NCBI GenBank assembly: GCA_008711135.1
Contig: VUAW01000016.1
Coordinates: 1 to 64,000, forward strand
Direction: 5' to 3'
Length of the DNA stretch: 64,000 nt
Source of the DNA: Rhodobacteraceae bacterium LNNU 3342
Lineage (GTDB): Bacteria > Pseudomonadota > Alphaproteobacteria > Rhodobacterales > Rhodobacteraceae
Made by a program: the position numbers and the translations under genes. Positions within the stretch are counted from its first letter, which is position 1; each line of letters starts with the position of its first letter. Positions 1-64,000 of the stretch are shown here, piece after piece. The notes beneath the pieces were generated by a model. That model searched no databases. It saw only the letters and a program-made list of their open reading frames with translations, and was not told where the DNA came from.

Positions 1-49
1 CGACCTCATGAAAAAAGGCGAATCCATCCGGTCCGTCGTGCTGTACTGA
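1..49 (+). CDS. adhC: S-(hydroxymethyl)glutathione dehydrogenase, C-terminal end only
   Basis: Only the last 15 codons and the TGA (47-49) are in the window. They read DLMKKGESIRSVVLY, which matches the strongly conserved C-terminus of class III alcohol dehydrogenases (glutathione-dependent formaldehyde dehydrogenase, zinc- and NAD-dependent). The enzyme oxidises S-hydroxymethylglutathione to S-formylglutathione. The next enzyme of that route, S-formylglutathione hydrolase, lies 2.6 kb downstream on the same strand, which supports the call. Its separation from fghA by three unrelated genes is slightly unusual. The rest of the gene lies to the left of the window. Confidence 0.8.
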   Translation, partial: DLMKKGESIRSVVLY

Positions 50-73
50 AACGCGGATCTCTCCGCCGGAACA

Positions 74-97
74 GGGGCAGCGCCTATGCGTTGCCCC
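74..97. terminator. strong hairpin after adhC, possible terminator
   Basis: A 10-bp stem (74-83 with 88-97, one G-T pair) closes a 4-base CTAT loop 25 bases after the adhC stop. On the plus strand it is followed by a run of A, not T, so it is not a textbook intrinsic terminator for adhC. It also sits 16 bases before the next start codon and could affect that gene's translation. Confidence 0.4.
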
Positions 98-113
98 GAA
101 AAAAGGATACCAC

Positions 114-824
114 ATGGCCCGAGCCGGCATTCCGCTTCTCGCCGTCCTGATCGACGCCGACAATTCCTCGCCCCAATGGGCCGAATCGATCTTCGAGGAG
201 ATCGCGAGCCTGGGGGAGGCTTCCGTACGCCGGATCTACGGCGATTTCTCACGCCCACAGATGAAGGGGTGGAGCGACAGGCTCGCCGCGCTTGCCCTGG
301 TGCCGCACCATCAGCCGGCCAACACGGTGGGCAAGAACGCCAGCGACATCGCATTGGTGATCGACGCGATGGACATCCTGCATTCAGGGCGGTTCGACGG
401 CTTCGTGCTCGTATCGTCCGACAGCGATTTCACGCGGCTGGCCAGCCGGATCAGGGAACAGGGGCTTGACGTTTATGGCATCGGCCAACGCAAGACGCCC
501 GAAGCCTTCCGCAAAGCCTGCAAGCGGTTCATCTTTGTCGAGAACCTGATCGCGCCTGATGCGCCCAAACCCGATCCCAATGCCGACAAGCAGGAAGCCG
601 CGGCCCAGGCCGTGCCGCTGATTCTGGCAGCCATGCGGGCCATCGGCGGGGACGAAGACTGGTACACGCTAGGACAGATCGGACAGTTCGTCATCGCAGC
701 CAACCCGGACTTCGACGCCCGCAGCTATGGCAGCGCCAAGCTCAGCGACCTGATCCAGAAGACCGGACGGTTCGAGCTCCGCCGCGGCGAGGGCAACCAG
801 TTGCTCGCGCGGCACAAGGGCTAG
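114..824 (+). CDS. NYN domain protein with C-terminal LOTUS/OST-HTH domain
   Basis: A 236-residue cytosolic protein. Residues 8-150 form a NYN (PIN-like nuclease) domain of the LabA/DUF88 type: acidic residues D14 and D16 in LIDADN, the NASDIALVIDAMD stretch, and the VSSDSDF motif carry the expected metal-binding acids. Residues about 165-236 look like an OST-HTH/LOTUS RNA-binding domain. Such proteins are presumed RNases, but the substrate is unknown. The start is preceded by AAAAGGA at good spacing. It converges with the TetR gene, the two stop codons sharing one CTAG. Confidence 0.8.
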   Translation: MARAGIPLLAVLIDADNSSPQWAESIFEEIASLGEASVRRIYGDFSRPQMKGWSDRLAALALVPHHQPANTVGKNASDIALVIDAMDILHSGRFDGFVLVSSDSDFTRLASRIREQGLDVYGIGQRKTPEAFRKACKRFIFVENLIAPDAPKPDPNADKQEAAAQAVPLILAAMRAIGGDEDWYTLGQIGQFVIAANPDFDARSYGSAKLSDLIQKTGRFELRRGEGNQLLARHKG

Positions 825-1438
825 CGCACGCCATAACGGGCCAGGAACATCGACACTGCGCCGTCGATGACCCGAGCGATCTCGGCCTCGGTGATCTGAT
901 CGGCGTAACCGCAGACGGAACGCAGGTAGAGATCCGCCTTGCAAAGCTCATGGAACTGGTCGGCAGCCAGATCGATATCCTCGATCCGCAGCTCGCCCCG
1001 GGCGCAGGCGCCGCGCAGGTAATTTCCCAGCCGGGCGCGCGCCAGCTTCGGCCCGCTTTCATAGAATTGGTGGCCGATGTCGGGGAACCGGTCGATCTCG
1101 GCCACACAAATGCGGAACACCCGCTGCCCGAAGTCGGAAGTGAAGAAGTCGATGATTCTCCGGGCAGCCCAAGGCAGCATGACCTCGGGTGGGGCCTGCG
1201 GGTTCATCAGGTTCAGCGCCTCATCGGCCTGGCGCAGGAATTCCTGCCGCGCAACTTCCATGAACAAGAGCCGCTTGTCAGGGAAATAGCTGTAGAGCGT
1301 CGCCTTGGACACCGCGGCCGCGCGGGCGATGTCATCGACGCTGGCGCCTTCGAACCCGTCGCGAAGAAAGACACTGCGCGCGCCTTCAAGAACCTGGTCG
1401 AACTTCCTGCCCTTGCGGATCTGGGGTGCCGTGGCCAT
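821..1438 (-). CDS. TetR/AcrR family transcriptional regulator
   Basis: 205 residues. An N-terminal TetR helix-turn-helix spans residues 14-60, with ASVDDIARAAAVSKATLYSYF as its recognition region, followed by an all-helical ligand-binding domain. The reading frame extends further upstream, but the ATG at 1438 is chosen because AAGGAG lies 5 bases before it and because the TetR domain starts about 15 residues later. It is transcribed divergently from the AEC transporter at 1707, the usual arrangement of a TetR repressor and its efflux target. The ligand is unknown. Confidence 0.85.
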   Translation of the reverse strand: MATAPQIRKGRKFDQVLEGARSVFLRDGFEGASVDDIARAAAVSKATLYSYFPDKRLLFMEVARQEFLRQADEALNLMNPQAPPEVMLPWAARRIIDFFTSDFGQRVFRICVAEIDRFPDIGHQFYESGPKLARARLGNYLRGACARGELRIEDIDLAADQFHELCKADLYLRSVCGYADQITEAEIARVIDGAVSMFLARYGVR

Positions 1439-1585
1439 CCGGTCTCCTTTTTCAGCGAGACTAGGGGCGCGCTGCGGCTTCATCAACCCCGGCAGAAGGG
1501 GCAGGGTTCCCCCTACCCCTCCGGCCCATGGGGCAAAAGCGGCCCGGTGCACCGGGGGCAGTCAACCAGATCCGAGCACGTTCTG

Positions 1586-1597
1586 AACCGCTTGGTT
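1586..1597. promoter_or_regulatory. possible TetR operator in the tetR/AEC intergenic region
   Basis: AACC-GCTT-GGTT, a short inverted repeat in the 268-base divergent region. A second one, ATATC-GTGAT-GATAT, lies at 1644-1658, about 50 bases before the transporter start. Both are short enough to be chance, but they are the only dyads I noticed between the two genes. Confidence 0.25.
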
Positions 1598-1706
1598 TGA
1601 ATTTATGCGCTAGGACAGCCTGATACAATCCTGTTCCATGACAATATCGTGATGATATGCCCGCCTGTGACTTCCGCCCTTCCGGGGCACATGCTATGCG
1701 GGCGCA

Positions 1707-2636
1707 ATGCTTGAGGTTTTCGTCAAGACCCTCCCCTTCTTCACGCTGATCGGCCTAGGTTACGGCGCCGGCCGGAGCCGCCTTTTCAGCGAGGAAGGCA
1801 CGGCACAACTAACCCGCTTTGTCTTTTACTTCGCGCTGTCGGCCATGCTGTTCGGCTTTGCCGCGAACCTGTCGCTGGCGGCGATCTTCGATCTGCCATT
1901 CGTGCTGGCCTACCTCACCGGCTCGACCGTGGTGTACCTGCTGGCCACCGCCGTGGCCCTTGCCCGCCGCCGCCCCATGGCCGAGGCCGCGATAGAGGCG
2001 CAGGTTGCCGTGATCGGAAACACCGGGTTCCTGGGGGTGCCCATGCTTGTGGTGCTGCTGGGGCCGGCGGCGGCAGGGCCGGTGCTGATGGTGCTGGCCA
2101 TCGACCTGATCGTCTTTTCCAGCCTGATCACCCTGATCATCACCGCCACGCGTGAGGGCAAACTGTCCTGGGGAATCGTTGGCCGGCTGGGCGGGGGGCT
2201 GCTGCGCAACCCGATGATCGTCTCACTGGGACTGGGGCTGGTCTGGGCTGGCACGGGCTGGCCATTGCCGGGGCCGGTAAACGACTTCATGACACTTCTG
2301 GGCAGCGCCGCAACGCCCGGGGCGCTGTTCGCGATCGGCGCCTCGCTTGCCGCGCGTTCGGCGGAACGGATGCAGGTGGCGCTCTGGCTCAGCGGGGCGA
2401 AGCTGGTCCTGCATCCGGCAGCGGTTGCGCTTGCCGCGCTGTGGCTGTTTCCTGTGGAACACGCTGCGGCTTCTGTCATGATCGCGGCAGCGGCGCTGCC
2501 GGTTGCGGGCAACGTCTATATGCTGGCACAACATTACGGGGTCGCGCCACAGCGCGTCTCTGCGTCTATTCTGCTGTCCACACTGGCCAGCATCCTGACT
2601 GTACCACTTGTCATTGCATGGGTCAGCAGTTTCTGA
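1707..2636 (+). CDS. AEC (auxin efflux carrier) family transporter
   Basis: 309 residues, very hydrophobic, with about ten membrane segments in two halves. The opening LEVFVKTLPFFTLIGLGYGAG and the mid-protein VIGNTGFLGVPM stretch are characteristic of bacterial AEC (MdcF/YfdV-like) permeases, which move small organic anions. The length matches the family. It is divergent from a TetR gene that probably controls it, and ends 17 bases before fghA, so the two may be co-transcribed. The substrate cannot be read from the sequence. Confidence 0.8.
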   Translation: MLEVFVKTLPFFTLIGLGYGAGRSRLFSEEGTAQLTRFVFYFALSAMLFGFAANLSLAAIFDLPFVLAYLTGSTVVYLLATAVALARRRPMAEAAIEAQVAVIGNTGFLGVPMLVVLLGPAAAGPVLMVLAIDLIVFSSLITLIITATREGKLSWGIVGRLGGGLLRNPMIVSLGLGLVWAGTGWPLPGPVNDFMTLLGSAATPGALFAIGASLAARSAERMQVALWLSGAKLVLHPAAVALAALWLFPVEHAAASVMIAAAALPVAGNVYMLAQHYGVAPQRVSASILLSTLASILTVPLVIAWVSSF

Positions 2637-2653
2637 CCCTAAGGGAGGACCCG

Positions 2654-3484
2654 ATGAAGACGATTTCCGAAAACCGCTGTTTCGGCGGCACGCAAGGCGT
2701 CTACAGCCACAGTTCCGAAGCCACGGGCACCGAGATGACCTTTGGCCTGTTCCTGCCGGAAGAGGCGCAGCACGGCCCTGTTCCGCTGCTGTGGTATCTT
2801 TCGGGCCTGACCTGCACCCATGAAAACGCGATGGTCAAGTCAGGCGCGCAGGCTTGGGCAGCTCAACAGGGGCTGGCGGTCGTCTTTCCCGACACCTCGC
2901 CCCGCGGCGAAGGTGTGGCCGACGACGCCGCCTATGACCTGGGCCAGGGCGCCGGCTTCTATGTCAACGCCACCGAAACGCCTTGGGCGCCGCATTTCAA
3001 GATGTGGGACTACATCACCAGCGACCTTCCGCAGCTTCTGTTCAGCGAATTCGCCGTGGACGAGGACCGTCAGGCCATCACCGGCCACTCGATGGGCGGG
3101 CACGGGGCACTGACCATCGCGATGGCCCTGCCCGACCGGTTCCGGTCGGCTTCGGCCTTTTCGCCAATCACGAATCCGTCCGTTTCTGAATGGGGACGCA
3201 AACAGCTTACCGCCTATCTGGGCGAGGATGAGGACACCTGGGGCCGCCACGATGCCACGATCCAGATGCGCGAACGCGGGTTCGATGGCCCGCTGCTGAT
3301 CGACCAGGGCGCATCGGACCAGTTCCTGGACAAGCTGATCCCCGAGGCACTCGCCAGCGCGATGATGGCGCGCCGCCAGACCGGACACTTCCGGATGCAG
3401 AAGGGCTATGACCACAGCTACTTCTTCGTGGCGAGCTTCATGGAAGACCACGTGAACTTCCATGCCGAGGCGCTTTACGCTTGA
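2654..3484 (+). CDS. fghA: S-formylglutathione hydrolase
   Basis: 276 residues, esterase D family, an alpha/beta hydrolase. It hydrolyses S-formylglutathione to formate and glutathione, the second step of glutathione-dependent formaldehyde oxidation. The nucleophile is Ser146 in GHSMG (144-148), the acid Asp222 in GASDQF, and the base His254 in DHSY; the YLSGLTC stretch (48-54) is typical. The ATG at 2654 is chosen over an upstream in-frame extension because AAGGGAGG lies just before it and the family starts here. The first enzyme of the route ends at base 49. The TGA overlaps the TTG start of the next gene. Confidence 0.95.
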
Positions 3485-3939
3485 GCATCATCTACATCGA
3501 CGCCGACGCCTGCCCGGTGAAGGCAGAGGCCGAGCGGGTGGCAACGCGCCACCGGCTCCGGCTGGTCATCGTCTCGAACGGGGGGCTGCGCCCCTCGTCC
3601 AACCCGCTGGTGGAAACGGTCTTCGTTCCCGAGGGCCCGGATGCGGCGGACATGTGGATCGCGGAACGTGCCGGCCCGGGCGACGTCGTCGTGACCGGGG
3701 ATATCCCACTGGCCGCCAAATGCGTGGCAGCGGGCGCCCGTGTGGTGAAACATAACGGCGAGGTCCTGAACCATGCCAACATCGGCAGCGCCCTTGCCAG
3801 CCGGGACCTGATGGCCGACCTGCGCGCGGCCGATCCCTTTCGCCAAGGCGGCGGCCGGCCCTTTTCCAAGACCGACCGGAGCCGTTTCCTCGATGCGCTG
3901 GAACGTGAGGTCCAGCATGCAATCAGGCACCGCCCCTAG
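3481..3939 (+). CDS. YaiI/YqxD family protein (DUF188)
   Basis: 152 residues, the usual length for this PIN-like family. It opens with [10 protein letters not shown], carrying the conserved Asp7 and Asp9, then has [11 protein letters not shown] and the C-terminal [14 protein letters not shown] signature. The function is not established; a nuclease-like fold is suggested. It starts with TTG inside the fghA stop codon, so the two are translationally linked. It ends in a CTAG shared with the opposing gene. Confidence 0.85.
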
Positions 3940-4316
3940 CCGGAAAGACCCGGGGCCGTATCCACATCTATTACCGCGCGGTCGCAAAGACGCACCAGCC
4001 GCGCCAGAACCGCCGCGAGTGCCACTTGATCGTTCTGGCCTGCGCAACGGGCGACGTCGTTCGCCACCTGCGCGATCCGCGCCATGCCGACATGGCCCGC
4101 CGTCCGCGACAACCGCCGTGCCGCGCGCAGAACCGCCGGCATGTCATCCATGGCCTGCCCCCGCCCGATCTCAGCCAACCGCGCCGCCATTTCGCCCACC
4201 GCCCGCGTGACCACCGCACGGGCCCCGTCAGGTCCCAGCTCCTGCCACAGCGCGGCCATCCGCGCCGAATCCAGATCGCAACCTTCCTCAGGACCTTTCA
4301 CATCAACACGTTTCAC
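3936..4316 (-). CDS. small helical protein, degenerate Hpt-like
   Basis: 126 residues with a GTG start (4316) and a GAGGGG stretch upstream. Third codon positions are GC-rich as in its neighbours, so I take it as a real gene. Residues 50-115 form a helical bundle in which [20 protein letters not shown] resembles the phosphotransfer segment of Hpt domains. However, the position where the phosphorylated histidine should stand (AHxLKG in true Hpt) is not a histidine. It may be a non-phosphorylatable partner of a two-component system, or an unrelated bundle. No kinase or response regulator is nearby. Confidence 0.55.
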
Positions 4317-4369
4317 CCTTGCATCCCCTCACGCGCCCCCGCATCTGCAGGAACCTCCGCGATTCCCCT

Positions 4370-4382
4370 CAACAAATCGTTG
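4370..4382. promoter_or_regulatory. possible LysR-type box upstream of the carbonic anhydrase operon
   Basis: CAAC-AAATC-GTTG, an inverted repeat matching the T-N11-A layout of LysR-type sites (TCAAC..GTTGC), 78 bases before the carbonic anhydrase start. LysR proteins such as CbbR/CmpR control inorganic-carbon genes in other bacteria, but no LysR gene lies in this window. Confidence 0.3.
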
Positions 4383-4460
4383 CACTCGATCGCAAAACCT
4401 CTCGAATTCCGCACAAAGGCCGCCTAAGCAAAGGGCTGTTCAGACAAACACGGTGACGCG

Positions 4461-5111
4461 ATGAAAGAGGCCAGGCCACTGCCCCACTATCTCATCCAGC
4501 GCTATAACGGCTGGAAAGCCACGACATACGCTGAAAACAAGGCCTGGTATCGGCTTCTTGCCGAAGAGGGGCAGCATCCCCGGGCCATGGTGATTTCCTG
4601 CTGCGACAGCCGGGTCCATGTCACCTCGATCTTTGGCGCCGATCAGGGCGAATTCTTCATCCACCGCAACATCGCCAACCTTGTACCGCCCTATGCGCCC
4701 GACGGCGATCACCACGGCACCTCGGCCGCGGTGGAATACGCGGTGACGGTGCTCAAGGTCGCGCATCTGGTGGTGCTGGGCCATTCAAGCTGCGGCGGGG
4801 TCAAGGGCTGCTTTGACATGTGTTCCGGCCACGCGCCCGAACTTGAGCAGAAGACGAGCTTCATCGGCCGCTGGATGGAGATCCTTCGCCCTGGGTACGA
4901 ACGCACGGCCCATGTCGCAGATTCGGCGGAACGGCTTCGGGTGCTGGAGAAGGAAGCGGTGCTTGTCTCGCTTGAAAACCTGATGACCTTCCCCTTCATC
5001 CGCGAGGCGGTCGAGACTGATCGCCTGACGCTCCACGGGCTGTGGAACGACATCGGCAGCGGCGGCCTCGAACAATACGATGGTGCCACCGGCACCTTTG
5101 CCGCGATCTGA
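4461..5111 (+). CDS. beta-class carbonic anhydrase
   Basis: 216 residues, beta class. It interconverts CO2 and bicarbonate. The zinc ligands are visible: Cys47 in CCDSR (with the Asp49-Arg51 dyad), His108 and Cys111 in GHSSCGG. There is no signal peptide, so it is cytoplasmic. It is followed after 9 bases by the bicarbonate transporter SbtA and then SbtB, forming an inorganic-carbon operon; conversion of imported bicarbonate to CO2, or the reverse, is the likely role. No RuBisCO gene is in the window. Confidence 0.95.
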   Translation: MKEARPLPHYLIQRYNGWKATTYAENKAWYRLLAEEGQHPRAMVISCCDSRVHVTSIFGADQGEFFIHRNIANLVPPYAPDGDHHGTSAAVEYAVTVLKVAHLVVLGHSSCGGVKGCFDMCSGHAPELEQKTSFIGRWMEILRPGYERTAHVADSAERLRVLEKEAVLVSLENLMTFPFIREAVETDRLTLHGLWNDIGSGGLEQYDGATGTFAAI

Positions 5112-5120
5112 GCAGCGTCC

Positions 5121-6098
5121 ATGGACGGCATTCTTGCCTTGGCAGGGCAGAACCTGCTTTCGCCCATCATCCTGTCCTTCACGCTGGGGCTGATCGCGGC
5201 GCTGGCGCGGTCCGACCTTTCGGTGCCAGAGGCCGCGGCCAAGGCGATGTCGATCTACCTGCTGTTTTCGATCGGCTTCAAGGGCGGGGTCAGCGTTTCC
5301 GAACACGGGGTTGATGCCGGGCTGATCGCGACCATGGTGGCAGGGGTGCTGCTCTCGGCGGCCATTCCCTTTGTTGCCTTCGGGCTGTTGCGGGTGATGA
5401 CAGGACTGTCGCGGGTCGATGCGGCCGCCGTCGCGGCGCATTATGGCTCGATCTCGATCGTGACCTTCGTGGCCGGCAACTCGGTCCTGACAACGCAGGG
5501 CATCGGGTTCGAAGGCTATATGGTCGCCGTCGCTGCGGCCATGGAGGCGCCGGCGATCCTGTCAGCGCTCTGGCTTGTATCGCGCGGGGGGAACGGGGCG
5601 CGGATGGATGCGCATCTGTGGCGCGAGATCATGCTCAACGCCTCGATCGTGCTGCTGATCGGCGCCTTCGTCATCGGCTGGATCACTGGCCCGCGCGGCA
5701 TGGCTGAAATCCAGGCCTTCATCGTGACGCCATTCAAGGGGGTGCTCTGCCTCTTCCTGCTGGACATGGGACTGGTTGCCGGACGCGGACTGCGCGGCAG
5801 CCGGGGTGTGCTGACGGCGGGGGCACTGGGCTTTGGTGTGGTGATGCCGGTGATCGGGGCGCTTCTGGGCATGATCGCCGGGCTGGCGCTTGGGCTGTCG
5901 CCGGGCGGGCTGATGCTGCTGATGACGATGGCGGCGTCGGCATCCTATATCGCGGTGCCTGCGGCCATGCGCGTCGCCCTGCCTGAGGCGAACCCTGCGG
6001 TCTACCTGACGCTTGCGCTGGGGGTGACCTTCCCGTTCAACCTTACGCTGGGCATCCCGCTTTACCTGGCGATCGCCACCACCCTGACCGGAGGCTGA
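5121..6098 (+). CDS. sbtA: sodium-dependent bicarbonate transporter SbtA (DUF897)
   Basis: 325 residues with about ten membrane segments in two inverted halves. The features SIYLLFSIGFKGG near residue 50 and AAHYGSISIVTFVAG near residue 110 are typical of the SbtA/DUF897 family, high-affinity Na+/HCO3- symporters first characterised in cyanobacteria. Placement between a carbonic anhydrase and a PII-like SbtB supports bicarbonate as substrate. The distance to sbtB is one base, so the transporter and its regulator are made together. Confidence 0.88.
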   Translation: MDGILALAGQNLLSPIILSFTLGLIAALARSDLSVPEAAAKAMSIYLLFSIGFKGGVSVSEHGVDAGLIATMVAGVLLSAAIPFVAFGLLRVMTGLSRVDAAAVAAHYGSISIVTFVAGNSVLTTQGIGFEGYMVAVAAAMEAPAILSALWLVSRGGNGARMDAHLWREIMLNASIVLLIGAFVIGWITGPRGMAEIQAFIVTPFKGVLCLFLLDMGLVAGRGLRGSRGVLTAGALGFGVVMPVIGALLGMIAGLALGLSPGGLMLLMTMAASASYIAVPAAMRVALPEANPAVYLTLALGVTFPFNLTLGIPLYLAIATTLTGG

Positions 6099-6099
6099 G

Positions 6100-6411
6100 A
6101 TGCAGACCCACAAGGCCAAACGCGTGGAAATCATCATCGAGGCGGTCATGGAAGGCCGCCTGACCGAGGCGCTGACCGGCGCGGGTGTCACCGGCTTTAC
6201 CGTGCTGCCGGTCAGCGGCGGCTCGGGCCGGTCGGGGCAGTGGAGCCGAGAGGGACAGGTGAGCCGCGCAGGCGGGATGGTGGCGGTCGTCTGCCTGATC
6301 CGTCCCGAACGGGTCGAACCGCTGCTTGAAGCCGCCTTTGCCGTAGTGGAACGCCATATCGGCGTCGTCAGCGTCACCGATTGCGAAGTGTTGCGGGCCG
6401 AACGCTTCTAA
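6100..6411 (+). CDS. sbtB: PII-like regulator SbtB
   Basis: 103 residues with a ferredoxin-like PII fold: KRVEIIIEAVMEGRLTEAL at the start, a GWSGG-like T-loop region (residues 38-58), and the closing VVERHIGVVSVTDCEVLRAERF strand-helix. SbtB trimers bind adenine nucleotides and gate SbtA. The cysteine pair found at the C-terminus of cyanobacterial SbtB is absent here, so the redox switch described there is probably missing. It is the last gene of the operon; the shared terminator starts 5 bases after the stop. Confidence 0.85.
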   Translation: MQTHKAKRVEIIIEAVMEGRLTEALTGAGVTGFTVLPVSGGSGRSGQWSREGQVSRAGGMVAVVCLIRPERVEPLLEAAFAVVERHIGVVSVTDCEVLRAERF

Positions 6412-6415
6412 AGAA

Positions 6416-6440
6416 AAAGCCCGGCGCGTGGCCGGGCTTT
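6416..6440. terminator. bidirectional intrinsic terminator between sbtB and asd
   Basis: A 10-bp perfect stem, AAAGCCCGGC with GCCGGGCTTT, around a GCGTG loop. The A/T ends give a U-tract in both directions, fitting termination of both converging genes. Confidence 0.85.
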
Positions 6441-6450
6441 CGGGGCTGTC

Positions 6451-7473
6451 TCAGCCTTTCTTCAGGCAGCGGTTGCCCAAGGTTTCCGCGATCTGGACTG
6501 CGTTCAACGCCGCGCCCTTGCGCAGGTTGTCCGACACACACCACAGGTTCAGGCCGTTTTCCACCGTGCCGTCCTGACGGATGCGGCTGATGAAGGTCGC
6601 ATAGTCGCCCACGCATTCGATCGGGGTGACGTAGCCACCCGGCTCGCGCTTGTCGATCACCATGATGCCCGGCGCCTCGCGCAGGATGTCGCGGGCCTCG
6701 TCCTCATCAAGAAAATCTTCGAATTCGAGGTTGATGGACTCGGAGTGGCCGACGAAGACCGGGACGCGGACGCAGGTTGCCGTGACCTTGATGGAGGGGT
6801 CGAGGATCTTCTTGGTCTCCGCCACCATCTTCCACTCTTCCTTGGTGGTGCCGTCCTCCATGAAGACGTCGATATGCGGGATCACGTTGAAGGCGATCTG
6901 CTTGGAGAATTTGGACGGCGCCACTTCCTGACCCGGCACATACATGCCCTTGGTCTGGTCCCAAAGCTCGTCCATGCCTTCCTTGCCGGCGCCCGACACC
7001 GACTGGTAGGTGCTCACCACCACCCGCTTGATGCGGGCGCGGTCGTGCAGCGGCTTAAGCGCCACCACCATCTGCGCGGTCGAACAGTTGGGGTTCGCGA
7101 TGATCATCTTGTTGCGGTAACCGTCCACGGCCTCGGCGTTCACCTCCGGCACCACGAGCGGCACCTCAGGGTCATAGCGATAAAGCGAGGAATTGTCGAT
7201 CACGACGCAGCCCGCCGCGGCGGCCTTGGGCGCATAGATCTTGGTCGCGTCCGACCCGATGGCAAAGAGCGCGATGTCCCACCCGGTGAAATCGAACTGT
7301 TCCAGGTCCTTGGTTGTCAGGGTCTTGTCGCCAAAGCTCACCTCGGTGCCCATCGACCGGCGCGAAGCAAGCGCGGCGATCTCATCCACCGGAAACTGGC
7401 GTTCGGCCAGGATGTTCAGCATTTCACGGCCCACGTTCCCCGTGGCGCCGACGACGACGACCTTGTAGCCCAT
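6451..7473 (-). CDS. asd: aspartate-semialdehyde dehydrogenase
   Basis: 340 residues. It reduces L-4-aspartyl phosphate to aspartate semialdehyde with NADPH, the branch point to lysine/diaminopimelate, threonine and methionine. The N-terminal GATGNVG (9-15) binds NADP; the nucleophile is Cys130 in ANPNCSTAQ; the C-terminal SDNLRKGAALNAVQ stretch is typical. The frame runs 38 codons further upstream, but the ATG at 7473 has AAGGAGGG before it and starts the Rossmann strand directly. It converges with sbtB. Confidence 0.95.
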   Translation of the reverse strand: MGYKVVVVGATGNVGREMLNILAERQFPVDEIAALASRRSMGTEVSFGDKTLTTKDLEQFDFTGWDIALFAIGSDATKIYAPKAAAAGCVVIDNSSLYRYDPEVPLVVPEVNAEAVDGYRNKMIIANPNCSTAQMVVALKPLHDRARIKRVVVSTYQSVSGAGKEGMDELWDQTKGMYVPGQEVAPSKFSKQIAFNVIPHIDVFMEDGTTKEEWKMVAETKKILDPSIKVTATCVRVPVFVGHSESINLEFEDFLDEDEARDILREAPGIMVIDKREPGGYVTPIECVGDYATFISRIRQDGTVENGLNLWCVSDNLRKGAALNAVQIAETLGNRCLKKG

Positions 7474-7543
7474 CGGACCCTCCTTTGCGTCTAGGACAGC
7501 GCCGTTTAACGCAAGCCCCCCTGCTGTTAAAGGGGATTCCGCA

Positions 7544-8722
7544 TCAATCCAGCCGATCGCGGCTGAAGGCATAGACCGCGCATCCAAGAAGCGTCGTCAT
7601 GGCAAAGAACAGGAAGATCGCCCCATAGGCTTGTACTACCCCCGCATCCCGCGCTGCCGTATGGACCTGCCCGGAAACCATCTGCAAAAGCCCTGCGCCC
7701 CCGATGCTGAAGAGGTTGAGCAGCGTCACCCCCCGCCCGGTCAGGTGCGGCGGCACGAAGCTGCGCCCATGCCCCATCAGCACGGCATAAGTCGCGCCGA
7801 ACAGCCCGATGCCCGACATCAGCGCCGTCGCCGCCCAGAAGCCGGACACGGGCATCGCCCAAAGCGCCAGCAGGCAGGCGGTGGACATCAGGTTCCCCCC
7901 CACGATCAACCATTTGCGCGTGCGCAGCAGGCGCTCCATCGGGCCATAGACAAAGCTGCCCGTGATCATGGCAAGCCCCATGATCAGCGTCGCAGCACCA
8001 ACGTCAGTTGCATCCAACCCAAGAACCTCGGTGAAATAGGGCCCGATCCAAAGGCCGCGCAGCCCGGCAGCCGGCGCATAGGCCACCAGCAGCATTGCCA
8101 GCACCAGCCAGAGCGCCGGCATCCGCAGCAGATCGAGAAGCGAGCCGCCGCGCCCCTTGGGCTGTTCCGCACGGGCCGGATCAGGCACGAAACGGGCAAT
8201 GGCAAGCGCCACCAGCAGCGTCACCACCGCCATCCCCGCCACCGTCTCGCGCCAGCCCACAAGCTCGACTATCCAGGCCAAGGGTGCCGCGCTGGCGATG
8301 TTGCCGATGGAGCCGAGCCCCACCACCGCCCCCGCCATCGCACCAAAGGCCGAGGGCGGATAGAGCCGCGCAAAGATGTAGTAGGAGGCCATGAGCACCG
8401 GCGCGCAGCCCGCCCCGATTAGCGCCATCGCCACGACTATGGCCTGCGGGGACTGCGCCAGCGCAAACAGGATCGCCCCGCCCCCACCGCCCAGCGCCAG
8501 GATCACCGCCGTCGTCAGCCGCGGCCCGATCCGATCCAGTGCCCAGCCCACCGGCAACTGCATCAACGCAAAGACGAGGAACCACGTGCCCGAGGCATCG
8601 GCGAGATCGCTGGCCCCGGCACCGACAGACTCCTGCAGGAAGGGCGCCAGCACCGCAAGAAACGCACGATAGAACTGGCTCAGCAAATAGCCGAGCACGA
8701 GCACGAACAGTCCTGCCTTCAT
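7544..8722 (-). CDS. MFS transporter
   Basis: 392 residues with twelve predicted membrane segments. The loop after helix 2 carries GWALDRIGPR, the degenerate MFS signature. The start at 8722 has GGGGGGATC before it; the longer upstream frame is proline-rich, non-membrane sequence and is rejected. It lies 70 bases upstream of asd on the same strand and is divergent from the TIGR02587 gene. Nothing indicates the substrate. Confidence 0.8.
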   Translation of the reverse strand: MKAGLFVLVLGYLLSQFYRAFLAVLAPFLQESVGAGASDLADASGTWFLVFALMQLPVGWALDRIGPRLTTAVILALGGGGGAILFALAQSPQAIVVAMALIGAGCAPVLMASYYIFARLYPPSAFGAMAGAVVGLGSIGNIASAAPLAWIVELVGWRETVAGMAVVTLLVALAIARFVPDPARAEQPKGRGGSLLDLLRMPALWLVLAMLLVAYAPAAGLRGLWIGPYFTEVLGLDATDVGAATLIMGLAMITGSFVYGPMERLLRTRKWLIVGGNLMSTACLLALWAMPVSGFWAATALMSGIGLFGATYAVLMGHGRSFVPPHLTGRGVTLLNLFSIGGAGLLQMVSGQVHTAARDAGVVQAYGAIFLFFAMTTLLGCAVYAFSRDRLD

Positions 8723-8812
8723 GATCCCCCCAAAGCTCCTGCCCGGAGGTTGCCCCGCGGGCAAGGGATGCGCAAGCGGCAGCGGGAACGGCAGCGCGGC
8801 TGTTGCGTTGGG

Positions 8813-8831
8813 GTTCCGCAACCAGCGGAAC
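8813..8831. promoter_or_regulatory. perfect inverted repeat just before the TIGR02587 gene
   Basis: GTTCCGC-AACCA-GCGGAAC, 7-bp arms with a 5-base spacer, ending 5 bases before the ATG at 8837. In RNA it would form a hairpin overlapping the ribosome-binding region; in DNA it could be an operator between the divergent MFS and TIGR02587 genes. Confidence 0.4.
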
Positions 8832-8836
8832 GGCGG

Positions 8837-9673
8837 ATGGAATCTAGGCCCAGGCAAGATACGGGAACGTTGGAAGAGTTTCTCCGCTCGATGGGCCGCG
8901 GCTTTGGCGGGGCGCTGATCTTCTCGCTTCCCATGCTGATGACGATGGAGATGTGGTGGCTCGGGTTCTACATGGACCGGCTGCGGCTGGTGCTGCTTCT
9001 GGTTCTGAACCTGCCGCTGCTTGTGGTTCTATCCTACCATGCCGGGTTCGAGGAAACTGCCTGCTGGCGCGACGACTGGCGGGACGCGGCCATCGCCTAT
9101 GGCATCGGCCTGATCGCAAGCGCCATTATCCTGTCCACGCTGGCGATCCTTGGTCCCGGCATGTCCCTTGACGAACTGGTGGGCAAGATCGCGGTGCAGA
9201 CCGTTCCGGCCAGCATCGGGGCGCTTCTTGCCGTCAGCCAGCTGGGCGGCGGCACGCCCGAACCCCGGAGTTCCCGCAACGTCACCTATGGGGGCGAGCT
9301 GTTCCTGATGAGCATCGGCGCGATCTTCCTGTGCCTCAACCTCGCTCCGACCGAGGAGATGATCCAGATTTCCTACAAGATGACCAACTGGCATGCGCTG
9401 GCGCTGATGTGTGGCTCGATCCTGGTCATGCACGGCTTTGTCTATGCGGTGGGCTTCAAGGGCGGCAGCCCCCATGACCACACCACCCCGTGGTGGAGCA
9501 CGTTCCTGCGCTTCACGGTGGTCGGCTACGCGCTGGCCGTGCTCATCAGCATCTACATCCTTTGGACCTTCGGGCGGACCGACGATACCGGATCGTTCCA
9601 GATCCTGATGGCGGTCACGGTTCTGGCCTTTCCCGCGGCAATCGGCGCAGCCGCCGCCCGGCTGATTCTGTAG
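8837..9673 (+). CDS. TIGR02587 family integral membrane protein (DUF2391)
   Basis: 278 residues from the ATG at 8837. The protein is mostly membrane helices (about seven), with FEETACWRDDWRDAAIAYGIGL in the first cytosolic loop, a segment I associate with the TIGR02587/DUF2391 family. The function is unknown. The longer frame starting at 8750 adds an Arg-rich, low-quality leader and is rejected. The next gene, 8 bases on, belongs to TIGR02588, the family regularly found beside this one, so the two very likely act as a pair. Confidence 0.75.
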   Translation: MESRPRQDTGTLEEFLRSMGRGFGGALIFSLPMLMTMEMWWLGFYMDRLRLVLLLVLNLPLLVVLSYHAGFEETACWRDDWRDAAIAYGIGLIASAIILSTLAILGPGMSLDELVGKIAVQTVPASIGALLAVSQLGGGTPEPRSSRNVTYGGELFLMSIGAIFLCLNLAPTEEMIQISYKMTNWHALALMCGSILVMHGFVYAVGFKGGSPHDHTTPWWSTFLRFTVVGYALAVLISIYILWTFGRTDDTGSFQILMAVTVLAFPAAIGAAAARLIL

Positions 9674-9681
9674 AGGCCTGA

Positions 9682-10110
9682 ATGCGCAACGACCACCCCG
9701 ACGAACCCCGCGCCAATGGAGACCTGCCGCCACGGACCCCGCCGCACCCGTTTGAATGGGTAGTGGCGGCGATCTCCACGCTGCTGCTTCTGGGCATGAT
9801 CGGGGTTCTTCTGTACGAGGCAATCTTTCACGATGATCTCGGTCCCGCCATCCAGATCACGGTGGAACAGGTGGTGCCGGTTCCGCCGGGCTTCCGGGTG
9901 GATTTCGTGGCCGAAAACAGCGGCGACGCCACCGCCGCAGGTGTTCTGGTCGAGGGTACGGTCACCCTGCCCGACGGAACCAAAGCAGCGGGAGAGGCGA
10001 CACTGGATTACGTCCCTGCCCAATCCGCGCGGCGCGGCGGGATCTTCCTGACCGAAGACCCGCGGGAGCATCCTTTCGAACTGCTGCCGCGGGGCTTCAC
10101 CCAGCCCTAG
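9682..10110 (+). CDS. TIGR02588 family protein
   Basis: 142 residues with one N-terminal membrane helix (residues 25-47) and a C-terminal domain of beta-rich character (ITVEQVVPVPPGFRVDFVAEN onward) that should lie outside the membrane. The family is defined by adjacency to TIGR02587 and has no known function. It ends in a CTAG shared with the stop codon of the opposing acyl-CoA dehydrogenase gene. Confidence 0.75.
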   Translation: MRNDHPDEPRANGDLPPRTPPHPFEWVVAAISTLLLLGMIGVLLYEAIFHDDLGPAIQITVEQVVPVPPGFRVDFVAENSGDATAAGVLVEGTVTLPDGTKAAGEATLDYVPAQSARRGGIFLTEDPREHPFELLPRGFTQP

Positions 10111-11726
10111 ACCCAGGCGGGCAGCCGGCAGGCGGCCTCTGCCTCGCCCATGCGTGCGGGGAGCGCGTGCAGCATGAACCGCGCCGGCGCGGGATCGCCC
10201 GCCTTCAGGACGCGGCAGGAAAGCCAGGCGCAGACGGCATGCCAGCCGGCCCGCAGGTAGCCATCGGCTGCCAGTTCGGGCCCGGAAAGGCCCGCGTCAC
10301 CGGCCAGAAAGGCCCGTGACAGCGCTTCGAACCGCCCAATGACCTCTTGCGCCTGCGCGGCGGCGGGATCGCTGCAGGCGGCGATTTCGGCGCGGGCGCG
10401 GGACAGGAACAGGTCCAGCGCCCGACCGTCATCACGCAGCAGGCGGCGCATCAGGAAATCCTGTGCCTGCATGCCCGTCGTGCCTTCATAGATCGCGATG
10501 ACGCGGCTGTCGCGCATCAGCCGTTCCACCGGCCATTCGCGGGTATAGCCTGCGCCCCCTAGCACCTGCATCGCCCCGCTGGCTGCAGCAAAGGCGGTTT
10601 CGGCGCCAAAGTTCTTGGCCAGCGGCAGCAGGAAGCCGGCCAGCGCCGCTTCCTCTGCGCGTTGGTCTTCGGGTCCGAACCGGGCAAGGTCCATGACGAT
10701 GCCAAGTTCCAGCACTAGCGCGCGCAGCACGGCCACGGGCGCGTCAATCGCCAGAAGCTGCCGCCGCACGTCGGGATGATCTATGATTGGAACCGGTTGG
10801 GCATCCGGGCGGCCGCCTTGCCGACGCTCGGCGGCATAGGCGCGCGCGATATCACCTGCTCGGGCGGCGATGCCAAGGCCTTGGCAGGCGGTCTGCAGGC
10901 GCATCCTTTCGATCATAGCAAACAGCTGCGGAAGGCCGCGCCCTTCCTGCCCAAGAAGGATCGCCTCGGCCCCTTCAAACGCAAGGGCGCAGGTGGGCGA
11001 ACCGTGCAGACCCATCTTTTCCTCGATCCGGGTGACCGTGATACCGTTGCGGCGCCCGTCCTCCAGCCGGTCGGGAACCAGGAACAGGCTCAGGCCGCGC
11101 GTGCCGACCTCAGTCCCGGTGCGCGCCAGAAGGCAGTGGCCAATCCGGTCCGCCATGTCGTGATCGCCGAACGAGATCCAGATCTTGCTGCCGGTAACCT
11201 GCCAGCCGTCGCCCCTGCGCTCTGCCCGGGTGCGGATGCGCCCAACGTCCGATCCCGCGTCGGGTTCCGAAATGCAGATCGTCGCAGCCCAAGTGCCTTC
11301 AGCAAGGCGGGGCGCCCAGAGTTGCGCGACTTCGGGCGCGACTTCGGCCAGCATATGGGCGGCGGCGCGGCTTGCGCCCTGCGCCATCATGAAGGGCATG
11401 CAGGCGCCCTCGAACAGGGAAGAGGCCGCAACGTGAAGTGCCAACGGCAGGCCCTGCCCGCCCAGATCCTCTGGCAGGTCAATGCCGTGCCAGCCGTCGC
11501 GCCCCATCTGCCGGTAGGCTTCGGCGAACCCCGGCGGGGTCTGAACCCGCCCTTCCACCAGCCGACAGCCCTGCGTATCCGCAACCGCATCCAGCGGCGC
11601 GACCAGGCCTTGGGCGACCTTGGCGGCTTCGTGCAGGACGGCAGCGGCGGTGTCATCATCCCCGCCCAGCGCCGCCCAACCCGGCGTGACCCGGAGCAGG
11701 GCAAGAAGTCGATCGGCCTCTGTCAT
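10107..11726 (-). CDS. acyl-CoA dehydrogenase
   Basis: 539 residues, flavin-dependent, of the long (DmdC-like) acyl-CoA dehydrogenase type. Visible features are the FAD-site stretch CISEPDAGSD, GSKIWIS after it, and the catalytic-base region IYEGTTGMQAQDF with Glu414. It is the last gene of the operon fcs-SDR-ACD, joined by 4-bp overlaps. In hydroxycinnamate clusters a dehydrogenase of this kind (HcaD in Acinetobacter) desaturates dihydrocinnamoyl-CoA, which would feed 3-phenylpropanoids such as dihydroferulate into the same route. That role is inference; 3-methylmercaptopropionyl-CoA is an alternative substrate. Confidence 0.85.
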   Translation of the reverse strand: MTEADRLLALLRVTPGWAALGGDDDTAAAVLHEAAKVAQGLVAPLDAVADTQGCRLVEGRVQTPPGFAEAYRQMGRDGWHGIDLPEDLGGQGLPLALHVAASSLFEGACMPFMMAQGASRAAAHMLAEVAPEVAQLWAPRLAEGTWAATICISEPDAGSDVGRIRTRAERRGDGWQVTGSKIWISFGDHDMADRIGHCLLARTGTEVGTRGLSLFLVPDRLEDGRRNGITVTRIEEKMGLHGSPTCALAFEGAEAILLGQEGRGLPQLFAMIERMRLQTACQGLGIAARAGDIARAYAAERRQGGRPDAQPVPIIDHPDVRRQLLAIDAPVAVLRALVLELGIVMDLARFGPEDQRAEEAALAGFLLPLAKNFGAETAFAAASGAMQVLGGAGYTREWPVERLMRDSRVIAIYEGTTGMQAQDFLMRRLLRDDGRALDLFLSRARAEIAACSDPAAAQAQEVIGRFEALSRAFLAGDAGLSGPELAADGYLRAGWHAVCAWLSCRVLKAGDPAPARFMLHALPARMGEAEAACRLPAWV

Positions 11727-12478
11727 TTCGGGGGCAGGCGGACGGCGCCATCCAGCCGGATGACCTCGGCATTCAGGTACCGGCTCTCGATGCAGAAGCG
11801 CACCGCCTCGGCAAATTCCTCGGGGTCGCCCAGCCGTGGCGGGAAGGGGATGGCGGCGGCAATGCCGTCGCGCACCTGTTCGGGCAGTTCCTGCAGCAGC
11901 GGCGTCAGGAAGATGCCCGGCGCCACCGTGTTCACCCGGATGCCAAACCGCGCGAATTCTCGCGCCGCCGGCAGTGCCATGGACACGATCCCGCCCTTGG
12001 AAGCCGCATAGGCCACCTGCCCCACCTGCCCGTCAAAGGCCGCGACGGATGCAGTGTTCACAATAGCGCCCCGCTCTTCGCCTTCCAGCTCGGACCGGCT
12101 CATGTGGTCGGCCACCAGGCGCATCATGTTGAAGCTGCCCAAGAGGTTGACGCGGATCACCCGCTCGAAATCGCCCAGCGGCATCGCGCCCTCGCGCCCC
12201 ACCACGCGGGCAGCAGTGCCGATCCCCGCGCAATTCACAAGCGCCCGGATCGGGCCGGCCTCGGCGGCGCGGGCCACGGCACCGGCCGCCGCATCCGCAT
12301 CCGCCACGTCGCACGCCAGCGCCATGCCACCCGTCGCGCGGGCAGTGGCGGCGGCAGCCTCCGCATTCAGGTCAAGCGCCGCGACATGCGCGCCCCGCTG
12401 GGCCAGGTGACGCGCGACCGCCGCGCCCAAGCCGGACCCGGCCCCAGTGACCAGGATGTTCGCCCCTTCAACCCGCAT
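11723..12478 (-). CDS. SDR family 3-hydroxyacyl-CoA dehydrogenase-like
   Basis: 251 residues, classical short-chain dehydrogenase. It has TGAGSGLG (11-18) for NAD, NCAG (82-85), Ser144 in NTAS, and Tyr157/Lys161 in YAASK. The overall pattern resembles type II 3-hydroxyacyl-CoA dehydrogenases (HSD10-like). Between fcs and an acyl-CoA dehydrogenase it would oxidise the 3-hydroxy-3-arylpropionyl-CoA made by the hydratase to the 3-keto compound. It overlaps both neighbours by 1-4 bases, so translation is coupled. Confidence 0.85.
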   Translation of the reverse strand: MRVEGANILVTGAGSGLGAAVARHLAQRGAHVAALDLNAEAAAATARATGGMALACDVADADAAAGAVARAAEAGPIRALVNCAGIGTAARVVGREGAMPLGDFERVIRVNLLGSFNMMRLVADHMSRSELEGEERGAIVNTASVAAFDGQVGQVAYAASKGGIVSMALPAAREFARFGIRVNTVAPGIFLTPLLQELPEQVRDGIAAAIPFPPRLGDPEEFAEAVRFCIESRYLNAEVIRLDGAVRLPPK

Positions 12479-14322
12479 CAGAGCGCCTCCGCCCGGGCGG
12501 GCAGGATGACCCGCGGATCGTCGGAATAAAGCGCCTCGACCAGATCGGCCCGGTGGCGCAGCACGGCGCGCTGGTTGATGGAGCCCTTGTCCGTCACCTC
12601 GCCTTTGTCGAAGTCGAGCGGCGCCTCAAGGAACATCAGCCGCGTCACCCGAGAGGCAGAGCCCGTGGCCTTGCGCATGTGATCGGCCAGCATCGCCGCC
12701 GCACGGGCCCGCACAACGGGATGCGCCAGCAGTTCCCCCTCAGGCAGGTCAGCCCCCGCCAGCGCCCGCAGCGCCGCCCAGTCCGGCAGCACCAGCGCGG
12801 TCAGCGCGGCGCGGTTTTCGCCAGCGATGACTACGTCGCTGGCTAGCCCTTTCAGGTCATTGGTCAGCGCCGCCCGCAGCGGGCCCACCGCCACCCAAGT
12901 CCCGGTGTCGAGCTTGAAGTTTTCGGCCAGCCGCCCGTCAAAGACGAAACCTGCCGCCGCATCCCCCGGCACGGCAAAGCGCAGCGCGTCGCCAAAGCTG
13001 TAGAAGCCCTCTTCGTCGAACGCCTCTGCTGTCATGCGGGGGTTGCCCCAATAGCCGGGGGTGACGGCGGGGCTTTTCACCCGCGCCTCGTACTTGTCGC
13101 CCTGCGGCACCAGCTTCAGCGTCACGCCGCGCGCGGGGATCCCCAGGTTGCCCGCGTGGTCCTGCCGGTCAGTGCACATCAACGCAAAGGGTCCCGTTTC
13201 CGTCGACCCGAAGCCGGTGGCCAGCAGCACGCCACTCGGCACCATCTCCTCGGCTACGCGCGTGATGCGGTCCCAGACCGGCTGGCTCATGCCCGCGCCG
13301 GCGTACATCATCATCGACATCCGCCGGAAGAACGTCTGGCGCAGCTGGTTGTCGCTTTCCATCGCGTCCAGCAGCATCTGGTACCCGACCGGCACGTTGA
13401 AATACCAGGTGGGCGAGATCTCCCGCAGGTTCCGGATCGTCGCCTCGATCCCCTTGGGGGTCGGCTTGCCGTCATCGATGTAATAGGTGCCACCATTGTA
13501 GATGACGTGGTTGAAGACCTTGTTGCCACTTGCCGTGTGGTTCCAGGGCGCCCAGTCGACCACCACCGGCGGCTCCTGCCGCACGAAGGCGTAGCAATCG
13601 GCCACCATCTCCTGGTTGGCACACAGCATCTGCTGGGTCTGGATCACGGCCTTGGGCGTGCCGGTCGTCCCCGAGGTAAAGAGGAACTTGGCCACCGTCT
13701 GCGGGCCAAGCCCTGCAAAGGCCGCTGCAACGGCCGGCGTTACCGGGGCTTCCGCCAGTTTGGCAAAGGCGATCACCTCGCGCCCGGGAACACTGCCTGT
13801 CACCGCCGCGACCGGGATGCCGGGGAAAACCGCGTCGATGGCGGGGACAAAGGCATCCGCATCCTCGGCGAAGATCATGCCAGGGGAAAGCTGGGCCGCG
13901 ATGTCGCACAGCTTGCCGTAATCGGTAGATACCAGCGCATAGGCAGGGGCCACCGCCGCCGAAGGTACGCCCACATGTTGCGCGCCCAGCGCCATCAGCG
14001 CGTGGGCGATGCTGTTGCCTGACAGGATCAGAAGCGGCCGTTCCGCCGAAAGACCCAGGTCCAGCAGCGACTGCGCGATGGATCTCACCTTCCGTGCAGC
14101 TTCGGCATAAGTAACCGTCTGCCATTCGCCCTGCCCGTCCCGCTGCGCCATCCAGATCCTGTCCGGTGCGGCCTCTGCCCAATGCAGCAGCTTTTCGTTC
14201 ATGTGGCGCGGATATGGCCCCAGCGGATCCTTCTGGCGCACGATGATCGTGCCGTCAGGCCTCGTCTCGCTCTCCACCACCGGCGTCCAGAACGCCGGCG
14301 CCTGCCTGTCTGCCTGGCGCAT
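12478..14322 (-). CDS. fcs: feruloyl-CoA synthetase
   Basis: 614 residues, an adenylate-forming acyl-CoA ligase. The AMP-binding motif is FLFTSGTTGTPKAV (213-226). The long C-terminal half with GDALRF and VTDKGSINQRAVL, and the absence of a separate short acidic C-domain motif, fit the feruloyl-CoA synthase family. It activates ferulate, p-coumarate or caffeate with ATP and CoA. The start at 14322 is chosen for GGGGGGAAGCA upstream; the frame continues 47 codons more but runs into the divergent promoter. A MarR-type operator candidate lies 43 bases upstream. Confidence 0.9.
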   Translation of the reverse strand: MRQADRQAPAFWTPVVESETRPDGTIIVRQKDPLGPYPRHMNEKLLHWAEAAPDRIWMAQRDGQGEWQTVTYAEAARKVRSIAQSLLDLGLSAERPLLILSGNSIAHALMALGAQHVGVPSAAVAPAYALVSTDYGKLCDIAAQLSPGMIFAEDADAFVPAIDAVFPGIPVAAVTGSVPGREVIAFAKLAEAPVTPAVAAAFAGLGPQTVAKFLFTSGTTGTPKAVIQTQQMLCANQEMVADCYAFVRQEPPVVVDWAPWNHTASGNKVFNHVIYNGGTYYIDDGKPTPKGIEATIRNLREISPTWYFNVPVGYQMLLDAMESDNQLRQTFFRRMSMMMYAGAGMSQPVWDRITRVAEEMVPSGVLLATGFGSTETGPFALMCTDRQDHAGNLGIPARGVTLKLVPQGDKYEARVKSPAVTPGYWGNPRMTAEAFDEEGFYSFGDALRFAVPGDAAAGFVFDGRLAENFKLDTGTWVAVGPLRAALTNDLKGLASDVVIAGENRAALTALVLPDWAALRALAGADLPEGELLAHPVVRARAAAMLADHMRKATGSASRVTRLMFLEAPLDFDKGEVTDKGSINQRAVLRHRADLVEALYSDDPRVILPARAEAL

Positions 14323-14365
14323 TGCTTCCCCCCTGAAGTCTTTCCTCGTCATGCAGCTTGACTCG

Positions 14366-14388
14366 CTTTGTGTAATATGTCCACAAAG
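14366..14388. promoter_or_regulatory. probable MarR operator between fcs and the hydratase gene
   Basis: CTTTGTG and CACAAAG form perfect 7-bp inverted arms with a 9-base AT-rich spacer (14373-14381), in the 139-base region between two divergent operons. One of these encodes the MarR regulator. The geometry fits a MarR dimer and the position allows control of both directions. Confidence 0.6.
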
Positions 14389-14461
14389 AAACAAAACACG
14401 GTTGGACAATTCGCGGGTTGCCGATGTAGCGTGGTCCCGCGCGCAAGCGAAGGAGACGGTC

Positions 14462-15265
14462 ATGGCCGATATCGCGTCGGAAGAGCTGATCAGCTATGTT
14501 CTGAAGGACGAGGTCGCGTTGATCGGCCTCAACCGCCCGGCCAAGCGCAACGCGATCAGCGATCGGGTCGTGGAGGCACTGGCGGTTGCCGTCGATCGCG
14601 CCACGAACGAGGCGCGCGCCGCGGTTATCCACGGGCATGGCGACCACTTCTGCGCCGGGCTCGACCTTGGGGAACACGTGCAAAAGGGCCCGATGGAGGC
14701 GATCCGCGGGTCGCGCCGCTGGCATGAGATCTTTGCCCGGATCGAGCGCGGGACCATTCCGTTCGTATCCGCTCTGCACGGGGCCGTCGTGGGCGGCGGG
14801 CTTGAGCTTGCCGCGGCCACCCATATCCGCGTGGCCGACGAAACCGCCTTCTTTGCCCTGCCTGAAGGCCAGCGCGGCATCTTCGTAGGCGGCGGCGGCG
14901 CAGTCCGGATCGCCCGCCTGATGGGGCCCGCCCGGATGGGTGACTTCATGCTGACCGGCCGCGTCGCCACCGCCCAGGAGGCGGAGCGTTGGGGACTGGT
15001 ACAATACCTTGCCCCGGCCGGCGGCGCGGTGGACAAGGCGTTGGAACTCGCGGCCCGCGCGGCCAGCAACGCGCCCATGTCGAACTACGCCATCCTGAAC
15101 GCGCTGCCCCGGATCCAGGACATGTCGTCCGAAGACGGGCTGTTTGTTGAATCGCTGATGTCCTCGCTCACCTCGGCCACCCCCGAGGCCGAGGAACGCC
15201 TGCGCGCCTTCCTGGAAAAGCGGGCGCGGCGGCTCGACATCCCACAGGCGGCCGCCGATGGCTGA
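14462..15265 (+). CDS. enoyl-CoA hydratase/crotonase family protein
   Basis: 267 residues. The oxyanion-hole segments HFCAGLDL (62-69) and GAVVGGGLELA (107-117) are present, and both catalytic glutamates of true hydratases are kept: Glu115 and Glu135 (in ALPEGQRGIFVGG). The sequence differs from classical feruloyl-CoA hydratase-lyase, which has a WGIPPGN segment at the second site. Hydration of feruloyl- or coumaroyl-CoA without retro-aldol cleavage is therefore the better guess. The start is set by GAAGGAGACGGTC before the ATG; the upstream frame crosses the operator. It overlaps marR by 8 bases. Confidence 0.85.
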   Translation: MADIASEELISYVLKDEVALIGLNRPAKRNAISDRVVEALAVAVDRATNEARAAVIHGHGDHFCAGLDLGEHVQKGPMEAIRGSRRWHEIFARIERGTIPFVSALHGAVVGGGLELAAATHIRVADETAFFALPEGQRGIFVGGGGAVRIARLMGPARMGDFMLTGRVATAQEAERWGLVQYLAPAGGAVDKALELAARAASNAPMSNYAILNALPRIQDMSSEDGLFVESLMSSLTSATPEAEERLRAFLEKRARRLDIPQAAADG

Positions 15266-15734
15266 GGACATGCCGCAGGTCGCCAGCACGGGAATCGACT
15301 ACGGGCCGCTGCTTGGCTCTCTGGGGTTCCTGTTGCGGCTGGCGCAACTTGCCAGCTTCGAAGAGTTCTATGAAAGCCTGCCCTCGTTCGGAATGAGCGC
15401 GGCGGAGTTCTCGGTCGTCCTTCTGATCGGGCAGAACCCGGGCATCCGGCAGGGCGTGCTGGCGCAGAACCTGATGATCAAGCGCGCGCATATGACCAAG
15501 ATGATCCGCGCGCTTGAAGATGCGGGTCATGTGCAGCGCACCATCCCGGACGATGACCGCCGGTCGGTCGAACTGCGGCTGACGGACAAGGGCGCGGAAC
15601 TGATGGCGCACAACCTTGCCCAGTTCACCGCCTTCGAAAGCCGCGGCAAGGAAAGCCTGAACAAGACAGAAGAGGCCGAGTTGCGGCGCCTGCTGCGCAA
15701 GTACCTTCGGCTGCCAGAGGAGGACCCGGCATGA
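15258..15734 (+). CDS. MarR family transcriptional regulator, probable hydroxycinnamoyl-CoA sensor
   Basis: 158 residues. The winged helix spans about residues 45-110, with GVLAQNLMIKRAHMTKMIRAL as the DNA-recognition region and DDRRSVELRLTDKG as the wing. The position, between the hydratase and amidohydrolase genes of a cinnamate cluster, matches known MarR-type repressors that release DNA when they bind p-coumaroyl- or feruloyl-CoA (CouR, HcaR, FerC). The 14366-14388 dyad is its likely site. It overlaps both neighbours by 4-8 bases. Confidence 0.88.
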   Translation: MAEDMPQVASTGIDYGPLLGSLGFLLRLAQLASFEEFYESLPSFGMSAAEFSVVLLIGQNPGIRQGVLAQNLMIKRAHMTKMIRALEDAGHVQRTIPDDDRRSVELRLTDKGAELMAHNLAQFTAFESRGKESLNKTEEAELRRLLRKYLRLPEEDPA

Positions 15735-16603
15735 ATATCGACGAACTCGTCGCAATAGACTTTCACACCCATGCCGAAGAGCCCTGCTGCGGCCCGCGCG
15801 ACGACGGCTATGACGAATTCCAGGCCGGAATGGCCGCCTATTTCAAGAACCCGGCGGGCCATAACCACCTGCCGACCGTTGTGGAAACGGCTGCCTATTA
15901 CCGGGAGCGCAAGATCGGCGCCGTGATCTTCCCGGTCGATGCGGAACGCGAAACGGGCTTTCGCCGCTATTCCAATGAAGACGTGGCGCAGATTGCCGCG
16001 GAAAACAGCGACATCCTGATCCCCTTCGCCTCGATCGACCCCGCAAAGGGCAAGGTCGGCGCGCGCGAGGCTCGGCGGCTGGTGCGCGAATTCGGGGTGC
16101 GAGGCTTCAAGTTTCACCCGACCATGCAGGGCTTCTACCCGAACGACCGCTCTGCCTACGTGCTATACGAAGCCATTGCCGAGGAAGGTGCGATCGCCCT
16201 GTTCCACACGGGCCAGACTGGTGTGGGGTCCGGGATGCGCGGCGGCATGGGGATGCGGCTGAAGTTTTCCAACCCGATGTACATTGACGATGTGGCGGTG
16301 GATTTCCCCGACATGCCGATCGTGATGGCGCACCCCTCCTTCCCTTGGCAGGAAGAGGCGCTGTCGGTCGCGACCCACAAGCCCAACGTCTATATCGACA
16401 TGTCGGGCTGGTCCCCGCGATATTTCCCCGAGATTTTTGTGAAATATGCCAATACGCTTCTGAAGAAGAAGATGTTATTCGGGTCCGACTGGCCGGCCAT
16501 CACGCCTGACCGCTGGCTGGCCGATTTCGCCAAGATCGACATCCGCGACGAAGTCCGGCCCCTTATCCTCAAGGAAAACGCGAGGAAACTTCTGAACCTC
16601 TAA
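15731..16603 (+). CDS. amidohydrolase-2 family protein, possible aryl-beta-ketoacyl-CoA hydrolase
   Basis: 290 residues, a TIM-barrel metal hydrolase of the ACMSD/LigJ-like group. Metal ligands are His12 and His14 (FHTH), His159, His201 (MAHPSF) and Asp253 (FGSDWP). In the CoA-dependent beta-oxidative deacetylation route described in Agrobacterium fabrum, a protein of this family cleaves the 3-aryl-3-ketopropionyl-CoA. The co-occurrence here of Fcs, a hydratase, an SDR and MarR makes the same role likely. A decarboxylase of an aromatic acid is the alternative. No vanillin dehydrogenase gene is nearby. Confidence 0.75.
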   Translation: MNIDELVAIDFHTHAEEPCCGPRDDGYDEFQAGMAAYFKNPAGHNHLPTVVETAAYYRERKIGAVIFPVDAERETGFRRYSNEDVAQIAAENSDILIPFASIDPAKGKVGAREARRLVREFGVRGFKFHPTMQGFYPNDRSAYVLYEAIAEEGAIALFHTGQTGVGSGMRGGMGMRLKFSNPMYIDDVAVDFPDMPIVMAHPSFPWQEEALSVATHKPNVYIDMSGWSPRYFPEIFVKYANTLLKKKMLFGSDWPAITPDRWLADFAKIDIRDEVRPLILKENARKLLNL

Positions 16604-16632
16604 CAAAGCTGATCGATCAGGGAGGAGAGATC

Positions 16633-17757
16633 ATGAAACTTCTGCAGACGACTGCAGCCGCCGCGCTGGGCCTTGCAATGGCTTTCACCGCCACCGCCGA
16701 GGCGCGCGAGCTTCGCACCGCGCCCGGTGGCCCGCCGCCGCATCCGGCGAACGGCGTGCTTTACACCAACTTCGCGCAGTACCTGCCCGAGGAAAGCGAT
16801 GGCCGCCTGACGGCGCAGATCCTTGGCACTGAGGTGGTGACGCTGGGCCAGATGAAGGACGCGCTGCAGTCACAGTTAGTAGAGGTCGGGAACCTCCTGC
16901 CGCTCTACTTCCCCGCCGACCTGCCGAACATGGCGCTGGCAGGGGAACTGGCGCTTGCGGGCCGCAGCCCCCACGCGATGGCGGCGGCCATGACCGAATA
17001 CATGGTCAACTGCGAAACCTGCCAGGAAGAGATGAGCCGCTTCGGCATCGTCTACCTGGGTTCGGGATCGTCGGATGTCTACACGCTTCTGACCAACAAG
17101 CGCGTGGAAACGGCTGCCGACCTGCGCGGGCTGCGCCTGCGGTCGGGCGGGGCACCTTTCTCTCGCTGGGCGGAAAACTTCGGCGCGGTGCCGACCGATG
17201 TTTCGGTGAACGACCAGTTCGAATCCATGTCGCAGGGCGTGATCGACGGCAGCATGGCCTCTGTCGCGGACCTTCTGTCCTTCCGGCTGGTGGAACTTGC
17301 GACGCATGTTTCCGGCATCCCGCTGGGCACCTATCATGCGACGTCGAACTTTGCCTTCTCGCTGCCTGTCTGGCAGTCGCTTGAAGCCGAGGATCGCGCC
17401 GCAATCATCCGTGCCGCCAACCGCGCCAACGCCGACTTTACCCAGCGCTGGGGCTATGAGATGCCGACCGAAGCCCGCGCCGCGGCCGAGGAAGCGGGGA
17501 TCGAGTTCGTGGAGCCCGACGCCGAACTTCTTGCCGCGAGCGAGGAATTCGCCCAGACCGACCGGCAGAACGCGATCAACCGCGCCCAGCAGCAGTTCGG
17601 GCTGGCGGACGCGGAAGAGCGGACCAACACGTTCTTGGGCCTCGTCGACAAATGGACCGCCATCATCGACGAAATCGGCGAGGACCCGCAGGCAATCGCG
17701 GCCCGGCTGCAGACCGAGGTCTGGGACCAGGTCGACGCGGCCACCTACGGCGGCTGA
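16633..17757 (+). CDS. TRAP transporter substrate-binding protein (DctP type)
   Basis: 374 residues with a signal peptide ending near TATAEA (residues 1-24), so periplasmic. The DctP fold is shown by LRGLRLRSGG, holding the arginine that pairs with the substrate carboxylate, and by the following VNDQFESMSQGVIDGSM stretch. It opens a dctPQM set behind the amidohydrolase gene, 29 bases on. Given the operon the substrate is probably a hydroxycinnamate or related aromatic acid, as for the known TRAP system for p-coumarate in Rhodopseudomonas. A strong hairpin follows the stop codon. Confidence 0.88.
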   Translation: MKLLQTTAAAALGLAMAFTATAEARELRTAPGGPPPHPANGVLYTNFAQYLPEESDGRLTAQILGTEVVTLGQMKDALQSQLVEVGNLLPLYFPADLPNMALAGELALAGRSPHAMAAAMTEYMVNCETCQEEMSRFGIVYLGSGSSDVYTLLTNKRVETAADLRGLRLRSGGAPFSRWAENFGAVPTDVSVNDQFESMSQGVIDGSMASVADLLSFRLVELATHVSGIPLGTYHATSNFAFSLPVWQSLEAEDRAAIIRAANRANADFTQRWGYEMPTEARAAAEEAGIEFVEPDAELLAASEEFAQTDRQNAINRAQQQFGLADAEERTNTFLGLVDKWTAIIDEIGEDPQAIAARLQTEVWDQVDAATYGG

Positions 17758-17764
17758 CGCAACC

Positions 17765-17788
17765 GCCCCGGCACGACGCTGCCGGGGC
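17765..17788. other. intra-operon hairpin after the first dctP
   Basis: GCCCCGGCA and TGCCGGGGC form a perfect 9-bp stem with a 6-base loop, 7 bases after the dctP stop. No U-tract follows and the next genes continue on the same strand. A 3'-end-stabilising or partial-termination hairpin that raises binding-protein expression over the permease is likely. Confidence 0.6.
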
Positions 17789-17813
17789 GCCACCCTCCAT
17801 GGGCAGGTGCTGA

Positions 17814-18329
17814 ATGGATACCCTGCGTCGCATCACCGACGTCTTGATGAATATACTGTCGACGCTGGCTGCGGTCGGCGTGCTGATCATGATGGTGCAT
17901 GTCTGCGCCGACGTGCTCTGGCGCCAGATCAGCGGGGCGCCGCTTCCCGCCACGGTCGAGATCGTGTCGCGCTACTACATGGTCCTGATCGCCTTCCTGC
18001 CCCTTGCCTGGGTGGAACGCCAGGGCGGCATGGTCAGCGTGGAGCTTCTGGACGGGATCATGCCGCGGGGGCTGATCCGCGTGTCTGACGTGCTGGTCTG
18101 CCTGATCGCGGCGGTCATCTACGTCACGCTCGCCTACGCCAGCTGGGGCATCGCGGTCCGCAACTACAACACGGGCACTTTCGTGATGGCGCTGCAATAC
18201 GCCTTTCCCGTCTGGCCCACCTATTTCCTGGCGCCGCTGGGCTTCGTGCTGGCCGCGCTGGTCGTGACGCTGCGCGGGATCTTCCTGGCCAGCGGGCGCG
18301 AGACGTCCTGGAAAGGGGCTACCGAATGA
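17814..18329 (+). CDS. TRAP transporter small permease (DctQ type)
   Basis: 171 residues, four membrane helices. It carries RYYMVLIAFLPLAWVERQGG, the typical DctQ segment before helix 3. It forms the membrane complex with the 433-residue DctM that follows, overlapping it by 4 bases. The 56-base gap to dctP holds the hairpin. Confidence 0.88.
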   Translation: MDTLRRITDVLMNILSTLAAVGVLIMMVHVCADVLWRQISGAPLPATVEIVSRYYMVLIAFLPLAWVERQGGMVSVELLDGIMPRGLIRVSDVLVCLIAAVIYVTLAYASWGIAVRNYNTGTFVMALQYAFPVWPTYFLAPLGFVLAALVVTLRGIFLASGRETSWKGATE

Positions 18330-19627
18330 ATGTCGAAGCGGGTTTCTACGGGGCCGGCATCCTGATTCTGCTGCTGTTGCTGCGCGTGCCGGTGGCACTG
18401 GCGTTGATGGCGGTGTCCTTTGGCGGCATCGCGGCGCTGATTGGGGTGACGCCGGCGCTCGGCATCCTGTCGAACACGCCCTACAGCTTTGTCGCAAGCT
18501 GGACGATGAGCGCGGTGCCCATGTTCCTGCTGATGGGCTTCGTGGCGTTCCATGCGGGCCTGACCGGCGGGTTGTTCGATGCGGCCAAGGCGCTGCTGCG
18601 GCGGGTGCCGGGGGCGCTGGCGATCTCCTCGATCTTTGCCTGTTCGGGCTTTGCCGCCGTCTGCGGCTCGTCGCTTGCCACCGCTGCCGCCATGGGGCGC
18701 ATTGCGATCCCGGAAATGGTGCGGGCGGGCTACAATCCCGGTTTTGCCGCAGGATCGATTGCCGCAGGCGGAACCATCGGGGCGCTGATCCCGCCGTCGA
18801 TCCTGATGATCGTCTATGGCGTCTTTGCCGAAACCTCGATCACCAAGGTTTTTCTGGGCGGCATCGGCATCGGCGTCCTTACGGCGGTGATCTATTCGGT
18901 GGTTGTGCTGATGATCGCCTGGCTCCGCCCCGACATCGTGCCGCGCCGCCCGATCGAGGATGAGCAGCTTTCGCTGGGTGCGGCGCTTGGTAAGGTCTGG
19001 CCGGTGCTTCTGCTGATCGTGCTGGTCTTTGGCGGCATGTTCGGCGGCCTTTTCACCGCGACCGAAGCCGGCGCCGTCGGCGCTGCCGGCGCCATCGGCT
19101 GCGCCGCCTTGGTGCGGCGGCTGAACATGGCGGTCCTGCGGCAGGCGCTGCTTGAAACGCTGATGACCTCGGCCTCGCTGTTCATCATCGGGATCGGCGC
19201 ATCGATGTTCACCCGCTTCCTCGGGATCACCGGCCTGTCGAGCTTCATCGCCGGCTACGTGAGCGACGCGGGGCTGACTTATATCCAGCTGATGCTGATC
19301 GTGGTGCTGATCTACATCCTGCTTGGCATGGTGATGGAGCCTTTCGGTGCGCTGCTGATCACGCTGCCGGTGCTGATCCCAATCTTCAACGCCGAAGGCA
19401 TCAGCCTGATCTGGTTCGGCGTTGTGGTCGTGAAGCTGCTGGAAATTGGGATGATCACGCCGCCGGTGGGGCTGAACGTCTTCGTCATCAGAAACGTCGC
19501 CTCACGCTATGCCAGCGTTGTACAGATCTTTGCCGGGGTGATCCCCTTCCTGATCGCCGACATCATCGTGATCGCGCTGGTGGTGGCCTTCCCGGCAATC
19601 GTGATGATCCTGCCCGACATGCTGTAA
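18326..19627 (+). CDS. TRAP transporter large permease (DctM type)
   Basis: 433 residues, about twelve membrane helices. Family signatures are CGSSLATAAAMGRIAIPEM, AGGTIGALIPPSILMIVYG and the C-terminal ITPPVGLNVFVIRNVA. It couples sodium influx to uptake of the ligand delivered by the DctP protein. It is the last gene of the ech-marR-amidohydrolase-dctPQM operon and is followed after 4 bases by a shared terminator. Confidence 0.93.
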   Translation: MNVEAGFYGAGILILLLLLRVPVALALMAVSFGGIAALIGVTPALGILSNTPYSFVASWTMSAVPMFLLMGFVAFHAGLTGGLFDAAKALLRRVPGALAISSIFACSGFAAVCGSSLATAAAMGRIAIPEMVRAGYNPGFAAGSIAAGGTIGALIPPSILMIVYGVFAETSITKVFLGGIGIGVLTAVIYSVVVLMIAWLRPDIVPRRPIEDEQLSLGAALGKVWPVLLLIVLVFGGMFGGLFTATEAGAVGAAGAIGCAALVRRLNMAVLRQALLETLMTSASLFIIGIGASMFTRFLGITGLSSFIAGYVSDAGLTYIQLMLIVVLIYILLGMVMEPFGALLITLPVLIPIFNAEGISLIWFGVVVVKLLEIGMITPPVGLNVFVIRNVASRYASVVQIFAGVIPFLIADIIVIALVVAFPAIVMILPDML

Positions 19628-19631
19628 TGAA

Positions 19632-19657
19632 AAAGCCCCGGCCAAGGCCGGGGCTTT
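19632..19657. terminator. bidirectional terminator between the two TRAP operons
   Basis: A 12-bp perfect stem, AAAGCCCCGGCC with GGCCGGGGCTTT, around a 2-base loop. A and T runs on either side serve both directions. It closes the plus-strand cinnamate operon and the minus-strand vanillate operon. Confidence 0.88.
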
Positions 19658-19676
19658 CGCAATCATTCGGGGTGGA

Positions 19677-20792
19677 TCAGACGCCGCCCCAGATCGCCTC
19701 GGCGGTCTTGACCACCAGTTCCAGCTTGCGCCGCTGGTCGTCGAAGGCTACGGCGTTCCCTTCCTCGGTCGAGGCGAAGCCGCACTGCGGCGCGATGCCA
19801 AGCTGGTCGAGGTCGGCGTATTTCGAAGCCTCGTCAAACTTGCGCTTCAGGTCGTCGATGCTTTCCATCTCACCGGTCTTGGTAGTGATGAAGCCCGGCA
19901 GGACGCGCTGCTTGCCCTTGGACAGCAGGCGCAGCGGTTCCAGCCCACCGGCGCGGTCGGTGTCGTATTCCATGAAGAAGATATCGACGCCGGTCTTGTT
20001 GAAGATCGCATCCGCCGCAAGGTCATATGCCCCTTCCGCCGCATGGGTAGACCGGAAGTTGCCCCGGCACATGTGCATGCCGATCAGCATGTCTGCAGGG
20101 CGGTCCTTGATCGAATCGTGCATCATCTTGGCATATTGTTCGATCAGCCAGTCCGGGTCCTGCCCTTCGGCCTGCTTTGCCGCCCGGTGCTTCGGGTCGC
20201 AGAGGTAGGCAAAGAAGATGTCGTCCATCTGCAGGTAGCGGCAGCCGGCCTCATAGAACTTGGCCACCGCCTTGCGGTAGGTCGCGGCAAGATCGGCGAA
20301 CAGCGCCTCCGGGTCCTGGTATTCGACCGGATGGATATCCGACTTGGCGGTGCGGAAGTGGCAGCAGGACGGCCCGGGGATCGAGATCTTGGGCACGACC
20401 TTGGTGTTTTCCGCCACAAAACGGAAGTGCTCCAGCATCGGGTGATCATCAGGGAAGTCGAGCTTGCCCTTGATCGTCGGGAACACGGGGCGCAGCTTGA
20501 CGCCCGCAAACTGGGCCCCCTGCTCCGGATCGCGTTCCTCCATGTCAAAGCCGGTCAGCATCCCCATGAAGTCATAGTGCCAGAAGGACCGGCGGATCTC
20601 GCCGTCGGTCACAGCTTTCAGGCCGATCTCTTCCTGCAGGCGGATCGCGTCGCGGATCGCGGCATCCTCGGCGGCCTTCAGCTCGTCGGCGCTGCCGGTT
20701 CCTTCGGCGCGGGCCTTGCGGGCTGCAACCACCTCTGGCGGGCGCAGCAGGCTTCCGACATGGTCGGCGCGGAAGGGGGGTGTCGGGGTCAT
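19677..20792 (-). CDS. MetE-like cobalamin-independent methyltransferase, single domain
   Basis: 371 residues, half the length of true MetE, corresponding to its catalytic zinc domain. All four zinc ligands are present: His240 and Cys242 (HMCRGN), Glu275 and Cys337 (PQCGF). The zinc activates a thiol for alkyl transfer. Single-domain members include methionine synthases using small methyl donors and epoxyalkane:coenzyme M transferase. It is the last gene of the vanAB-TRAP operon, which suggests a role in handling a methyl group or aromatic by-product, but nothing in the sequence names the substrate. RBS GGAAAGG is upstream. Confidence 0.8.
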   Translation of the reverse strand: MTPTPPFRADHVGSLLRPPEVVAARKARAEGTGSADELKAAEDAAIRDAIRLQEEIGLKAVTDGEIRRSFWHYDFMGMLTGFDMEERDPEQGAQFAGVKLRPVFPTIKGKLDFPDDHPMLEHFRFVAENTKVVPKISIPGPSCCHFRTAKSDIHPVEYQDPEALFADLAATYRKAVAKFYEAGCRYLQMDDIFFAYLCDPKHRAAKQAEGQDPDWLIEQYAKMMHDSIKDRPADMLIGMHMCRGNFRSTHAAEGAYDLAADAIFNKTGVDIFFMEYDTDRAGGLEPLRLLSKGKQRVLPGFITTKTGEMESIDDLKRKFDEASKYADLDQLGIAPQCGFASTEEGNAVAFDDQRRKLELVVKTAEAIWGGV

Positions 20793-20808
20793 GGTCGTCC
20801 TTTCCTTG

Positions 20809-22170
20809 TCATCCGGCCAGAAACTTCGGCAACCAAAGAACGATCGCGGGGAACATGAGAATCAGGATCACCCGCACGATCTCGGCTGCGAAGAACGGCA
20901 TCACGCCCTTGAACGTCTCGATCATCGGCGTGTCTTTGGCCATAGCGGAAATCAGAAAGACGTTCATCCCCACCGGCGGGGTAATAAGCCCCAATTCAAC
21001 CACAATCAGCGCAAGAATCCCGAACCAGATCTTGAGGTCGGTTGTGCTCATCCCGAAACCGGACCCCTCGGCGCCTTGGTACAGCCCGCCGTTCAGTTCG
21101 ACCAGTACCGGCCAGAAGAAGGGAATCACCAGCAGGATCATCGACAGACTGTCCATCAGGCAGCCCAGCAGGATCAGAGCTATCAGCAGCAGGATCATCA
21201 CGGTCATCGGCTCAAGGCCAGAATTGCCGATCCATGCGGCGGCAGCCTGTGGCAGGCCGATCCGCGACATGTAGATCTTCATCAGCTCGGCCCCCAGCAG
21301 GATCAGGAAGATCATGCCGGTGGTCCCCGCCGTTTCGATCAGCGACTCGTAGATGCCACGGAAGGACAGCGTGCGCTGCACGGTCCCGAAGACCCAGACA
21401 AGGAACACCCCCACGGCCGCCGCGGGCGTGGGATTGTACAGGCCGCCATAGATGCCACCCAGCACCAGCCCAAAGATCACCAGCACCGGGATCACGCCAA
21501 GGGTTGCTGACAGGAATTCCGCCCGGTCCTTGCTCCCGCCCTTGGGGCCGGCATCAGGAACGATCAGGACGTAAAGCGCGATTGTCAGCAGGAAGAAGAT
21601 GACCGCAAGGATGCCGGGAATGAAGGCTGCCATGAACATCGTGACGATGTTCGCCTCCACGATGATGGCATAGATGATCAGCACCACCGAAGGCGGGATC
21701 AGGATGCCCAGCACCCCGCCCGCGGCCAGCGACCCGGTGGCAAGCGCCCCGGAATAGCGATAGCGGGCCAGTTCCGGCAGGGCGACCTTGCCCATGGTCG
21801 AGGCGGTCGCCAGCGACGATCCGGACACGGCGCCAAAGCCCGCGCAGGCGGCGATACCCGCCATGGCGGTGCCGCCCCGCATCCAGCCAAGCCAGGCATT
21901 CGTGGCACGGAATAGTTGCTGGCTGAACCCAGCCTTTGTGGCCAGCGCACCCATCAGCACGAACATCGGGATCACCGACAGGTCGTAGACCGAGAACTGC
22001 CCATAGGCCAGCGTCTTGAGCTGGTTGAGCATCAGGGCCGGCCCGTTCAGAAGCGTGATGCCGATGCCGCCGACCAGGATCATGGCATAGCCGATCGGCA
22101 TCCGCAGCGCGATCAGGATCAGCAGGACCAGAAGGCCCAGGAAGCCCAGCGTCGTGGGATCGGTCATCAT
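20809..22170 (-). CDS. TRAP transporter large permease (DctM type)
   Basis: 453 residues, about twelve helices. The hallmarks are SGSSLATASTMGKVALPEL, AGGVLGILIPPSVVLIIYA and LITPPVGMNVFLISAMAK. The ATG at 22170 overlaps the TGA of the dctQ gene (ATGA). It is the second TRAP system of the window and lies downstream of vanAB on the same strand; vanillate or another methoxylated benzoate is the probable cargo. Confidence 0.92.
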   Translation of the reverse strand: MMTDPTTLGFLGLLVLLILIALRMPIGYAMILVGGIGITLLNGPALMLNQLKTLAYGQFSVYDLSVIPMFVLMGALATKAGFSQQLFRATNAWLGWMRGGTAMAGIAACAGFGAVSGSSLATASTMGKVALPELARYRYSGALATGSLAAGGVLGILIPPSVVLIIYAIIVEANIVTMFMAAFIPGILAVIFFLLTIALYVLIVPDAGPKGGSKDRAEFLSATLGVIPVLVIFGLVLGGIYGGLYNPTPAAAVGVFLVWVFGTVQRTLSFRGIYESLIETAGTTGMIFLILLGAELMKIYMSRIGLPQAAAAWIGNSGLEPMTVMILLLIALILLGCLMDSLSMILLVIPFFWPVLVELNGGLYQGAEGSGFGMSTTDLKIWFGILALIVVELGLITPPVGMNVFLISAMAKDTPMIETFKGVMPFFAAEIVRVILILMFPAIVLWLPKFLAG

Positions 22171-22694
22171 GATGTGCGGCCTCCCCGCAGGGCGCCGCGC
22201 CCGTATTCAATGAAGTTGATGGCTGCGGCCACCGCCAGCAACGCCAGCGAGATCAGGATCGGCACGAAGGCCCACCAGATCGGCACCTGCAGGATCGTCG
22301 TCGTATAGCGGTAGTCCCGCTGGTCGATCATGCCGTAATACATCCGCCACAAAAGCAGCAGCGCAAACAGCAACGCGACTACCGCGGCCACCAGCTTGAA
22401 CAGCGCCACCCAGCGCGGCGAAGCGCGGGAGGTGAAGATGTCGGCGGTCACGTTGGCATCGGTCAACTGCGTGTAGGGCAGGAAGCAGAAGGCGGCGACG
22501 GCGGCAAACATCTCTGTCAGCTCGAAGTCGCCGGAAAAACGGGTTCCGGTAAAGCTTGTGATGACGGCATAGATGTTGATCACCACGATCGCGAGCAGGA
22601 CGAGCCCTCCGAAGAGGGCCCAGCCGGTGATGACGGCCTCGGCCGCACCGGCAATGCCGGTGCGACGTCTGGCGTGGACAGGCGCTATGTCCAT
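22167..22694 (-). CDS. TRAP transporter small permease (DctQ type)
   Basis: 175 residues with four predicted membrane helices. FSGDFELTEMFAAVAAFCFLP is the usual segment around helix 2. It lies between dctP and dctM of the second TRAP system and overlaps both (1 and 4 bases). It is more divergent in sequence from the first DctQ than the large permeases are from each other, as is usual for this subunit. Confidence 0.88.
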   Translation of the reverse strand: MDIAPVHARRRTGIAGAAEAVITGWALFGGLVLLAIVVINIYAVITSFTGTRFSGDFELTEMFAAVAAFCFLPYTQLTDANVTADIFTSRASPRWVALFKLVAAVVALLFALLLLWRMYYGMIDQRDYRYTTTILQVPIWWAFVPILISLALLAVAAAINFIEYGRGALRGGRTS

Positions 22695-23734
22695 CAGTTC
22701 CCCGAGCTATGGGCCGCGATATGCTCGCGCGCGCGCTCCACCAGACCGGCGGCGTCGATCCCCTGGGCGGAAACCTCGGTCACCCAGCGGTCAACCACGG
22801 GCTCGAGCGCCTCACGGAAGGCATCGGTTTCCTCGGGCGACAGGACGATATGCTCATTGCCCGCATCCGTTGCGACCTTGATGCCGAAGTCATCGGTGCC
22901 ACGCCAGATCTCGCCGACCTGCGCCCACCATTCCGGACCGGAAGCATCCCGGAATGCCTGCTGGATATCCTCGGGCAGGCTGTCCCAACGTGCCTGGTTC
23001 ATCGTTACTTGGAAGACCGTGGTGCCAAAGCGGTAGTTGTTCGCGCCCTCGATCTGGTAATCCGTCTGCTCCTGGATCTGCAGGGCCGGGATGATTTCCC
23101 ACGGGATCAACGCGCCGGCCACGGTGCCACGCTGCAGCGCCTGCGGCAGTTCCGGCACCGGCATGGCCACCGGGGTTGCGCCCAGCGCCTCAATCACCCA
23201 AGCGCCGGTGCGCGACGGCGTCCGCAGGCTCAGGCCCGCCATGTCCGAAGGCGAACGGATCTCGCGCCCGGCGATCTGGATACCGTTGCCAGCGTGGACG
23301 TGAAGGAACATGACTTCGGTGCCGCGATAATCCTCGCGCAGTTCGTCAAGCATGTCCCGCATGGCAAGGTTCGCCGCCGCCAGATCCCCTTCAAAGACGT
23401 TCGGAAGTTCGAACACCTCTGACCGCGGGAAAAGCCCGGGCGTGTAGCCGTTCACCGTCCAGATCAGGTCCACCACCCCGTCACGGACCTGGTTGATCAG
23501 CTCCGGCGGCCGGCCACCCAGCGTCATCGCAGGGTAGATCTCGATCTTGACCCGCCCGCCGGAATTCTCCTCGACCTGGCGCGCCCAAGGTTCCAGCATC
23601 TGCGTCTGCGAGGGCGACTGCGCGCTCAGCGGCTGATGCAGTTTGAATACATGTTCCTGCGCGGCGGCAGCGCCTGCGCCAAGCGCGAAAACCGACACGG
23701 CAAGCGCCGTCCGGAATAGTCCCAATGTTCGCAT
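22694..23734 (-). CDS. TRAP transporter substrate-binding protein (DctP type)
   Basis: 346 residues with a signal peptide (residues 1-25, cleavage after AAAAQ-like alanines). The DctP pattern includes LSLRTPSRTGAWVIEALGATP, with the substrate arginine in SRTG, and NNYRFGTTVFQVTMN. RBS GGGGAGGGAAACT precedes the ATG. It lies 88 bases behind the VanB-like gene. Unlike the other two binding-protein genes of this window it overlaps the next permease gene and carries no downstream hairpin. Confidence 0.88.
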   Translation of the reverse strand: MRTLGLFRTALAVSVFALGAGAAAAQEHVFKLHQPLSAQSPSQTQMLEPWARQVEENSGGRVKIEIYPAMTLGGRPPELINQVRDGVVDLIWTVNGYTPGLFPRSEVFELPNVFEGDLAAANLAMRDMLDELREDYRGTEVMFLHVHAGNGIQIAGREIRSPSDMAGLSLRTPSRTGAWVIEALGATPVAMPVPELPQALQRGTVAGALIPWEIIPALQIQEQTDYQIEGANNYRFGTTVFQVTMNQARWDSLPEDIQQAFRDASGPEWWAQVGEIWRGTDDFGIKVATDAGNEHIVLSPEETDAFREALEPVVDRWVTEVSAQGIDAAGLVERAREHIAAHSSGN

Positions 23735-23822
23735 AGTTTCCCTCCCCTGCGATTATAAAGCGCGTCAAGAACCTTGTAAGGCCGCGCGGGCCGCGCGCCA
23801 AGCCTCTTCAATCACTTATCGC

Positions 23823-24791
23823 TTAGGGGCGATAGCCGATGTCGATCACCGCGCAACCGCCGACAAGGCGCGACACGCAGGAGCACATGCGGTGACCTTC
23901 GCGCTTTTCCTCCTCGCTGAAAAAGACGTCGCGATGGTCAATCTCGCCCTCGCGGGTCACAAGCCCAACGGCGCAAAGACCGCATTCGCCCCGCTGGCAG
24001 TCATAGATCATCTCCACGCCCGCCTCTTGCAGGGCGCCAAGCAGCGTCTGGTCCGGGCGCACGGTCACGCTGATGCCGGTGTTCATCACGCTGACCTCGA
24101 AGGGAAGCTCCGCGAACTTGCCGTTGTCGCCAAAGACCTCGTACCGCAGGCGGCTGATGGGACGGCCAGCGCGGGCCCAGGCGGCCTTGACCGCCTCAAG
24201 CATGCCAAGCGGGCCGCAAACATAGGCCTCGCCGCTAGGCGGCAGTTCCGCGATCACCGCGTCCAGATCGATGAACTGGCCCTGATCCGCAGCGTGAAGC
24301 GTCAGCCGGTCGCCCAGCAGGGCCTGAAGATCTTCGACAAAAGGCATCGCGGCGCGGCTTTGCGCCCCGTAATGCATCCGGACCTTCTGCCCCCGCGCGG
24401 CAAGCGCCTGGGCCATGCCATAGATGGGGGTGATCCCGATGCCCCCCGCCAGCAGCAGGTATTCGGGCGCCCGCCAGCTCAGCTCGAACCGGTTTTCCGG
24501 GGCAGTCAGCTCCACCTCCTGCCCCGGCATCAGCGACCAGATGAAACGCGAGCCGCCGCGGCTTTGTGGATGTAGCTTCACCGCAATGGCGATCTGGTCT
24601 CGGCCCGCTGGAAGGCAGGTATAGGTGCGGATCGCGCCCTGCCCGCCAATCGTCACCCGGATGTTCGTGTGCGAGCCGGGATCAAAAGGCGGCACCCCGC
24701 CCGTCACGTCAAAGACGACGCGGCGCACATCGGCCGCAGGTTCGTCGATATGCGCCACCCGGGCGGTGCGCCAGTCGGTTGCGTTGCGCAT
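23823..24791 (-). CDS. vanB: vanillate demethylase reductase-type flavoprotein (PDR/VanB family)
   Basis: 322 residues. An N-terminal FMN/FAD and NAD(P)H ferredoxin-reductase module (ending near residue 220) is followed by a plant-type 2Fe-2S domain with Cys265, Cys270, Cys273 and Cys303. This phthalate-dioxygenase-reductase layout passes electrons from NAD(P)H to the Rieske oxygenase encoded 24 bases upstream. Together they would demethylate vanillate to protocatechuate and formaldehyde. The exact methoxyaromatic is inferred from the neighbouring cinnamate genes. Confidence 0.88.
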   Translation of the reverse strand: MRNATDWRTARVAHIDEPAADVRRVVFDVTGGVPPFDPGSHTNIRVTIGGQGAIRTYTCLPAGRDQIAIAVKLHPQSRGGSRFIWSLMPGQEVELTAPENRFELSWRAPEYLLLAGGIGITPIYGMAQALAARGQKVRMHYGAQSRAAMPFVEDLQALLGDRLTLHAADQGQFIDLDAVIAELPPSGEAYVCGPLGMLEAVKAAWARAGRPISRLRYEVFGDNGKFAELPFEVSVMNTGISVTVRPDQTLLGALQEAGVEMIYDCQRGECGLCAVGLVTREGEIDHRDVFFSEEEKREGHRMCSCVSRLVGGCAVIDIGYRP

Positions 24792-24815
24792 CAGCTCTCT
24801 CCCCCCTGTCGCCAG

Positions 24816-25856
24816 TTACTCAGCGGCCGTCTTGATGGCGGTTTCCTCGGCGATCATCCGGTCGATCAGCTTGCGCGCCCACATGCTGCCCGCGTCGATG
24901 TTCAGGTTGTAGAAGACGTGGTCCGGGTTGGCCTCGATGGCGCGCTGCTGCGCCTCAAGGATCAGCTCATCCTCGGTGAACACGCCGGCCACGCCTTCGC
25001 GAAGCTGATGGGTACGGGCCTGGTTGTGGATGTCATAGCTGCGCGCAATGGCCCAGAAATAGTGGCAGGAGCTTTCGGTTTCCGGCGTCATGGTGTTCAG
25101 CACCATGCCCTCGACCCCCTTGGACCGGTCTCCCTGCATCGCGCCGGTTCCGGTCGGCGCCACGCCCACCTCGATGCAGATGGTCGAGGGCGCCTGGAAG
25201 TTGATCACCTGCCAGCGGTCCATATGCTCCGCCCGGCCGATCTGGGAGGCCCAGAAGGGCGGTGCGGTGATATCCTCCATAAGGCGGGTCACGGTCGCGG
25301 TGCGGTCGGTATGGGTCACCTCGAACGGCGCCTCGGCCACCGCGCGGTTCCCGATGGAGGAGCCGTGCACGAAGGTTTCGTGCGTAAGATCCATGAGGTT
25401 GTCGACCACCAGCCGGTAATCGCATTTCACGTGGATCACGCGGCCGTCAGCCGCCCAGGCGGGATCGTCGTTCCAGTGCATGTCGGGCACCAGATCGGGA
25501 TCGGCCAGCGCCGGATCACCTGGCCAGATCCACAGGAAGCGGTGACGTTCCACCACCGGATAGCTTTTGACGCAGGCCGACGGGTTGATCGTTTCTTGGG
25601 ACGGCATGTATACACAGCGTCCCGAATCATCGAATTCAAGCCCGTGATAACCGCAGATCACGTTGTCCCCGTGCAGGCTGCCCTGCGACAGGGGCAGAAG
25701 CCGGTGCCAGCAGGCGTCAGCCAAGGCGACAGCCTCGCCGTTCTGCTTGCGGTACATTACGATCGGCTTGTTGCAGATGGTGCGCGCCAGCAGGCTCCGC
25801 CCCAGTTCGACATCATAGGCGGCCGCATACCATGCATTGAGCGGAAACGATGCCAT
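24816..25856 (-). CDS. vanA: vanillate O-demethylase oxygenase subunit (Rieske)
   Basis: 346 residues. The N-terminal Rieske 2Fe-2S domain has Cys49-Trp-His51 and Cys68-Gly-Tyr-His71. The mononuclear iron site is marked by DNLMDLTHETFVHG in the C-terminal domain. The length and the opening PLNAWYAAAYDVE fit VanA-type O-demethylases. It is the first gene of an operon vanA-vanB-dctPQM-metE-like. It has a TTGACA promoter with a palindrome between -35 and -10. Other Rieske demethylases of similar size (dicamba, toluenesulfonate) are possible, but ferulate genes nearby favour vanillate. Confidence 0.88.
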   Translation of the reverse strand: MASFPLNAWYAAAYDVELGRSLLARTICNKPIVMYRKQNGEAVALADACWHRLLPLSQGSLHGDNVICGYHGLEFDDSGRCVYMPSQETINPSACVKSYPVVERHRFLWIWPGDPALADPDLVPDMHWNDDPAWAADGRVIHVKCDYRLVVDNLMDLTHETFVHGSSIGNRAVAEAPFEVTHTDRTATVTRLMEDITAPPFWASQIGRAEHMDRWQVINFQAPSTICIEVGVAPTGTGAMQGDRSKGVEGMVLNTMTPETESSCHYFWAIARSYDIHNQARTHQLREGVAGVFTEDELILEAQQRAIEANPDHVFYNLNIDAGSMWARKLIDRMIAEETAIKTAAE

Positions 25857-25889
25857 GAACTCTCCTCCTGTGACTCAGCTCCCGCGCCT

Positions 25890-25918
25890 TAAATGCTATG
25901 TATACATTTCCTTGTCAA
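25890..25918 (-). promoter_or_regulatory. vanA promoter with operator in the spacer
   Basis: On the minus strand TTGACA (25918-25913) is followed after 17 bases by CATTTA (25895-25890). The 10-base palindrome ATGTATACAT (25898-25907) lies inside the spacer, an ideal repressor position. A GTATAC core is common in operators of FCD-type GntR repressors, the class of several VanR proteins. No GntR gene is in the window. An imperfect TTYACTAGTRAA dyad lies just upstream at 25921-25932. Confidence 0.6.
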
Positions 25919-25944
25919 TGTTCACTAGTAAACAAAATGCAGAA

Positions 25945-25967
25945 CGCCGCCCGGAAACCGGGCGGCG
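25945..25967. terminator. terminator of the xylose operon
   Basis: A perfect 10-bp stem, CGCCGCCCGG with CCGGGCGGCG, around AAA, 22 bases past the xylA stop. On the minus strand it is followed by a T-rich stretch including TTTTGTTT. It separates xylA from the vanA promoter. Confidence 0.75.
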
Positions 25968-25989
25968 CAGGATACGGCTGCTTGCCGCG

Positions 25990-27294
25990 TCAGACGAAAC
26001 GATTGATGAGGTTTTCCAGGGCTTCTTGTTGGCCGGACCGCGGCTGCGGGTTGATGCCCTCGCTCAGGACGCGGTCGGCCACGCTCTCCAGCGTGCCGTC
26101 GCGCAGCATTTCCTGCGCCGCCTCGCTGTCCCAACCGGCATAGCGCTCCCGCCGCCGCGCCTCGAGCGTGCCGTCCTCCAGCATCGCGGCGGCGGCCTTG
26201 AGGCCCCGGGCGCAGATATCCATCGCGCCCGCGTGGGCAAGAATCAGGTCCGCGGGATCAATCGACTGCCGGCGGATCTTGGCGTCGAAGTTGGTGCCGC
26301 CCGTGGTGAAGCCGCCCGCCTTCAGGATCTCGTAATAGGCCATCGCGACTTCGGGCACGTTGTTGGGGAACTGGTCGGTGTCCCAGCCGGACTGGTAGTC
26401 GTTCCGGTTCATGTCGATGGACCCGAAGATGCCCAGGCTCGCGGCCATGGCGATCTCATGTTCGAAGGAATGGCCGGCAAGGATCGCGTGCCCCTGCTCG
26501 ATGTTCACCTTCACCTCGTTTTCCAGCCCATGGCGGCGCAGGAAGCCATAGACCGTCGCCACGTCATAGTCATACTGGTGCTTCGACGGCTCCTGCGGCT
26601 TCGGCTCGATCAGGATGGCGCCCTTGAAGCCGATCTTGTGCTTGTAGTCGATCACCATCGACAGGAACCGGGCCATCTGGTCCGCCTCGCGCTTCAGGTC
26701 GGTGTTGAGCAGGGTCTCATACCCCTCTCGCCCGCCCCAAAGCACGTAGTTCTCGCCGCCCAGTTTCAGTGTGGCATCCATGCAGGTCTTTACCGTCGCC
26801 GCGGCAAAGGCAAAGACATCCGGGTCCGGGTTGGTCGCCGCCCCGGCCATGTAGCGCCGGTGCGAGAACAGGTTGGCCGTCCCCCACAGAAGCCGCGTGC
26901 GCGAGCCTTCCATCTTCTGGCCAAGATAATCGGTAATCTCCTGCAGGTTCCGGGTGTTTTCGGCGAAATCCGCACCTTCGGGCCGCACGTCGGCGTCGTG
27001 GAAGCAGAAGAAGGGCGCGTCGAGGATGTCGAACATCTCGAATGCGACATCAGCCTTCATCCGGGCCAGATCCATCGCATCCCCGAACCACGGCCTCTCG
27101 AACGTCTGGCCGCCGAACGGGTCTGTTCCCGGCCAGGCAAAGCTGTGCCAATAGGCCACCGCAAAGCGCAGGTGGTCCTTCAGCGGCTTGCCCATGACCA
27201 TTTCGTCCGGATTGTAGTGGCGGAAGGCAAAGTCGTTCCGGCTCTCGGTCCCTTCATAGCGGACCTGGGGAATACCCTTGAAGAAATCGGTCAT
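25990..27294 (-). CDS. xylA: xylose isomerase
   Basis: 434 residues, class II length. It converts D-xylose to D-xylulose with divalent metal. Signatures are FHDADV (98-103) with the active-site histidine, [17 protein letters not shown] and GSIDMNRND for the metal sites. It is the last gene of the xylF-H-G-B-A operon and overlaps xylB by 4 bases; a terminator follows. Confidence 0.97.
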
Positions 27295-28733
27295 GTGAGT
27301 CCCTTGATGGCAGATTGTGCAGCGCGATAACGGTCATGCGCCGCGTCGAAAGCATCCCGAAGATGGGCATCGGGCTGAATTACCCGGGCAGTTTCAGGCG
27401 GCGCCGCGATTTCCGCCCCAGCGCCGGTCGCGGCCATGATCGCCAGCCGCGCCGCCCCGAAGGCGCCACCAAAGTCACCGGCAACAGGCAGCGTCACCGG
27501 CATATCGAGTGCCGTCGCAATGACCTGCAGCCAATATTCCGACCGGCTGCCGCCCCCGACGGCCAGCAAGCTGTCGAACGTGGTTCCGGTGGCAGCCAGC
27601 GCATCGCGGCAGTCGCGCAGCGCAAAGGTTACGCCTTCCAGCACCGCCCGCGTTGCCGCGGCGCGATCGGTCGCATGCTCCAGGCCGATGAACGCGCCAC
27701 GGATCGCGGCATCGTTCAGCGGCGTACGTTCACCACCCAGGCAGGGCAGGAACACCGTCTTCCCCGGTGCCCGCAACGGACCGAGACCCGCCGTCAGCGC
27801 CGCGGCGTCCGCCCCTGTCAGCCGGGCAAACCAGTTCAGCGCGTCGGTCGCCGCAAGGATCACGCCCATCTGGTGCCAGGTATCGGGCAGCGCGTGGCAG
27901 AAGGTATGGACCGCCGTGGCCGCGTTCGGCGCATACCCATCGTTTGCCGCAAACAGCACCCCGGAGGTGCCCAGCGACACAAACGCCTGCCCCGCCCGCA
28001 CCACCCCTGCGCCAATGGCCGAAGCTGCGTTGTCCCCGCCACCACCGGCCACCACCACGCCTTCAGGAAATCCCCAGCGGCCCGCCAGCGCCTTGCGAAG
28101 CTGCCCGGAAACCTCAGACCCCTCGACAAGCGCGGGCATGGCGTCCCGCGACAGCCCTGTCGCCTGCAGCAGATCATCCGACCAGTCCCGCGCCCCGGTA
28201 TCCAGCCAACTAGTCCCCGCCGCATCCGACATCTCTGCCACATGCAACCCCGTCAGCCAGAGCCGAAGGTAGTCCTTGGGCAGAAGCACCTTCGCGACGC
28301 GGTCAAAGATCGCGGGCTCATGTCGCTGCACCCACAGCAGCTTGGGCGCCGTGAAGCCGGGGAAAACGATGTTGCCCGTCACCCTGCGGAACGCGGGACT
28401 CGCGTCAAGCTGCGCGGCCTCCTCGTGCGACCGGGTGTCGTTCCACAGGATGCAGGGGCGCAGAACCTCGTCCGCCGCATCCAGCAGCGTGGCCCCGTGC
28501 ATCTGCCCCGAAAGGCCGATCCCGCGCACCTCATTCAGCGGCCGCGCGGCGGCCAGCGCGTCCAGCACAGCCTCGGCCGCGCCGATCCAGTCGGCGGGTG
28601 ACTGTTCCGACCAGCCGTCACGGGGGCGGCTGACCTCCAGCGGGGCGGTGGCCTCTGCCAGCACGCGCTGGTCGGCATCCACCAGAACCCCTTTGAGGCC
28701 CGAAGTTCCAAGATCAAGACCGATGAACATCAT
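27291..28733 (-). CDS. xylB: xylulokinase
   Basis: 480 residues, FGGY carbohydrate kinase. It opens with [15 protein letters not shown] (phosphate-binding Asp-Gly-Thr); GLSGQMHG and PYLGGER-like [11 protein letters not shown] follow; the catalytic Asp lies in [14 protein letters not shown]. It phosphorylates D-xylulose for entry to the pentose phosphate pathway. The GLSGQMHGA motif is diagnostic for xylulokinases within FGGY. It overlaps both xylG and xylA by 4 bases. Confidence 0.96.
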
Positions 28734-29476
28734 GCCGCCTTGGCCGGTTTCTTGCCGAGGATGATCATGCCCAGAATATCATCCTCGGTCACGTCCTCGA
28801 CCCGCTCGGTGCCAACGAGCTTGCCGTTCTTCATCACCGTGACCCGGTCGCACAGGTGCATGACGTCGTGGATGTCGTGGCTGATCAGGAAGATGCCGAG
28901 GCCTTCACGTTTCAACTCGTTGATCAGCTCCCCCACCATCCGGGTTTCCTGGGGGCCCAGCGCGGCGGTCGGTTCGTCCATGATCAGGATGCGTGCGTTG
29001 AAATAGACGGCGCGCGCGATGGCGACCGACTGCCGCTGGCCACCCGAAAGTGCCTTTACCGGCTCGGCGAACTTGCGGAAGTTGGGGTTGAGCCGGCCCA
29101 TGATCTTGCGGGTCTCGGCCTCCATCCGCGCGTCATCGACGAACCCCAACTTCGTCGTCAGCTCGCGCCCCAGGAACAGGTTCGACGCCGCGTCGAGGTT
29201 ATCGGCAAGTGCCAGCGTCTGGTAGATAGTCTCGATATTATGGCTGCGGGCGTCGCGCGGGTTGCGGATGTCCACCCGCTGGCCGTTTATCAGGATTTCG
29301 CCGCTGTCGGCCTGGTAGGCGCCCGACAGGATCTTGATCAGCGTGGATTTCCCGGCGCCGTTGTGGCCCAGAAGGCCCACGACCTCTCCGGGATACAGAT
29401 CGACCGTGACGTGGTCCACCGCCTTGATCCCGCCAAAGGCGATCGAAATGTCGCGCATTTCAACAAGAGGGGTCAT
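28730..29476 (-). CDS. xylG: xylose ABC transporter ATP-binding protein, single-domain
   Basis: 248 residues with one nucleotide-binding domain: Walker [10 protein letters not shown] (37-45), signature [14 protein letters not shown], Walker [12 protein letters not shown]. Enterobacterial XylG has two fused domains (about 510 residues); the single-domain form, as in FrcA-type systems, would act as a homodimer. The frame runs 98 codons upstream into the permease gene and is rejected; the ATG at 29476 overlaps the permease TAA by one base. Confidence 0.92.
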
Positions 29477-30765
29477 TACTTCGCTCCGGTGCGCTTGCGG
29501 TAGATGATGTCGATGAAGACGGCGAGAACCAACACCATGCCGACGACGATGTTCTGGAAAGGCGCATCCACGCCCACCATCGCCATCCCGGACTGGAGCG
29601 ACTGCATGATCAACGCGCCAAGAATGGCGCCATAGATCGTTCCGATCCCGCCAGACAGCGCGGTGCCCCCGATCACGGCCGCCGCAATCACCCGCAGTTC
29701 GTCCAGAGTACCGATGTCGTTGGAATGGTTCGCCAGCCGGGCCGAGGCCACCACCGCCGATATCGCGCAAAGGCCGCCCATGATGGCAAAGACCTTGACC
29801 GTCAGCAGGCGCGTGTTGATGCCCGACAGTTCAGCCGCCTCGGGGTTGCCGCCGGTGGCGAAGATGTAGCGTCCCAGCCGCGTCCGCCGCGCAACAAGCG
29901 TCATGATCACCGCCACCGCCAGCAGCACGAGCACCGAGATCGGCAGCCCATAGCCTTCGGTATAGCCTTCGGGCAGCGTCTGGCCGCGCAGTTCGAATAC
30001 GCGCCGCAGGCGGGCGGCCGGGACCTCATAGATGTTCAGGGTCCAGACAAAGCCAAGGATCACGACGGAGATGAAAGCAGCCATCACCGCCTCTGCCCAC
30101 ATCGGCTTGACCGGGAACCCGTGAGAGATCTTGTTCCGCCGCCCCATCCACAGCGCGTAAAGCGCCGCGAGCACCGCCACCCCGCCCACGATCCAGGATG
30201 CCGTTTCGCCAAGCGTGCCGTTGGTGCCGCCGAACAGCATGAAGGTGCCGTCCAGCGGGCCGATGGTCTGGCCGTTCGTCAGGTACCAGGCAACGTTGCG
30301 CCAGACTAAAAGACCGCCCAGCGTCACGATGAAGGCCGGGATCGTCAGGTAGCCCACCAGCCATCCGTGGAAGGCGCCGATCCCCACCCCGCATACCAGC
30401 CCGACAAGGATCGTCAGCGGCGCGTTCATCGGCGTGTTCAGCGCGATGCCCGCCATCTGCGGCAGGATCACGGTCTGGGTCATGGCCATGACGGCGGAAC
30501 AGGTGGCGAGCAGCGCCCCCACCGAAAGGTCGATGTGGCGCGTCACGATCACAAAGACCATGCCCGTCGCCATGATCGCCACGGACACCGTCTGGATGGT
30601 GAGGTTGAAGATGTTCCGGGGCGTCAGGAAACGCCCGTCAGTGATCAGGTCGAACCCTATGCAGAGAACGATGAACGCGCCGATCATGCCCAGAAGCCGG
30701 GTATCAAGCTCCAGCGTCTCGGTCAGGCTGCGTTTGCGGGCGGGGACATGGGCCGCGTCAGTCAT
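29476..30765 (-). CDS. xylH: xylose ABC transporter permease
   Basis: 429 residues with about ten to twelve membrane helices. The family stretches [27 protein letters not shown] near the end and [14 protein letters not shown] are the standard sugar-permease (RbsC/XylH) motifs. It is longer than RbsC because of an insertion between middle helices, as in XylH. It follows xylF by 86 bases that include a strong hairpin. Confidence 0.93.
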
Positions 30766-30814
30766 GGGCGTATCCTGTGGAGGGCAAGGGTCCGGCGGGA
30801 CGTGCCGGCCGTGG

Positions 30815-30845
30815 CTGGTGCCCCCGGCCTGCCCGGGGGCACCAG
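30815..30845. other. intra-operon hairpin between xylF and xylH
   Basis: CTGGTGCCCCCG and CGGGGGCACCAG form a perfect 12-bp stem with a 7-base loop, 6 bases after the xylF stop. No T-run follows on the minus strand. It probably stabilises the xylF message or lets only part of the transcription proceed to the permease. Confidence 0.65.
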
Positions 30846-30851
30846 CTTACG

Positions 30852-31877
30852 TCAGTTGCAGGGGGCGGGACCGTTGGTGACGCCCTGGCACAGCGCCTCT
30901 TGGGTGATCCAACCAGCCTCGACGACGGTCGTCAGGTTGTCGGCGGTGATCGGCACCGGGGTCAGGAACAGCGCCGTCAGTTCGGTACCGGAAGGGGAGG
31001 TCCAGCTTTGTGCGCCCTCGATGTCGGTCATCTCGGTGCCGTTGGCCATGGCGACGGCGATCTCAGCCGCCGTGCGGCCCAGTTCCCGGGCGTCCTTCCA
31101 AACGGATACCGTCTGGGTGCCCAGCGCGATCCGGTTCAGCGCGGCGTGGTCGCCGTCTTGGCCCGACACCGGGATGCCCTGCATCCCCTGCGCGGTCAAT
31201 GCTGCCACCGCGCCGCCCGCGGTGCCGTCGTTCGCGGCCACGATTGCATCCACGTTGTTGTCCTGCGCGGTCAGGATCTGTTCGACGTTCCGCTGTGCGT
31301 TCGCGGGCAGCCAAGCATCCGTATAAGCCTCGCCCACGATGGTGATCGCGCCGGAATCAAGCGCCTCTTGCAGGACCTCCTGCTGGCCAGCGCGCAGGAA
31401 ATCGGCGTTCGGATCGGTGGGCGAGCCCTTGACGATGATGTAGTTGCCTTCGGGCGCCTGCTCCAGCACGGCGCGCGCCTGCATACGGCCAACCTCGACG
31501 TTATCGAAGGTCAGGTAAAAGGCGCGCGGATCCTCGATCAGGCGGTCATAGCCCACGACGGGGATGCCTTCGTCGGCGGCGGCCTGCACGGCTGGGCCGA
31601 TTGCCTGGCTGTCCTGCGCCAGGATGATCAACGCATCCACCCCCTGTGCGATCAGGCTTTCAACATCCGACAATTGCTTGGCCGAGGATGACTGCGCATC
31701 GGTGGAAACATATCCGGCGCCTGCTTCCTCCAGCGCGGCGCGAATTGCCGCCTCGTCGGTTTTCCAACGCTCCTCTTGGAAGTTCGACCAGCTGACGCCG
31801 ACTGTAATGTCTTGTGCCTGCGCCGCAGCGCCAAGGCCCGCCGTGGCAAGCACGGCGGCCAGAACTGTTCTGTGCAT
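30852..31877 (-). CDS. xylF: xylose-binding periplasmic protein
   Basis: 341 residues with a signal peptide (1-22, ending AAAQAQ). It is a type I sugar-binding protein: ITVGVSWSNFQEERWKTDEAAI at the start of the mature chain, VDALIILAQD and NVDAIVAANDGTAGGAV are XylF-like. It is the first gene of the xylose operon and is divergent from the ROK regulator; the operator candidate lies about 50 bases upstream. RBS GGGAGG is present. Confidence 0.94.
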   Translation of the reverse strand: MHRTVLAAVLATAGLGAAAQAQDITVGVSWSNFQEERWKTDEAAIRAALEEAGAGYVSTDAQSSSAKQLSDVESLIAQGVDALIILAQDSQAIGPAVQAAADEGIPVVGYDRLIEDPRAFYLTFDNVEVGRMQARAVLEQAPEGNYIIVKGSPTDPNADFLRAGQQEVLQEALDSGAITIVGEAYTDAWLPANAQRNVEQILTAQDNNVDAIVAANDGTAGGAVAALTAQGMQGIPVSGQDGDHAALNRIALGTQTVSVWKDARELGRTAAEIAVAMANGTEMTDIEGAQSWTSPSGTELTALFLTPVPITADNLTTVVEAGWITQEALCQGVTNGPAPCN

Positions 31878-31929
31878 ATAGACCTCCCTGTGTTCGGCGG
31901 ATTCGCCTGAACAAGATCAGGATGCCAAC

Positions 31930-31952
31930 TTAATTTTAGTTGTCAAAATAAA
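31930..31952. promoter_or_regulatory. candidate XylR (ROK) operator
   Basis: TTAATTTTAG and TCAAAATAAA form an imperfect inverted repeat (7 of 10 positions) around TTG in the 177-base region between xylF and the ROK gene. It is a conspicuously AT-rich block in GC-rich DNA. ROK-type sugar repressors typically bind such A/T-rich dyads. Confidence 0.5.
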
Positions 31953-32054
31953 TTCGGTGGAAGATGCTGATATTCATCTGCATATAGCCATACTCTTCGC
32001 CGCATTGCAGCGATTTACGACGGTTGCAGCATCTTGCCTAGGGGCATTGCTTAA

Positions 32055-33326
32055 ATGAATGAACTAAATGGCGGCAGAGGAGCCTTGGCGGAACCTGCAG
32101 GTTGCGGCCCGCTGATCCCGCCGCTTTCCGAAACCTCACGGCCGCTGCGCCAGCAGATATTCGAGCGGGTGCGCGCAGCCGGGCAGATCCCCCGTGTGCA
32201 GGTTGCAAAGGATCTTGGCGTCAGCCCCGCCTCGGTTACGACCATTACCTCGGACCTTATCGAACGTGGGCTGATCCGCGAGATAGCCCGGGAAGGCGAA
32301 GGGGGGCGCGGCCGGCCTGCCGTGGCGCTGGGCGTCCGCCCCGAGGCGCATCTGGTTGCGGGCATGAAGCTGTCAGATCGCGAACATACTGTTGTTGTCG
32401 TTGATTTCGCTGGCAACTTGGTGGCGGGCGACCTGATCCCGCGGCGGCCCGGATTGCTGGACTTGGCCGAAATCCTTGCCGCGGCGGGCGAACTGCTTGA
32501 CCGTGTCTGCGCCAAGGCTGGCATTGCCCGTCAGGACCTTTCTGCGGTGGGGCTGGGCGTACCGGGCTTTGTCGATAGCGCGGCGGGTGAGGTGCTCTGG
32601 TCGCCGGTGATGCGCGACCGGAACGTGGCGCTTGCTGCCTGCGCGACACAGGCGCTGGGTCTGCCGGTCCATGTCGATAACGACGCCAACCTCGTGACGC
32701 TGGCCGAGCTCTGGTTCGGGGCGGGCCGGGGGTTGTCGGATTTCGCCGTGGTGACCATCGAACATGGCCTAGGCATGGGGCTGGTCATCAACCACCGCAT
32801 CTTTCGCGGCGGCCAAGGGCTGGGAATGGAGCTTGGGCATACCAAGGTCCAGTTGGACGGCGCCCTGTGCCGCTGCGGGCAGCGCGGCTGCCTGGAGGCC
32901 TACGTAGCCGATTACGCACTGGTGCGCGAGGCTACCACCGCCCTGAACTGGGCGCACAAGAGTGGCCAGCCCGAATCCGTTTTACTCGAAAGCCTCTATG
33001 ACCATGCCAAGGCCGGGAACCAGGCCGCGCGGTCGATCTTCCGCCGCGCAGGCCGCTATCTGGCCGTGGGACTCGCGAATGTCGTCAACCTGTTCGACCC
33101 CAAGCTGATCTTCCTGTCCGGCGAGCGGCTTCGCTATGATTACCTTTATGCCGCCGATACGCTGGCAGAGATGGAGGCCCTGATCCTCACCTCGGGCCGG
33201 CCGCCGCCGCCGATCCGCATCCATGCCTGGGGTGATCTTCTTTGGGCCCATGGCGCCGCGGCGCTTGCGCTTTCGGCGGTCAGCGAGGGGCTTCTGGCCC
33301 CTGTGCGCGAGGTGGCGGCGCAATAG
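32055..33326 (+). CDS. xylR: ROK family transcriptional repressor of xylose genes
   Basis: 423 residues. An N-terminal winged helix (about residues 35-80, with QVAKDLGVSPASVTTITSDL) is followed by a ROK sugar-kinase-like domain with the zinc motif CRCGQRGCLEAY and VDNDANL. Repressors of this layout respond to xylose in many bacteria. The divergent position next to xylF supports that. The ATG at 32055 has no strong ribosome-binding site, so the true start could be a little downstream. Confidence 0.88.
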   Translation: MNELNGGRGALAEPAGCGPLIPPLSETSRPLRQQIFERVRAAGQIPRVQVAKDLGVSPASVTTITSDLIERGLIREIAREGEGGRGRPAVALGVRPEAHLVAGMKLSDREHTVVVVDFAGNLVAGDLIPRRPGLLDLAEILAAAGELLDRVCAKAGIARQDLSAVGLGVPGFVDSAAGEVLWSPVMRDRNVALAACATQALGLPVHVDNDANLVTLAELWFGAGRGLSDFAVVTIEHGLGMGLVINHRIFRGGQGLGMELGHTKVQLDGALCRCGQRGCLEAYVADYALVREATTALNWAHKSGQPESVLLESLYDHAKAGNQAARSIFRRAGRYLAVGLANVVNLFDPKLIFLSGERLRYDYLYAADTLAEMEALILTSGRPPPPIRIHAWGDLLWAHGAAALALSAVSEGLLAPVREVAAQ

Positions 33327-33456
33327 CCTTTCCCTCCTGCGGCAGTTTTGCCCCGATTACGGAACCCGGACCCCGCTGCCGGGTTGGCGAATTGATACAT
33401 CGGGTTCAGCATGCAAGACTGAACGTGTCGATTTTCAGGGAAGGGTTTCAGGGGGC

Positions 33457-35286
33457 ATGCGGGGATTGAGGGGGGTACGGCTGTCGATGGCCGCGGTGGC
33501 GCTGGTGGCCGCCCAGGCGGGACAGGCACAGGAACAAGGTCTTGTCACTTTCTCGGCCCCGGGGGCGGATGCGGAACTGACCGCGGTATTGCGCGGCGCA
33601 TCGCTTCTTCTGGCCGAAGAAACGGACGAGACGCCCACGGCGCAAGAGATTCTGGCCGCCGCACGCGCGGATTACGGGCGGCTGGTGGGCGCACTTTACG
33701 GGGCCGGACATTATTCCGGCGTCGTGCAGATCCGCGTGGACGGACGTGAGGCCGCGACGATCCCGCCTCTCGCCGCGCCCCGCACCATCAACCGCGTCGA
33801 AATGATCGTGCAGCCCGGCCCGCAGTTTACCTTCTCACGGGCAGAGGTCGTGCCACTTGCCCCGGAAACCGAACTTCCCGACGGCTTCGCCCCCGGCGAA
33901 CCTGCAGCAAGCAACCTGATCCGCGACGCGGCGGCGGCGGCTGTGGGGGGTTGGCGGGATGTCGGCCACGCCAAGGCGGAACCCGCCGGACAGCAGATCA
34001 CCGCCGACCACGCCACCGGGCGGCTTGATGCGCGCGTCGTGATCCGCCCCGGCCCGCGCGTCCGCTTTGGCGAGTTCCTGATCACAGGCAATGAACGAAT
34101 GCGCCCCGAACGCATCCGCGCCATCGCGGGCTTCCCGACCGGAGAGATCTTTGACCCCGAAGATATCAACCGCGCGGCTTCCCGTCTGCTTCGCACCGGC
34201 GTCTTCCGTTCCGTGGCGCTGGCCGAGGCGGAGGAACTGCGGCAGGGCGACGTTCTAGACGTGACCGCCACCTTGGTGGAGGAACTTCCGCGCCGGCTGG
34301 GCTTCGGTGCCGAGATCGCCTCGTCCGAGGGCGCGTCGGTGACAGCCTTCTGGATGCACCGCAACCTGCTGGGCGGGGCGGAACGGCTGCGGTTCGATGC
34401 GGCTGTCGGTGGGATCGGCGCGCAGTACGGCGGGCTCGATTACCGGCTGACGGCGCGGCTTGACCGGCCAGCGACGTTCACGCCGGAAACTTCGGTCTTT
34501 GTCTTTACCGGCGTCGAACGCGTCAGCGAACGCGACTATGACGCCGACCGCGTGTTCCTGTCGACGGGCCTGACGCACCGGTTCACGGACCAGATCACCG
34601 CCGAAGTTGCCGTGGACTTTCGCTATGAACGCGTGACGGACCAACTCGGCACGATCAGCTTTGCCACCATCGCACTCCCGGCGCGGGGCGTCTGGGACCG
34701 GCGCGAAAACGCGCTGAACCCGACCGGAGGCACCTATCTGGAGGCACAGGCCACGCCCTTTACCGGGCTGAATTCCGAAACCGGCACCGGCGCGCGGCTT
34801 TATTTCGACAGCCGCGCCTATTTCGGCTTTGGGCAGGACGACCGTTTCGTGCTGGCAGGGCGGCTTCAGGGCGGGTCGATCGTGGGCGCCGGCTTGTTCG
34901 AAACGCCGCGCGACTTCCTGTTCTATTCGGGTGGCGGCGGCACCGTTCGGGGCCAGCCCTACCAGTCGCTGGGGGTTGAAACCGTCTATGCGGGTCCACG
35001 CGCGGGCGATGCGCCGGTCACGGTGCGCACCGGCGGAAGCAGCTTTCTGGGCGCCTCGGCCGAGCTTCGGGCAAAGGTCTGGCGCAACATCGGGCTGGTC
35101 GGCTTTGCCGATGCGGGGTTCGTGGGCGCCGACAGCTTTGGCGACGGTGACTGGCACGCGGGTGCCGGGCTTGGGGTTCGCTATGACACCGGGATCGGGC
35201 CCATCCGTCTGGATGTGGCCGCGCCCGTCCAGGGGGATACCGGCAGCGGTGTCCAGATCTACATCGGCATAGGGCAGGCTTTCTGA
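33457..35286 (+). CDS. tamA: outer-membrane translocation/assembly protein TamA
   Basis: 609 residues with a signal peptide (about 1-25, ending AQAGQAQ). POTRA domains occupy roughly residues 60-270 (the last containing FLITGNERMRPERIRAIAGF). A BamA-type beta-barrel occupies the C-terminal part, ending in a strand with terminal Phe (GIGQAF). It works with TamB in inserting or transporting outer-membrane components. The start is set by GGGAAGGG and GGGGG before ATG 33457; the frame upstream overlaps the ROK gene. It overlaps tamB by one base (TGATG). Confidence 0.88.
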   Translation: MRGLRGVRLSMAAVALVAAQAGQAQEQGLVTFSAPGADAELTAVLRGASLLLAEETDETPTAQEILAAARADYGRLVGALYGAGHYSGVVQIRVDGREAATIPPLAAPRTINRVEMIVQPGPQFTFSRAEVVPLAPETELPDGFAPGEPAASNLIRDAAAAAVGGWRDVGHAKAEPAGQQITADHATGRLDARVVIRPGPRVRFGEFLITGNERMRPERIRAIAGFPTGEIFDPEDINRAASRLLRTGVFRSVALAEAEELRQGDVLDVTATLVEELPRRLGFGAEIASSEGASVTAFWMHRNLLGGAERLRFDAAVGGIGAQYGGLDYRLTARLDRPATFTPETSVFVFTGVERVSERDYDADRVFLSTGLTHRFTDQITAEVAVDFRYERVTDQLGTISFATIALPARGVWDRRENALNPTGGTYLEAQATPFTGLNSETGTGARLYFDSRAYFGFGQDDRFVLAGRLQGGSIVGAGLFETPRDFLFYSGGGGTVRGQPYQSLGVETVYAGPRAGDAPVTVRTGGSSFLGASAELRAKVWRNIGLVGFADAGFVGADSFGDGDWHAGAGLGVRYDTGIGPIRLDVAAPVQGDTGSGVQIYIGIGQAF

Positions 35287-38200
35287 TGCGTATTCTCGTC
35301 TTCCTCCTCTGCTTCCTTCCCGGCCTTGCGATGGCGCAAGAGGAAGGCGGGAACTTCATCACGCGCTTTCTGGAAAACTCGTTGTCGGGGGAAAACCGCA
35401 ACGTCTCGATCAGCGGCTTCCAGGGGGCGCTTTCGTCACGCGCAACCATCGGGCAACTGACCGTTTCGGATGACGAGGGTCCGTGGCTGACCATTCGCGA
35501 CGCGGTGCTCGACTGGAACCGGTCGGCGCTGCTGCGCGGCCGGATCGAGGTGTCGGAACTTTCCGCCGCCGAGATCGAGATCCTGCGCACCCCCGGCGCG
35601 ACCGAAGGCGACGGCCCTACCCCCGAAGCGCAGCCGTTCTCGCTGCCGGAACTGCCCGTGGCAATCCGCATCAACGCGCTGGCCGTGGACCGACTGCACC
35701 TGGGTGCGCCCCTTGTGGGCGAAGAGGCCGATTTCACCGTGGCCGGCGCCGTGCAGCTTGAAGGTGGCGAAGGTAATGTTTCGCTGGAAATCGACCGGAT
35801 CGACGGGCCGCAGGGCCGCTTTGCCATTCAGGGCCAGTATGCCAACACGACACGCCAGCTTTCGCTGAACCTCGACCTGATCGAAGGCGATGGCGGCATC
35901 GTTGCGCGGCTGATTGGCCTGCCGGACCGGCCCGCGCTTGCCCTGACAGTTGATGGGCAAGGAACTTTGGATGACTTTGGCGCCGATATCCGCCTTGTGA
36001 CGGATGATGTGGAACGTCTGGGCGGCCGCGTGACGCTGGTCACCGAAACAGACGCCGCGGGCCAGCCGGTTCGCCGCTTTGCTACGGATGTCAGCGGCGA
36101 CATCGCCCCCCTCTTCGCGCCGGAATATCGCGAGTTCTTTGGGCCGCAGATTACCCTCCGTTCCTCTGGCCTGCGCGAGGCTGACGGGCGCGTCGTGCTT
36201 GAGGATCTGGACCTGCGGGCGCAGGCGCTGGTCCTGACGGGTAATTTGGCCATTGGTGCCGACGGCCTGCCGGAACGGGTGGATATCACCGGCCGCATTT
36301 CTGCCGCCGACGGGACGCCAGTCCTGCTGCCGATCCAGCCGCGGACCGAGGTTATCTCGGCCGATCTGCAACTGGCGCTTGATGGCGTGACGGATGACGC
36401 GTGGCAGATGCGCCTTCTGGTCAACGGGCTGGACCGCGAGGATATCGCCTTTGACCTGCTGCGCCTGACGGGCGCGGGTACCATTCGCCGCGCCGGTGAA
36501 GGCACAGGCCGGCGCATCGATGGCTCCTTTGCCTATGCTGCCGAGGGGATCGATCCCCGCAACCCGGCCCTGAGCCGTGCCCTGGGCGCCGACATCGGTG
36601 GCGATGCCGAGGTGGTCTGGGAAGAAGGCGCCGACGTGCAGCTGCCCCGCTTCACGCTGGGCGGCGCCGACTATGGGATCGAGGGCAACGCCATCATCGC
36701 GGGGCTGGAGGAGGCCCTGCGGATCAGCGGCCAGATCACCGCGCGGGCTGCGGATATCTCTCGCGTATCGGATCTGGCGGGGCGACCGCTGTCGGGTTCG
36801 GCAGAGGTACAGGCCGAGGGCAGCTTTGCCCCGCTGTCAGGCGAGTTCGACGTGACAAGCGCGGTCGTGGGCCAGAACCTGACCTTTGACCAAGCTGAGC
36901 TTGACCGCCTGCTGGCCGGTGAAAGCCGGATAAACCTGTCCGCGCTACGCGACACCACGGGCATCACGATCCGATCCTTCCGCGCTGAGGCCACAACCCT
37001 TCTTGCCCAGGCCGAGGGGCAGATCGCCAGCGACAGCGGGACCATTAACGCTGAACTGGACTTTTCCGACCTTTCGGTGCTGGGCGGACCCTATGGCGGT
37101 GCGCTTTCCGCCACCGCCCGTCTGACGCAGGAAGCAGAGGGGCTGCAGCGCGTGGCCATGACCGCAACCGGGCAGAACCTGTCCATCGGGCAGGAACAGG
37201 TGGACGCGCTGCTTTCAGGCGAAAGCACCATCGTGCTGGTCGGCACCCGTGCCGGAGACCTGATCACCCTGGAACGGCTGCAGGTCAATGCCGCGACGCT
37301 GGCCGCGAACGCGACCGGAACCCTGCAAGAAGGCGCAAGCAATCTGGCGGCCAACTTGGACTTCAGCGATCTTTCGGTGCTGGGCGGCGCTTATGGCGGA
37401 TCGCTGGCGGCCTCGGCCCAGCTGACGCAGGAAGCGGGGGGGCCGCAGCGGGTGGCCATGACCGCAACCGGACAGAACATTTCCATCGGGCAGGACCAGG
37501 TGGACGCGCTTCTGTCTGGCGAAAGCACCGTCGTGCTGGACGCCACCCGCGCCGGGGACCTGATCACGCTGGAAACGCTGCGGGTCAATGCCGCGACACT
37601 GGCCGCGGACGTGACCGGAACCTTGCAAGAAGGCGCCAGCAACCTTGCTGCGACACTTGGCTTCAGCGACCTTTCGGTACTTGGCCCCGGCTTCGGCGGC
37701 GCCTTGAATGCCCAAGGCACGCTGCGCGAAGAGGGCACCCTGCGCCGCGTGGCCCTGACGGCGACGGCCAATAACCTTGCCGTAGGCCAGGCGCAGGTGA
37801 ATACCCTTCTTCGCGGGCAAACGCAGCTTGCGCTGGAGGCGACGGAGGACGCGGGCGCCGTTCTGGTCCAGTCCTTCAACCTGTCGAACCCGCAACTGAG
37901 CGCACAGGCCTCGGGCGCGGTCGAAGGCGACAGCCGGCGCGTCAACCTGACGGCGCGGCTGGCGAACCTGGGGCTGCTGCTGCCGGAATTTTCGGGCCCT
38001 GTGACGGCCGAAGGGACGATCACGCAGAACGGTGCCTATGGCATCAACATCACCGCGCAGGGTCCGGGCGGCATCAACGCCACTGTGTCGGGCACCGCGG
38101 CGACAGATTTTTCCACGCTGGACCTCGGCATCACCGGCAGCGCACAATCGGCGCTGGCCAACCTGTTCATTGAGCCGCGGTCGGTCGCAGGGCCGCTGAA

Positions 38201-39425
38201 CTTCAACCTGCGTCTGAACGGGGCGCCGGCGCTGTCGTCGCTCAGCGGCTCGGTCACCGGTCAGGGGCTGCGGCTGGTGGACCCGGAACTGGGCATTGCG
38301 CTTGACCAGGGAACGCTGCGGGCTGACCTGTCGGGCGGGCGGGCGGCGCTGTCCGCCAGCGCGGCCTTTGACGGCGGCGGGCAGGTGCTTCTGAACGGCC
38401 CAATTGGGCTGGAGCCGCCGTTCCAGGCCGACCTGACGGTGGGCCTGCGCGAGGTGGCGCTGTCTGACCCCGAGCTTTATGAGACCACCGTCAATGGCGA
38501 CGTCCGGATCAACGGGCCGCTGACTGGTGGCGGCAACATCGCAGGGGCCCTGCAGCTTGGGGTCACCAACCTGCGCATCCCCTCCACCGGGTTTGGCGGC
38601 GCGGGGTACATCCCGGACGAGATTACCCATCTGAACGAACCCGCCGCCGTGCGCGAAACCCGGGCACGCGCCGGGCTTCTGGGGGACGGCACGGGCGCAG
38701 GCGGCGCGGGCGGCGGTGGTGGTGCTGCGCCCTTTGGGCTGAACATCACGATCAGCGCGCCCAACCAGGTCTTCATCCGGGGCCGCGGACTTGATGCGGA
38801 ACTGGGAGGGCAGATCCAGCTGACCGGTACCACCGCCAATGTCGTCCCGATCGGAGAGTTCTCGCTGATTCGCGGCCGGCTTGACCTGCTGGGACGGCGG
38901 TTCACATTGGACGAGGGGCTGGCGCAGCTTCGCGGGGCCTTTGTGCCCTGGATCAGGCTCTCCGCATCGACCGTGGCCGAGGGCGTGACCGCCACCATCC
39001 TGATCGAGGGGGAGGCCAACGAACCCGAGATCAGCTTCATTTCCTCTCCCGAACTGCCCGAGGAAGAAGTTCTAGCGCGGCTGCTGTTCGGCCGCGGCCT
39101 GACGAACCTGACGGCGTTGCAGGCGGCGCAGCTTGCCAGCGCGGTGGCCACGCTGGCCGGCCGGGGAGGTGAAGGCATCGTCGGGCGGCTGCGCCAAGGC
39201 TTTGGCCTTGATGACCTGGACATCACCACGAACGAAGAGGGCGAGGCCGGGGTGCGGCTGGGGCGGTACTTGACCGACAACATCTACACCGACGTGACGG
39301 TCGGCGCCGGCGGCAGCACCGAGATCAACCTGAACCTCGATGTCTCGCCCTCGGTCACGGTGCGGGGGCGGCTGGACAACGAAGGTCAGACAGGCGTCGG
39401 TATCTACTTTGAACGGGATTACTGA
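35286..39425 (+). CDS. tamB: translocation/assembly module protein TamB (DUF490)
   Basis: 1379 residues with an N-terminal signal/anchor (MRILVFLLCFLPGLAMAQ). The body is a long series of short beta-strands expected to form a periplasm-spanning groove, and the C-terminal DUF490 region contains LARLLFGRGLTNLTALQAAQ. TamB links inner and outer membranes and acts with TamA, and may carry lipids. Residues 529 to about 900 hold near-identical 100-residue repeats. It is translationally coupled to tamA and ends in a short overlap with the opposing BrkB-like gene. Confidence 0.9.
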   Translation: MRILVFLLCFLPGLAMAQEEGGNFITRFLENSLSGENRNVSISGFQGALSSRATIGQLTVSDDEGPWLTIRDAVLDWNRSALLRGRIEVSELSAAEIEILRTPGATEGDGPTPEAQPFSLPELPVAIRINALAVDRLHLGAPLVGEEADFTVAGAVQLEGGEGNVSLEIDRIDGPQGRFAIQGQYANTTRQLSLNLDLIEGDGGIVARLIGLPDRPALALTVDGQGTLDDFGADIRLVTDDVERLGGRVTLVTETDAAGQPVRRFATDVSGDIAPLFAPEYREFFGPQITLRSSGLREADGRVVLEDLDLRAQALVLTGNLAIGADGLPERVDITGRISAADGTPVLLPIQPRTEVISADLQLALDGVTDDAWQMRLLVNGLDREDIAFDLLRLTGAGTIRRAGEGTGRRIDGSFAYAAEGIDPRNPALSRALGADIGGDAEVVWEEGADVQLPRFTLGGADYGIEGNAIIAGLEEALRISGQITARAADISRVSDLAGRPLSGSAEVQAEGSFAPLSGEFDVTSAVVGQNLTFDQAELDRLLAGESRINLSALRDTTGITIRSFRAEATTLLAQAEGQIASDSGTINAELDFSDLSVLGGPYGGALSATARLTQEAEGLQRVAMTATGQNLSIGQEQVDALLSGESTIVLVGTRAGDLITLERLQVNAATLAANATGTLQEGASNLAANLDFSDLSVLGGAYGGSLAASAQLTQEAGGPQRVAMTATGQNISIGQDQVDALLSGESTVVLDATRAGDLITLETLRVNAATLAADVTGTLQEGASNLAATLGFSDLSVLGPGFGGALNAQGTLREEGTLRRVALTATANNLAVGQAQVNTLLRGQTQLALEATEDAGAVLVQSFNLSNPQLSAQASGAVEGDSRRVNLTARLANLGLLLPEFSGPVTAEGTITQNGAYGINITAQGPGGINATVSGTAATDFSTLDLGITGSAQSALANLFIEPRSVAGPLNFNLRLNGAPALSSLSGSVTGQGLRLVDPELGIALDQGTLRADLSGGRAALSASAAFDGGGQVLLNGPIGLEPPFQADLTVGLREVALSDPELYETTVNGDVRINGPLTGGGNIAGALQLGVTNLRIPSTGFGGAGYIPDEITHLNEPAAVRETRARAGLLGDGTGAGGAGGGGGAAPFGLNITISAPNQVFIRGRGLDAELGGQIQLTGTTANVVPIGEFSLIRGRLDLLGRRFTLDEGLAQLRGAFVPWIRLSASTVAEGVTATILIEGEANEPEISFISSPELPEEEVLARLLFGRGLTNLTALQAAQLASAVATLAGRGGEGIVGRLRQGFGLDDLDITTNEEGEAGVRLGRYLTDNIYTDVTVGAGGSTEINLNLDVSPSVTVRGRLDNEGQTGVGIYFERDY
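36870..37969 (+). repeat. tandem 300-bp repeats inside tamB
   Basis: Units start at 36870, 37170, 37470 and 37770 with a period of exactly 300 bases (100 residues). Each begins at a GQN(L/I)-type segment and holds a SGES-like motif and DLSVLG. The second and third units are nearly identical over their first two thirds at DNA level; the first and last are diverged and the last is partial. The first two thirds of units two and three point to recent duplication. Confidence 0.85.
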
Positions 39426-40318
39426 GCCGGGGTCGCCGGCTCGGCCGTGTCATCGCAAGGCTGCAGAAGGTCCTCGTGCCGCGCCCGGGTGGAGGCGACG
39501 TGCCCCAGTTCGGTGTTCAGGCAAAAGCCCACAAGGACGACATAGGCGCTGATATAAAGCCACATCAGCAGCGCGATCACGGCGCCGATGGAGCCATACA
39601 CTTCGTTGTAGTTGCCGAAGTTCGCCAGGTAGAACGAAAATCCGAACGAGGCGACACCCCACAGCACGACCGCCAGTACCAGCCCAGGTGAAAACCACGG
39701 CGCGCGCTTTTCGGGCGTGTTCGGGCCATAGCGGTACAAAAGCCCGATGCCAAAGGCGATGGCAAGCAGCGCCACGGCCATGCGCAGAACCGTCAGGGAC
39801 AAGGCGGCCGCCGGCCCCAGCGGCACGAAGGCCAGGATGATCGGCGCCACGACAAGCGAGGCGATGGTGATCAGCCCCACCGCGATCAGCACCACCGTCA
39901 GCAAAAGCGCCATGACAATGTCCATGACACCAGCCCGTAACTGGGTCCCTGCCACGGCATTCAGGCCTTGCATCAGCGCCGCCACCCCCAGCCGCGCCGT
40001 CCAGAGCGCGGCACCAAGCGAAATCACGGTTGTCCAGCCCAAGGTGCTTTCGTTCGCCTGCAGCAGCGCCTGCACCTGCCCTACCAGCAGGCTGAAGGCA
40101 TCGTCGGGCACGAATTCCTGCAGCAACTGCATCTGCTGTTCAATCACGACCGGATTGGCCATGAACCCGAAAAGCGAGATCATCGCCGCCACACCGGGAA
40201 AGATGGAGAAGATGGTCCAGAAAGCCACGCCCGAGGAGATAAGGCCGACGTGGCGTTCGGTAATCACGGTCCACATGCCGCTGAGCGTCATGAACCATCG
40301 CGTATTGGTCAGCTTCAT
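39419..40318 (-). CDS. YihY/BrkB family membrane protein
   Basis: 299 residues, six predicted helices. GVAFWTIFSIFPGVAAMISLFGF near the N-terminus and YGSIGAVIALLMWLYISAYVVLVGFCLNTEL near the end are the family landmarks. Its function is uncertain despite the old ribonuclease BN name; transport is suspected. It converges with tamB and overlaps its end by 7 bases. It lies 79 bases downstream of the H-NS-like gene. Confidence 0.88.
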   Translation of the reverse strand: MKLTNTRWFMTLSGMWTVITERHVGLISSGVAFWTIFSIFPGVAAMISLFGFMANPVVIEQQMQLLQEFVPDDAFSLLVGQVQALLQANESTLGWTTVISLGAALWTARLGVAALMQGLNAVAGTQLRAGVMDIVMALLLTVVLIAVGLITIASLVVAPIILAFVPLGPAAALSLTVLRMAVALLAIAFGIGLLYRYGPNTPEKRAPWFSPGLVLAVVLWGVASFGFSFYLANFGNYNEVYGSIGAVIALLMWLYISAYVVLVGFCLNTELGHVASTRARHEDLLQPCDDTAEPATPAQ

Positions 40319-40397
40319 GCGTTTGCTCCGCCGCTGCCGCCTGTCGGGGTGATCCTAACGGATAATGGCGCGGCGGATTGAAAAGTTCCGAATGCCC

Positions 40398-40715
40398 TCA
40401 CTCGCGGATTGCAAGATCCTCAAGTGTCCTGCCCTCGGACAGGGCGTCAGACACCCAGCGGGGCTGGCGGCCACGGCCGCTCCACGTCATGTCCGGATTC
40501 GCAGGGTTGGCATATTTGGGCGCAACCGGCTTGCGCCGCTTTTTCAGGGAGCCGGTAAGTTCGACAAGCGAAAACCCCCGCTGGCGCGCAAGTTCTTCAA
40601 GTTCCTGCAGCGCTTCTTCACGCTGACGATCCTTATAGGTCGCAATCGCGTGGTTTACGTCCTTTTGAAGTTGCTTCAACTCCTTAAGGGACATCTCCCG
40701 CAGGTTGATCTCCAT
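40398..40715 (-). CDS. hvrA: H-NS family nucleoid protein, HvrA-like
   Basis: 105 residues. The N-terminal half (1-50) is a charged coiled coil for oligomerisation; the C-terminal DNA-binding core is TWSGRGRQPRW (77-87), the motif of HvrA/Spb-type H-NS proteins. HvrA adjusts photosynthesis and nitrogen-fixation genes in Rhodobacter. RBS GGGGAAC lies upstream. The 5' region contains an AT-rich island that may be its own binding target. The symbol is used for similarity only. Confidence 0.82.
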   Translation of the reverse strand: MEINLREMSLKELKQLQKDVNHAIATYKDRQREEALQELEELARQRGFSLVELTGSLKKRRKPVAPKYANPANPDMTWSGRGRQPRWVSDALSEGRTLEDLAIRE

Positions 40716-40908
40716 GATCGCCGTTCCCCTTAAAGCAAGTTCACTAAAAAAATAAAAGTTAGCGTAATCTGCTCATAAACCAGCCTCAGAGAATAACACA
40801 ATGGCTTTGTGAGGCGCGACGCCGGCTAAGTGCAGCCGGTGGTGCATAAATATGCGGTCAGCCGTCCTCCGCAACACAAAGGTGCCCGCGCATCGTAAAA
40901 TCCCGGTC
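40716..40908. other. intergenic region with AT-rich island upstream of the H-NS-like gene
   Basis: 193 bases without a gene. 40738-40790 is markedly AT-rich (runs of A with few G/C) compared with the surrounding DNA, and probably contains the H-NS-like promoter and a binding site for the protein itself. A short hairpin (CCGGCT with AGCCGG, 40822-40839) lies beyond the DeoR stop and may be its weak terminator. I see no small ORF worth calling. Confidence 0.4.
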
Positions 40909-41688
40909 TTAGCGCTGATGTTCGCCAGGTTCGGCAATGCAGATGCGTGTGTCCCATTCCTTGCAGCGCGACGCGACATTCTCCGGGGGCGGCGCATTGG
41001 TAAAGAACACGTCGATCTCTGACAGAGAAGCGATCCGGACTGGCGCCGTTCGGCTGAACTTGGACCGGTCGGCAACAAGAAACCGGCGCCGAGCCTGCGC
41101 GAGGATGGCCTGACTCACCCGCACCTCGCGGAAGTCGAAGTCGAGCAGGTCGCCATCGGCATCGAGGGCGGAACTGCCAATCACCGCAAAATCGACCTTG
41201 AAGTGGCGCACGAAATCCATCGTCATGTCGCCGACCAGCCCCGCATCGGCGCGGCGCAGCACCCCGCCTGCCACGAACACCTCGCAGCTTGGGTTCTGCG
41301 CGAGGATATTGACGATGTTGAGGTTGTTCGTGACCACCATCAGGTTGCGATGCTGCAGCAACGCGCGGGCCACCGCCTCAGTCGTTGTCCCGATGTTGAG
41401 AAAGAGCGACGCATCGTCCGGGATCTGGGCCGCGCAAAGCTGGCCGATGCGTTCCTTTTCCTCGTGGTTCAGGGTGCGGCGATCCTCATACCCGATGTTG
41501 GCCACGCCAGAGGCGAGGATAGCGCCGCCATACACCCGCGTCAGCTTCCCTGCCTCGGCCAGTTCGGTCAGGTCACGGCGGATGGTTTGCAGCGTCACGC
41601 CAAAATGCGCGGCAAGTTCCTCGACCACCACCTTGCCCTGGTCGCGGGCGCGCTTGAGGATCTCGGTCTGTCTGAAGTTCTGCGGCAC
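40909..41688 (-). CDS. DeoR/GlpR family transcriptional regulator
   Basis: 259 residues with a GTG start at 41688 preceded by GAGGAAAGCC; the longer frame adds 39 residues of non-family sequence. The N-terminal helix-turn-helix (VVEELAAHFGVTLQTIRRDL) is followed by a phosphosugar-sensing domain with NIGTTTEAVARAL and VVTNNLNIVNIL. GlpR-like members respond to glycerol-3-phosphate or sugar phosphates. No sugar operon adjoins it, so the target is unclear. Confidence 0.88.
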   Translation of the reverse strand: MPQNFRQTEILKRARDQGKVVVEELAAHFGVTLQTIRRDLTELAEAGKLTRVYGGAILASGVANIGYEDRRTLNHEEKERIGQLCAAQIPDDASLFLNIGTTTEAVARALLQHRNLMVVTNNLNIVNILAQNPSCEVFVAGGVLRRADAGLVGDMTMDFVRHFKVDFAVIGSSALDADGDLLDFDFREVRVSQAILAQARRRFLVADRSKFSRTAPVRIASLSEIDVFFTNAPPPENVASRCKEWDTRICIAEPGEHQR

Positions 41689-41814
41689 GGCTTTCCTCGT
41701 TTGCGCCGCAGGAAAGCATGGATCACGCCCAGGGGGAAGCGGCGCCGGAACAGGCAGTCCCGCGTCGCCTGCCCCTTTGTCAGGCGAATCAGGCGCCAGT
41801 TGCAATCCCGCCGC

Positions 41815-42720
41815 TCAGCCCGGCGCCACCAGCGGTGGAAGGTTCGCCTCTATCCGTGCGCGATCGGCTTCGTATTGCGGGGGCAGGCACAAGGAGGTGC
41901 CCAGCGCCTCCTCCGGCTCATCAATCGTGAAGCCGGGCGGGTCGGTCGCGATCTCGAACAGGATGCCGCCAGGTTCGCGGAAATAGACGGCGTTGAAATA
42001 CTGCCGGTCGATCCGGGGCGTGACGCGACGGCCCATGCTGTTCACGCGTTCGCGCAGGTCGTCCTGCATCGTGTCATCGGTGGCGCGGAAGGCGACATAG
42101 TGGATGGTGCCCCTGCCCTGCTGGCCAGGCTCCGCCCCGTCCACCCGCAACAGATCCACAATCGCGCCCCGTGCCCCGCCCTGCGCCTGCAGCCGGAGGC
42201 GTTCGCGCCCCGGTGCCCGCTCATGGCCAACCTCGCGATAGCCGAAGCCGTCGGTCAGCACCTGCGCCGTCGGCCCCGGATCTTCCACCCAAAGCGTCAC
42301 CGAATGAAACCCATCCGGCGCGTCTGTTCCGACCAGTTCCACCCTTTGCCCGTCCGGGTCCGTGAAGGGCAGGACGGGAGTGCCGAACCGCTCCTCGGTC
42401 GGCAGCACATGCGCCCCGCCGGCGGTCAGGCGTGCCGCCCAATCCTCCAGTGTCGATGCCGGCACCACGTAGGCATAGCTTTCGGCCAATCCGGTCCCTG
42501 CCCGCCCCGGCTGCCGGCCGGCAAAGGGAAAGAACGTCAGGATCGTCCCCGGCGTGCCGACACGGTCGCCGTAATAAAGGTGATAGGTGCCGGGATCATC
42601 GAAATTCACCGTCTTCTTGACCAGCCGCTGGCCCATCGTCTGCGTATAGAATGCAACATTCGCCTGCGCCGGTCCGCAGATCGCCGTTACGTGGTGAAGG
42701 CCGGGAACGGGATTGGGCAC
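41815..42720 (-). CDS. VOC-family ring-cleaving dioxygenase-like protein
   Basis: 301 residues with a GTG start at 42720 and AAGGAG 7 bases upstream. It comprises two glyoxalase/VOC modules. Candidate metal ligands are His in GLHHVTAI near the N-terminus, His in GTIHYVAF and Glu in GGILFEIA. The family (MhqA/MhqO, CatE-like) includes hydroquinone and catechol cleaving enzymes, many unproven. It follows DeoR's start region on the same strand but need not be co-regulated. Whether it takes a catechol from the aromatic island is unknown. Confidence 0.75.
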   Translation of the reverse strand: MPNPVPGLHHVTAICGPAQANVAFYTQTMGQRLVKKTVNFDDPGTYHLYYGDRVGTPGTILTFFPFAGRQPGRAGTGLAESYAYVVPASTLEDWAARLTAGGAHVLPTEERFGTPVLPFTDPDGQRVELVGTDAPDGFHSVTLWVEDPGPTAQVLTDGFGYREVGHERAPGRERLRLQAQGGARGAIVDLLRVDGAEPGQQGRGTIHYVAFRATDDTMQDDLRERVNSMGRRVTPRIDRQYFNAVYFREPGGILFEIATDPPGFTIDEPEEALGTSLCLPPQYEADRARIEANLPPLVAPG

Positions 42721-42852
42721 GGGGCTCTCCTTGAGAGCGGAAAAAAGATGTCCATCACGCGTCCTATGGCAAGTCCGCGTTGCCGCGCCTTTGCTGTGCA
42801 GGCCCGCACAGCCCATCGACAAGCGCGGGGCGCGGGCCTATGGTCCGGCGCC

Positions 42853-43083
42853 ATGACTTGGGATGCCGAACTCGATGCCATTGGGCTGCTGTGCCCGCTT
42901 CCTGTGCTGAAGGCGCGCAAGCGGCTTTCAGCGCTGCCGCCCGGAGCGGTGCTGCGCATGCTTGCCACCGATCCTGCCGCCCATGTAGACGTGCCCCACT
43001 TCTGCAACGAGGCGGGGCACGCGCTGGTCGGCATCGATCAGGAAGGCGAAACCATCGTCTTCCTGATCCGCAAGGGCGGCTAG
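42853..43083 (+). CDS. TusA-family sulfur carrier protein
   Basis: 76 residues. The single sulfurtransferase cysteine is Cys14 in LCPLPVLKARK, the CPxP motif of the TusA/SirA/YedF family. TusA passes persulfide sulfur to acceptors in tRNA thiolation and molybdenum-cofactor enzymes. It stands at the edge of the formate dehydrogenase locus, converging with the Fe-S protein gene with a shared CTAG. A supply of sulfur to FdhD is an attractive but unproven role. Confidence 0.85.
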   Translation: MTWDAELDAIGLLCPLPVLKARKRLSALPPGAVLRMLATDPAAHVDVPHFCNEAGHALVGIDQEGETIVFLIRKGG

Positions 43084-45083
43084 TTGCGGTAGTCCTCGGC
43101 GGTGCGGACGCGGGGGCGCGGGATGCCTTCGTGCGGGTCGAACCCTTCAGTCACGACAGCCTCGACCCGGCAATCTTCGCACATCGAAAGGATGCGCAGC
43201 CGTTCCTGCCCCGCAGCACCCGAAAACATCCAGTGGCCTGCCAGCTTGGCCTGAACCCGGTTGATGCTGGACATGGTGCCAAAGGCCTTGCCGCAGGCGG
43301 TGCAGCAGGCGGGTTCTTCCTCGTTCAGAACGCGGCGCGGCTGGTTCCAAGCGGCAAAGTCGATGCGCGGTTCCAGCGTGATGGCGCGTTCAGGGCAGGT
43401 CCCGGCACAAAGGCCGCACTGCACGCAGGCGCTTTCGGTAAAGCGCACCATCGGCCGGTCCGGGTTGTCGGCCAGCGCCCCTGTCGGGCAGACGCCGACG
43501 CAGGCCAGGCACAGGGTGCAGGCGTCGGCATCGACGACAACCGCGCCGAAAGGTGCCCCGGGTTGCAGCGCGATGGTCTGGGCAGGCGCGGGCGCGTGGC
43601 GGTTCATCTCTTCGAACGCAGTAGTCAGCAGGCCGCGCTTGGCCGTGGGCGGCAGGAAGGATGACCGGTCGGCCCGCACCGCAGAGGCCGGTTGCCACAG
43701 CGCCTCTTCCATCGCGTCCGGATCGTCGGCCTGCAGCAGGGCAACGGACGCGGGGTCATTACCCGTTGCCCCCATCACCTCGCGCATCAGGGCGAGCGTG
43801 GCCGTCAGCCCCGAAATATCATGGCGCGGCCGCAGCGGCGCCAGCAGTTGCACCCCCCCTGCCCCATAGGCCATGGCAGAGGCGAGAATTTCCGGCCCCA
43901 CCTGCGTCAGTTCGTTCACAAGCAGCGGGACCACATGCGCGGGCAGCCCCCGACCAAAACGCGCAGCCGCGTCGATCAGCGCGGCACCGTGATCCTCGTC
44001 ATGCAGCAGGATGACCGGGGCGCTGCGGCCACCGGCGGCGTACCAGCCCCGCATCAGGCTCCTCAGGCGGCGGGCCAGCGTCTCACCATCCGGCAGCGCA
44101 TAGCTGGCCGCCCCGGTCGGACAGGCGGCGGCGCACTGGCCACAGCCCGCGCAGATATTCGGATCGATGGCGACGCTGTCACCCACCGGCAGGATCGCCC
44201 CCGTCGGGCAAAGGTCAAGACAGCGGGTGCAGCCGGTCTGGCGGTTGCGGGAATGGGCACAAAGATCGGCGGCAAAGTTGATGAAGCGCGGTTTGTCGAA
44301 GGTACCGACCATGCCAGAGGCCGCGCGCAGCATCCGCGCCACCCCCACCGGATCCCGCGGATCGGCGCGGAAATAGCCGGGCCGAAGCTCATCTCCGGCG
44401 AAAAGCGGCTGCCCGCTGGTCAGGTCCACTACCAGATCGCAGCGGGACACGGCGCCGTTCCGCGCCGCCTCGAACCGCAGCATGTCCCGCGACGATGGTG
44501 CCGGCGCGGCGTAATCATCGACTGTCAGCTCAAAGGCCCCCAGATGGCCACGGGCCTGCCGGACGCGGCCCTGAAGCACCGGAAAGGCGGTGCGGCGGGG
44601 CGGCATCGCCTCTGCCCCCGGCTGGAGCAGAACCGTCACGTCCAGGCTTTCGGCCAGTTCCGCGGCGGCGGCGATGGCCTCTGGCCCCGCCCCCAGAATC
44701 AGCGCGACGCCCGCGCTTTCCATCGTCGTCACCTCGAACGGCGCGGCTTCCTCGGCCGCGGCGGCAATCAGGGCTGCAGCCTTGGGACCAGCGGCCCGGG
44801 CATCGGCAGACCAGCCGCCGGTTTCGCGGATGTTGACAAAGGTGACGTCCGACACACCGGCCTCGGCGGCGATTTCCTCGAACAGGGGCTGTTCCTGCGT
44901 GCAGGCGACCGTCAGCGGCACGCCTTCGCCCAGCGCGGCGCGAAACCGGTCAAGCTGCGCGCGGCAAAGCTGCGTGGCCCCTTCCGCGACCCGGCCGCAT
45001 CCCGCGCGTTCGATCGCGCCCGGGTCGAGCGGCATCGTCCCCTCGCAGCTGCAGGTCAGGATAAGGCGGGGGATGGCGGGCAT
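43080..45083 (-). CDS. large multi-cluster 4Fe-4S protein of the formate dehydrogenase locus
   Basis: 667 residues from the ATG at 45083. The N-terminal third has a Rossmann-like segment (ALILGAGPEAIAAAAELAE). Two ferredoxin pairs follow: CTRCLDLCPTGA with CAGCGQCAAACPTGA, and CTLCLACVGVCPTGA with CVQCGLCAGTCPERA. The C-terminus has CTACGKAF and CEDCR. It is therefore an electron-transfer hub with at least four 4Fe-4S clusters. It is divergent from the accessory genes. I recall this protein as a frequent neighbour of rhodobacterial fdh genes, but its partner is not established. Confidence 0.75.
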   Translation of the reverse strand: MPAIPRLILTCSCEGTMPLDPGAIERAGCGRVAEGATQLCRAQLDRFRAALGEGVPLTVACTQEQPLFEEIAAEAGVSDVTFVNIRETGGWSADARAAGPKAAALIAAAAEEAAPFEVTTMESAGVALILGAGPEAIAAAAELAESLDVTVLLQPGAEAMPPRRTAFPVLQGRVRQARGHLGAFELTVDDYAAPAPSSRDMLRFEAARNGAVSRCDLVVDLTSGQPLFAGDELRPGYFRADPRDPVGVARMLRAASGMVGTFDKPRFINFAADLCAHSRNRQTGCTRCLDLCPTGAILPVGDSVAIDPNICAGCGQCAAACPTGAASYALPDGETLARRLRSLMRGWYAAGGRSAPVILLHDEDHGAALIDAAARFGRGLPAHVVPLLVNELTQVGPEILASAMAYGAGGVQLLAPLRPRHDISGLTATLALMREVMGATGNDPASVALLQADDPDAMEEALWQPASAVRADRSSFLPPTAKRGLLTTAFEEMNRHAPAPAQTIALQPGAPFGAVVVDADACTLCLACVGVCPTGALADNPDRPMVRFTESACVQCGLCAGTCPERAITLEPRIDFAAWNQPRRVLNEEEPACCTACGKAFGTMSSINRVQAKLAGHWMFSGAAGQERLRILSMCEDCRVEAVVTEGFDPHEGIPRPRVRTAEDYRN

Positions 45084-45181
45084 GGCTGGCGTCCTGTGGC
45101 TGGCTGTCCGGGAAGCCTTGCCGGAAGGGGGCAAGGTAGGTTAGGCGCATAATCTAATGCTCTGCCCAGGGAATGTCACCC

Positions 45182-45898
45182 ATGCCCACCGCCGAAGCCA
45201 CGCGCCTTTTCCTGCCGCCCCCTTTCAGCCAGCACCGGCTGGACGAAGGCTGCGTATTGAAGGAAGCTGTCCGCCGTGCCCCCGAGGATGGGGCCGGCAC
45301 CCTTGTCTGGCGCCTCGATGACAGCATCTGGTCTGCCGCCGTGGTGTTCGAGCCCGAACAGCCGCTGGCCGAGGCGCGGATGGCCTTTTTCGTCGGCATG
45401 GCGGCGCTGGCCGATGCCCTTGCCGCGCATTGCCCGCCTGAACGGGGCGTACGTTTCGCCTTCCCCGACGGCATTCTTTACGACGGCGCCCGGCTGGGCG
45501 GCGGGCGCTTTGTCACGCCCCCCGCCTGTGCCGAGAACGAGGTGCCCGAGTGGCTGGTCTTTGGCGCCGAACTGATTGCCGCGCGCAACATGCCAGATCC
45601 GGGCCGCTTCCCCGAAAGCACCTCGCTCAAGGAGGAAGAATTCGAGAGCCCGCAGGCGGTTCTTGAAAGCTTCGCGTCCTACCTGATGCTGTACTTCGAC
45701 CGCTGGACGCATAACGGCGTCACTGCGGTGACGGAACGTTACCTTGCGCGGATCGACCCGCCGATGCTTTCGGGTACGCGCAGCATCGAAGGCGGGAACC
45801 TTGTGGAACGGACGCCGTCCGGGGCGGAGCGGCGCATCGGGCTGGCCGAGGGGCTGGCCGCCTGCCGCTGGCGCGACGCAACGGGGCCGCGCCTGTGA
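45182..45898 (+). CDS. biotin/lipoate ligase-like protein lacking catalytic lysine (DUF4444 type)
   Basis: 238 residues; ATG 45182 chosen for AGGGA at 8-base spacing (an ATG at 45173 is possible). The middle reads FAFPDGILYDGARLGGG (92-108), the position of KWPND...GxKLGGIL in biotin ligases. The catalytic lysine is replaced by Arg104 and the glycine-rich ligase motif is missing, so the fold may be kept while chemistry is lost. It opens the fdh accessory operon. The function is unknown; ligand binding or scaffolding is possible. Confidence 0.72.
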   Translation: MPTAEATRLFLPPPFSQHRLDEGCVLKEAVRRAPEDGAGTLVWRLDDSIWSAAVVFEPEQPLAEARMAFFVGMAALADALAAHCPPERGVRFAFPDGILYDGARLGGGRFVTPPACAENEVPEWLVFGAELIAARNMPDPGRFPESTSLKEEEFESPQAVLESFASYLMLYFDRWTHNGVTAVTERYLARIDPPMLSGTRSIEGGNLVERTPSGAERRIGLAEGLAACRWRDATGPRL

Positions 45899-46449
45899 TC
45901 CGCCTGCCGCGCACCATCCAGCTTGACGGTTCGGACAAGGTGATCTTTGTCCCCGCCGCCGAACCCGGCGAGTGGGCGGTGCCCGGTACTTTCCTTTTCG
46001 CCCACCGCCCCGCAGACAGCCTGACCCGGAAAGAGGCTATCGCCTTTCGCAGCGGCTTTCTCGGGATCGCGAGCTTTGGCCATTCTACCCTTGTCACGGT
46101 AACCGAGGCCACGCCAGAAGACCGCGCCGCCATGGTCGAAACGCTTGCCGACCGGCTTGTGACCCATCTGGGGGCGCCTGACATCAGTATCGCCCGCCCC
46201 GCCGCCGAGGAAGAAGTGCGGCTGGCCGAGGATATCTGCCGTGGCCATCCCATCGGCACCCTGATCGCTCTGCACCGCAGCCGCGACGGCGACGATATCC
46301 GGGAACAGTACCGCACCCTGCGGCCGCGCGACGAAACCGCCTTTGGCGCCGGCTACCTGCGCGGCCACGACCGCGCCTTCTTCATCGTCGAAACCGACGA
46401 GGGGGAGGAGGAGCCCGTAGACCTGCTGAACCTGAAGGACAAGACATGA
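45895..46449 (+). CDS. small accessory protein of the fdh locus (recalled as DUF6505)
   Basis: 184 residues, acidic, no signal peptide or membrane segment. It starts at GTG in the stop of the preceding gene (GTGA) and overlaps the next by 4 bases. I recognise it as one of the uncharacterised families regularly found beside formate dehydrogenase genes, but the DUF number is from memory. There are no recognisable catalytic motifs; the C-terminal stretch ends with an acidic EEEPVDLL segment. The operon position suggests a role in cofactor or Fe-S assembly. Confidence 0.6.
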   Translation: MIRLPRTIQLDGSDKVIFVPAAEPGEWAVPGTFLFAHRPADSLTRKEAIAFRSGFLGIASFGHSTLVTVTEATPEDRAAMVETLADRLVTHLGAPDISIARPAAEEEVRLAEDICRGHPIGTLIALHRSRDGDDIREQYRTLRPRDETAFGAGYLRGHDRAFFIVETDEGEEEPVDLLNLKDKT

Positions 46450-47438
46450 GGGAATTCTGGGTCGCCAGCGGCCATCATCTGACGCGGCTTGATGCGCACG
46501 GCTGGCTCGCCGTGACGGATGAGCTGCTTCTAGCCTGGCTCGCCCGCCCCGAGGTGCTGCCCCCCGAGGAAGCCTGCGACACGGAACGGGCAATTCACGC
46601 CCGGCTGATGGCAGACCCTCGCGCGCCCGTCACGGATGCCGAGGTCGCGGCGATGGCCGATGCGGACGCGCAGGAAAACTGGCGCTTCCTTTTGCATCTG
46701 CGCGAGGTGCTGCTGCGCGAGGGCACCATCGAGGGCGCCTACCTGTCGCTGGTGCGGCAAGGCGCGCGGATGCCGCCGGTGTTCTATGACCAAATGGTGC
46801 AGTTGATCCTGCGCAACGCGCTTCAGGGGTGCGAGGATGTGCACACCCTGCGGGCGGCCGAGCTTCTGTACCGGGCCCAGCGCGGCCATGTGCAGGACGG
46901 GGCGCTCATGCTCGCCGATGAAGAGCTGGTGACCGAGATGGAAGCAGAGCGTCACCGCTCGCCCCTCACGGCGATGCTGTCAGGCGGGGTGGCCGGGCTG
47001 GATGTGCTCACCGAATCGAACGCCTGGACGTACTGGAGCAGGTCGGACGCCCATACGATGGTGCTGAACTTTGGCGGCGATCCGGCGGCGCGGCAGGGGC
47101 TGGCGGCGGCGATTGCGGCATTCGTTTCACACCTGCTGGGGGTGGCGGTGATGGTCGCCCCACATACGATGGCCGAAGGGGTAGACCTGCACTGGTTCGT
47201 CGGGCTGGACGCACAGGGGACGGCGATCGGCAATGCGCTCTGGCAGGGGAAGGAACCCCCGGCGACGATGGTGGGGCTGTTCACGCTGGATTTCCTCGAC
47301 GCGTCTGCTGTCCTGCCCCGGGTCGCGGGGCATCCGGTGTGGCTTATCCTTGGGCTGGGTGCGGACATGGTGCTGCGGGTGAAACCCCAGAACCTCGTGA
47401 TGGGCCTGCCGCTAGCGGAAATGGCGCGCAACGCGTAA
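46446..47438 (+). CDS. accessory protein of the fdh locus (recalled as DUF6352)
   Basis: 330 residues, soluble. The N-terminal half is helical (ENWRFLLHLREVLLREGTIE) and the C-terminal part beta-rich (GLFTLDFLDASAVLPRV). No metal or nucleotide motif is visible. It overlaps the previous gene by 4 bases and lies 9 bases before the DUF3305 gene, so it belongs to the same polycistron. The family name is recalled, not searched. There is no basis for a specific function. Confidence 0.6.
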   Translation: MREFWVASGHHLTRLDAHGWLAVTDELLLAWLARPEVLPPEEACDTERAIHARLMADPRAPVTDAEVAAMADADAQENWRFLLHLREVLLREGTIEGAYLSLVRQGARMPPVFYDQMVQLILRNALQGCEDVHTLRAAELLYRAQRGHVQDGALMLADEELVTEMEAERHRSPLTAMLSGGVAGLDVLTESNAWTYWSRSDAHTMVLNFGGDPAARQGLAAAIAAFVSHLLGVAVMVAPHTMAEGVDLHWFVGLDAQGTAIGNALWQGKEPPATMVGLFTLDFLDASAVLPRVAGHPVWLILGLGADMVLRVKPQNLVMGLPLAEMARNA

Positions 47439-47447
47439 GGTAGCCCT

Positions 47448-47963
47448 ATGCCGACCGAAGTGCACAAGCTGGGCGTCATCGCCCGTTCCCGCCCGCCCGC
47501 GACCCGCTGGGCTGATCGCCAGTTGTACCCGCATGACCTGCTGCCGCTGGTGCCGGCCACTGCGCCGCGCACCCTGATCGCGGAACGGGACGGGGTGCAG
47601 GACTGGTATCTGGGCGGCCATGATCTGGTGCTGCATTCCGGCGACACCGGTTATTACCGGGACAACCTGATGTCGGCGCGGCCTTCGGTCTGGGTGGCGT
47701 TGTCGATGCCCCACGACCCTGAACGGACGGCGGTGCACATGCTTACCGCCGACCCGTACGAGGGCGAGGGGCTTGCCGGTGATCCGGGGCTGCTAGTGGG
47801 GGCGGTGCCGATGCCTGCCGCGATTCAGGCGGTCCTTCAGAACTTCATCGCCGCGCATCACGTGGAACACAGCTTCCAGAAGCGGCGCCGCAGCCCGGCG
47901 GCAGCCTCCTCTGACCGCGCGCCGCGCATTCTTCAGCCGCATGAGAAATGGGGCCGCAAATGA
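47448..47963 (+). CDS. DUF3305 family protein
   Basis: 171 residues, cytosolic. Contains PPATRWADRQLYPHDLLP near the N-terminus and a WVALSM-to-YEGEGL stretch that I associate with DUF3305. The family occurs almost only with DUF3306 next to formate dehydrogenase genes. The ATG of DUF3306 overlaps its stop (ATGA). Function unknown. Confidence 0.7.
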   Translation: MPTEVHKLGVIARSRPPATRWADRQLYPHDLLPLVPATAPRTLIAERDGVQDWYLGGHDLVLHSGDTGYYRDNLMSARPSVWVALSMPHDPERTAVHMLTADPYEGEGLAGDPGLLVGAVPMPAAIQAVLQNFIAAHHVEHSFQKRRRSPAAASSDRAPRILQPHEKWGRK

Positions 47964-48502
47964 GTGAGGGCTTCCTGGACCGCTGGTCCCGCCGCAAGCG
48001 CACAGCTGACCTGCCGAAGCAGGAGGAACCCGCGTCCGAGCCCCCGTCTAAAATCGAAGCCGAGGAAGAGGTTCCGGCCGACCTTCCCGACCCCGAATCC
48101 CTTACGGCAGAGAGCGACATTACCGTTTTCCTGCGCAAGGGCGTACCAGCCGCCCTGCGGAATGCAGCCCTGCGCCGCATGTGGGCGCTTGACCCGGTCA
48201 TCAGCAACCATCGGGATGTCGCGGTCGACTATGCGTGGGACTGGAACACGCCCGGTGGCGTACCGGGAAACGGCGTGGCGCCCGCCCCGGAAACGATCCA
48301 GCGGATGGTGCGCGACCTGCTGGAACCAAGGCAGGAACTGCCTCCTTCGCCCGTGGAACAAGCAATGGAAGAAGGGCCGAAACAGCCCGATCCCTTGCCT
48401 GCGGATGAGCGGAAAGCCGCGCTTCCAACCCCGGACCCGGAGGTCCTTTTGGAAGAGCCACCGCGCCCCCCACGTCGGCACGGCGGGGCGCGTCCCGTCT
48501 GA
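47960..48502 (+). CDS. DUF3306 family protein
   Basis: 180 residues. It starts with MSEGFLDRWSRRKRTA, typical of DUF3306, then has a low-complexity acidic Pro/Glu segment (residues 20-45) and a short helical core (LRKGVPAALRNAALRRMWALD). The tail from residue about 115 is disordered and proline-rich. It is likely an adaptor in formate dehydrogenase assembly. It is the last gene before a 154-base gap holding an inverted repeat. Confidence 0.7.
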   Translation: MSEGFLDRWSRRKRTADLPKQEEPASEPPSKIEAEEEVPADLPDPESLTAESDITVFLRKGVPAALRNAALRRMWALDPVISNHRDVAVDYAWDWNTPGGVPGNGVAPAPETIQRMVRDLLEPRQELPPSPVEQAMEEGPKQPDPLPADERKAALPTPDPEVLLEEPPRPPRRHGGARPV

Positions 48503-48556
48503 TCGCGGACGATCAGGCGAGAAAACAGCACAGGTTCAGAAATTTGAAAGAAGCAG

Positions 48557-48582
48557 TGGTATTCCCTCGGCAGGGCATACCA
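48557..48582. promoter_or_regulatory. inverted repeat in the putative promoter of the fdh structural genes
   Basis: TGGTATTCCCT and AGGGCATACCA are inverted arms matching at 10 of 11 positions around CGGC. It stands 75 bases before the chaperone gene in the only sizeable gap of the plus-strand operon. It could be an operator for an unknown regulator or an RNA hairpin. It does not resemble an FNR or ModE site as far as I can judge. Confidence 0.5.
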
Positions 48583-48656
48583 TGATATGCAATAGGCACA
48601 GGTAGCCAGCCAAGCGGCAAAGTCAACAGCCGCAGCCAGTGAAGAAGGGCCTTGTT

Positions 48657-49262
48657 ATGACGACCGCCCGTCCGGCCTCTGCCGGGCATTCCGAGGATGA
48701 TCTGCTGCGTAGTCAGCAGTACGGGCTTCTGGCCCGCGCCCTTGGCGCTGCGCCCGATTCCGGTTTCCTCACGGCGCTGGCGGGGCTTTCCGGTGATTCC
48801 TCGACCGCGCTTGGTCGCGCCTATGACGCCGTGGCTGCCCGCGCCGCGCAGGCGGACGTGGCTGCGGTGGAACGCGAATATTTCGAGCTTTTCATCGGCG
48901 TCGGCCGAGGAGAGCTTCTGCCCTACGCCTCTTTCTACCTGACCGGATTCCTGAACGAACGGCCGCTGGCCGACCTTCGGGCCGATCTTGCGCGGCTGGG
49001 CCTTGCCCGGGCCGAGGGCCGGCATGAGCCCGAGGATCACATCGCCTTCCTGATGGAGGTCATGGCCGGTCTGGCCGGGGGCGCGTTCGGTGCGCCGAAC
49101 CTTGACGAACAAACCTTTTTCGCCCGGCACATCGCGCCTTGGGCAGTCCAGTTTTTTGACGATCTCGCCCAAGCCCCCAGCGCGGATTTCTATCGCCCGC
49201 TGGCCGAGGTGGGGCGGATCTTCATCGAAATAGAGGCGCGCGCCTTCGCCCTGTCAGACTAG
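48657..49262 (+). CDS. TorD/DmsD-family molybdoenzyme chaperone
   Basis: 201 residues. The helical bundle carries YFELFIGVGRGELLPYASFY and EPEDHIAFLMEVM, the family hallmarks of redox-enzyme maturation proteins that bind Tat signal peptides and guard cofactor insertion. The client is presumably FdhA, encoded next. The ATG at 48657 is preferred; an in-frame GTG at 48639 is a second candidate. Confidence 0.88.
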   Translation: MTTARPASAGHSEDDLLRSQQYGLLARALGAAPDSGFLTALAGLSGDSSTALGRAYDAVAARAAQADVAAVEREYFELFIGVGRGELLPYASFYLTGFLNERPLADLRADLARLGLARAEGRHEPEDHIAFLMEVMAGLAGGAFGAPNLDEQTFFARHIAPWAVQFFDDLAQAPSADFYRPLAEVGRIFIEIEARAFALSD

Positions 49263-49300
49263 GCGCCGCGCGGAAGACGACGAATTTCATTACCAAGCAC

Positions 49301-49316
49301 CGGGGCCGCGGCCCCG
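49301..49316. other. GC palindrome before the Tat-target gene
   Basis: CGGGGCCGCGGCCCCG, a perfect 16-base palindrome in the 74-base gap after the chaperone gene. As RNA it folds to a 6-bp stem with a 4-base loop. It is followed by TCTAAAAA and the strong RBS AAGGGGGG. It may be a processing or attenuation point that sets the high expression of fdhA above its chaperone. Confidence 0.4.
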
Positions 49317-49336
49317 TCTAAAAAGGGGGGCACGAA

Positions 49337-49549
49337 ATGTCAAAACAAGACAGCGGGAATCGTATCGGCCGGCGAGGTTTCTTCGGCGCCGCCTTGGGCG
49401 CGGCCTCGGCCGCCGCGGTGACTGCCGGCGGCGCACGGCCGGTCATCGCCCAGGAAACCGGTGATGAGCGTACCAAGGCCCGCTACCAGGAGACCGAGCA
49501 CGTGCAGGCCTTCTACCAGACCAACCGCTACTACATGAAGGGGGAGTGA
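49337..49549 (+). CDS. formate dehydrogenase region Tat-target protein (TIGR02811)
   Basis: 70 residues. A twin-arginine signal (IGRRGFFGAALGAASAA, residues 11-27) is followed by an Ala/Gly-rich core and a short mature region ending YYMKGE. Tiny proteins of this family precede fdhA in many proteobacteria. It is 3 bases before fdhA. Possibly exported as a complex with FdhA, but no function has been shown. Confidence 0.85.
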   Translation: MSKQDSGNRIGRRGFFGAALGAASAAAVTAGGARPVIAQETGDERTKARYQETEHVQAFYQTNRYYMKGE

Positions 49550-49552
49550 TCG

Positions 49553-52513
49553 ATGCTCGTCAAACGCAGAACGGGTGAGGCTACCCGGGGCCGGCTTGCC
49601 TCGGTCGCGGCCGGACTTGCCGCAAAGACGATCGACCGCCGTTCATTCCTGCGCGGTTCGGGGCTTGCCGTAGGGGGCATCGCAGCCGCCAGCGCCATGG
49701 GCGCGGGCTTCGTGCGCCGGGCCGAAGCGGGCCGTGTCGATCCCGAACAGAACGTCGAGATCCGCAAGAACATCTGCACCCACTGTTCCGTGGGCTGCAC
49801 CGTCACCGCTGAAGTTCAGAACGGCGTCTGGGTCGGGCAAGAGCCCAGCTGGACCAGCCCGATCAACCGCGGCACCCATTGCGCCAAGGGCGCCTCGGTG
49901 CGTGAGATTGTGCATGGCGACCGCCGCCTGAAGTACCCGATGAAAAAGGTGGCCGGCCAGTGGCAGCGCATCACCTGGGACCAAGCGATCGAGGAAATCG
50001 GCGACAAGCTGCTCTCGATCCGCGAGACCAGCGGCGCGGATTCCGTCTACCTGCTCGGCTCGGCAAAGTTTTCCAACGAGGGGGCGTATCTGTTCCGCAA
50101 GTTCGCGGCCTTCTGGGGGACGAACAACGTCGACCACCAGGCGCGGATCTGCCACTCGACCACCGTCGCGGGCGTGGCGAACACTTGGGGCTACGGCGCC
50201 ATGACCAACAGCTACAACGACATCCGCAACTCCAAGACCGTGATCTTCATGGGCTCGAATGCGGCCGAGGCGCACCCCGTCTCGATGCAGCACATCCTGA
50301 CGGGCAAGGAGACGCAGCGCGCCAACGTGATCGTCATCGATCCGCGCTTCACCCGCACGGCAGCCCATTCGACCGACTACATCCGCATGCGTCCCGGCAC
50401 CGACATTGCCATCATCTGGGGCATCATGTGGCACATCTTTGAGAACGGGTGGGAGGACAAGGAATTCCTCGCCGCGCGCGTTTACGGGATGGACCAGGTC
50501 CGCGCCGAAGTCGCGAAATGGAACCCGGAGGAAGTTGAACGCGTCACCGGCATCCCCGGCGAACAGCTTCGCCGCGTGGCCGAAACCTTTGCGACGCAAA
50601 AGCCTTCGACCTTCGTGTGGTGCATGGGCGGAACCCAGCATACCGTCGGCACCGCGAACGTGCGCGCCTATTGCAACCTGCTGCTGGCCACCGGCAACGT
50701 AGGTTCGGCCGGTACGGGCGCCAACATCTTCCGCGGCCACTGCAACGTGCAGGGGGCGACAGACTTCGGCCTCGATATCACCAACCTGCCCTGCTACTAC
50801 GGCCTTGCCGAAGGCGCGTGGAAGCACTGGTCCCGCGTGTGGGAGGTGCCTTACGACTACTTCGCCGGCCGTTTCGACGCGGTGCCGGCCAAGGGTGGGC
50901 GCGAGGCGCGTAGCCCGGAACAGAACATGGCGACACCGGGCATCCCTTCGACCCGCTGGTTCGACGCGACGCTGATGGAGGCCGAAGAGGTCGATCAACG
51001 CGACAACATCAAGGCGATGGTGATCTTCGGCCACGGCGGCAACACGGTTCCCCGGATGCAGGAAGCGCAGCGCGGCATGAACGCGCTGGACCTGCTGGTG
51101 GTGGCCGACCCGCATCCGACGACCTTTGCCGCGCTGCATGACCGGACGGACAACACCTACCTGCTGCCGATGGGCACGCAGTTCGAATGTTCGGGCAGCC
51201 GCACGGCGTCGAACCGGTCGGTGCAATGGGGCGAAAAGGTCGTCGATCCGATCTTCGAGGCCGACAACGACTATGCCGTGATCTACCGCCTGTCGAAGAA
51301 GCTCGGTTTTGCGGAACCGATGTTCAAGAACTACGAGATGGTGCAGGGCAAGTTCAGCGAGGAACCCACCCCTGAGTCCATCCTGCGCGAGATCAACCGC
51401 GGCGGTTGGTCGACCGGCTACACGGGTCAGAGCCCCGAACGGCTCAAAGCCCACATGCGAAACCAGGACAAGTTCGACTTGGTCACTCTGCGCGCGCCCG
51501 CCGATGACCCGGAGGTCGGCGGCGACTTCTACGGCCTGCCCTGGCCTTGCTGGGGAACGCCGGAATTCCGCCACCCCGGCACGCATATTCTCTACAGCAC
51601 CGACCTTCCCGTGAAGGACGGTGGCGGCGCGTTCCGCCCACGTTTCGGCCTTGAACACGAGGGTGCGACGCTGCTGGCCGAAGGCAGCTGGCCTAAGGGG
51701 TCCGAGATCGAGGATGGCTATCCCGAATTCACCATGGCGCTGCTGAAACGCCTTGGCTGGGATGCAGACCTGACGGCGCAGGAGCTTGCGGTCATTGAAC
51801 GCATCGGCGGCGGCGATCCGGAAAAGATCGACGCGGTCAGCTGGTCCACCGACCTTTCGGGCGGCATCCAGCGCGTGGCGATCGAACATGGTTGCGTGCC
51901 CTTCGGCAACGGCAAGGCCCGCGCCATCGCGTGGAACCTGCCCGACCCGATCCCGGTCCACCGCGAACCGATCTACACGCCGCGGCCCGATCTTGTCGCC
52001 GACTACCCGACGCGCGAAGACGGTCGCCAATTCCGCGTGCCGAACCTTGGTCATTCGATCCAGGCAGGCGTCGTCGAACGGAAGGTAAGCGAGTCCTTCC
52101 CGATCGTGCTGACCTCGGGCCGGCTTGTGGAATACGAAGGCGGCGGAGAGGAAACCCGGTCGAACCCCTGGCTTGCGGAACTTCAGCAGGACATGTTCGT
52201 GGAGATCAACCCCCAGGACGCAGCGGCCCGTGGCATCACCGACGGCGGCTGGGTCTGGGTGACCGGCCCCGAGGCCGAAAGCCGCGCGCGGGTCAAGGCG
52301 CTGGTGACGGAACGGGTGGCACCGGGCGTGGCCTTCATGCCCTTCCACTTTGCCGGCTGGTTCCAAGGCGAAGATCAACGGGGCAAGTATCCGCAGGGAA
52401 CCGATCCCTACGTCCTGGGCGAATCCGTCAACGTCATCACCACCTATGGCTATGACCCGGTCACCGGCATGCACGAAGGCAAGGCCACGCTTTGCCAGAT
52501 CGCAGCCGCGTAA
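49553..52513 (+). CDS. fdhA: formate dehydrogenase alpha subunit, molybdopterin (Cys type)
   Basis: 986 residues. Tat signal DRRSFLRG (28-35) directs it to the periplasm. One 4Fe-4S cluster is bound by Cys75, Cys78, Cys82 and Cys110. The molybdenum/tungsten ligand is Cys200 in RICHS, so no selenocysteine; no TGA interrupts the frame. The bis-MGD binding stretches follow throughout. It oxidises formate to CO2 and sends electrons to FdhB. A 963-residue antisense frame is a shadow of its high GC3. The beta gene follows after 14 bases. Confidence 0.95.
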   Translation: MLVKRRTGEATRGRLASVAAGLAAKTIDRRSFLRGSGLAVGGIAAASAMGAGFVRRAEAGRVDPEQNVEIRKNICTHCSVGCTVTAEVQNGVWVGQEPSWTSPINRGTHCAKGASVREIVHGDRRLKYPMKKVAGQWQRITWDQAIEEIGDKLLSIRETSGADSVYLLGSAKFSNEGAYLFRKFAAFWGTNNVDHQARICHSTTVAGVANTWGYGAMTNSYNDIRNSKTVIFMGSNAAEAHPVSMQHILTGKETQRANVIVIDPRFTRTAAHSTDYIRMRPGTDIAIIWGIMWHIFENGWEDKEFLAARVYGMDQVRAEVAKWNPEEVERVTGIPGEQLRRVAETFATQKPSTFVWCMGGTQHTVGTANVRAYCNLLLATGNVGSAGTGANIFRGHCNVQGATDFGLDITNLPCYYGLAEGAWKHWSRVWEVPYDYFAGRFDAVPAKGGREARSPEQNMATPGIPSTRWFDATLMEAEEVDQRDNIKAMVIFGHGGNTVPRMQEAQRGMNALDLLVVADPHPTTFAALHDRTDNTYLLPMGTQFECSGSRTASNRSVQWGEKVVDPIFEADNDYAVIYRLSKKLGFAEPMFKNYEMVQGKFSEEPTPESILREINRGGWSTGYTGQSPERLKAHMRNQDKFDLVTLRAPADDPEVGGDFYGLPWPCWGTPEFRHPGTHILYSTDLPVKDGGGAFRPRFGLEHEGATLLAEGSWPKGSEIEDGYPEFTMALLKRLGWDADLTAQELAVIERIGGGDPEKIDAVSWSTDLSGGIQRVAIEHGCVPFGNGKARAIAWNLPDPIPVHREPIYTPRPDLVADYPTREDGRQFRVPNLGHSIQAGVVERKVSESFPIVLTSGRLVEYEGGGEETRSNPWLAELQQDMFVEINPQDAAARGITDGGWVWVTGPEAESRARVKALVTERVAPGVAFMPFHFAGWFQGEDQRGKYPQGTDPYVLGESVNVITTYGYDPVTGMHEGKATLCQIAAA

Positions 52514-52527
52514 CGGAGAGAAGAACA

Positions 52528-53124
52528 ATGGCACGCATGAAATTCCTCTGCGACGCGGACCGCTGCATCGAGTGCAACGCCTGCGTCACCGCCTGCAAGA
52601 ACGAGCATGAAGTTCCGTGGGGCATCAACCGCCGCCGGGTCGTCACCATCAACGACGGCCTGCCGGGGGAACGCTCGGTCTCCATGGCCTGCATGCACTG
52701 CACCGACGCGCCCTGCGCCAGCGTCTGTCCCGTCAGCTGCTTCTACACGACCGATGACGGGGTCGTTCTGCACTCCAAGGACACCTGCATCGGCTGCGGC
52801 TACTGCTTCTATGCCTGCCCCTTCGGGGCGCCGCAGTATCCGCGGGTGGGCAACTTCGGCACCCGGGGCAAGATGGACAAGTGCACCTATTGCTCAGGCG
52901 GGCCGGAAGCTGACCGGTCCGAGGCCGAATACGTCAAGTACGGCACAAACCGGCTGGCCGAAGGCAAGCTGCCCCTGTGCGCCGAAATGTGTTCCACCAA
53001 GGCGCTGCTGGCAGGCGACGGTGACATCATCGCCGACATCTACCGTGAACGGGTCGTGACGCGCGGCTATGGGTCGGGCGCCTGGGGCTGGCGCACTGCC
53101 TATGGCGACAGCGTCAGCGTCTGA
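52528..53124 (+). CDS. fdhB: formate dehydrogenase beta subunit, 4Fe-4S
   Basis: 198 residues from ATG 52528 with GGAGAG upstream. It is cysteine-rich: CIECNACVTACKNEH, CMHCTDAPCASVCP, CIGCGYCFYACPFGA and further Cys at CTYC and CAEMC, the four-cluster pattern of periplasmic formate dehydrogenase electron-transfer subunits. There is no C-terminal membrane anchor of the FdnH type, so it is held by FdhA and the cytochrome b. It carries electrons from FdhA to the gamma subunit. Confidence 0.95.
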   Translation: MARMKFLCDADRCIECNACVTACKNEHEVPWGINRRRVVTINDGLPGERSVSMACMHCTDAPCASVCPVSCFYTTDDGVVLHSKDTCIGCGYCFYACPFGAPQYPRVGNFGTRGKMDKCTYCSGGPEADRSEAEYVKYGTNRLAEGKLPLCAEMCSTKALLAGDGDIIADIYRERVVTRGYGSGAWGWRTAYGDSVSV

Positions 53125-53139
53125 GGAAAGGGAAAGCAC

Positions 53140-54144
53140 ATGCAACTGAAGACATTCGTTTCCCAGCTTCTCGCGGCCTTCGCGCTGGTGACCGTGGTGG
53201 CGCTTGGCGCGCCTGCCTCGGCCCAGCAAATCAATCCGACGGCCAATTCGGTGCAGGAACAGCAGCTTCTCGATGCCCTTCAGGGGCAGGGGACGGTTTC
53301 GGGACGCGTCTCGATCCCCGACCAGCGGTCCGCCGACCTGATCAAGCCGGGCAACCCCGGCTGGGCCAACCTGCACAATGGCACCGTCAGCACGCTGTCC
53401 ATCGTGGCCATCCTTGGCACGCTGGGCCTGCTGACCCTGTTCTTCCTGATCCGCGGCCGCATCCGTGTCGAATCCGGCATGTCCGGGCGCATGATCCCGC
53501 GCTTCAACGCCATCGAGCGGTTCGCGCACTGGATGCTCGCCGCCAGCTTCATCGTGCTGGCGATCTCGGGGCTCAACCTCGTAATCGGGCGGGCGGTGAT
53601 CCGGCCGATCATCGGCGAAGGCGCGTTCGGCACGCTTACTGCCTGGGGCAAGCTGGCGCACAACTACCTGGCGTGGCCTTTCATGGTAGCGCTCGCGCTC
53701 GTGTTCCTGTTCTGGGTGGTGCACAACATCCCGAACCGGATCGACCTGCAGTGGATCAAGCAGGGCGGCGGCATCCTGAAGAAGGGCGCACACCCGCCGG
53801 CGGGCAAGTTCAACTTTGGCCAGAAGCTGATCTTCTGGGCGGTTGTGCTTGGCGGCGCGGCACTGTCCTTCACCGGAATCATGCTGCTCTTCCCGGCTGA
53901 AACGGCGACGCCTGCCGACTGGCAGCTGTTCCAGATCATCCACGGGGTCGTCGCGGCGCTGCTTTCGGCCGTGATCATCGCCCACATCTACATCGGCACC
54001 GTCGGGATGGAGGGTGCCTTTGATGCCATGGGCAAGGGCGAGGTCGACATCAACTGGGCCAAGGAGCACCACGCCCTTTGGGTCGAAGAGGTTGAGGCGC
54101 GTGAAAGCCGCCCCCGAGGCCGCGCCGCCACCCCGGCGGAATGA
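53140..54144 (+). CDS. fdhC: formate dehydrogenase gamma subunit, cytochrome b
   Basis: 334 residues. A signal peptide (1-28, ending APASA) is followed by an unusual ~70-residue exported region with one more helix (near 85-110), then the four-helix di-haem cytochrome b556 module (from about residue 120; RFAHWMLAAS holds a haem ligand). It donates electrons to the quinone pool or to a cytochrome c. A hairpin follows its stop. The extra N-terminal segment is typical of the Fdh3 type. Confidence 0.9.
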   Translation: MQLKTFVSQLLAAFALVTVVALGAPASAQQINPTANSVQEQQLLDALQGQGTVSGRVSIPDQRSADLIKPGNPGWANLHNGTVSTLSIVAILGTLGLLTLFFLIRGRIRVESGMSGRMIPRFNAIERFAHWMLAASFIVLAISGLNLVIGRAVIRPIIGEGAFGTLTAWGKLAHNYLAWPFMVALALVFLFWVVHNIPNRIDLQWIKQGGGILKKGAHPPAGKFNFGQKLIFWAVVLGGAALSFTGIMLLFPAETATPADWQLFQIIHGVVAALLSAVIIAHIYIGTVGMEGAFDAMGKGEVDINWAKEHHALWVEEVEARESRPRGRAATPAE

Positions 54145-54157
54145 TCCAATGAAATCT

Positions 54158-54180
54158 GTCCCGGCGCACCGCGCCGGGAC
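54158..54180. terminator. hairpin after fdhC
   Basis: GTCCCGGCGC and GCGCCGGGAC form a perfect 10-bp stem with a 3-base loop, 14 bases past the fdhC stop. CTTCAAG follows rather than a T-run, so termination would be partial, lowering transcription of the Mrp gene compared with the structural genes. Confidence 0.55.
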
Positions 54181-54198
54181 CTTCAAGACAGAGATCGC

Positions 54199-55257
54199 AT
54201 GACCCAAGCCCCCCAAGACATCGACGCCCAGGCGCGCCGCGCCCTGCGCGAGGTGACGCTGCCGGATGGCGCGACGCTTGATGCCTCTGGCCGGCTGGGC
54301 GCGATCAGCCTGCGTGACGGCCGGATCAACACGGCCATCACCATAAGCCCCGCCGAGGCACAGGCGTTTGAGCCGATCCGTGCGCGGGCAGAACAGATTC
54401 TTTCAGGCTTGCCCGGCGTGCATCAGGCAGCTGTAGTGCTGACGGCAGAGCGCGCGGCCCCTGCCCCGCCCTCGCTGATCAAGCCAAAGACCAAGCCCCC
54501 GATTCTTCCCGACGTGCGGCATGTGATCGCCGTTGCTTCGGGCAAGGGGGGCGTTGGGAAATCCACCACGACCGTCAATCTTGCGCTGGCGCTGCGGGCA
54601 CAGGGGCTTCGGGTAGGGATTCTTGATGCCGACATCTACGGACCCTCGCTGCCCACGCTTCTGGGGCTGCACGGCCGCCCGCGGGTTGGCGCCGACCGCC
54701 GCCTGATCCCGACCGAGGCCTTCGGCCTTCAGGCCATGTCCATCGGCCTGCTGGTGGATGAGGATACGGCGATGATCTGGCGCGGGCCAATGGTCATGTC
54801 CGCCATCACCCAGATGCTGGCCGAGGTTGATTGGGGGCGGCTTGACGTACTGCTGATTGACATGCCGCCCGGCACCGGCGATGCGCAGCTTGCCATTGCC
54901 CAAGGCGCGACCCTGCGGGGCGCGGTGATTGTTTCCACCCCGCAAGACTTGGCGCTGATCGACGCGCGGCGCGGCATCTCCATGTTCCGCAAGGTGGATG
55001 TGCCAATCCTCGGGCTGGTGGAGAACATGGCCCATTTCGTCTGCACCGACTGCGGCGCCCGCCACGACATCTTTGGCAGCGGCGGCGCCGAAGCAGAGGC
55101 CACCCGGCTGAACGTGCCCTACCTAGGCGCAGTGCCCCTGACCATGGAACTGCGCGAAGCCTCGGACCGGGGGCGTCCGGTGGTCGCGCTGGCGCCGGAC
55201 GGGGTGATCGGACAGGTCTATCAGAACATCGCGCGCCGGCTGATCGACGCGCTGTAA
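54199..55257 (+). CDS. Mrp/NBP35-type iron-sulfur cluster carrier ATPase
   Basis: 352 residues. An N-terminal MIP18/DUF59-like region (1-85) is followed by a P-loop ATPase with deviant Walker A GKGGVGKST (115-123), DADIYGPS and Cys282/Cys285 (CTDC) that hold a bridging 4Fe-4S cluster. It carries Fe-S clusters to apoproteins; in this place probably to FdhB or to the large Fe-S protein. It could also be the cell's general Mrp, since only one copy is in view. Confidence 0.9.
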   Translation: MTQAPQDIDAQARRALREVTLPDGATLDASGRLGAISLRDGRINTAITISPAEAQAFEPIRARAEQILSGLPGVHQAAVVLTAERAAPAPPSLIKPKTKPPILPDVRHVIAVASGKGGVGKSTTTVNLALALRAQGLRVGILDADIYGPSLPTLLGLHGRPRVGADRRLIPTEAFGLQAMSIGLLVDEDTAMIWRGPMVMSAITQMLAEVDWGRLDVLLIDMPPGTGDAQLAIAQGATLRGAVIVSTPQDLALIDARRGISMFRKVDVPILGLVENMAHFVCTDCGARHDIFGSGGAEAEATRLNVPYLGAVPLTMELREASDRGRPVVALAPDGVIGQVYQNIARRLIDAL

Positions 55258-55286
55258 CAAGCCTTTAAGGGAAGGAGAATGAAGCG

Positions 55287-55442
55287 ATGAAAGTATTTCT
55301 TGCCGCGCTTGTCGCCGCGATCGGTCTGGCCTGGGGCGCCGGCTACGTGCTCGACAACCAGTTCCAGATCACGAGCCCCGAGGCTTTCACCACCGAAGGC
55401 GCGCGTCCGAACGCGCCGGGCGGGAACCTCGTCCAGTTCTGA
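55287..55442 (+). CDS. 51-residue single-helix membrane protein of the fdh locus
   Basis: ATG at 55287 with GGGAAGGAG upstream at 11-15 bases. The protein begins MKVFLAALVAAIGLAWGAGY, a short hydrophobic helix that may be an anchor or a signal peptide, and then has a soluble tail rich in Pro, Gly and Thr ending LVQF. It has no Cys or Lys/Arg motif of interest. It follows the Mrp gene by 29 bases and ends directly against the opposing moeA stop (TGATCA). I do not recognise the family. Confidence 0.65.
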   Translation: MKVFLAALVAAIGLAWGAGYVLDNQFQITSPEAFTTEGARPNAPGGNLVQF

Positions 55443-57563
55443 TCAGATCCCGAAGCTGCCATAGGGCAGGAAGCGGACAAGGTCGCCCGGCTGAACATGC
55501 CGGGCGCCATCCCCCAGTTCCACCAGCCCATCGGCCCAGCTCAGCCCGCTGATCCGACCAGAGCCTTCAGAGGCGAAAACTTCTGCCCGGCCGTCAGCCG
55601 TGAGGCGGCCACGAAGATATTCGCGGCGGCCGGCCTTCTTGCGTTTCTCGAACGCCGCTGGCACGTCAAACGCCTGCGGCTGCGCCCACCCCGCCCCTGA
55701 CAGGGCCGACAGCGCGGGACGGCCAAAGATCAGCGTGCAGACAAAGGCAGCGACCGGATTTCCCGGAAGGCCCAGTACCGGCACCCCCCGCCACAGCGCA
55801 AGCGCCAGCGGCCGCCCCGGCTTCATCGCGATCCGCCAGGTCTGCAACCCGCCAGAGGACCGAAGCAACGCTGACACATGATCCTCATCCCCCGCCGAGG
55901 CGCCGCCAGAGGTCAGGATCACGTCCGCCCGCGTGGCCGCATCGTCCAGCCGCGCGCGCAGGGCGACAGGATCGTCGGCCACATGGCCGAGATCCACAGG
56001 CGCATGGCCCCAACGCTGCGCCAGCGCCAGAAGCATGGGCCGGTTCGCGTCGGCAATCCGCGCCGGATTGTCGTCCAGCGCCGCCGGGTCCGGGACGATC
56101 TCATCCCCCGTGGAAAGCACGCCGACCCGCAGCGGGCGGCAAACCGGCACCTGCGCCACGCCCACCGCAGACAGCAGGGCCAGATCCGGCGCGATCAGCT
56201 GCCGCCCCTTTGGCAGCGCAACAGCCCCTTTCTCAACATCCTCGCCGGCACGACGGGTGTTTGCGCCGCGTTTGACCGGCCCGTTGAAGGCGATGCGCAA
56301 CCCGTCCGTGGCCGTATCTTCCTGCAGGATCACGGTATCAACGCCCTCTGGCAGGATCGCCCCCGTCAGGATGCGGACTGCCGATCCCGCAGGCACCGGC
56401 CCGCCAAGCGGCGCCCCGGCAGCCGCCCGCCCCTGCACCAACGGCATGTTCTGCGGGCCCTCCCCAGTTGCGGCATGGGCAAAGCCATATCCATCCACCG
56501 CCGAATTCGCCGCCGGCGGATTTGACCGCGCCGCCACAACATCCTGGGCCAACACACGCCCCAGCGCGGCGGCGGGGGGCAGTGTTTCCGTTCCTACGAC
56601 CGGGGTCAACCGTGCGCGCAGCAAGGCCAATGCCTCATCCACCGGGGTCCAGTCCACGCCCGGCGGCAGGGCGAAGCAGTCATCCGCCAGCCGGGGCGGG
56701 GCCAGGGGGTCCAGCAGCGCCTCTTGCCCCACACCAAGGATCCAGCCTTCCTCACGCAGGACCTCGGCGTTGGCGGCAGGCTTTAGCAGCGCATCAATAC
56801 GAGGCCCGAGCCGGTGCAGCGCCTGCGCCAGCAGCCGCACCTGAACCTCGTCCCGGATCGCTGCCGGATCACCTGCGCATTCGGCGTTGGCGGCAGCGAC
56901 CAGAAGCGAAGGATAAACCTCCGCCAGCACGATCGGTTTTTCTGTCGGTTCAAACGGCCAGACAGCGACCGCGTCGCCCAGTTCACGCCGCAGCCGCGCC
57001 AGTGCCGCAATTCCCAGCAGCGCCTGCGAGCCGACGGAACCGGTCGTGTAAAGCTTCCAGCAGGGCTGCGCGCGGGGCACATGCAGTTCGACCTGCCGCC
57101 GTTCCGGCAGGCCGTGGCCAGCCCGCTCGGTCCCGCGCTCCGGCAGGTCAGGCAGGTCCAGCCCGGCGGGCCGCCCCCAGAACGGCCCCTGCCCCGGAAA
57201 CCGCGCGTTGATCTGCGCCGCCAGCGCGAACCGGTTGTTCCGGTTGTCGGGCGCATCCTCGACCTCTTCCTCCAGCAGGTCCCACAGGGCCAGCGCCTCT
57301 GCCTGGCCTGTCAGGGCGGCGGCAAAGCCTTTGGGATAGCCAAAGGGGAAATCCGCCCCGATCAGAAGCCGTTCCCCTGCCGCCAGCGCCTCGCGGCACA
57401 GATCCTGCAGCGCCGCCATGGCCTCGGCGCGGCTCCGGTAATAGGCGGTTGTGGTGCCCGTGGCCGAACTCAGCCCGATCCAGATCGCATCCGCCGAAGG
57501 CGCGGCGGGCGACGGCGCGGAGGCCGCTGACCAGTCAATGATGGCGATGCAGTCAAAGCTCAT
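55443..57563 (-). CDS. moeA: fusion of DUF429-like RNase-H-fold domain with MoeA
   Basis: 706 residues, about 300 more than MoeA. Residues 1-300 contain IIDWSA (Asp10), IGADFPFG (Asp71) and LAEVYPSL (Glu215), the pattern of DUF429/RNase-H-like folds. Residues about 302-706 are MoeA: NSAVDGYG (Asp357), GAILPEGVD and LSTGDEIVP, SGGASAGDEDH. MoeA inserts molybdate into adenylylated molybdopterin. The gene heads a moeA-mobB-mobA-fdhD operon with 4- to 8-base overlaps, so its product serves the formate dehydrogenase. Confidence 0.85.
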   Translation of the reverse strand: MSFDCIAIIDWSAASAPSPAAPSADAIWIGLSSATGTTTAYYRSRAEAMAALQDLCREALAAGERLLIGADFPFGYPKGFAAALTGQAEALALWDLLEEEVEDAPDNRNNRFALAAQINARFPGQGPFWGRPAGLDLPDLPERGTERAGHGLPERRQVELHVPRAQPCWKLYTTGSVGSQALLGIAALARLRRELGDAVAVWPFEPTEKPIVLAEVYPSLLVAAANAECAGDPAAIRDEVQVRLLAQALHRLGPRIDALLKPAANAEVLREEGWILGVGQEALLDPLAPPRLADDCFALPPGVDWTPVDEALALLRARLTPVVGTETLPPAAALGRVLAQDVVAARSNPPAANSAVDGYGFAHAATGEGPQNMPLVQGRAAAGAPLGGPVPAGSAVRILTGAILPEGVDTVILQEDTATDGLRIAFNGPVKRGANTRRAGEDVEKGAVALPKGRQLIAPDLALLSAVGVAQVPVCRPLRVGVLSTGDEIVPDPAALDDNPARIADANRPMLLALAQRWGHAPVDLGHVADDPVALRARLDDAATRADVILTSGGASAGDEDHVSALLRSSGGLQTWRIAMKPGRPLALALWRGVPVLGLPGNPVAAFVCTLIFGRPALSALSGAGWAQPQAFDVPAAFEKRKKAGRREYLRGRLTADGRAEVFASEGSGRISGLSWADGLVELGDGARHVQPGDLVRFLPYGSFGI

Positions 57564-58054
57564 AGCCCCACCTCTGACAGGATGAAGTCGGCAATGGCAC
57601 GGGTGTCGTCCAGGTCGAACAGCGGAACGTTCAGGTCCGGAAGGGCGGTATCGCTTGCCACGGCGCAGATCGTCCCGTCTTCAGACGCCAGCAAGGGCCG
57701 ACCAGCGGCGGCGCGATGGGTTTCGATCTTGGGGTGGTCGTCGCGCTTGTAACCTTCGACCAAGACCAGATCGACGGGCGACAGCCGGGCCAGCAGGTCG
57801 CGGAAACGCGGCTCTGGCGCGCTCCGCAGTTCATGCATCAAGGCCCAGCGCGAGGAAGAGGCGAGCAGCACCTCCGTCGCGCCGGCCTCGCGGTGGCGAT
57901 GGCTGTCGCGGCCCGGCTGGTCGATATCGACCTGATGGTGCGCGTGCTTGATGGTGGACACGGTAAAGCCGCGGCCGGTGATTTCGCTCACCAGCCGCTC
58001 CATCAGCCCGGTCTTGCCGGTGTTCTTCCAGCCGACAACGCCATAGACCCTCAT
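57560..58054 (-). CDS. mobB: molybdopterin-guanine dinucleotide biosynthesis protein B
   Basis: 164 residues, a P-loop GTP-binding protein with VVGWKNTGKT (6-15) and VDLVLVEGYKRDDHPKIE. MobB supports MobA in making the bis-MGD cofactor of FdhA, though it is not always essential. It overlaps moeA and mobA by 4 bases each. Length is normal for the family. Confidence 0.93.
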   Translation of the reverse strand: MRVYGVVGWKNTGKTGLMERLVSEITGRGFTVSTIKHAHHQVDIDQPGRDSHRHREAGATEVLLASSSRWALMHELRSAPEPRFRDLLARLSPVDLVLVEGYKRDDHPKIETHRAAAGRPLLASEDGTICAVASDTALPDLNVPLFDLDDTRAIADFILSEVGL

Positions 58055-58668
58055 GTGGCGCTCCGCAGCAGCGCCTCTGCTCCGGCCATGTCTTCGGGCA
58101 TGTTGACGTTGAAGAACGGGTCAAAAGGCTCTGCCTCAAATCGGGCGGTGCCGGCGCCATGGGCATCGGTCCAAAGAACGATCTTCCGCAGCCCCCCCTT
58201 CAGTGCGTCGCGCAGATCCTCGCGCAGCGCCACGGGCCAGAGGCCGAAGGTTGGGTGACGGCGAAGGCGCCCGTCCTCGTCCGGCGTGGCCGCAAGGGCC
58301 AGCCCTGAAGGTCCGGCCGCATCCTGCAGTCGCGCCACAAGGTCGCGCGGGAAAAAGGGCGTATCGGCGGCCGCGGTCACGATCGCCCCGGCCCCCAGCT
58401 CGGCCGCCCAGTCCAGCCCCGCCAGCACCCCGGCCAGCGGCCCCGGATGATCGGCAAGGCTGTCAGGGAGCACCGGCAGGCCCAGCGCGGCGAACCGCGT
58501 GGGATCGCCATTCGCGTTCAGCGCCATCGGCCCCACCTGCGGCGACAACCGGTCAATGACATGGTCGATCAGCCGCCGGTCGCCCAACGGCCGCAGTCCC
58601 TTGTCGCCACCCCCCATGCGGGTCGCGCGGCCCCCGGCCAGGATCACCCCCGCGATGTGGTCACTCAT
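58051..58668 (-). CDS. mobA: molybdenum cofactor guanylyltransferase
   Basis: 205 residues. The nucleotidyltransferase signature is LAGGRATRMGGGDKGL (10-25); AADTPFF and VNMPEDM follow. It attaches GMP to molybdopterin to form bis-MGD. The start at 58668 is the family start; the longer frame goes through fdhD. It overlaps fdhD by 8 bases and mobB by 4. Confidence 0.94.
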   Translation of the reverse strand: MSDHIAGVILAGGRATRMGGGDKGLRPLGDRRLIDHVIDRLSPQVGPMALNANGDPTRFAALGLPVLPDSLADHPGPLAGVLAGLDWAAELGAGAIVTAAADTPFFPRDLVARLQDAAGPSGLALAATPDEDGRLRRHPTFGLWPVALREDLRDALKGGLRKIVLWTDAHGAGTARFEAEPFDPFFNVNMPEDMAGAEALLRSAT

Positions 58669-59533
58669 CTTGCGCCCCCTTGCGGCGATGGCGCGAACCT
58701 TCCTCGGCCACCAGTTCCGGATCGGCATCCCAGACCAGCCGGTGATCGCCCGACAGGCAGACAAAGCGCCGCCCCCGCATCCGCCCGATCAGCGTCAGCC
58801 CCACCTGCCGCGCGATTTCGACCCCCCAGGCGGTAAAGCCCGACCGCGAGGCCAGCGCCGGAATCCCCATCATCGCCGTCTTGATCACCATCTCCGAGGT
58901 CAACCGTCCGGTGGTGTAAAGGATCTTGTCCGCCGGGTCGGCCTTTTCCAGCATCATCCAGCCGGCGATCTTGTCCACTGCGTTGTGACGGCCCACGTCC
59001 TCCATATAAACCAGCGGCCGGTCCTGATGGCACAGAACGGTACCGTGGATCGCCCCGGCCTCTAGGTACAGGCTGGGCATGCGGTTGATCTGGTGCGCGA
59101 GCGCATAGAGCCACGAGGTCCGCACCGGCGTATCCGGCAGCACCAGCCCCTCCAGCCCCTCCATCATGTCGCCAAAGACGGTGCCCACGGCACAGCCAGA
59201 GGTGCGGGTCTTTTTCCGCACCTTTTCCTCATAGGTCGTGCGGCTGGCGGTGCGGACGACGACGGTTTCAAGCTCCTCGTCGTAATCGACGCCGGTAACG
59301 GTTTCCTCTGGCCCGAGCATCCCCTGGTTGCGCAGAAAGCCCAGCGCCAGATATTCGGGGTAGTCCCCGATCGTCATCGCCGTCACCACTTCCTGGCTGT
59401 TGAGGAAGATGGTCAGCGGCCGCTCCTCGACCACGCGCAGATCGACCGTGGCGCCGGTGTGGTCACGGCCGCTGACCGATCGCGTGAGCCGCGGGTCCAG
59501 CGGGTTGGGGCCGATGATGGGGCGCTCTGTCAT
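58661..59533 (-). CDS. fdhD: formate dehydrogenase accessory sulfurtransferase FdhD
   Basis: 290 residues from ATG 59533. Landmarks are LGFLRNQGML, RTSGCAVGT (Cys114), YMEDVGRHNAVDKIAG and LTSEMVIKTAMMGIP. FdhD carries sulfur from a cysteine desulfurase to the Mo-bis-MGD cofactor before insertion in FdhA. Here only one cysteine is present at the place where the E. coli protein has a CxxC pair. It is the first gene of the minus-strand operon and is divergent from the WD40-cytochrome gene. Confidence 0.94.
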   Translation of the reverse strand: MTERPIIGPNPLDPRLTRSVSGRDHTGATVDLRVVEERPLTIFLNSQEVVTAMTIGDYPEYLALGFLRNQGMLGPEETVTGVDYDEELETVVVRTASRTTYEEKVRKKTRTSGCAVGTVFGDMMEGLEGLVLPDTPVRTSWLYALAHQINRMPSLYLEAGAIHGTVLCHQDRPLVYMEDVGRHNAVDKIAGWMMLEKADPADKILYTTGRLTSEMVIKTAMMGIPALASRSGFTAWGVEIARQVGLTLIGRMRGRRFVCLSGDHRLVWDADPELVAEEGSRHRRKGAQDE

Positions 59534-59639
59534 GTGACACCTTGGGCGGGTTCCGGGGGGCGAAGGTGCAACAGGGCGCGGGTCCTTGTCCAGACGTTGC
59601 CACCGCCCTAGGCTGATGACAAAGCGGAAAGGCGGCGCG

Positions 59640-60842
59640 ATGCGGGCAGTTGTTGCAGGGCTGGCGATGATGATGGCGGCGGGGGCAGCTGTGGCGGGCG
59701 ACCTGCAGGGCCATGGCGGGCCGGTCAGCGCCCTTGCGGCAGCGGGCGACGTGGTGGTTTCGGGATCCTTCGATACCCGGGCGATCGTGTGGGATCTGGG
59801 GGCTGGCACCGCGCTTCGGGTGCTGCGGCATCATGAAGGCAATGTTTCGGCCGTGGCGCTGGGGCCTGAGGGGCCGGTGACGGGCGGGCAGGACGGGCGC
59901 GTAGTGATCTGGCCTGAGGATGCGTCCGAACGCGCCCATGCCCTGCATCAGGCGCCGGTGGCCGCGCTGGCGGTGCTGCCGGACGGCGGTGTGGCCTCGG
60001 CATCGTGGGACGGTACAATTGCCCTGACGGGGCCGGATGGTGCGGTGGCGGCCCGGCTTTCGGCGCATGAAGGAAAGGTGACCGGCCTTGGCCTGCTGGA
60101 AGGGCGGCTTGCCAGCGTGGGCGAGGATCTGCGCCTGCGGCTGTGGGACGGGTCCCAGACTGCGGCGGTGGTGGACCTGCCGGCCCAGCCGAATGCGATG
60201 GCCGCGGCGGGCCCGCTTGCGGCAGTGGCCTTTGCCGATGGCGTGCTTCGCCTTGTCGGGCCGGATGGGGTGGCAGAGGAACGGTTTCTGTCTGACCGGC
60301 CGCTGATTGCCGTTGCCGCGCAGGGGGGGCGGATGGCCGCATCCGACATCGCCGGACAGGTATGGCTGCTGAACGGCGACGCCCCTGCCCAGCGGCTGGA
60401 GCCCGGCCAAGGTCCGATCTGGTCGCTGGCTTTTGCGGGGGACAGGTTGCTGACTGGCGGGGCGGACGGGCGCATCCGCGCTTGGTCGGCGGAAACCGGC
60501 TCCCCTTTGGCAGAAGCGGCGGCCCTGCAGATGGCCAACGATGAGGGGCCTCTGGTCTGGCGCGCCTGCGCCGCCTGCCACACGCTTGGGCCCGATGACG
60601 GGAACCGTGCCGGGCCGACGCTTTACCGGGTCATGGGCCGTCGCGCAGGAACGGTGCCGGATTATGACTACTCGCCCGCGCTGCGCGAGACTGGCATCAT
60701 CTGGACTGAGGAAACGATCGCGGCGCTGTTCACCCAAGGGCCCCATGCCTACACCCCTGGCAGCCGGATGCCCGACCAGCGTATCCCCAACCCCGAGGAT
60801 CTGGATGCGCTCGTCGCCTTCCTGAGCCGGAACGGCCGCTGA
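59640..60842 (+). CDS. WD40 repeat-cytochrome c fusion protein
   Basis: 400 residues with a signal peptide (1-19, ending AAVAG), so periplasmic. Residues 22-295 hold about six or seven WD-type repeats (SGSFDTRAIVWDL, GGQDGRVVIW, GEDLRLRLWD, GGADGRIRAW). Residues 300-400 are a class I cytochrome c with CxxCH at 310-314 and Met377 as the likely axial ligand. It is divergent from fdhD. A periplasmic electron acceptor for formate dehydrogenase, or a sensor or scaffold, is possible. ATG 59640 has GGAAAGGCGG upstream. Confidence 0.85.
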   Translation: MRAVVAGLAMMMAAGAAVAGDLQGHGGPVSALAAAGDVVVSGSFDTRAIVWDLGAGTALRVLRHHEGNVSAVALGPEGPVTGGQDGRVVIWPEDASERAHALHQAPVAALAVLPDGGVASASWDGTIALTGPDGAVAARLSAHEGKVTGLGLLEGRLASVGEDLRLRLWDGSQTAAVVDLPAQPNAMAAAGPLAAVAFADGVLRLVGPDGVAEERFLSDRPLIAVAAQGGRMAASDIAGQVWLLNGDAPAQRLEPGQGPIWSLAFAGDRLLTGGADGRIRAWSAETGSPLAEAAALQMANDEGPLVWRACAACHTLGPDDGNRAGPTLYRVMGRRAGTVPDYDYSPALRETGIIWTEETIAALFTQGPHAYTPGSRMPDQRIPNPEDLDALVAFLSRNGR

Positions 60843-60858
60843 GGGCGGAGGGTTGGAG

Positions 60859-62073
60859 ATGGAGCATGATCCCGCGGCCTCTGCCTGGCGCTTTCTGGCG
60901 CTGATCTGCGTGGCGGTAGTGTTGTCGCTGACCACCTGGTTTTCGGCGACCGCCGTGGTGCCGGAATTGACCAGCCGCTGGGGCCTGTCGGTCGGGGGCG
61001 CCGCCTGGATCACCAATGGGGTGCAACTGGGGTTCGTCTGTGGGGCGCTTGGTTCGGCCTTTCTGAACCTGCCGGACGTGCTGCGGCTGAACCGGATGAT
61101 GGCGGGTTCGGCGGTTCTGGCTGCGGGGGCCAATGTGGTCCTGCTGGCGGAACCGGGGCAGACCGGCGCCATCGCCGCAAGGTTCGCGACCGGGGTGGCA
61201 CTGGCTGGGGTTTATCCGCCTGCGCTGAAGCTGATGTCCACGTGGTTCCGCAAGGGCCGCGGGCTGGCGCTGGGACTGCTGATCGGGGCGCTGACGCTGG
61301 GGTCGGCCCTGCCGCATCTGGTGCGGGCACTGGGCGCGGCGCTGGACTGGCGGGCGGTGATCCTTGCAGCGTCTCTGGCCAGCCTGCTTGCCGCTGGCAT
61401 CTTTGCGCGGCTGCGCGAGGGGCCTTACCCATTCTCCCGCGCGCCGGTGGACCCGCGGCAGTTCGGGCTGGTGCTGCGGAACCGGGCACTGATGTTGGCA
61501 AACCTTGGGTACTTCGGTCACATGTGGGAACTTTACGCCATGTGGGGCTGGTTCCTGGCATTTGCGACGGCGGCCGCTGCGGCAGGAAACGTGGCGCTGG
61601 GGAACGCGTCGCTTCTGACCTTCCTCGTCGTGGCGGCGGGCGTTCCGGCTTGCATCCTTGGTGGCGTGTTGTCCGACCGGATCGGGCGCAGCCTGACGAC
61701 CGCGCTGTTCATGGGCCTTTCGGGCGCGGCGGCGCTGGGGATCGGGGTGTTCTTTGAAGGACCACCGTGGATGTTCGTGCTGGTTGCCGTGATCTGGGGA
61801 ATGACAGTGATCGGGGACTCTGCGCAGTTTTCGGCGGCGGTGACGGAACTGGCCGACAGCCGGTTCGTGGGGTCGGCGCTGGCGCTTCAGCTTGGGCTGG
61901 GGTTTGGGCTGACGGTGCTGTCGATCTGGATGCTGCCGCTGTTCGCCGAATGGATCGGCGGCTGGCGCTGGGCCTTCCTGATGCTGGCCCCGGGACCGGC
62001 GGTGGGGGCGTTGGCCATGCTGGCGCTGCGCCGGATGCCAGAGGCCGCCCGGATGGCGGGCGGCCTGCGATAG
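60859..62073 (+). CDS. MFS transporter
   Basis: 404 residues, twelve predicted helices. The first loop has LTSRWGLSVGGAAWITNGVQLGF, and the central loop ILGGVLSDRIGR is the MFS motif. The start at ATG 60859 has GGCGGAGGG upstream. It lies 16 bases downstream of the WD40-cytochrome c gene on the same strand, so it may be co-transcribed and could carry a compound related to formate metabolism, but the substrate is unknown. Confidence 0.85.
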   Translation: MEHDPAASAWRFLALICVAVVLSLTTWFSATAVVPELTSRWGLSVGGAAWITNGVQLGFVCGALGSAFLNLPDVLRLNRMMAGSAVLAAGANVVLLAEPGQTGAIAARFATGVALAGVYPPALKLMSTWFRKGRGLALGLLIGALTLGSALPHLVRALGAALDWRAVILAASLASLLAAGIFARLREGPYPFSRAPVDPRQFGLVLRNRALMLANLGYFGHMWELYAMWGWFLAFATAAAAAGNVALGNASLLTFLVVAAGVPACILGGVLSDRIGRSLTTALFMGLSGAAALGIGVFFEGPPWMFVLVAVIWGMTVIGDSAQFSAAVTELADSRFVGSALALQLGLGFGLTVLSIWMLPLFAEWIGGWRWAFLMLAPGPAVGALAMLALRRMPEAARMAGGLR

Positions 62074-62076
62074 GTA

Positions 62077-64000
62077 TTAGCGGCTGGCGGCCTTGGCCTC
62101 GCGCCGGCGGCGGTGCAGGATCGGCTCGGTATAGCCCGACGGCTGGTTGATCCCTTCGAAGATCAGCTCACGTGCTGCCTGAAACGCGATGGAACTGTCG
62201 AAGTCGGGGGCCATCGGACGATAGGCAGCGTCCCCTGCGTTCTGACGGTCCACTGCCGCAGCCATCCGGCGCAGCGAATCCTCGACCTCCTCCGGCGTCA
62301 CCAGGCCATGCAGAAGCCAGTTCGCCAAATATTGCGACGAAATCCGCAGCGTCGCGCGATCCTCCATCAGTGCCACGTCGTTGATGTCGGGCACCTTGGA
62401 ACAGCCGATGCCCTGGTCGATCCAGCGCACCACGTAGCCCAGGATCGACTGGCAGCTGTTGTCCACCTCGCGCCGGACCTCCTCGCCCGACAGGTTGCGG
62501 CCCGACAGGATCGGCGGCGTCAGCAGCGCATCGAGACTTGCGCGTTCCCGGCGGGCAAGTTCGTCCTGCCGGGCGGCCACATCCACGTCATGGTAATGGG
62601 TCGCGTGCAGCGTGGCTGCGGTGGGCGACGGCACCCAAGCCGTGTTAGCCCCCGCCAGTGGATGGTTCTGCTTGGTGGCAAGCATTTCTGCCATGGCATC
62701 GGGCTTGGCCCACATACCCTTGCCGATCTGTCCGCGCCCCCGCAGGCCAGTGGCAAGCCCCGCGTCCACGTTCCCATTTTCATAAGCGGTAAGCCAAGCG
62801 GCGTCCTTCATCTCCCCTTTCGGGATGACGGGGCCGGCCTGCATCGAGGTGTGGATTTCGTCCCCTGTCCGGTCAAGGAAGCCGGTGTTGATGAAGACCA
62901 GCCGGTCCTTCACAGCGCGCATACATTCGCGCAGGTTTGCAGAAGTGCGGCGTTCCTCGTCCATCACGCCGATCTTCACCGTGTGGCGCGGCAGGCCAAG
63001 GATGGTTTCCACCCGGTCGAACAGCGTGTTGGCCAGCGCGACCTCCTCGGGCCCGTGCATCTTGGGCTTGACGACATAGATCGAACCGGCGCGTGAATTG
63101 CGAGGCCCGTCCTGCCGTTGCAGGTCATGCATCGCGGCGGCGCAGGTGACGATGGCGTCAAGGAAGCCCTCGGGCGTTTCGGCGCCGTCCATCAGCACTG
63201 CATCCGTGGTCATCAGGTGGCCCACGTTCCGCACCAGCAGCAGCGCGCGCCCCGGCAGGGTCAGCGGGCCGCCGATCGTCTGGTACTGCCGGTCATCGGC
63301 CAGACGGCGGGTCATCTGGCGGCCGCCTTTCTCGAACGTTTCGGTCAGGCCGCCGGTCATCAGGCCCAGCCAGTTGCCATAGGCCAGCACCTTGTCCTCG
63401 GCATCGACGGCGGCGACGCTGTCCTCGCAATCCTGAATGGCGGTCAGGGCGCTTTCCAAGACCACGTCGCGCAGGCCGGCGGGATGCGCCTGCCCCACCG
63501 GATGGTCGGGATCGATGACCAGTTCGATGTGCAGCCCGTGGTGCCGCAGCAGGAAGCTGTTTTCGGTCCAGCCGACAAAGGCCTCCGGATCACCAAGATA
63601 GACCGTCCGGTCCCCAAGCTCTGCCGCAAAGGCCGCGCCGTCACGGAAGTAGCGGGTTACATCGGCATGGCTTCCTTCGGCAAGCGGGACTGCGCGGTCA
63701 AGGAAATCGGCGGCCCAGGCAACAGCCTGCGCACCGCGAGCGGGATCAAAGCCCGGCCCCTGCGGCGTACCCGGCAGCGCATCTGTGCCGTAGAGCGCGT
63801 CATAGAGCGATCCCCACCGCGCGTTGGCTGCGTTCAGTGCGAAGCGCGCGTTCATCACCGGCACAACCAGTTGCGGTCCGGCAAGCGTCGCGATTTCCGG
63901 GTCCACGTTCTGCGTCGTCACCTCGAACGCCGGACCCTCGGGCACCAGATAGCCGATTTCGGTCAGGAAGGCGCGGTAGGCCTGCGGGTCATGCGGCTGG
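62077..64000 (-). CDS. glcB: malate synthase G, C-terminal part (N-terminus beyond window)
   Basis: 641 codons are visible; the frame continues open past base 64000, where [21 protein letters not shown] is still malate synthase G sequence, so the true start is to the right. It condenses glyoxylate with acetyl-CoA to malate. [18 protein letters not shown], the VVKPKMHG stretch and the C-terminal STYIANWL-like [12 protein letters not shown] are family landmarks; the full enzyme is about 720 residues. It converges with the MFS gene with a 3-base gap. Confidence 0.95.

Follow-up and report, generated by a model that had tools for sequence, protein, structure and literature searches.

Accessory gene families accompanying an FDH3-type formate dehydrogenase locus, with a possible link to tungsten

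The 64-kb stretch of DNA analysed here (the window) encodes, at 43080-60842, an FDH3-type formate dehydrogenase with predicted Tat export and a set of accessory genes, as identified by family models run over the window. The accessory families are nearly exclusive to genomes with FDH3, and some keep this association even when their genes are unlinked to it. In addition, the resident moeA abuts mobB and its product carries both substitutions of the tungsten insertase MoeA1, and TupA lies near many relatives of the FDH locus; these features are new. From sequence comparison, the locus is on balance likely to be a module devoted to building and wiring a Tat-exported enzyme of FDH3 type, which would contain tungsten or molybdenum.

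Gene content of the locus

An earlier note on this DNA had listed structural, Mo-cofactor, chaperone, and accessory genes in this region, and the family models confirmed that all of them are present (Table 1). Twelve genes form a same-strand run from the ligase-like gene (45173) to the 51-residue protein gene (55442), with gaps below 140 bp. The genes fdhD-mobA-mobB-moeA lie on the opposite strand, and the stop of moeA abuts the stop of the 51-residue gene. The first five genes of the run had been described as overlapping. Overlaps of 4 bp were found for ligase-like/DUF6505, DUF6505/DUF6352, and DUF3305/DUF3306 (with the DUF3306 start taken as 47960); the description fails between DUF6352 and DUF3305, which are separated by a 9-bp gap. 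The same run contains an ApbC/Mrp NTPase gene that was absent from the earlier gene list. A 626-aa ORF at 41203-43083 was judged mostly spurious, with DeoR- and glyoxalase-type genes on the other strand; its TusA end does match a family.

Table 1. Genes of the FDH3-type formate dehydrogenase locus in the window
Product	Position	Strand	Features
667-residue polyferredoxin	43080..45083	-	four 4Fe-4S motifs, N-terminal conserved Cys, C-terminal CxxC...CxxC pair
biotin/lipoate ligase-fold pseudoenzyme, PF16917	45173..45898	+	GRGR loop deleted, catalytic Lys replaced by Arg
DUF6505 (PF20115)	45895..46449	+	family model 185 bits
DUF6352 (PF19879)	46446..47438	+	family model 169.7 bits
DUF3305	47448..47963	+	family model 113.7 bits
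DUF3306	47960..48502	+	67.4 bits (frame 47948-48502); further in-frame ATG at 47948
TorD/DmsD-family chaperone	48639..49262	+	Nitrate_red_del/TorD 104 bits
70-residue Tat-signal peptide protein	49337..49549	+	formate_TAT TIGR02811, under cut-off
FdhA, catalytic subunit	49553..52513	+	twin-arginine signal RRSFLRG, Cys in RICHS motif (both read by eye)
FdhB, FDH3 beta subunit	52531..53124	+	NF038355
FdhC, cytochrome b gamma subunit	53140..54144	+	TIGR01583
ApbC/Mrp-type Fe-S carrier NTPase	54199..55257	+	NUBPL/ParA domain 335 bits
51-residue protein	55287..55442	+	single hydrophobic segment (by eye)
MoeA with extra N-terminal domain	55443..57563	-	KPGRP and NPVA, as in tungsten insertase MoeA1
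MobB	57560..58054	-	family model
MobA	58051..58653	-	family model
FdhD sulfurtransferase	58661..59536	-	family model
WD40 beta-propeller and class I cytochrome c fusion	59640..60842	+	CxxCH, Met motif; signal-peptide-like start (by eye)

FdhB is an FDH3 beta subunit by NF038355 (338.7 bits, cut-off 240), and FdhC is a gamma subunit by TIGR01583 (155.6 bits, cut-off 115.85). FdhA scored 454.5 bits against the general alpha-subunit equivalog TIGR01591, under its cut-off of 666.25; therefore, it was assigned by its neighbours and domains rather than by this model. The small Tat peptide scored 40.1 bits (cut-off 48.45), and its position beside fdhA is kept in 86 of 86 loci with both genes.

Co-occurrence with FDH3 across genomes

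A sample of 152 genomes of the class was analysed, in which 21 genomes, spanning 20 family labels, carry the FDH3 beta subunit over cut-off. DUF3305 and DUF3306 occur in the same 24 genomes, which comprise all 21 FDH3 genomes and G071, G125, and G127; the 667-residue Fe-S protein also occurs in 24, all 21 FDH3 genomes and G053, G071, and G125. G071 and G127 do contain an FdhA of FDH3 type, on contigs without FdhB. DUF6352 was found in 21 of the 152 genomes (18 of the 21 with FDH3 among them), the 51-aa protein (E<1e-5) in 19 (17 of the 21), the WD40-cytochrome (>250 bits) in 17, 16 of them with FDH3, and DUF6505 over cut-off in 13, including 11 with FDH3. Fisher tests, uncorrected for kinship, gave p values of 7e-23 to 1e-9 for the tested families, which did not include the WD40-cytochrome. 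DUF6352 is missing in 3/21 and DUF6505 in 10/21 FDH3 genomes, so neither is universally required.

A second set of named genomes consisted of the closest 80 of 558 confirmed relatives, with 49 loci of at least 20 kb (full flank). FdhA, FdhB, the Fe-S protein, DUF6505, DUF3305, DUF3306, TorD, and the Tat peptide are present in 49/49 of these loci, followed by the ligase-like protein (48), the WD40-cytochrome (44), and the 51-aa protein (41); MoeA (31), MobB (23), and ApbC/Mrp (19) are found in only part of them. The ligase-like, DUF6505, and DUF6352 genes adjoin one another in nearly all loci holding them; of the 56 loci that contain the WD40-cytochrome gene as well as the 51-aa gene, only 33 have them within 400 bp of each other. 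The two sets overlap at least at one locus (L141 of G035, named locus L246; identical MoeA). The conserved placement stated in the earlier note is strong as measured in both sets.

Occurrence of the accessory families independently of fdhA had been named as the observation that would speak against a common system. For the most part it was not seen, with exceptions in G125, G119, G053, and G007. G125 retains DUF3305, DUF3306, MobA, FdhD, and the Fe-S protein; this genome gave no above-cut-off hit for FDH3 beta, and its 184-kb contig examined contains no such FdhA/FdhB. Another FDH served by the module was suspected among the nearby genes and rejected: models for DNA polymerase III alpha and ImuB-type proteins match the two largest of them, and a second FDH candidate (on C2) is the nitrate reductase NarGH. 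A DUF6505-like gene in G119 and a partial Fe-S homologue in G053 occur without FDH3. G007 contains pieces of DUF6352, WD40, cytochrome, 51-aa protein, and TupA; its 810 contigs gave no above-cut-off hit for FDH3 beta and contain neither DUF3305 nor the Fe-S protein.

FdhE_N (PF04216) was found neither in the genome of the window nor in the 21 FDH3 genomes. It is over cut-off in only 4 genomes of the class (p = 1); replacement of FdhE by the accessory module is suggestive, and the comparison is statistically empty.

Accessory proteins and a possible tungsten link

The ligase-like protein belongs to the PF16917 (BPL_LplA_LipB_2) fold family (177.5 bits, cut-off 27). The GRGR nucleotide-binding loop and the catalytic Lys are signatures of biotin/lipoate protein ligases. 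As judged from the alignment, both catalytic signatures have been lost from the window protein, which lacks the marks of an active ligase. The Lys is missing in 91/92 ligase-like relatives, the single exception being a canonical ligase, and is present in 10/10 canonical ligases. The profile of the FDH-locus proteins matches PDB 3BFM (E 1e-74, residues 3-232 of 235), a biotin protein ligase-like protein whose entry name gives no function; among the matches listed in a literature search, no paper was devoted to it.

In the 667-residue Fe-S protein, C11, C13, C40, and C61 are conserved in at least 90% of 18 rows. The ApbC/Mrp protein contains the NUBPL/ParA domain (Pfam cut-off 27.1) and narrowly missed the NCBIfam ApbC equivalog (330.3 vs 348). 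DUF3305 is homologous to the C-terminal part of the MobA-DUF3305 fusion model NF011058. Profile comparison detected no relationship among DUF6352, DUF6505, and DUF3305, and PDB sequence searches with the three returned nothing convincing. DUF6505 matches DUF7715, a name that gives no function, in 48/72 members (best 4e-6). The structure models of DUF6352 and DUF6505 are confident (pLDDT 94.2 and 89.1); PDB fold searches gave no good match (top values of E 0.61 and 0.37 in Foldseek, and of Z 2.8 and 3.0 in VIA), which does not demonstrate a new fold.

The window MoeA has KPGRP and NPVA where the E. coli protein has KPGKP and NPVS, with Arg and Ala (R/A) at the positions of MoeA1 Arg291 and Ala312. 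The tungsten insertase MoeA1 from Methylorubrum extorquens is reported to have these two substitutions; in the available text, a single tested protein is the basis of this residue rule (PMC13197769). R/A was found in 20/30 MobB-adjacent MoeA rows with both sites readable; the remaining 10 (5 K/S, 5 E/A) come from loci of Methylobacterium and Methylorubrum and are paralogues. In a tree of the 54 rows that reach 330 residues, with shorter pieces left out, the R/A rows including the window form one group (support 99/96), and MoeAs from two Methylorubrum species fall together with that of the window. The G122 locus has a canonical K/S MoeA, and the MoeA-PBP fusions at FDH3 loci are also K/S.

TupA was found in 10/28 FDH-locus stretches (24 genomes) vs 0/28 other stretches. 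The latter are a non-random set, to which G125 contributed 10 and G119 contributed 1; both genomes lack FDH3. Two stretches, L296 and L299 (which overlaps L136), were placed in neither set; in L296 (G028), a TupA gene neighbours the Fe-S gene, FdhD, and MobA at a distance of 32 kb from fdhB. Four TupA proteins scored 184-237 bits against the NCBIfam TupA model (cut-off 400), their sole family hit, and one TupB scored 153.7 bits (cut-off 320). The TupA candidate L136:16557-17432 is a PBP_like_2 protein. TupA is also described as able to carry molybdate (PMC12262181, in part). The tungsten link had not been seen in the earlier note.

Proposed role, alternatives, and known systems

The gene group resembles a private assembly line of FDH3 that probably loads tungsten or molybdenum, and the observations point to cofactor assembly in the cytosol and electron transfer in the periplasm. 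MoeA-MobB may insert the metal, perhaps as tungstate. The bis-MGD cofactor, which FdhD would sulfurate, may be made by MobA together with DUF3305; one curated model contains a fusion of MobA with the DUF3305 family. The cytosolic set (polyferredoxin, ApbC, ligase-like protein, DUF6505, DUF6352, DUF3305, and DUF3306) might stand in for FdhE by holding apo-FdhA/B and providing it with 4Fe-4S clusters, the cofactor, or both. TorD would guard the signal peptide, and FdhAB would exit via Tat and dock on FdhC. In the periplasm, the WD40-cytochrome c and the 51-residue membrane protein could provide a further exit for electrons, or a further docking partner, in addition to FdhC and quinone. A bolder joint reading, which we consider rather unlikely, is that FDH3 is an exported tungsten enzyme in many alphaproteobacteria and that the ligase-like protein, DUF6505, and DUF6352 form an undescribed cofactor-handover complex. 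The ligase fold, its chemistry lost, would bind either W-bis-MGD by its nucleotide portion or a stretch of apo-FdhA, and the polyferredoxin and ApbC would load clusters meanwhile.

The accessory genes might instead be ordinary operon neighbours, held by linkage and shared regulation with no role in FDH3, as the tight same-strand packing and 4-bp overlaps would allow. This is very improbable, because the families are near-exclusive to FDH3 genomes across 20 family labels and pairings survive without linkage. DUF6352 lies at least 26 kb from FDH3 in G028 (280 kb, one contig), G051, G105, G128, and G135, so that shared transcription does not by itself account for the pairing; in G064 and G087 it is on other, short contigs than FDH3. 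The Fe-S gene is likewise unlinked in G028 (38 kb), G087, and G105. Electron delivery rather than assembly, with the polyferredoxin and other accessories forming a redox complex as cytosolic electron-transfer partner, is also unlikely, although less so. The four 4Fe-4S motifs of the Fe-S protein and its weak resemblance to HdrA (heterodisulfide reductase A; 67.7 bits, NCBIfam cut-off 1100) and polyferredoxins, with all hits shown under cut-offs, agree with it. However, the Tat signal of FdhA should place the holoenzyme in the periplasm, whereas no export signal was seen by eye in the Fe-S protein; DUF6352, DUF6505, DUF3305, and the ligase-like protein have no conserved Cys motif in their alignments, and DUF3305 belongs to a MobA-fused family.

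The strongest competitor, which has a substantial chance but falls short of even, concerns the metal: the module may serve a Mo enzyme, and the nearby TupA and R/A MoeA-MobB may serve another tungsten FDH of FDH1 type in the same cell. M. extorquens FDH1 needs MoeA1, MobB, and FdhD (PMC13197769, in part), TupA is present in only 12/49 full-flank loci (closest 80 of 558 relatives), and none was found in the whole window. Nevertheless, TupA accompanies FDH3 loci in 10/24 class genomes and, together with R/A MoeA, in 3/4 plasmid loci (4 of 10 plasmid records examined), and moeA, mobB, mobA, and fdhD of the window sit in a single run convergent with the fdh genes.

CO2 reduction is an application for which formate dehydrogenases are in demand, and alpha-subunit maturation is described as the bottleneck for M. 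extorquens FDH1 made in E. coli (PMC13396061, 2026, in part). For the dedicated FDH3 module favoured here, the co-occurring accessory set provides a short list of candidate factors. A link of FDH3 to tungstate uptake and to a MoeA1-type insertase would predict the metal of the exported FDH in many alphaproteobacteria.

Several known systems resemble the window in part. TorD/DmsD-linked fdhGHI operons with DUF3305, DUF3306, fer4, and fdh-tat were published in 2015 (PMC4464133), and share the TorD-family chaperone, Tat peptide, DUF3305, DUF3306, and ferredoxin with the window. The available text terms DUF3305/3306 putative membrane proteins with no role beyond co-regulation, and does not mention DUF6352, DUF6505, the ligase-like protein, the WD40-cytochrome, the 51-aa protein, or tungsten. 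The system had been called undescribed; for the DUF3305/DUF3306/ferredoxin/Tat-peptide part this does not stand, but neither DUF6505 nor DUF6352 was the subject of any paper in a full-text literature search. The tungsten maturation pathway MoeA1-MobB-MobA-FdhD of MeFDH1 (PMC13197769, 2026, in part) is alike in its MobB-adjacent R/A MoeA, FdhD, and MobA, but MeFDH1 is a heterodimer, unlike the FDH3 type; a text search of that paper for FDH3 and DUF found neither. The E. coli FdhD/FdhE system (PMC10609526, in part) shares FdhD and maturation before Tat export, and differs in having FdhE, as the window's genome and the 21 FDH3 genomes have no PF04216 match. Campylobacter uses FdhM (a TorD homologue), FdhD, FdhTU, and TupABC (PMC10609526, PMC4178425, both in part); its FDH is likewise exported and has a chaperone of TorD type, and a tungstate transporter influences its activity. 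The other accessory genes named there differ, and its catalytic subunit contains selenocysteine (PMC4178425, in part), whereas the window FdhA, as read by eye, has Cys.

Organization of the FDH3 locus

The locus contains a run of twelve genes on one strand; three junctions overlap by 4 bp, and the intergenic gaps are shorter than 140 bp. Their order is ligase-like, DUF6505, DUF6352, DUF3305, DUF3306, TorD-family chaperone, small Tat peptide, fdhA, fdhB, fdhC, ApbC/Mrp NTPase, and a gene for a 51-residue protein. The genes named in the earlier note were right, but the ApbC/Mrp NTPase was missing from that list. Of the overlapping stops and starts described there, one (DUF6352/DUF3305) is a 9-bp gap. 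The beta subunit belongs to the FDH3 type of Tat-exported formate dehydrogenase (NF038355; 338.7 bits, cut-off 240). The NCBI annotation also calls it FDH3, and the DUF proteins carry numbers as names. By eye, the catalytic subunit FdhA carries a twin-arginine signal, and its RICHS motif contains a Cys.

Coordinates of the features of the locus (in the window unless another stretch is given)
Feature	Position	Strand	Arrangement
TusA sulfurtransferase gene	42853-43083	plus	convergent with the Fe-S gene
Fe-S gene, 667 residues	43080-45083	minus	divergent from the 12-gene run
12-gene run	45173-55442		
DUF6505	45895-46449		in the 12-gene run
fdhD, mobA, mobB, MoeA with extra N-terminal domain	55443-59536	minus	convergent to the 12-gene run
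MoeA	55443-57563	minus	
WD40-cytochrome c	59640-60842		divergent from fdhD
Second FDH3 copy in the same genome	G000:C55:32200-52100 (stretch L145)		
DUF6494 protein, two plasmids	L304:10974-11180; L305:4863-5057		

The TusA and Fe-S genes meet at their stops and overlap by 4 bp. TusA was also close to 5 of 80 named loci (the best 80 of 558 DUF6352 relatives). It is possible that TusA is a sulfur source for FdhD.

The second FDH3 copy is accompanied by separate genes for TorD, the Tat peptide, DUF3305, and DUF3306. For the Fe-S protein, DUF6352, DUF6505, and the ligase-like gene of the FDH type, the genome gave a single match each; therefore, both copies would have to share them.

Co-occurrence of the accessory genes with FDH3

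The FDH3 beta subunit was above the cut-off in 21 of 152 class genomes (G-numbers below), spread over 20 family labels. DUF3305 and DUF3306 occur in an identical set of 24 genomes, consisting of all 21 FDH3 genomes and three more. The Fe-S protein was likewise found in 24 genomes, all 21 with FDH3 and three more. DUF6352 is present in 21 genomes (18 with FDH3), DUF6505 above its cut-off in 13 (11), the 51-residue protein at E <1e-5 in 19 (17), and a WD40-cytochrome match of more than 250 bits in 17 (16). At the looser limit of the search, 88 genomes matched the WD40-cytochrome, because ordinary cytochromes and propellers also match. For the families tested, Fisher p values ranged from 7e-23 to 1e-9, uncorrected for kinship and with the WD40-cytochrome outside the test. 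PF16917 as a whole is found in 97 of the 152 genomes, since it also captures ordinary ligases. The type at FDH loci was set apart by score, and most of the stretches read place it next to DUF6505, DUF6352, or FDH3.

Two of the extra genomes (G071 and G127) have an FdhA of this type on contigs without fdhB. The exceptions include G125 (DUF3305, DUF3306, Fe-S protein, MobA, and FdhD without FDH3), G119 (a DUF6505-like gene), and G053 (a partial homologue of the Fe-S protein). G007 is another exception: in this assembly of 810 pieces, DUF6352, WD40, cytochrome, 51-residue protein, and TupA lie together on one contig. The G125 genes form a retained DUF3306-DUF3305-mobA-fdhD-Fe-S cluster on contig C3 (stretch L162); NarGH is on C2.

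The pairing of DUF6352 and of the Fe-S gene with FDH3 persists where the genes are unlinked. On the single contig of G028, DUF6352 and FDH3 are 280 kb apart; the distance is at least 26 kb in G051, G105, G128, and G135, as estimated from contig extents. It is on separate contigs in G064 and G087, which are too short for a distance. In G028, 38 kb separate the Fe-S gene from fdhB, and in G087 and G105 the two are on different contigs. Among 239 genomes sampled across the phylum, DUF3305 occurs in 31, including every one of the 13 that have DUF6352; therefore, DUF3305 is the wider core and DUF6352 is a nested addition.

Loci from named genomes were also read, namely those of the best 80 of 558 DUF6352 relatives; 49 of these loci span at least 20 kb. 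All 49 contain FdhA, FdhB, the Fe-S gene, DUF6505, DUF3305, DUF3306, TorD, and the Tat peptide. The ligase-like gene and FdhC were each found in 48, the WD40-cytochrome in 44, the 51-residue protein in 41, MoeA in 31, MobB in 23, and ApbC in 19. DUF6505 and DUF6352 are on the same strand and at most 400 bp apart in 88 of the 88 loci that contain the two; the same was true of the ligase-like gene and DUF6505 in 84 of 85. DUF6352 was found on 10 plasmid records, and the FDH3 locus on all four of those opened.

Accessory proteins and proposed mechanism

The catalytic Lys is absent in 91 of 92 ligase-like members, whereas 10 of 10 canonical ligases have it; the remaining member, from G087, is a canonical ligase too. 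The window's protein and 86 of the 92 members show a clean gap in place of the GRGR loop. Judged from these residues, the ligase-like protein is a predicted pseudoenzyme. A PDB structure of the family (3BFM) gives no function. DUF3305 aligns with the C-terminal portion of a curated model for MobA-DUF3305 fusions, and the direct gene order fdhD-mobA-DUF3305-DUF3306 was found in G051, G125, and G128; this suggests a putative role for DUF3305 in the MGD step. In the Fe-S protein, four ferredoxin motifs are combined with conserved Cys at both ends, and no export signal was found by eye. A CxxCH and a Met-ligand motif were found in 77 of 85 WD40-cytochrome-type ORFs. In G007, G087, G127, and G128, the propeller and the cytochrome are encoded separately, on opposite strands, in the vicinity of the 51-residue gene. 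The structural models of DUF6352 and DUF6505 are confident (pLDDT 94.2 and 89.1), and no convincing structural match to either was found in the PDB. Pfam DUF7715 was weakly matched by 48 of 72 DUF6505 members (best 4e-6), which suggests that the two might be related families.

The genes most likely form a cytosolic loading part and a periplasmic part. In the cytosol, MoeA-MobB would load the metal, MobA, perhaps with DUF3305, would make bis-MGD, and FdhD would sulfurate it. The Fe-S protein, ApbC, the ligase-like protein, DUF6505, DUF6352, and DUF3306 might hold apo-FdhA/B receptive and load it, while TorD would watch over export. In the periplasm, FdhABC would deliver to quinone, and the WD40-cytochrome and the 51-residue protein may be an additional outlet or dock.

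Metal specificity and relation to known systems

According to PMC13197769, the tungsten enzyme FDH1 of Methylorubrum extorquens needs MoeA1, MobB, and FdhD (essential), and Arg291 and Ala312 of MoeA1, with Lys and Ser in Mo insertases, bias the metal. For M. extorquens PA1, PMC13396061 mentions a host strain with a quadruple fdh mutation. The window's MoeA has Arg/Ala at these sites vs Lys/Ser in E. coli MoeA. Among 37 MobB-adjacent MoeA-type rows, 20 are Arg/Ala, 5 Lys/Ser, and 5 Glu/Ala; three have Arg with the second site cut off, and four have both cut off. All 10 Lys/Ser and Glu/Ala rows come from Methylobacterium or Methylorubrum loci, with several MoeA-type genes around one mobB. Two Lys/Ser genes were checked, and both are MoeA-PBP (PF12727) fusions; such fusions co-occur with TupA in 86% of cases, according to PMC11733289. 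In the MoeA tree, the Arg/Ala rows (n=23), including the window and two Methylorubrum species, form one group (support 99/96). Residues 1-300 of the window's MoeA are an N-terminal domain without a Pfam match, which resembles an uncharacterised domain that the curated model PRK14495 joins to MobB.

Of 28 FDH-locus stretches, from 24 genomes, 10 (in 10 genomes) contain TupA (NF041772), vs none of 28 control stretches totalling 511 kb (p = 4e-4). The controls were a convenience set rather than a random sample, and a TupA 32 kb from fdhB in G028 is in neither set. It was also found in 12 of the 49 full-flank named loci, and in three of the four plasmid loci opened, each of the three with an Arg/Ala MoeA. 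Beside ABC-transporter genes, TupA, and the FDH3 locus, two plasmids encode a small DUF6494 protein. Counting against tungsten, the locus of G122 has a canonical MoeA, TupA was not found within the 64-kb window, and the residue rule for tungsten rests on one protein. The odds that tungsten is the metal at the window's locus are about even.

A full-text literature search, with subscription journals mostly outside it, found no paper with DUF6505 or DUF6352, and none among the matches listed on 3BFM or the FDH type of the ligase-like family, or on a WD40-cytochrome c with FDH. The core association of DUF3305, DUF3306, ferredoxin, and Tat was published in 2015 (PMC4464133). The locus therefore combines a known core with a number of uncharacterised parts, and its predicted metal can be put to the test.
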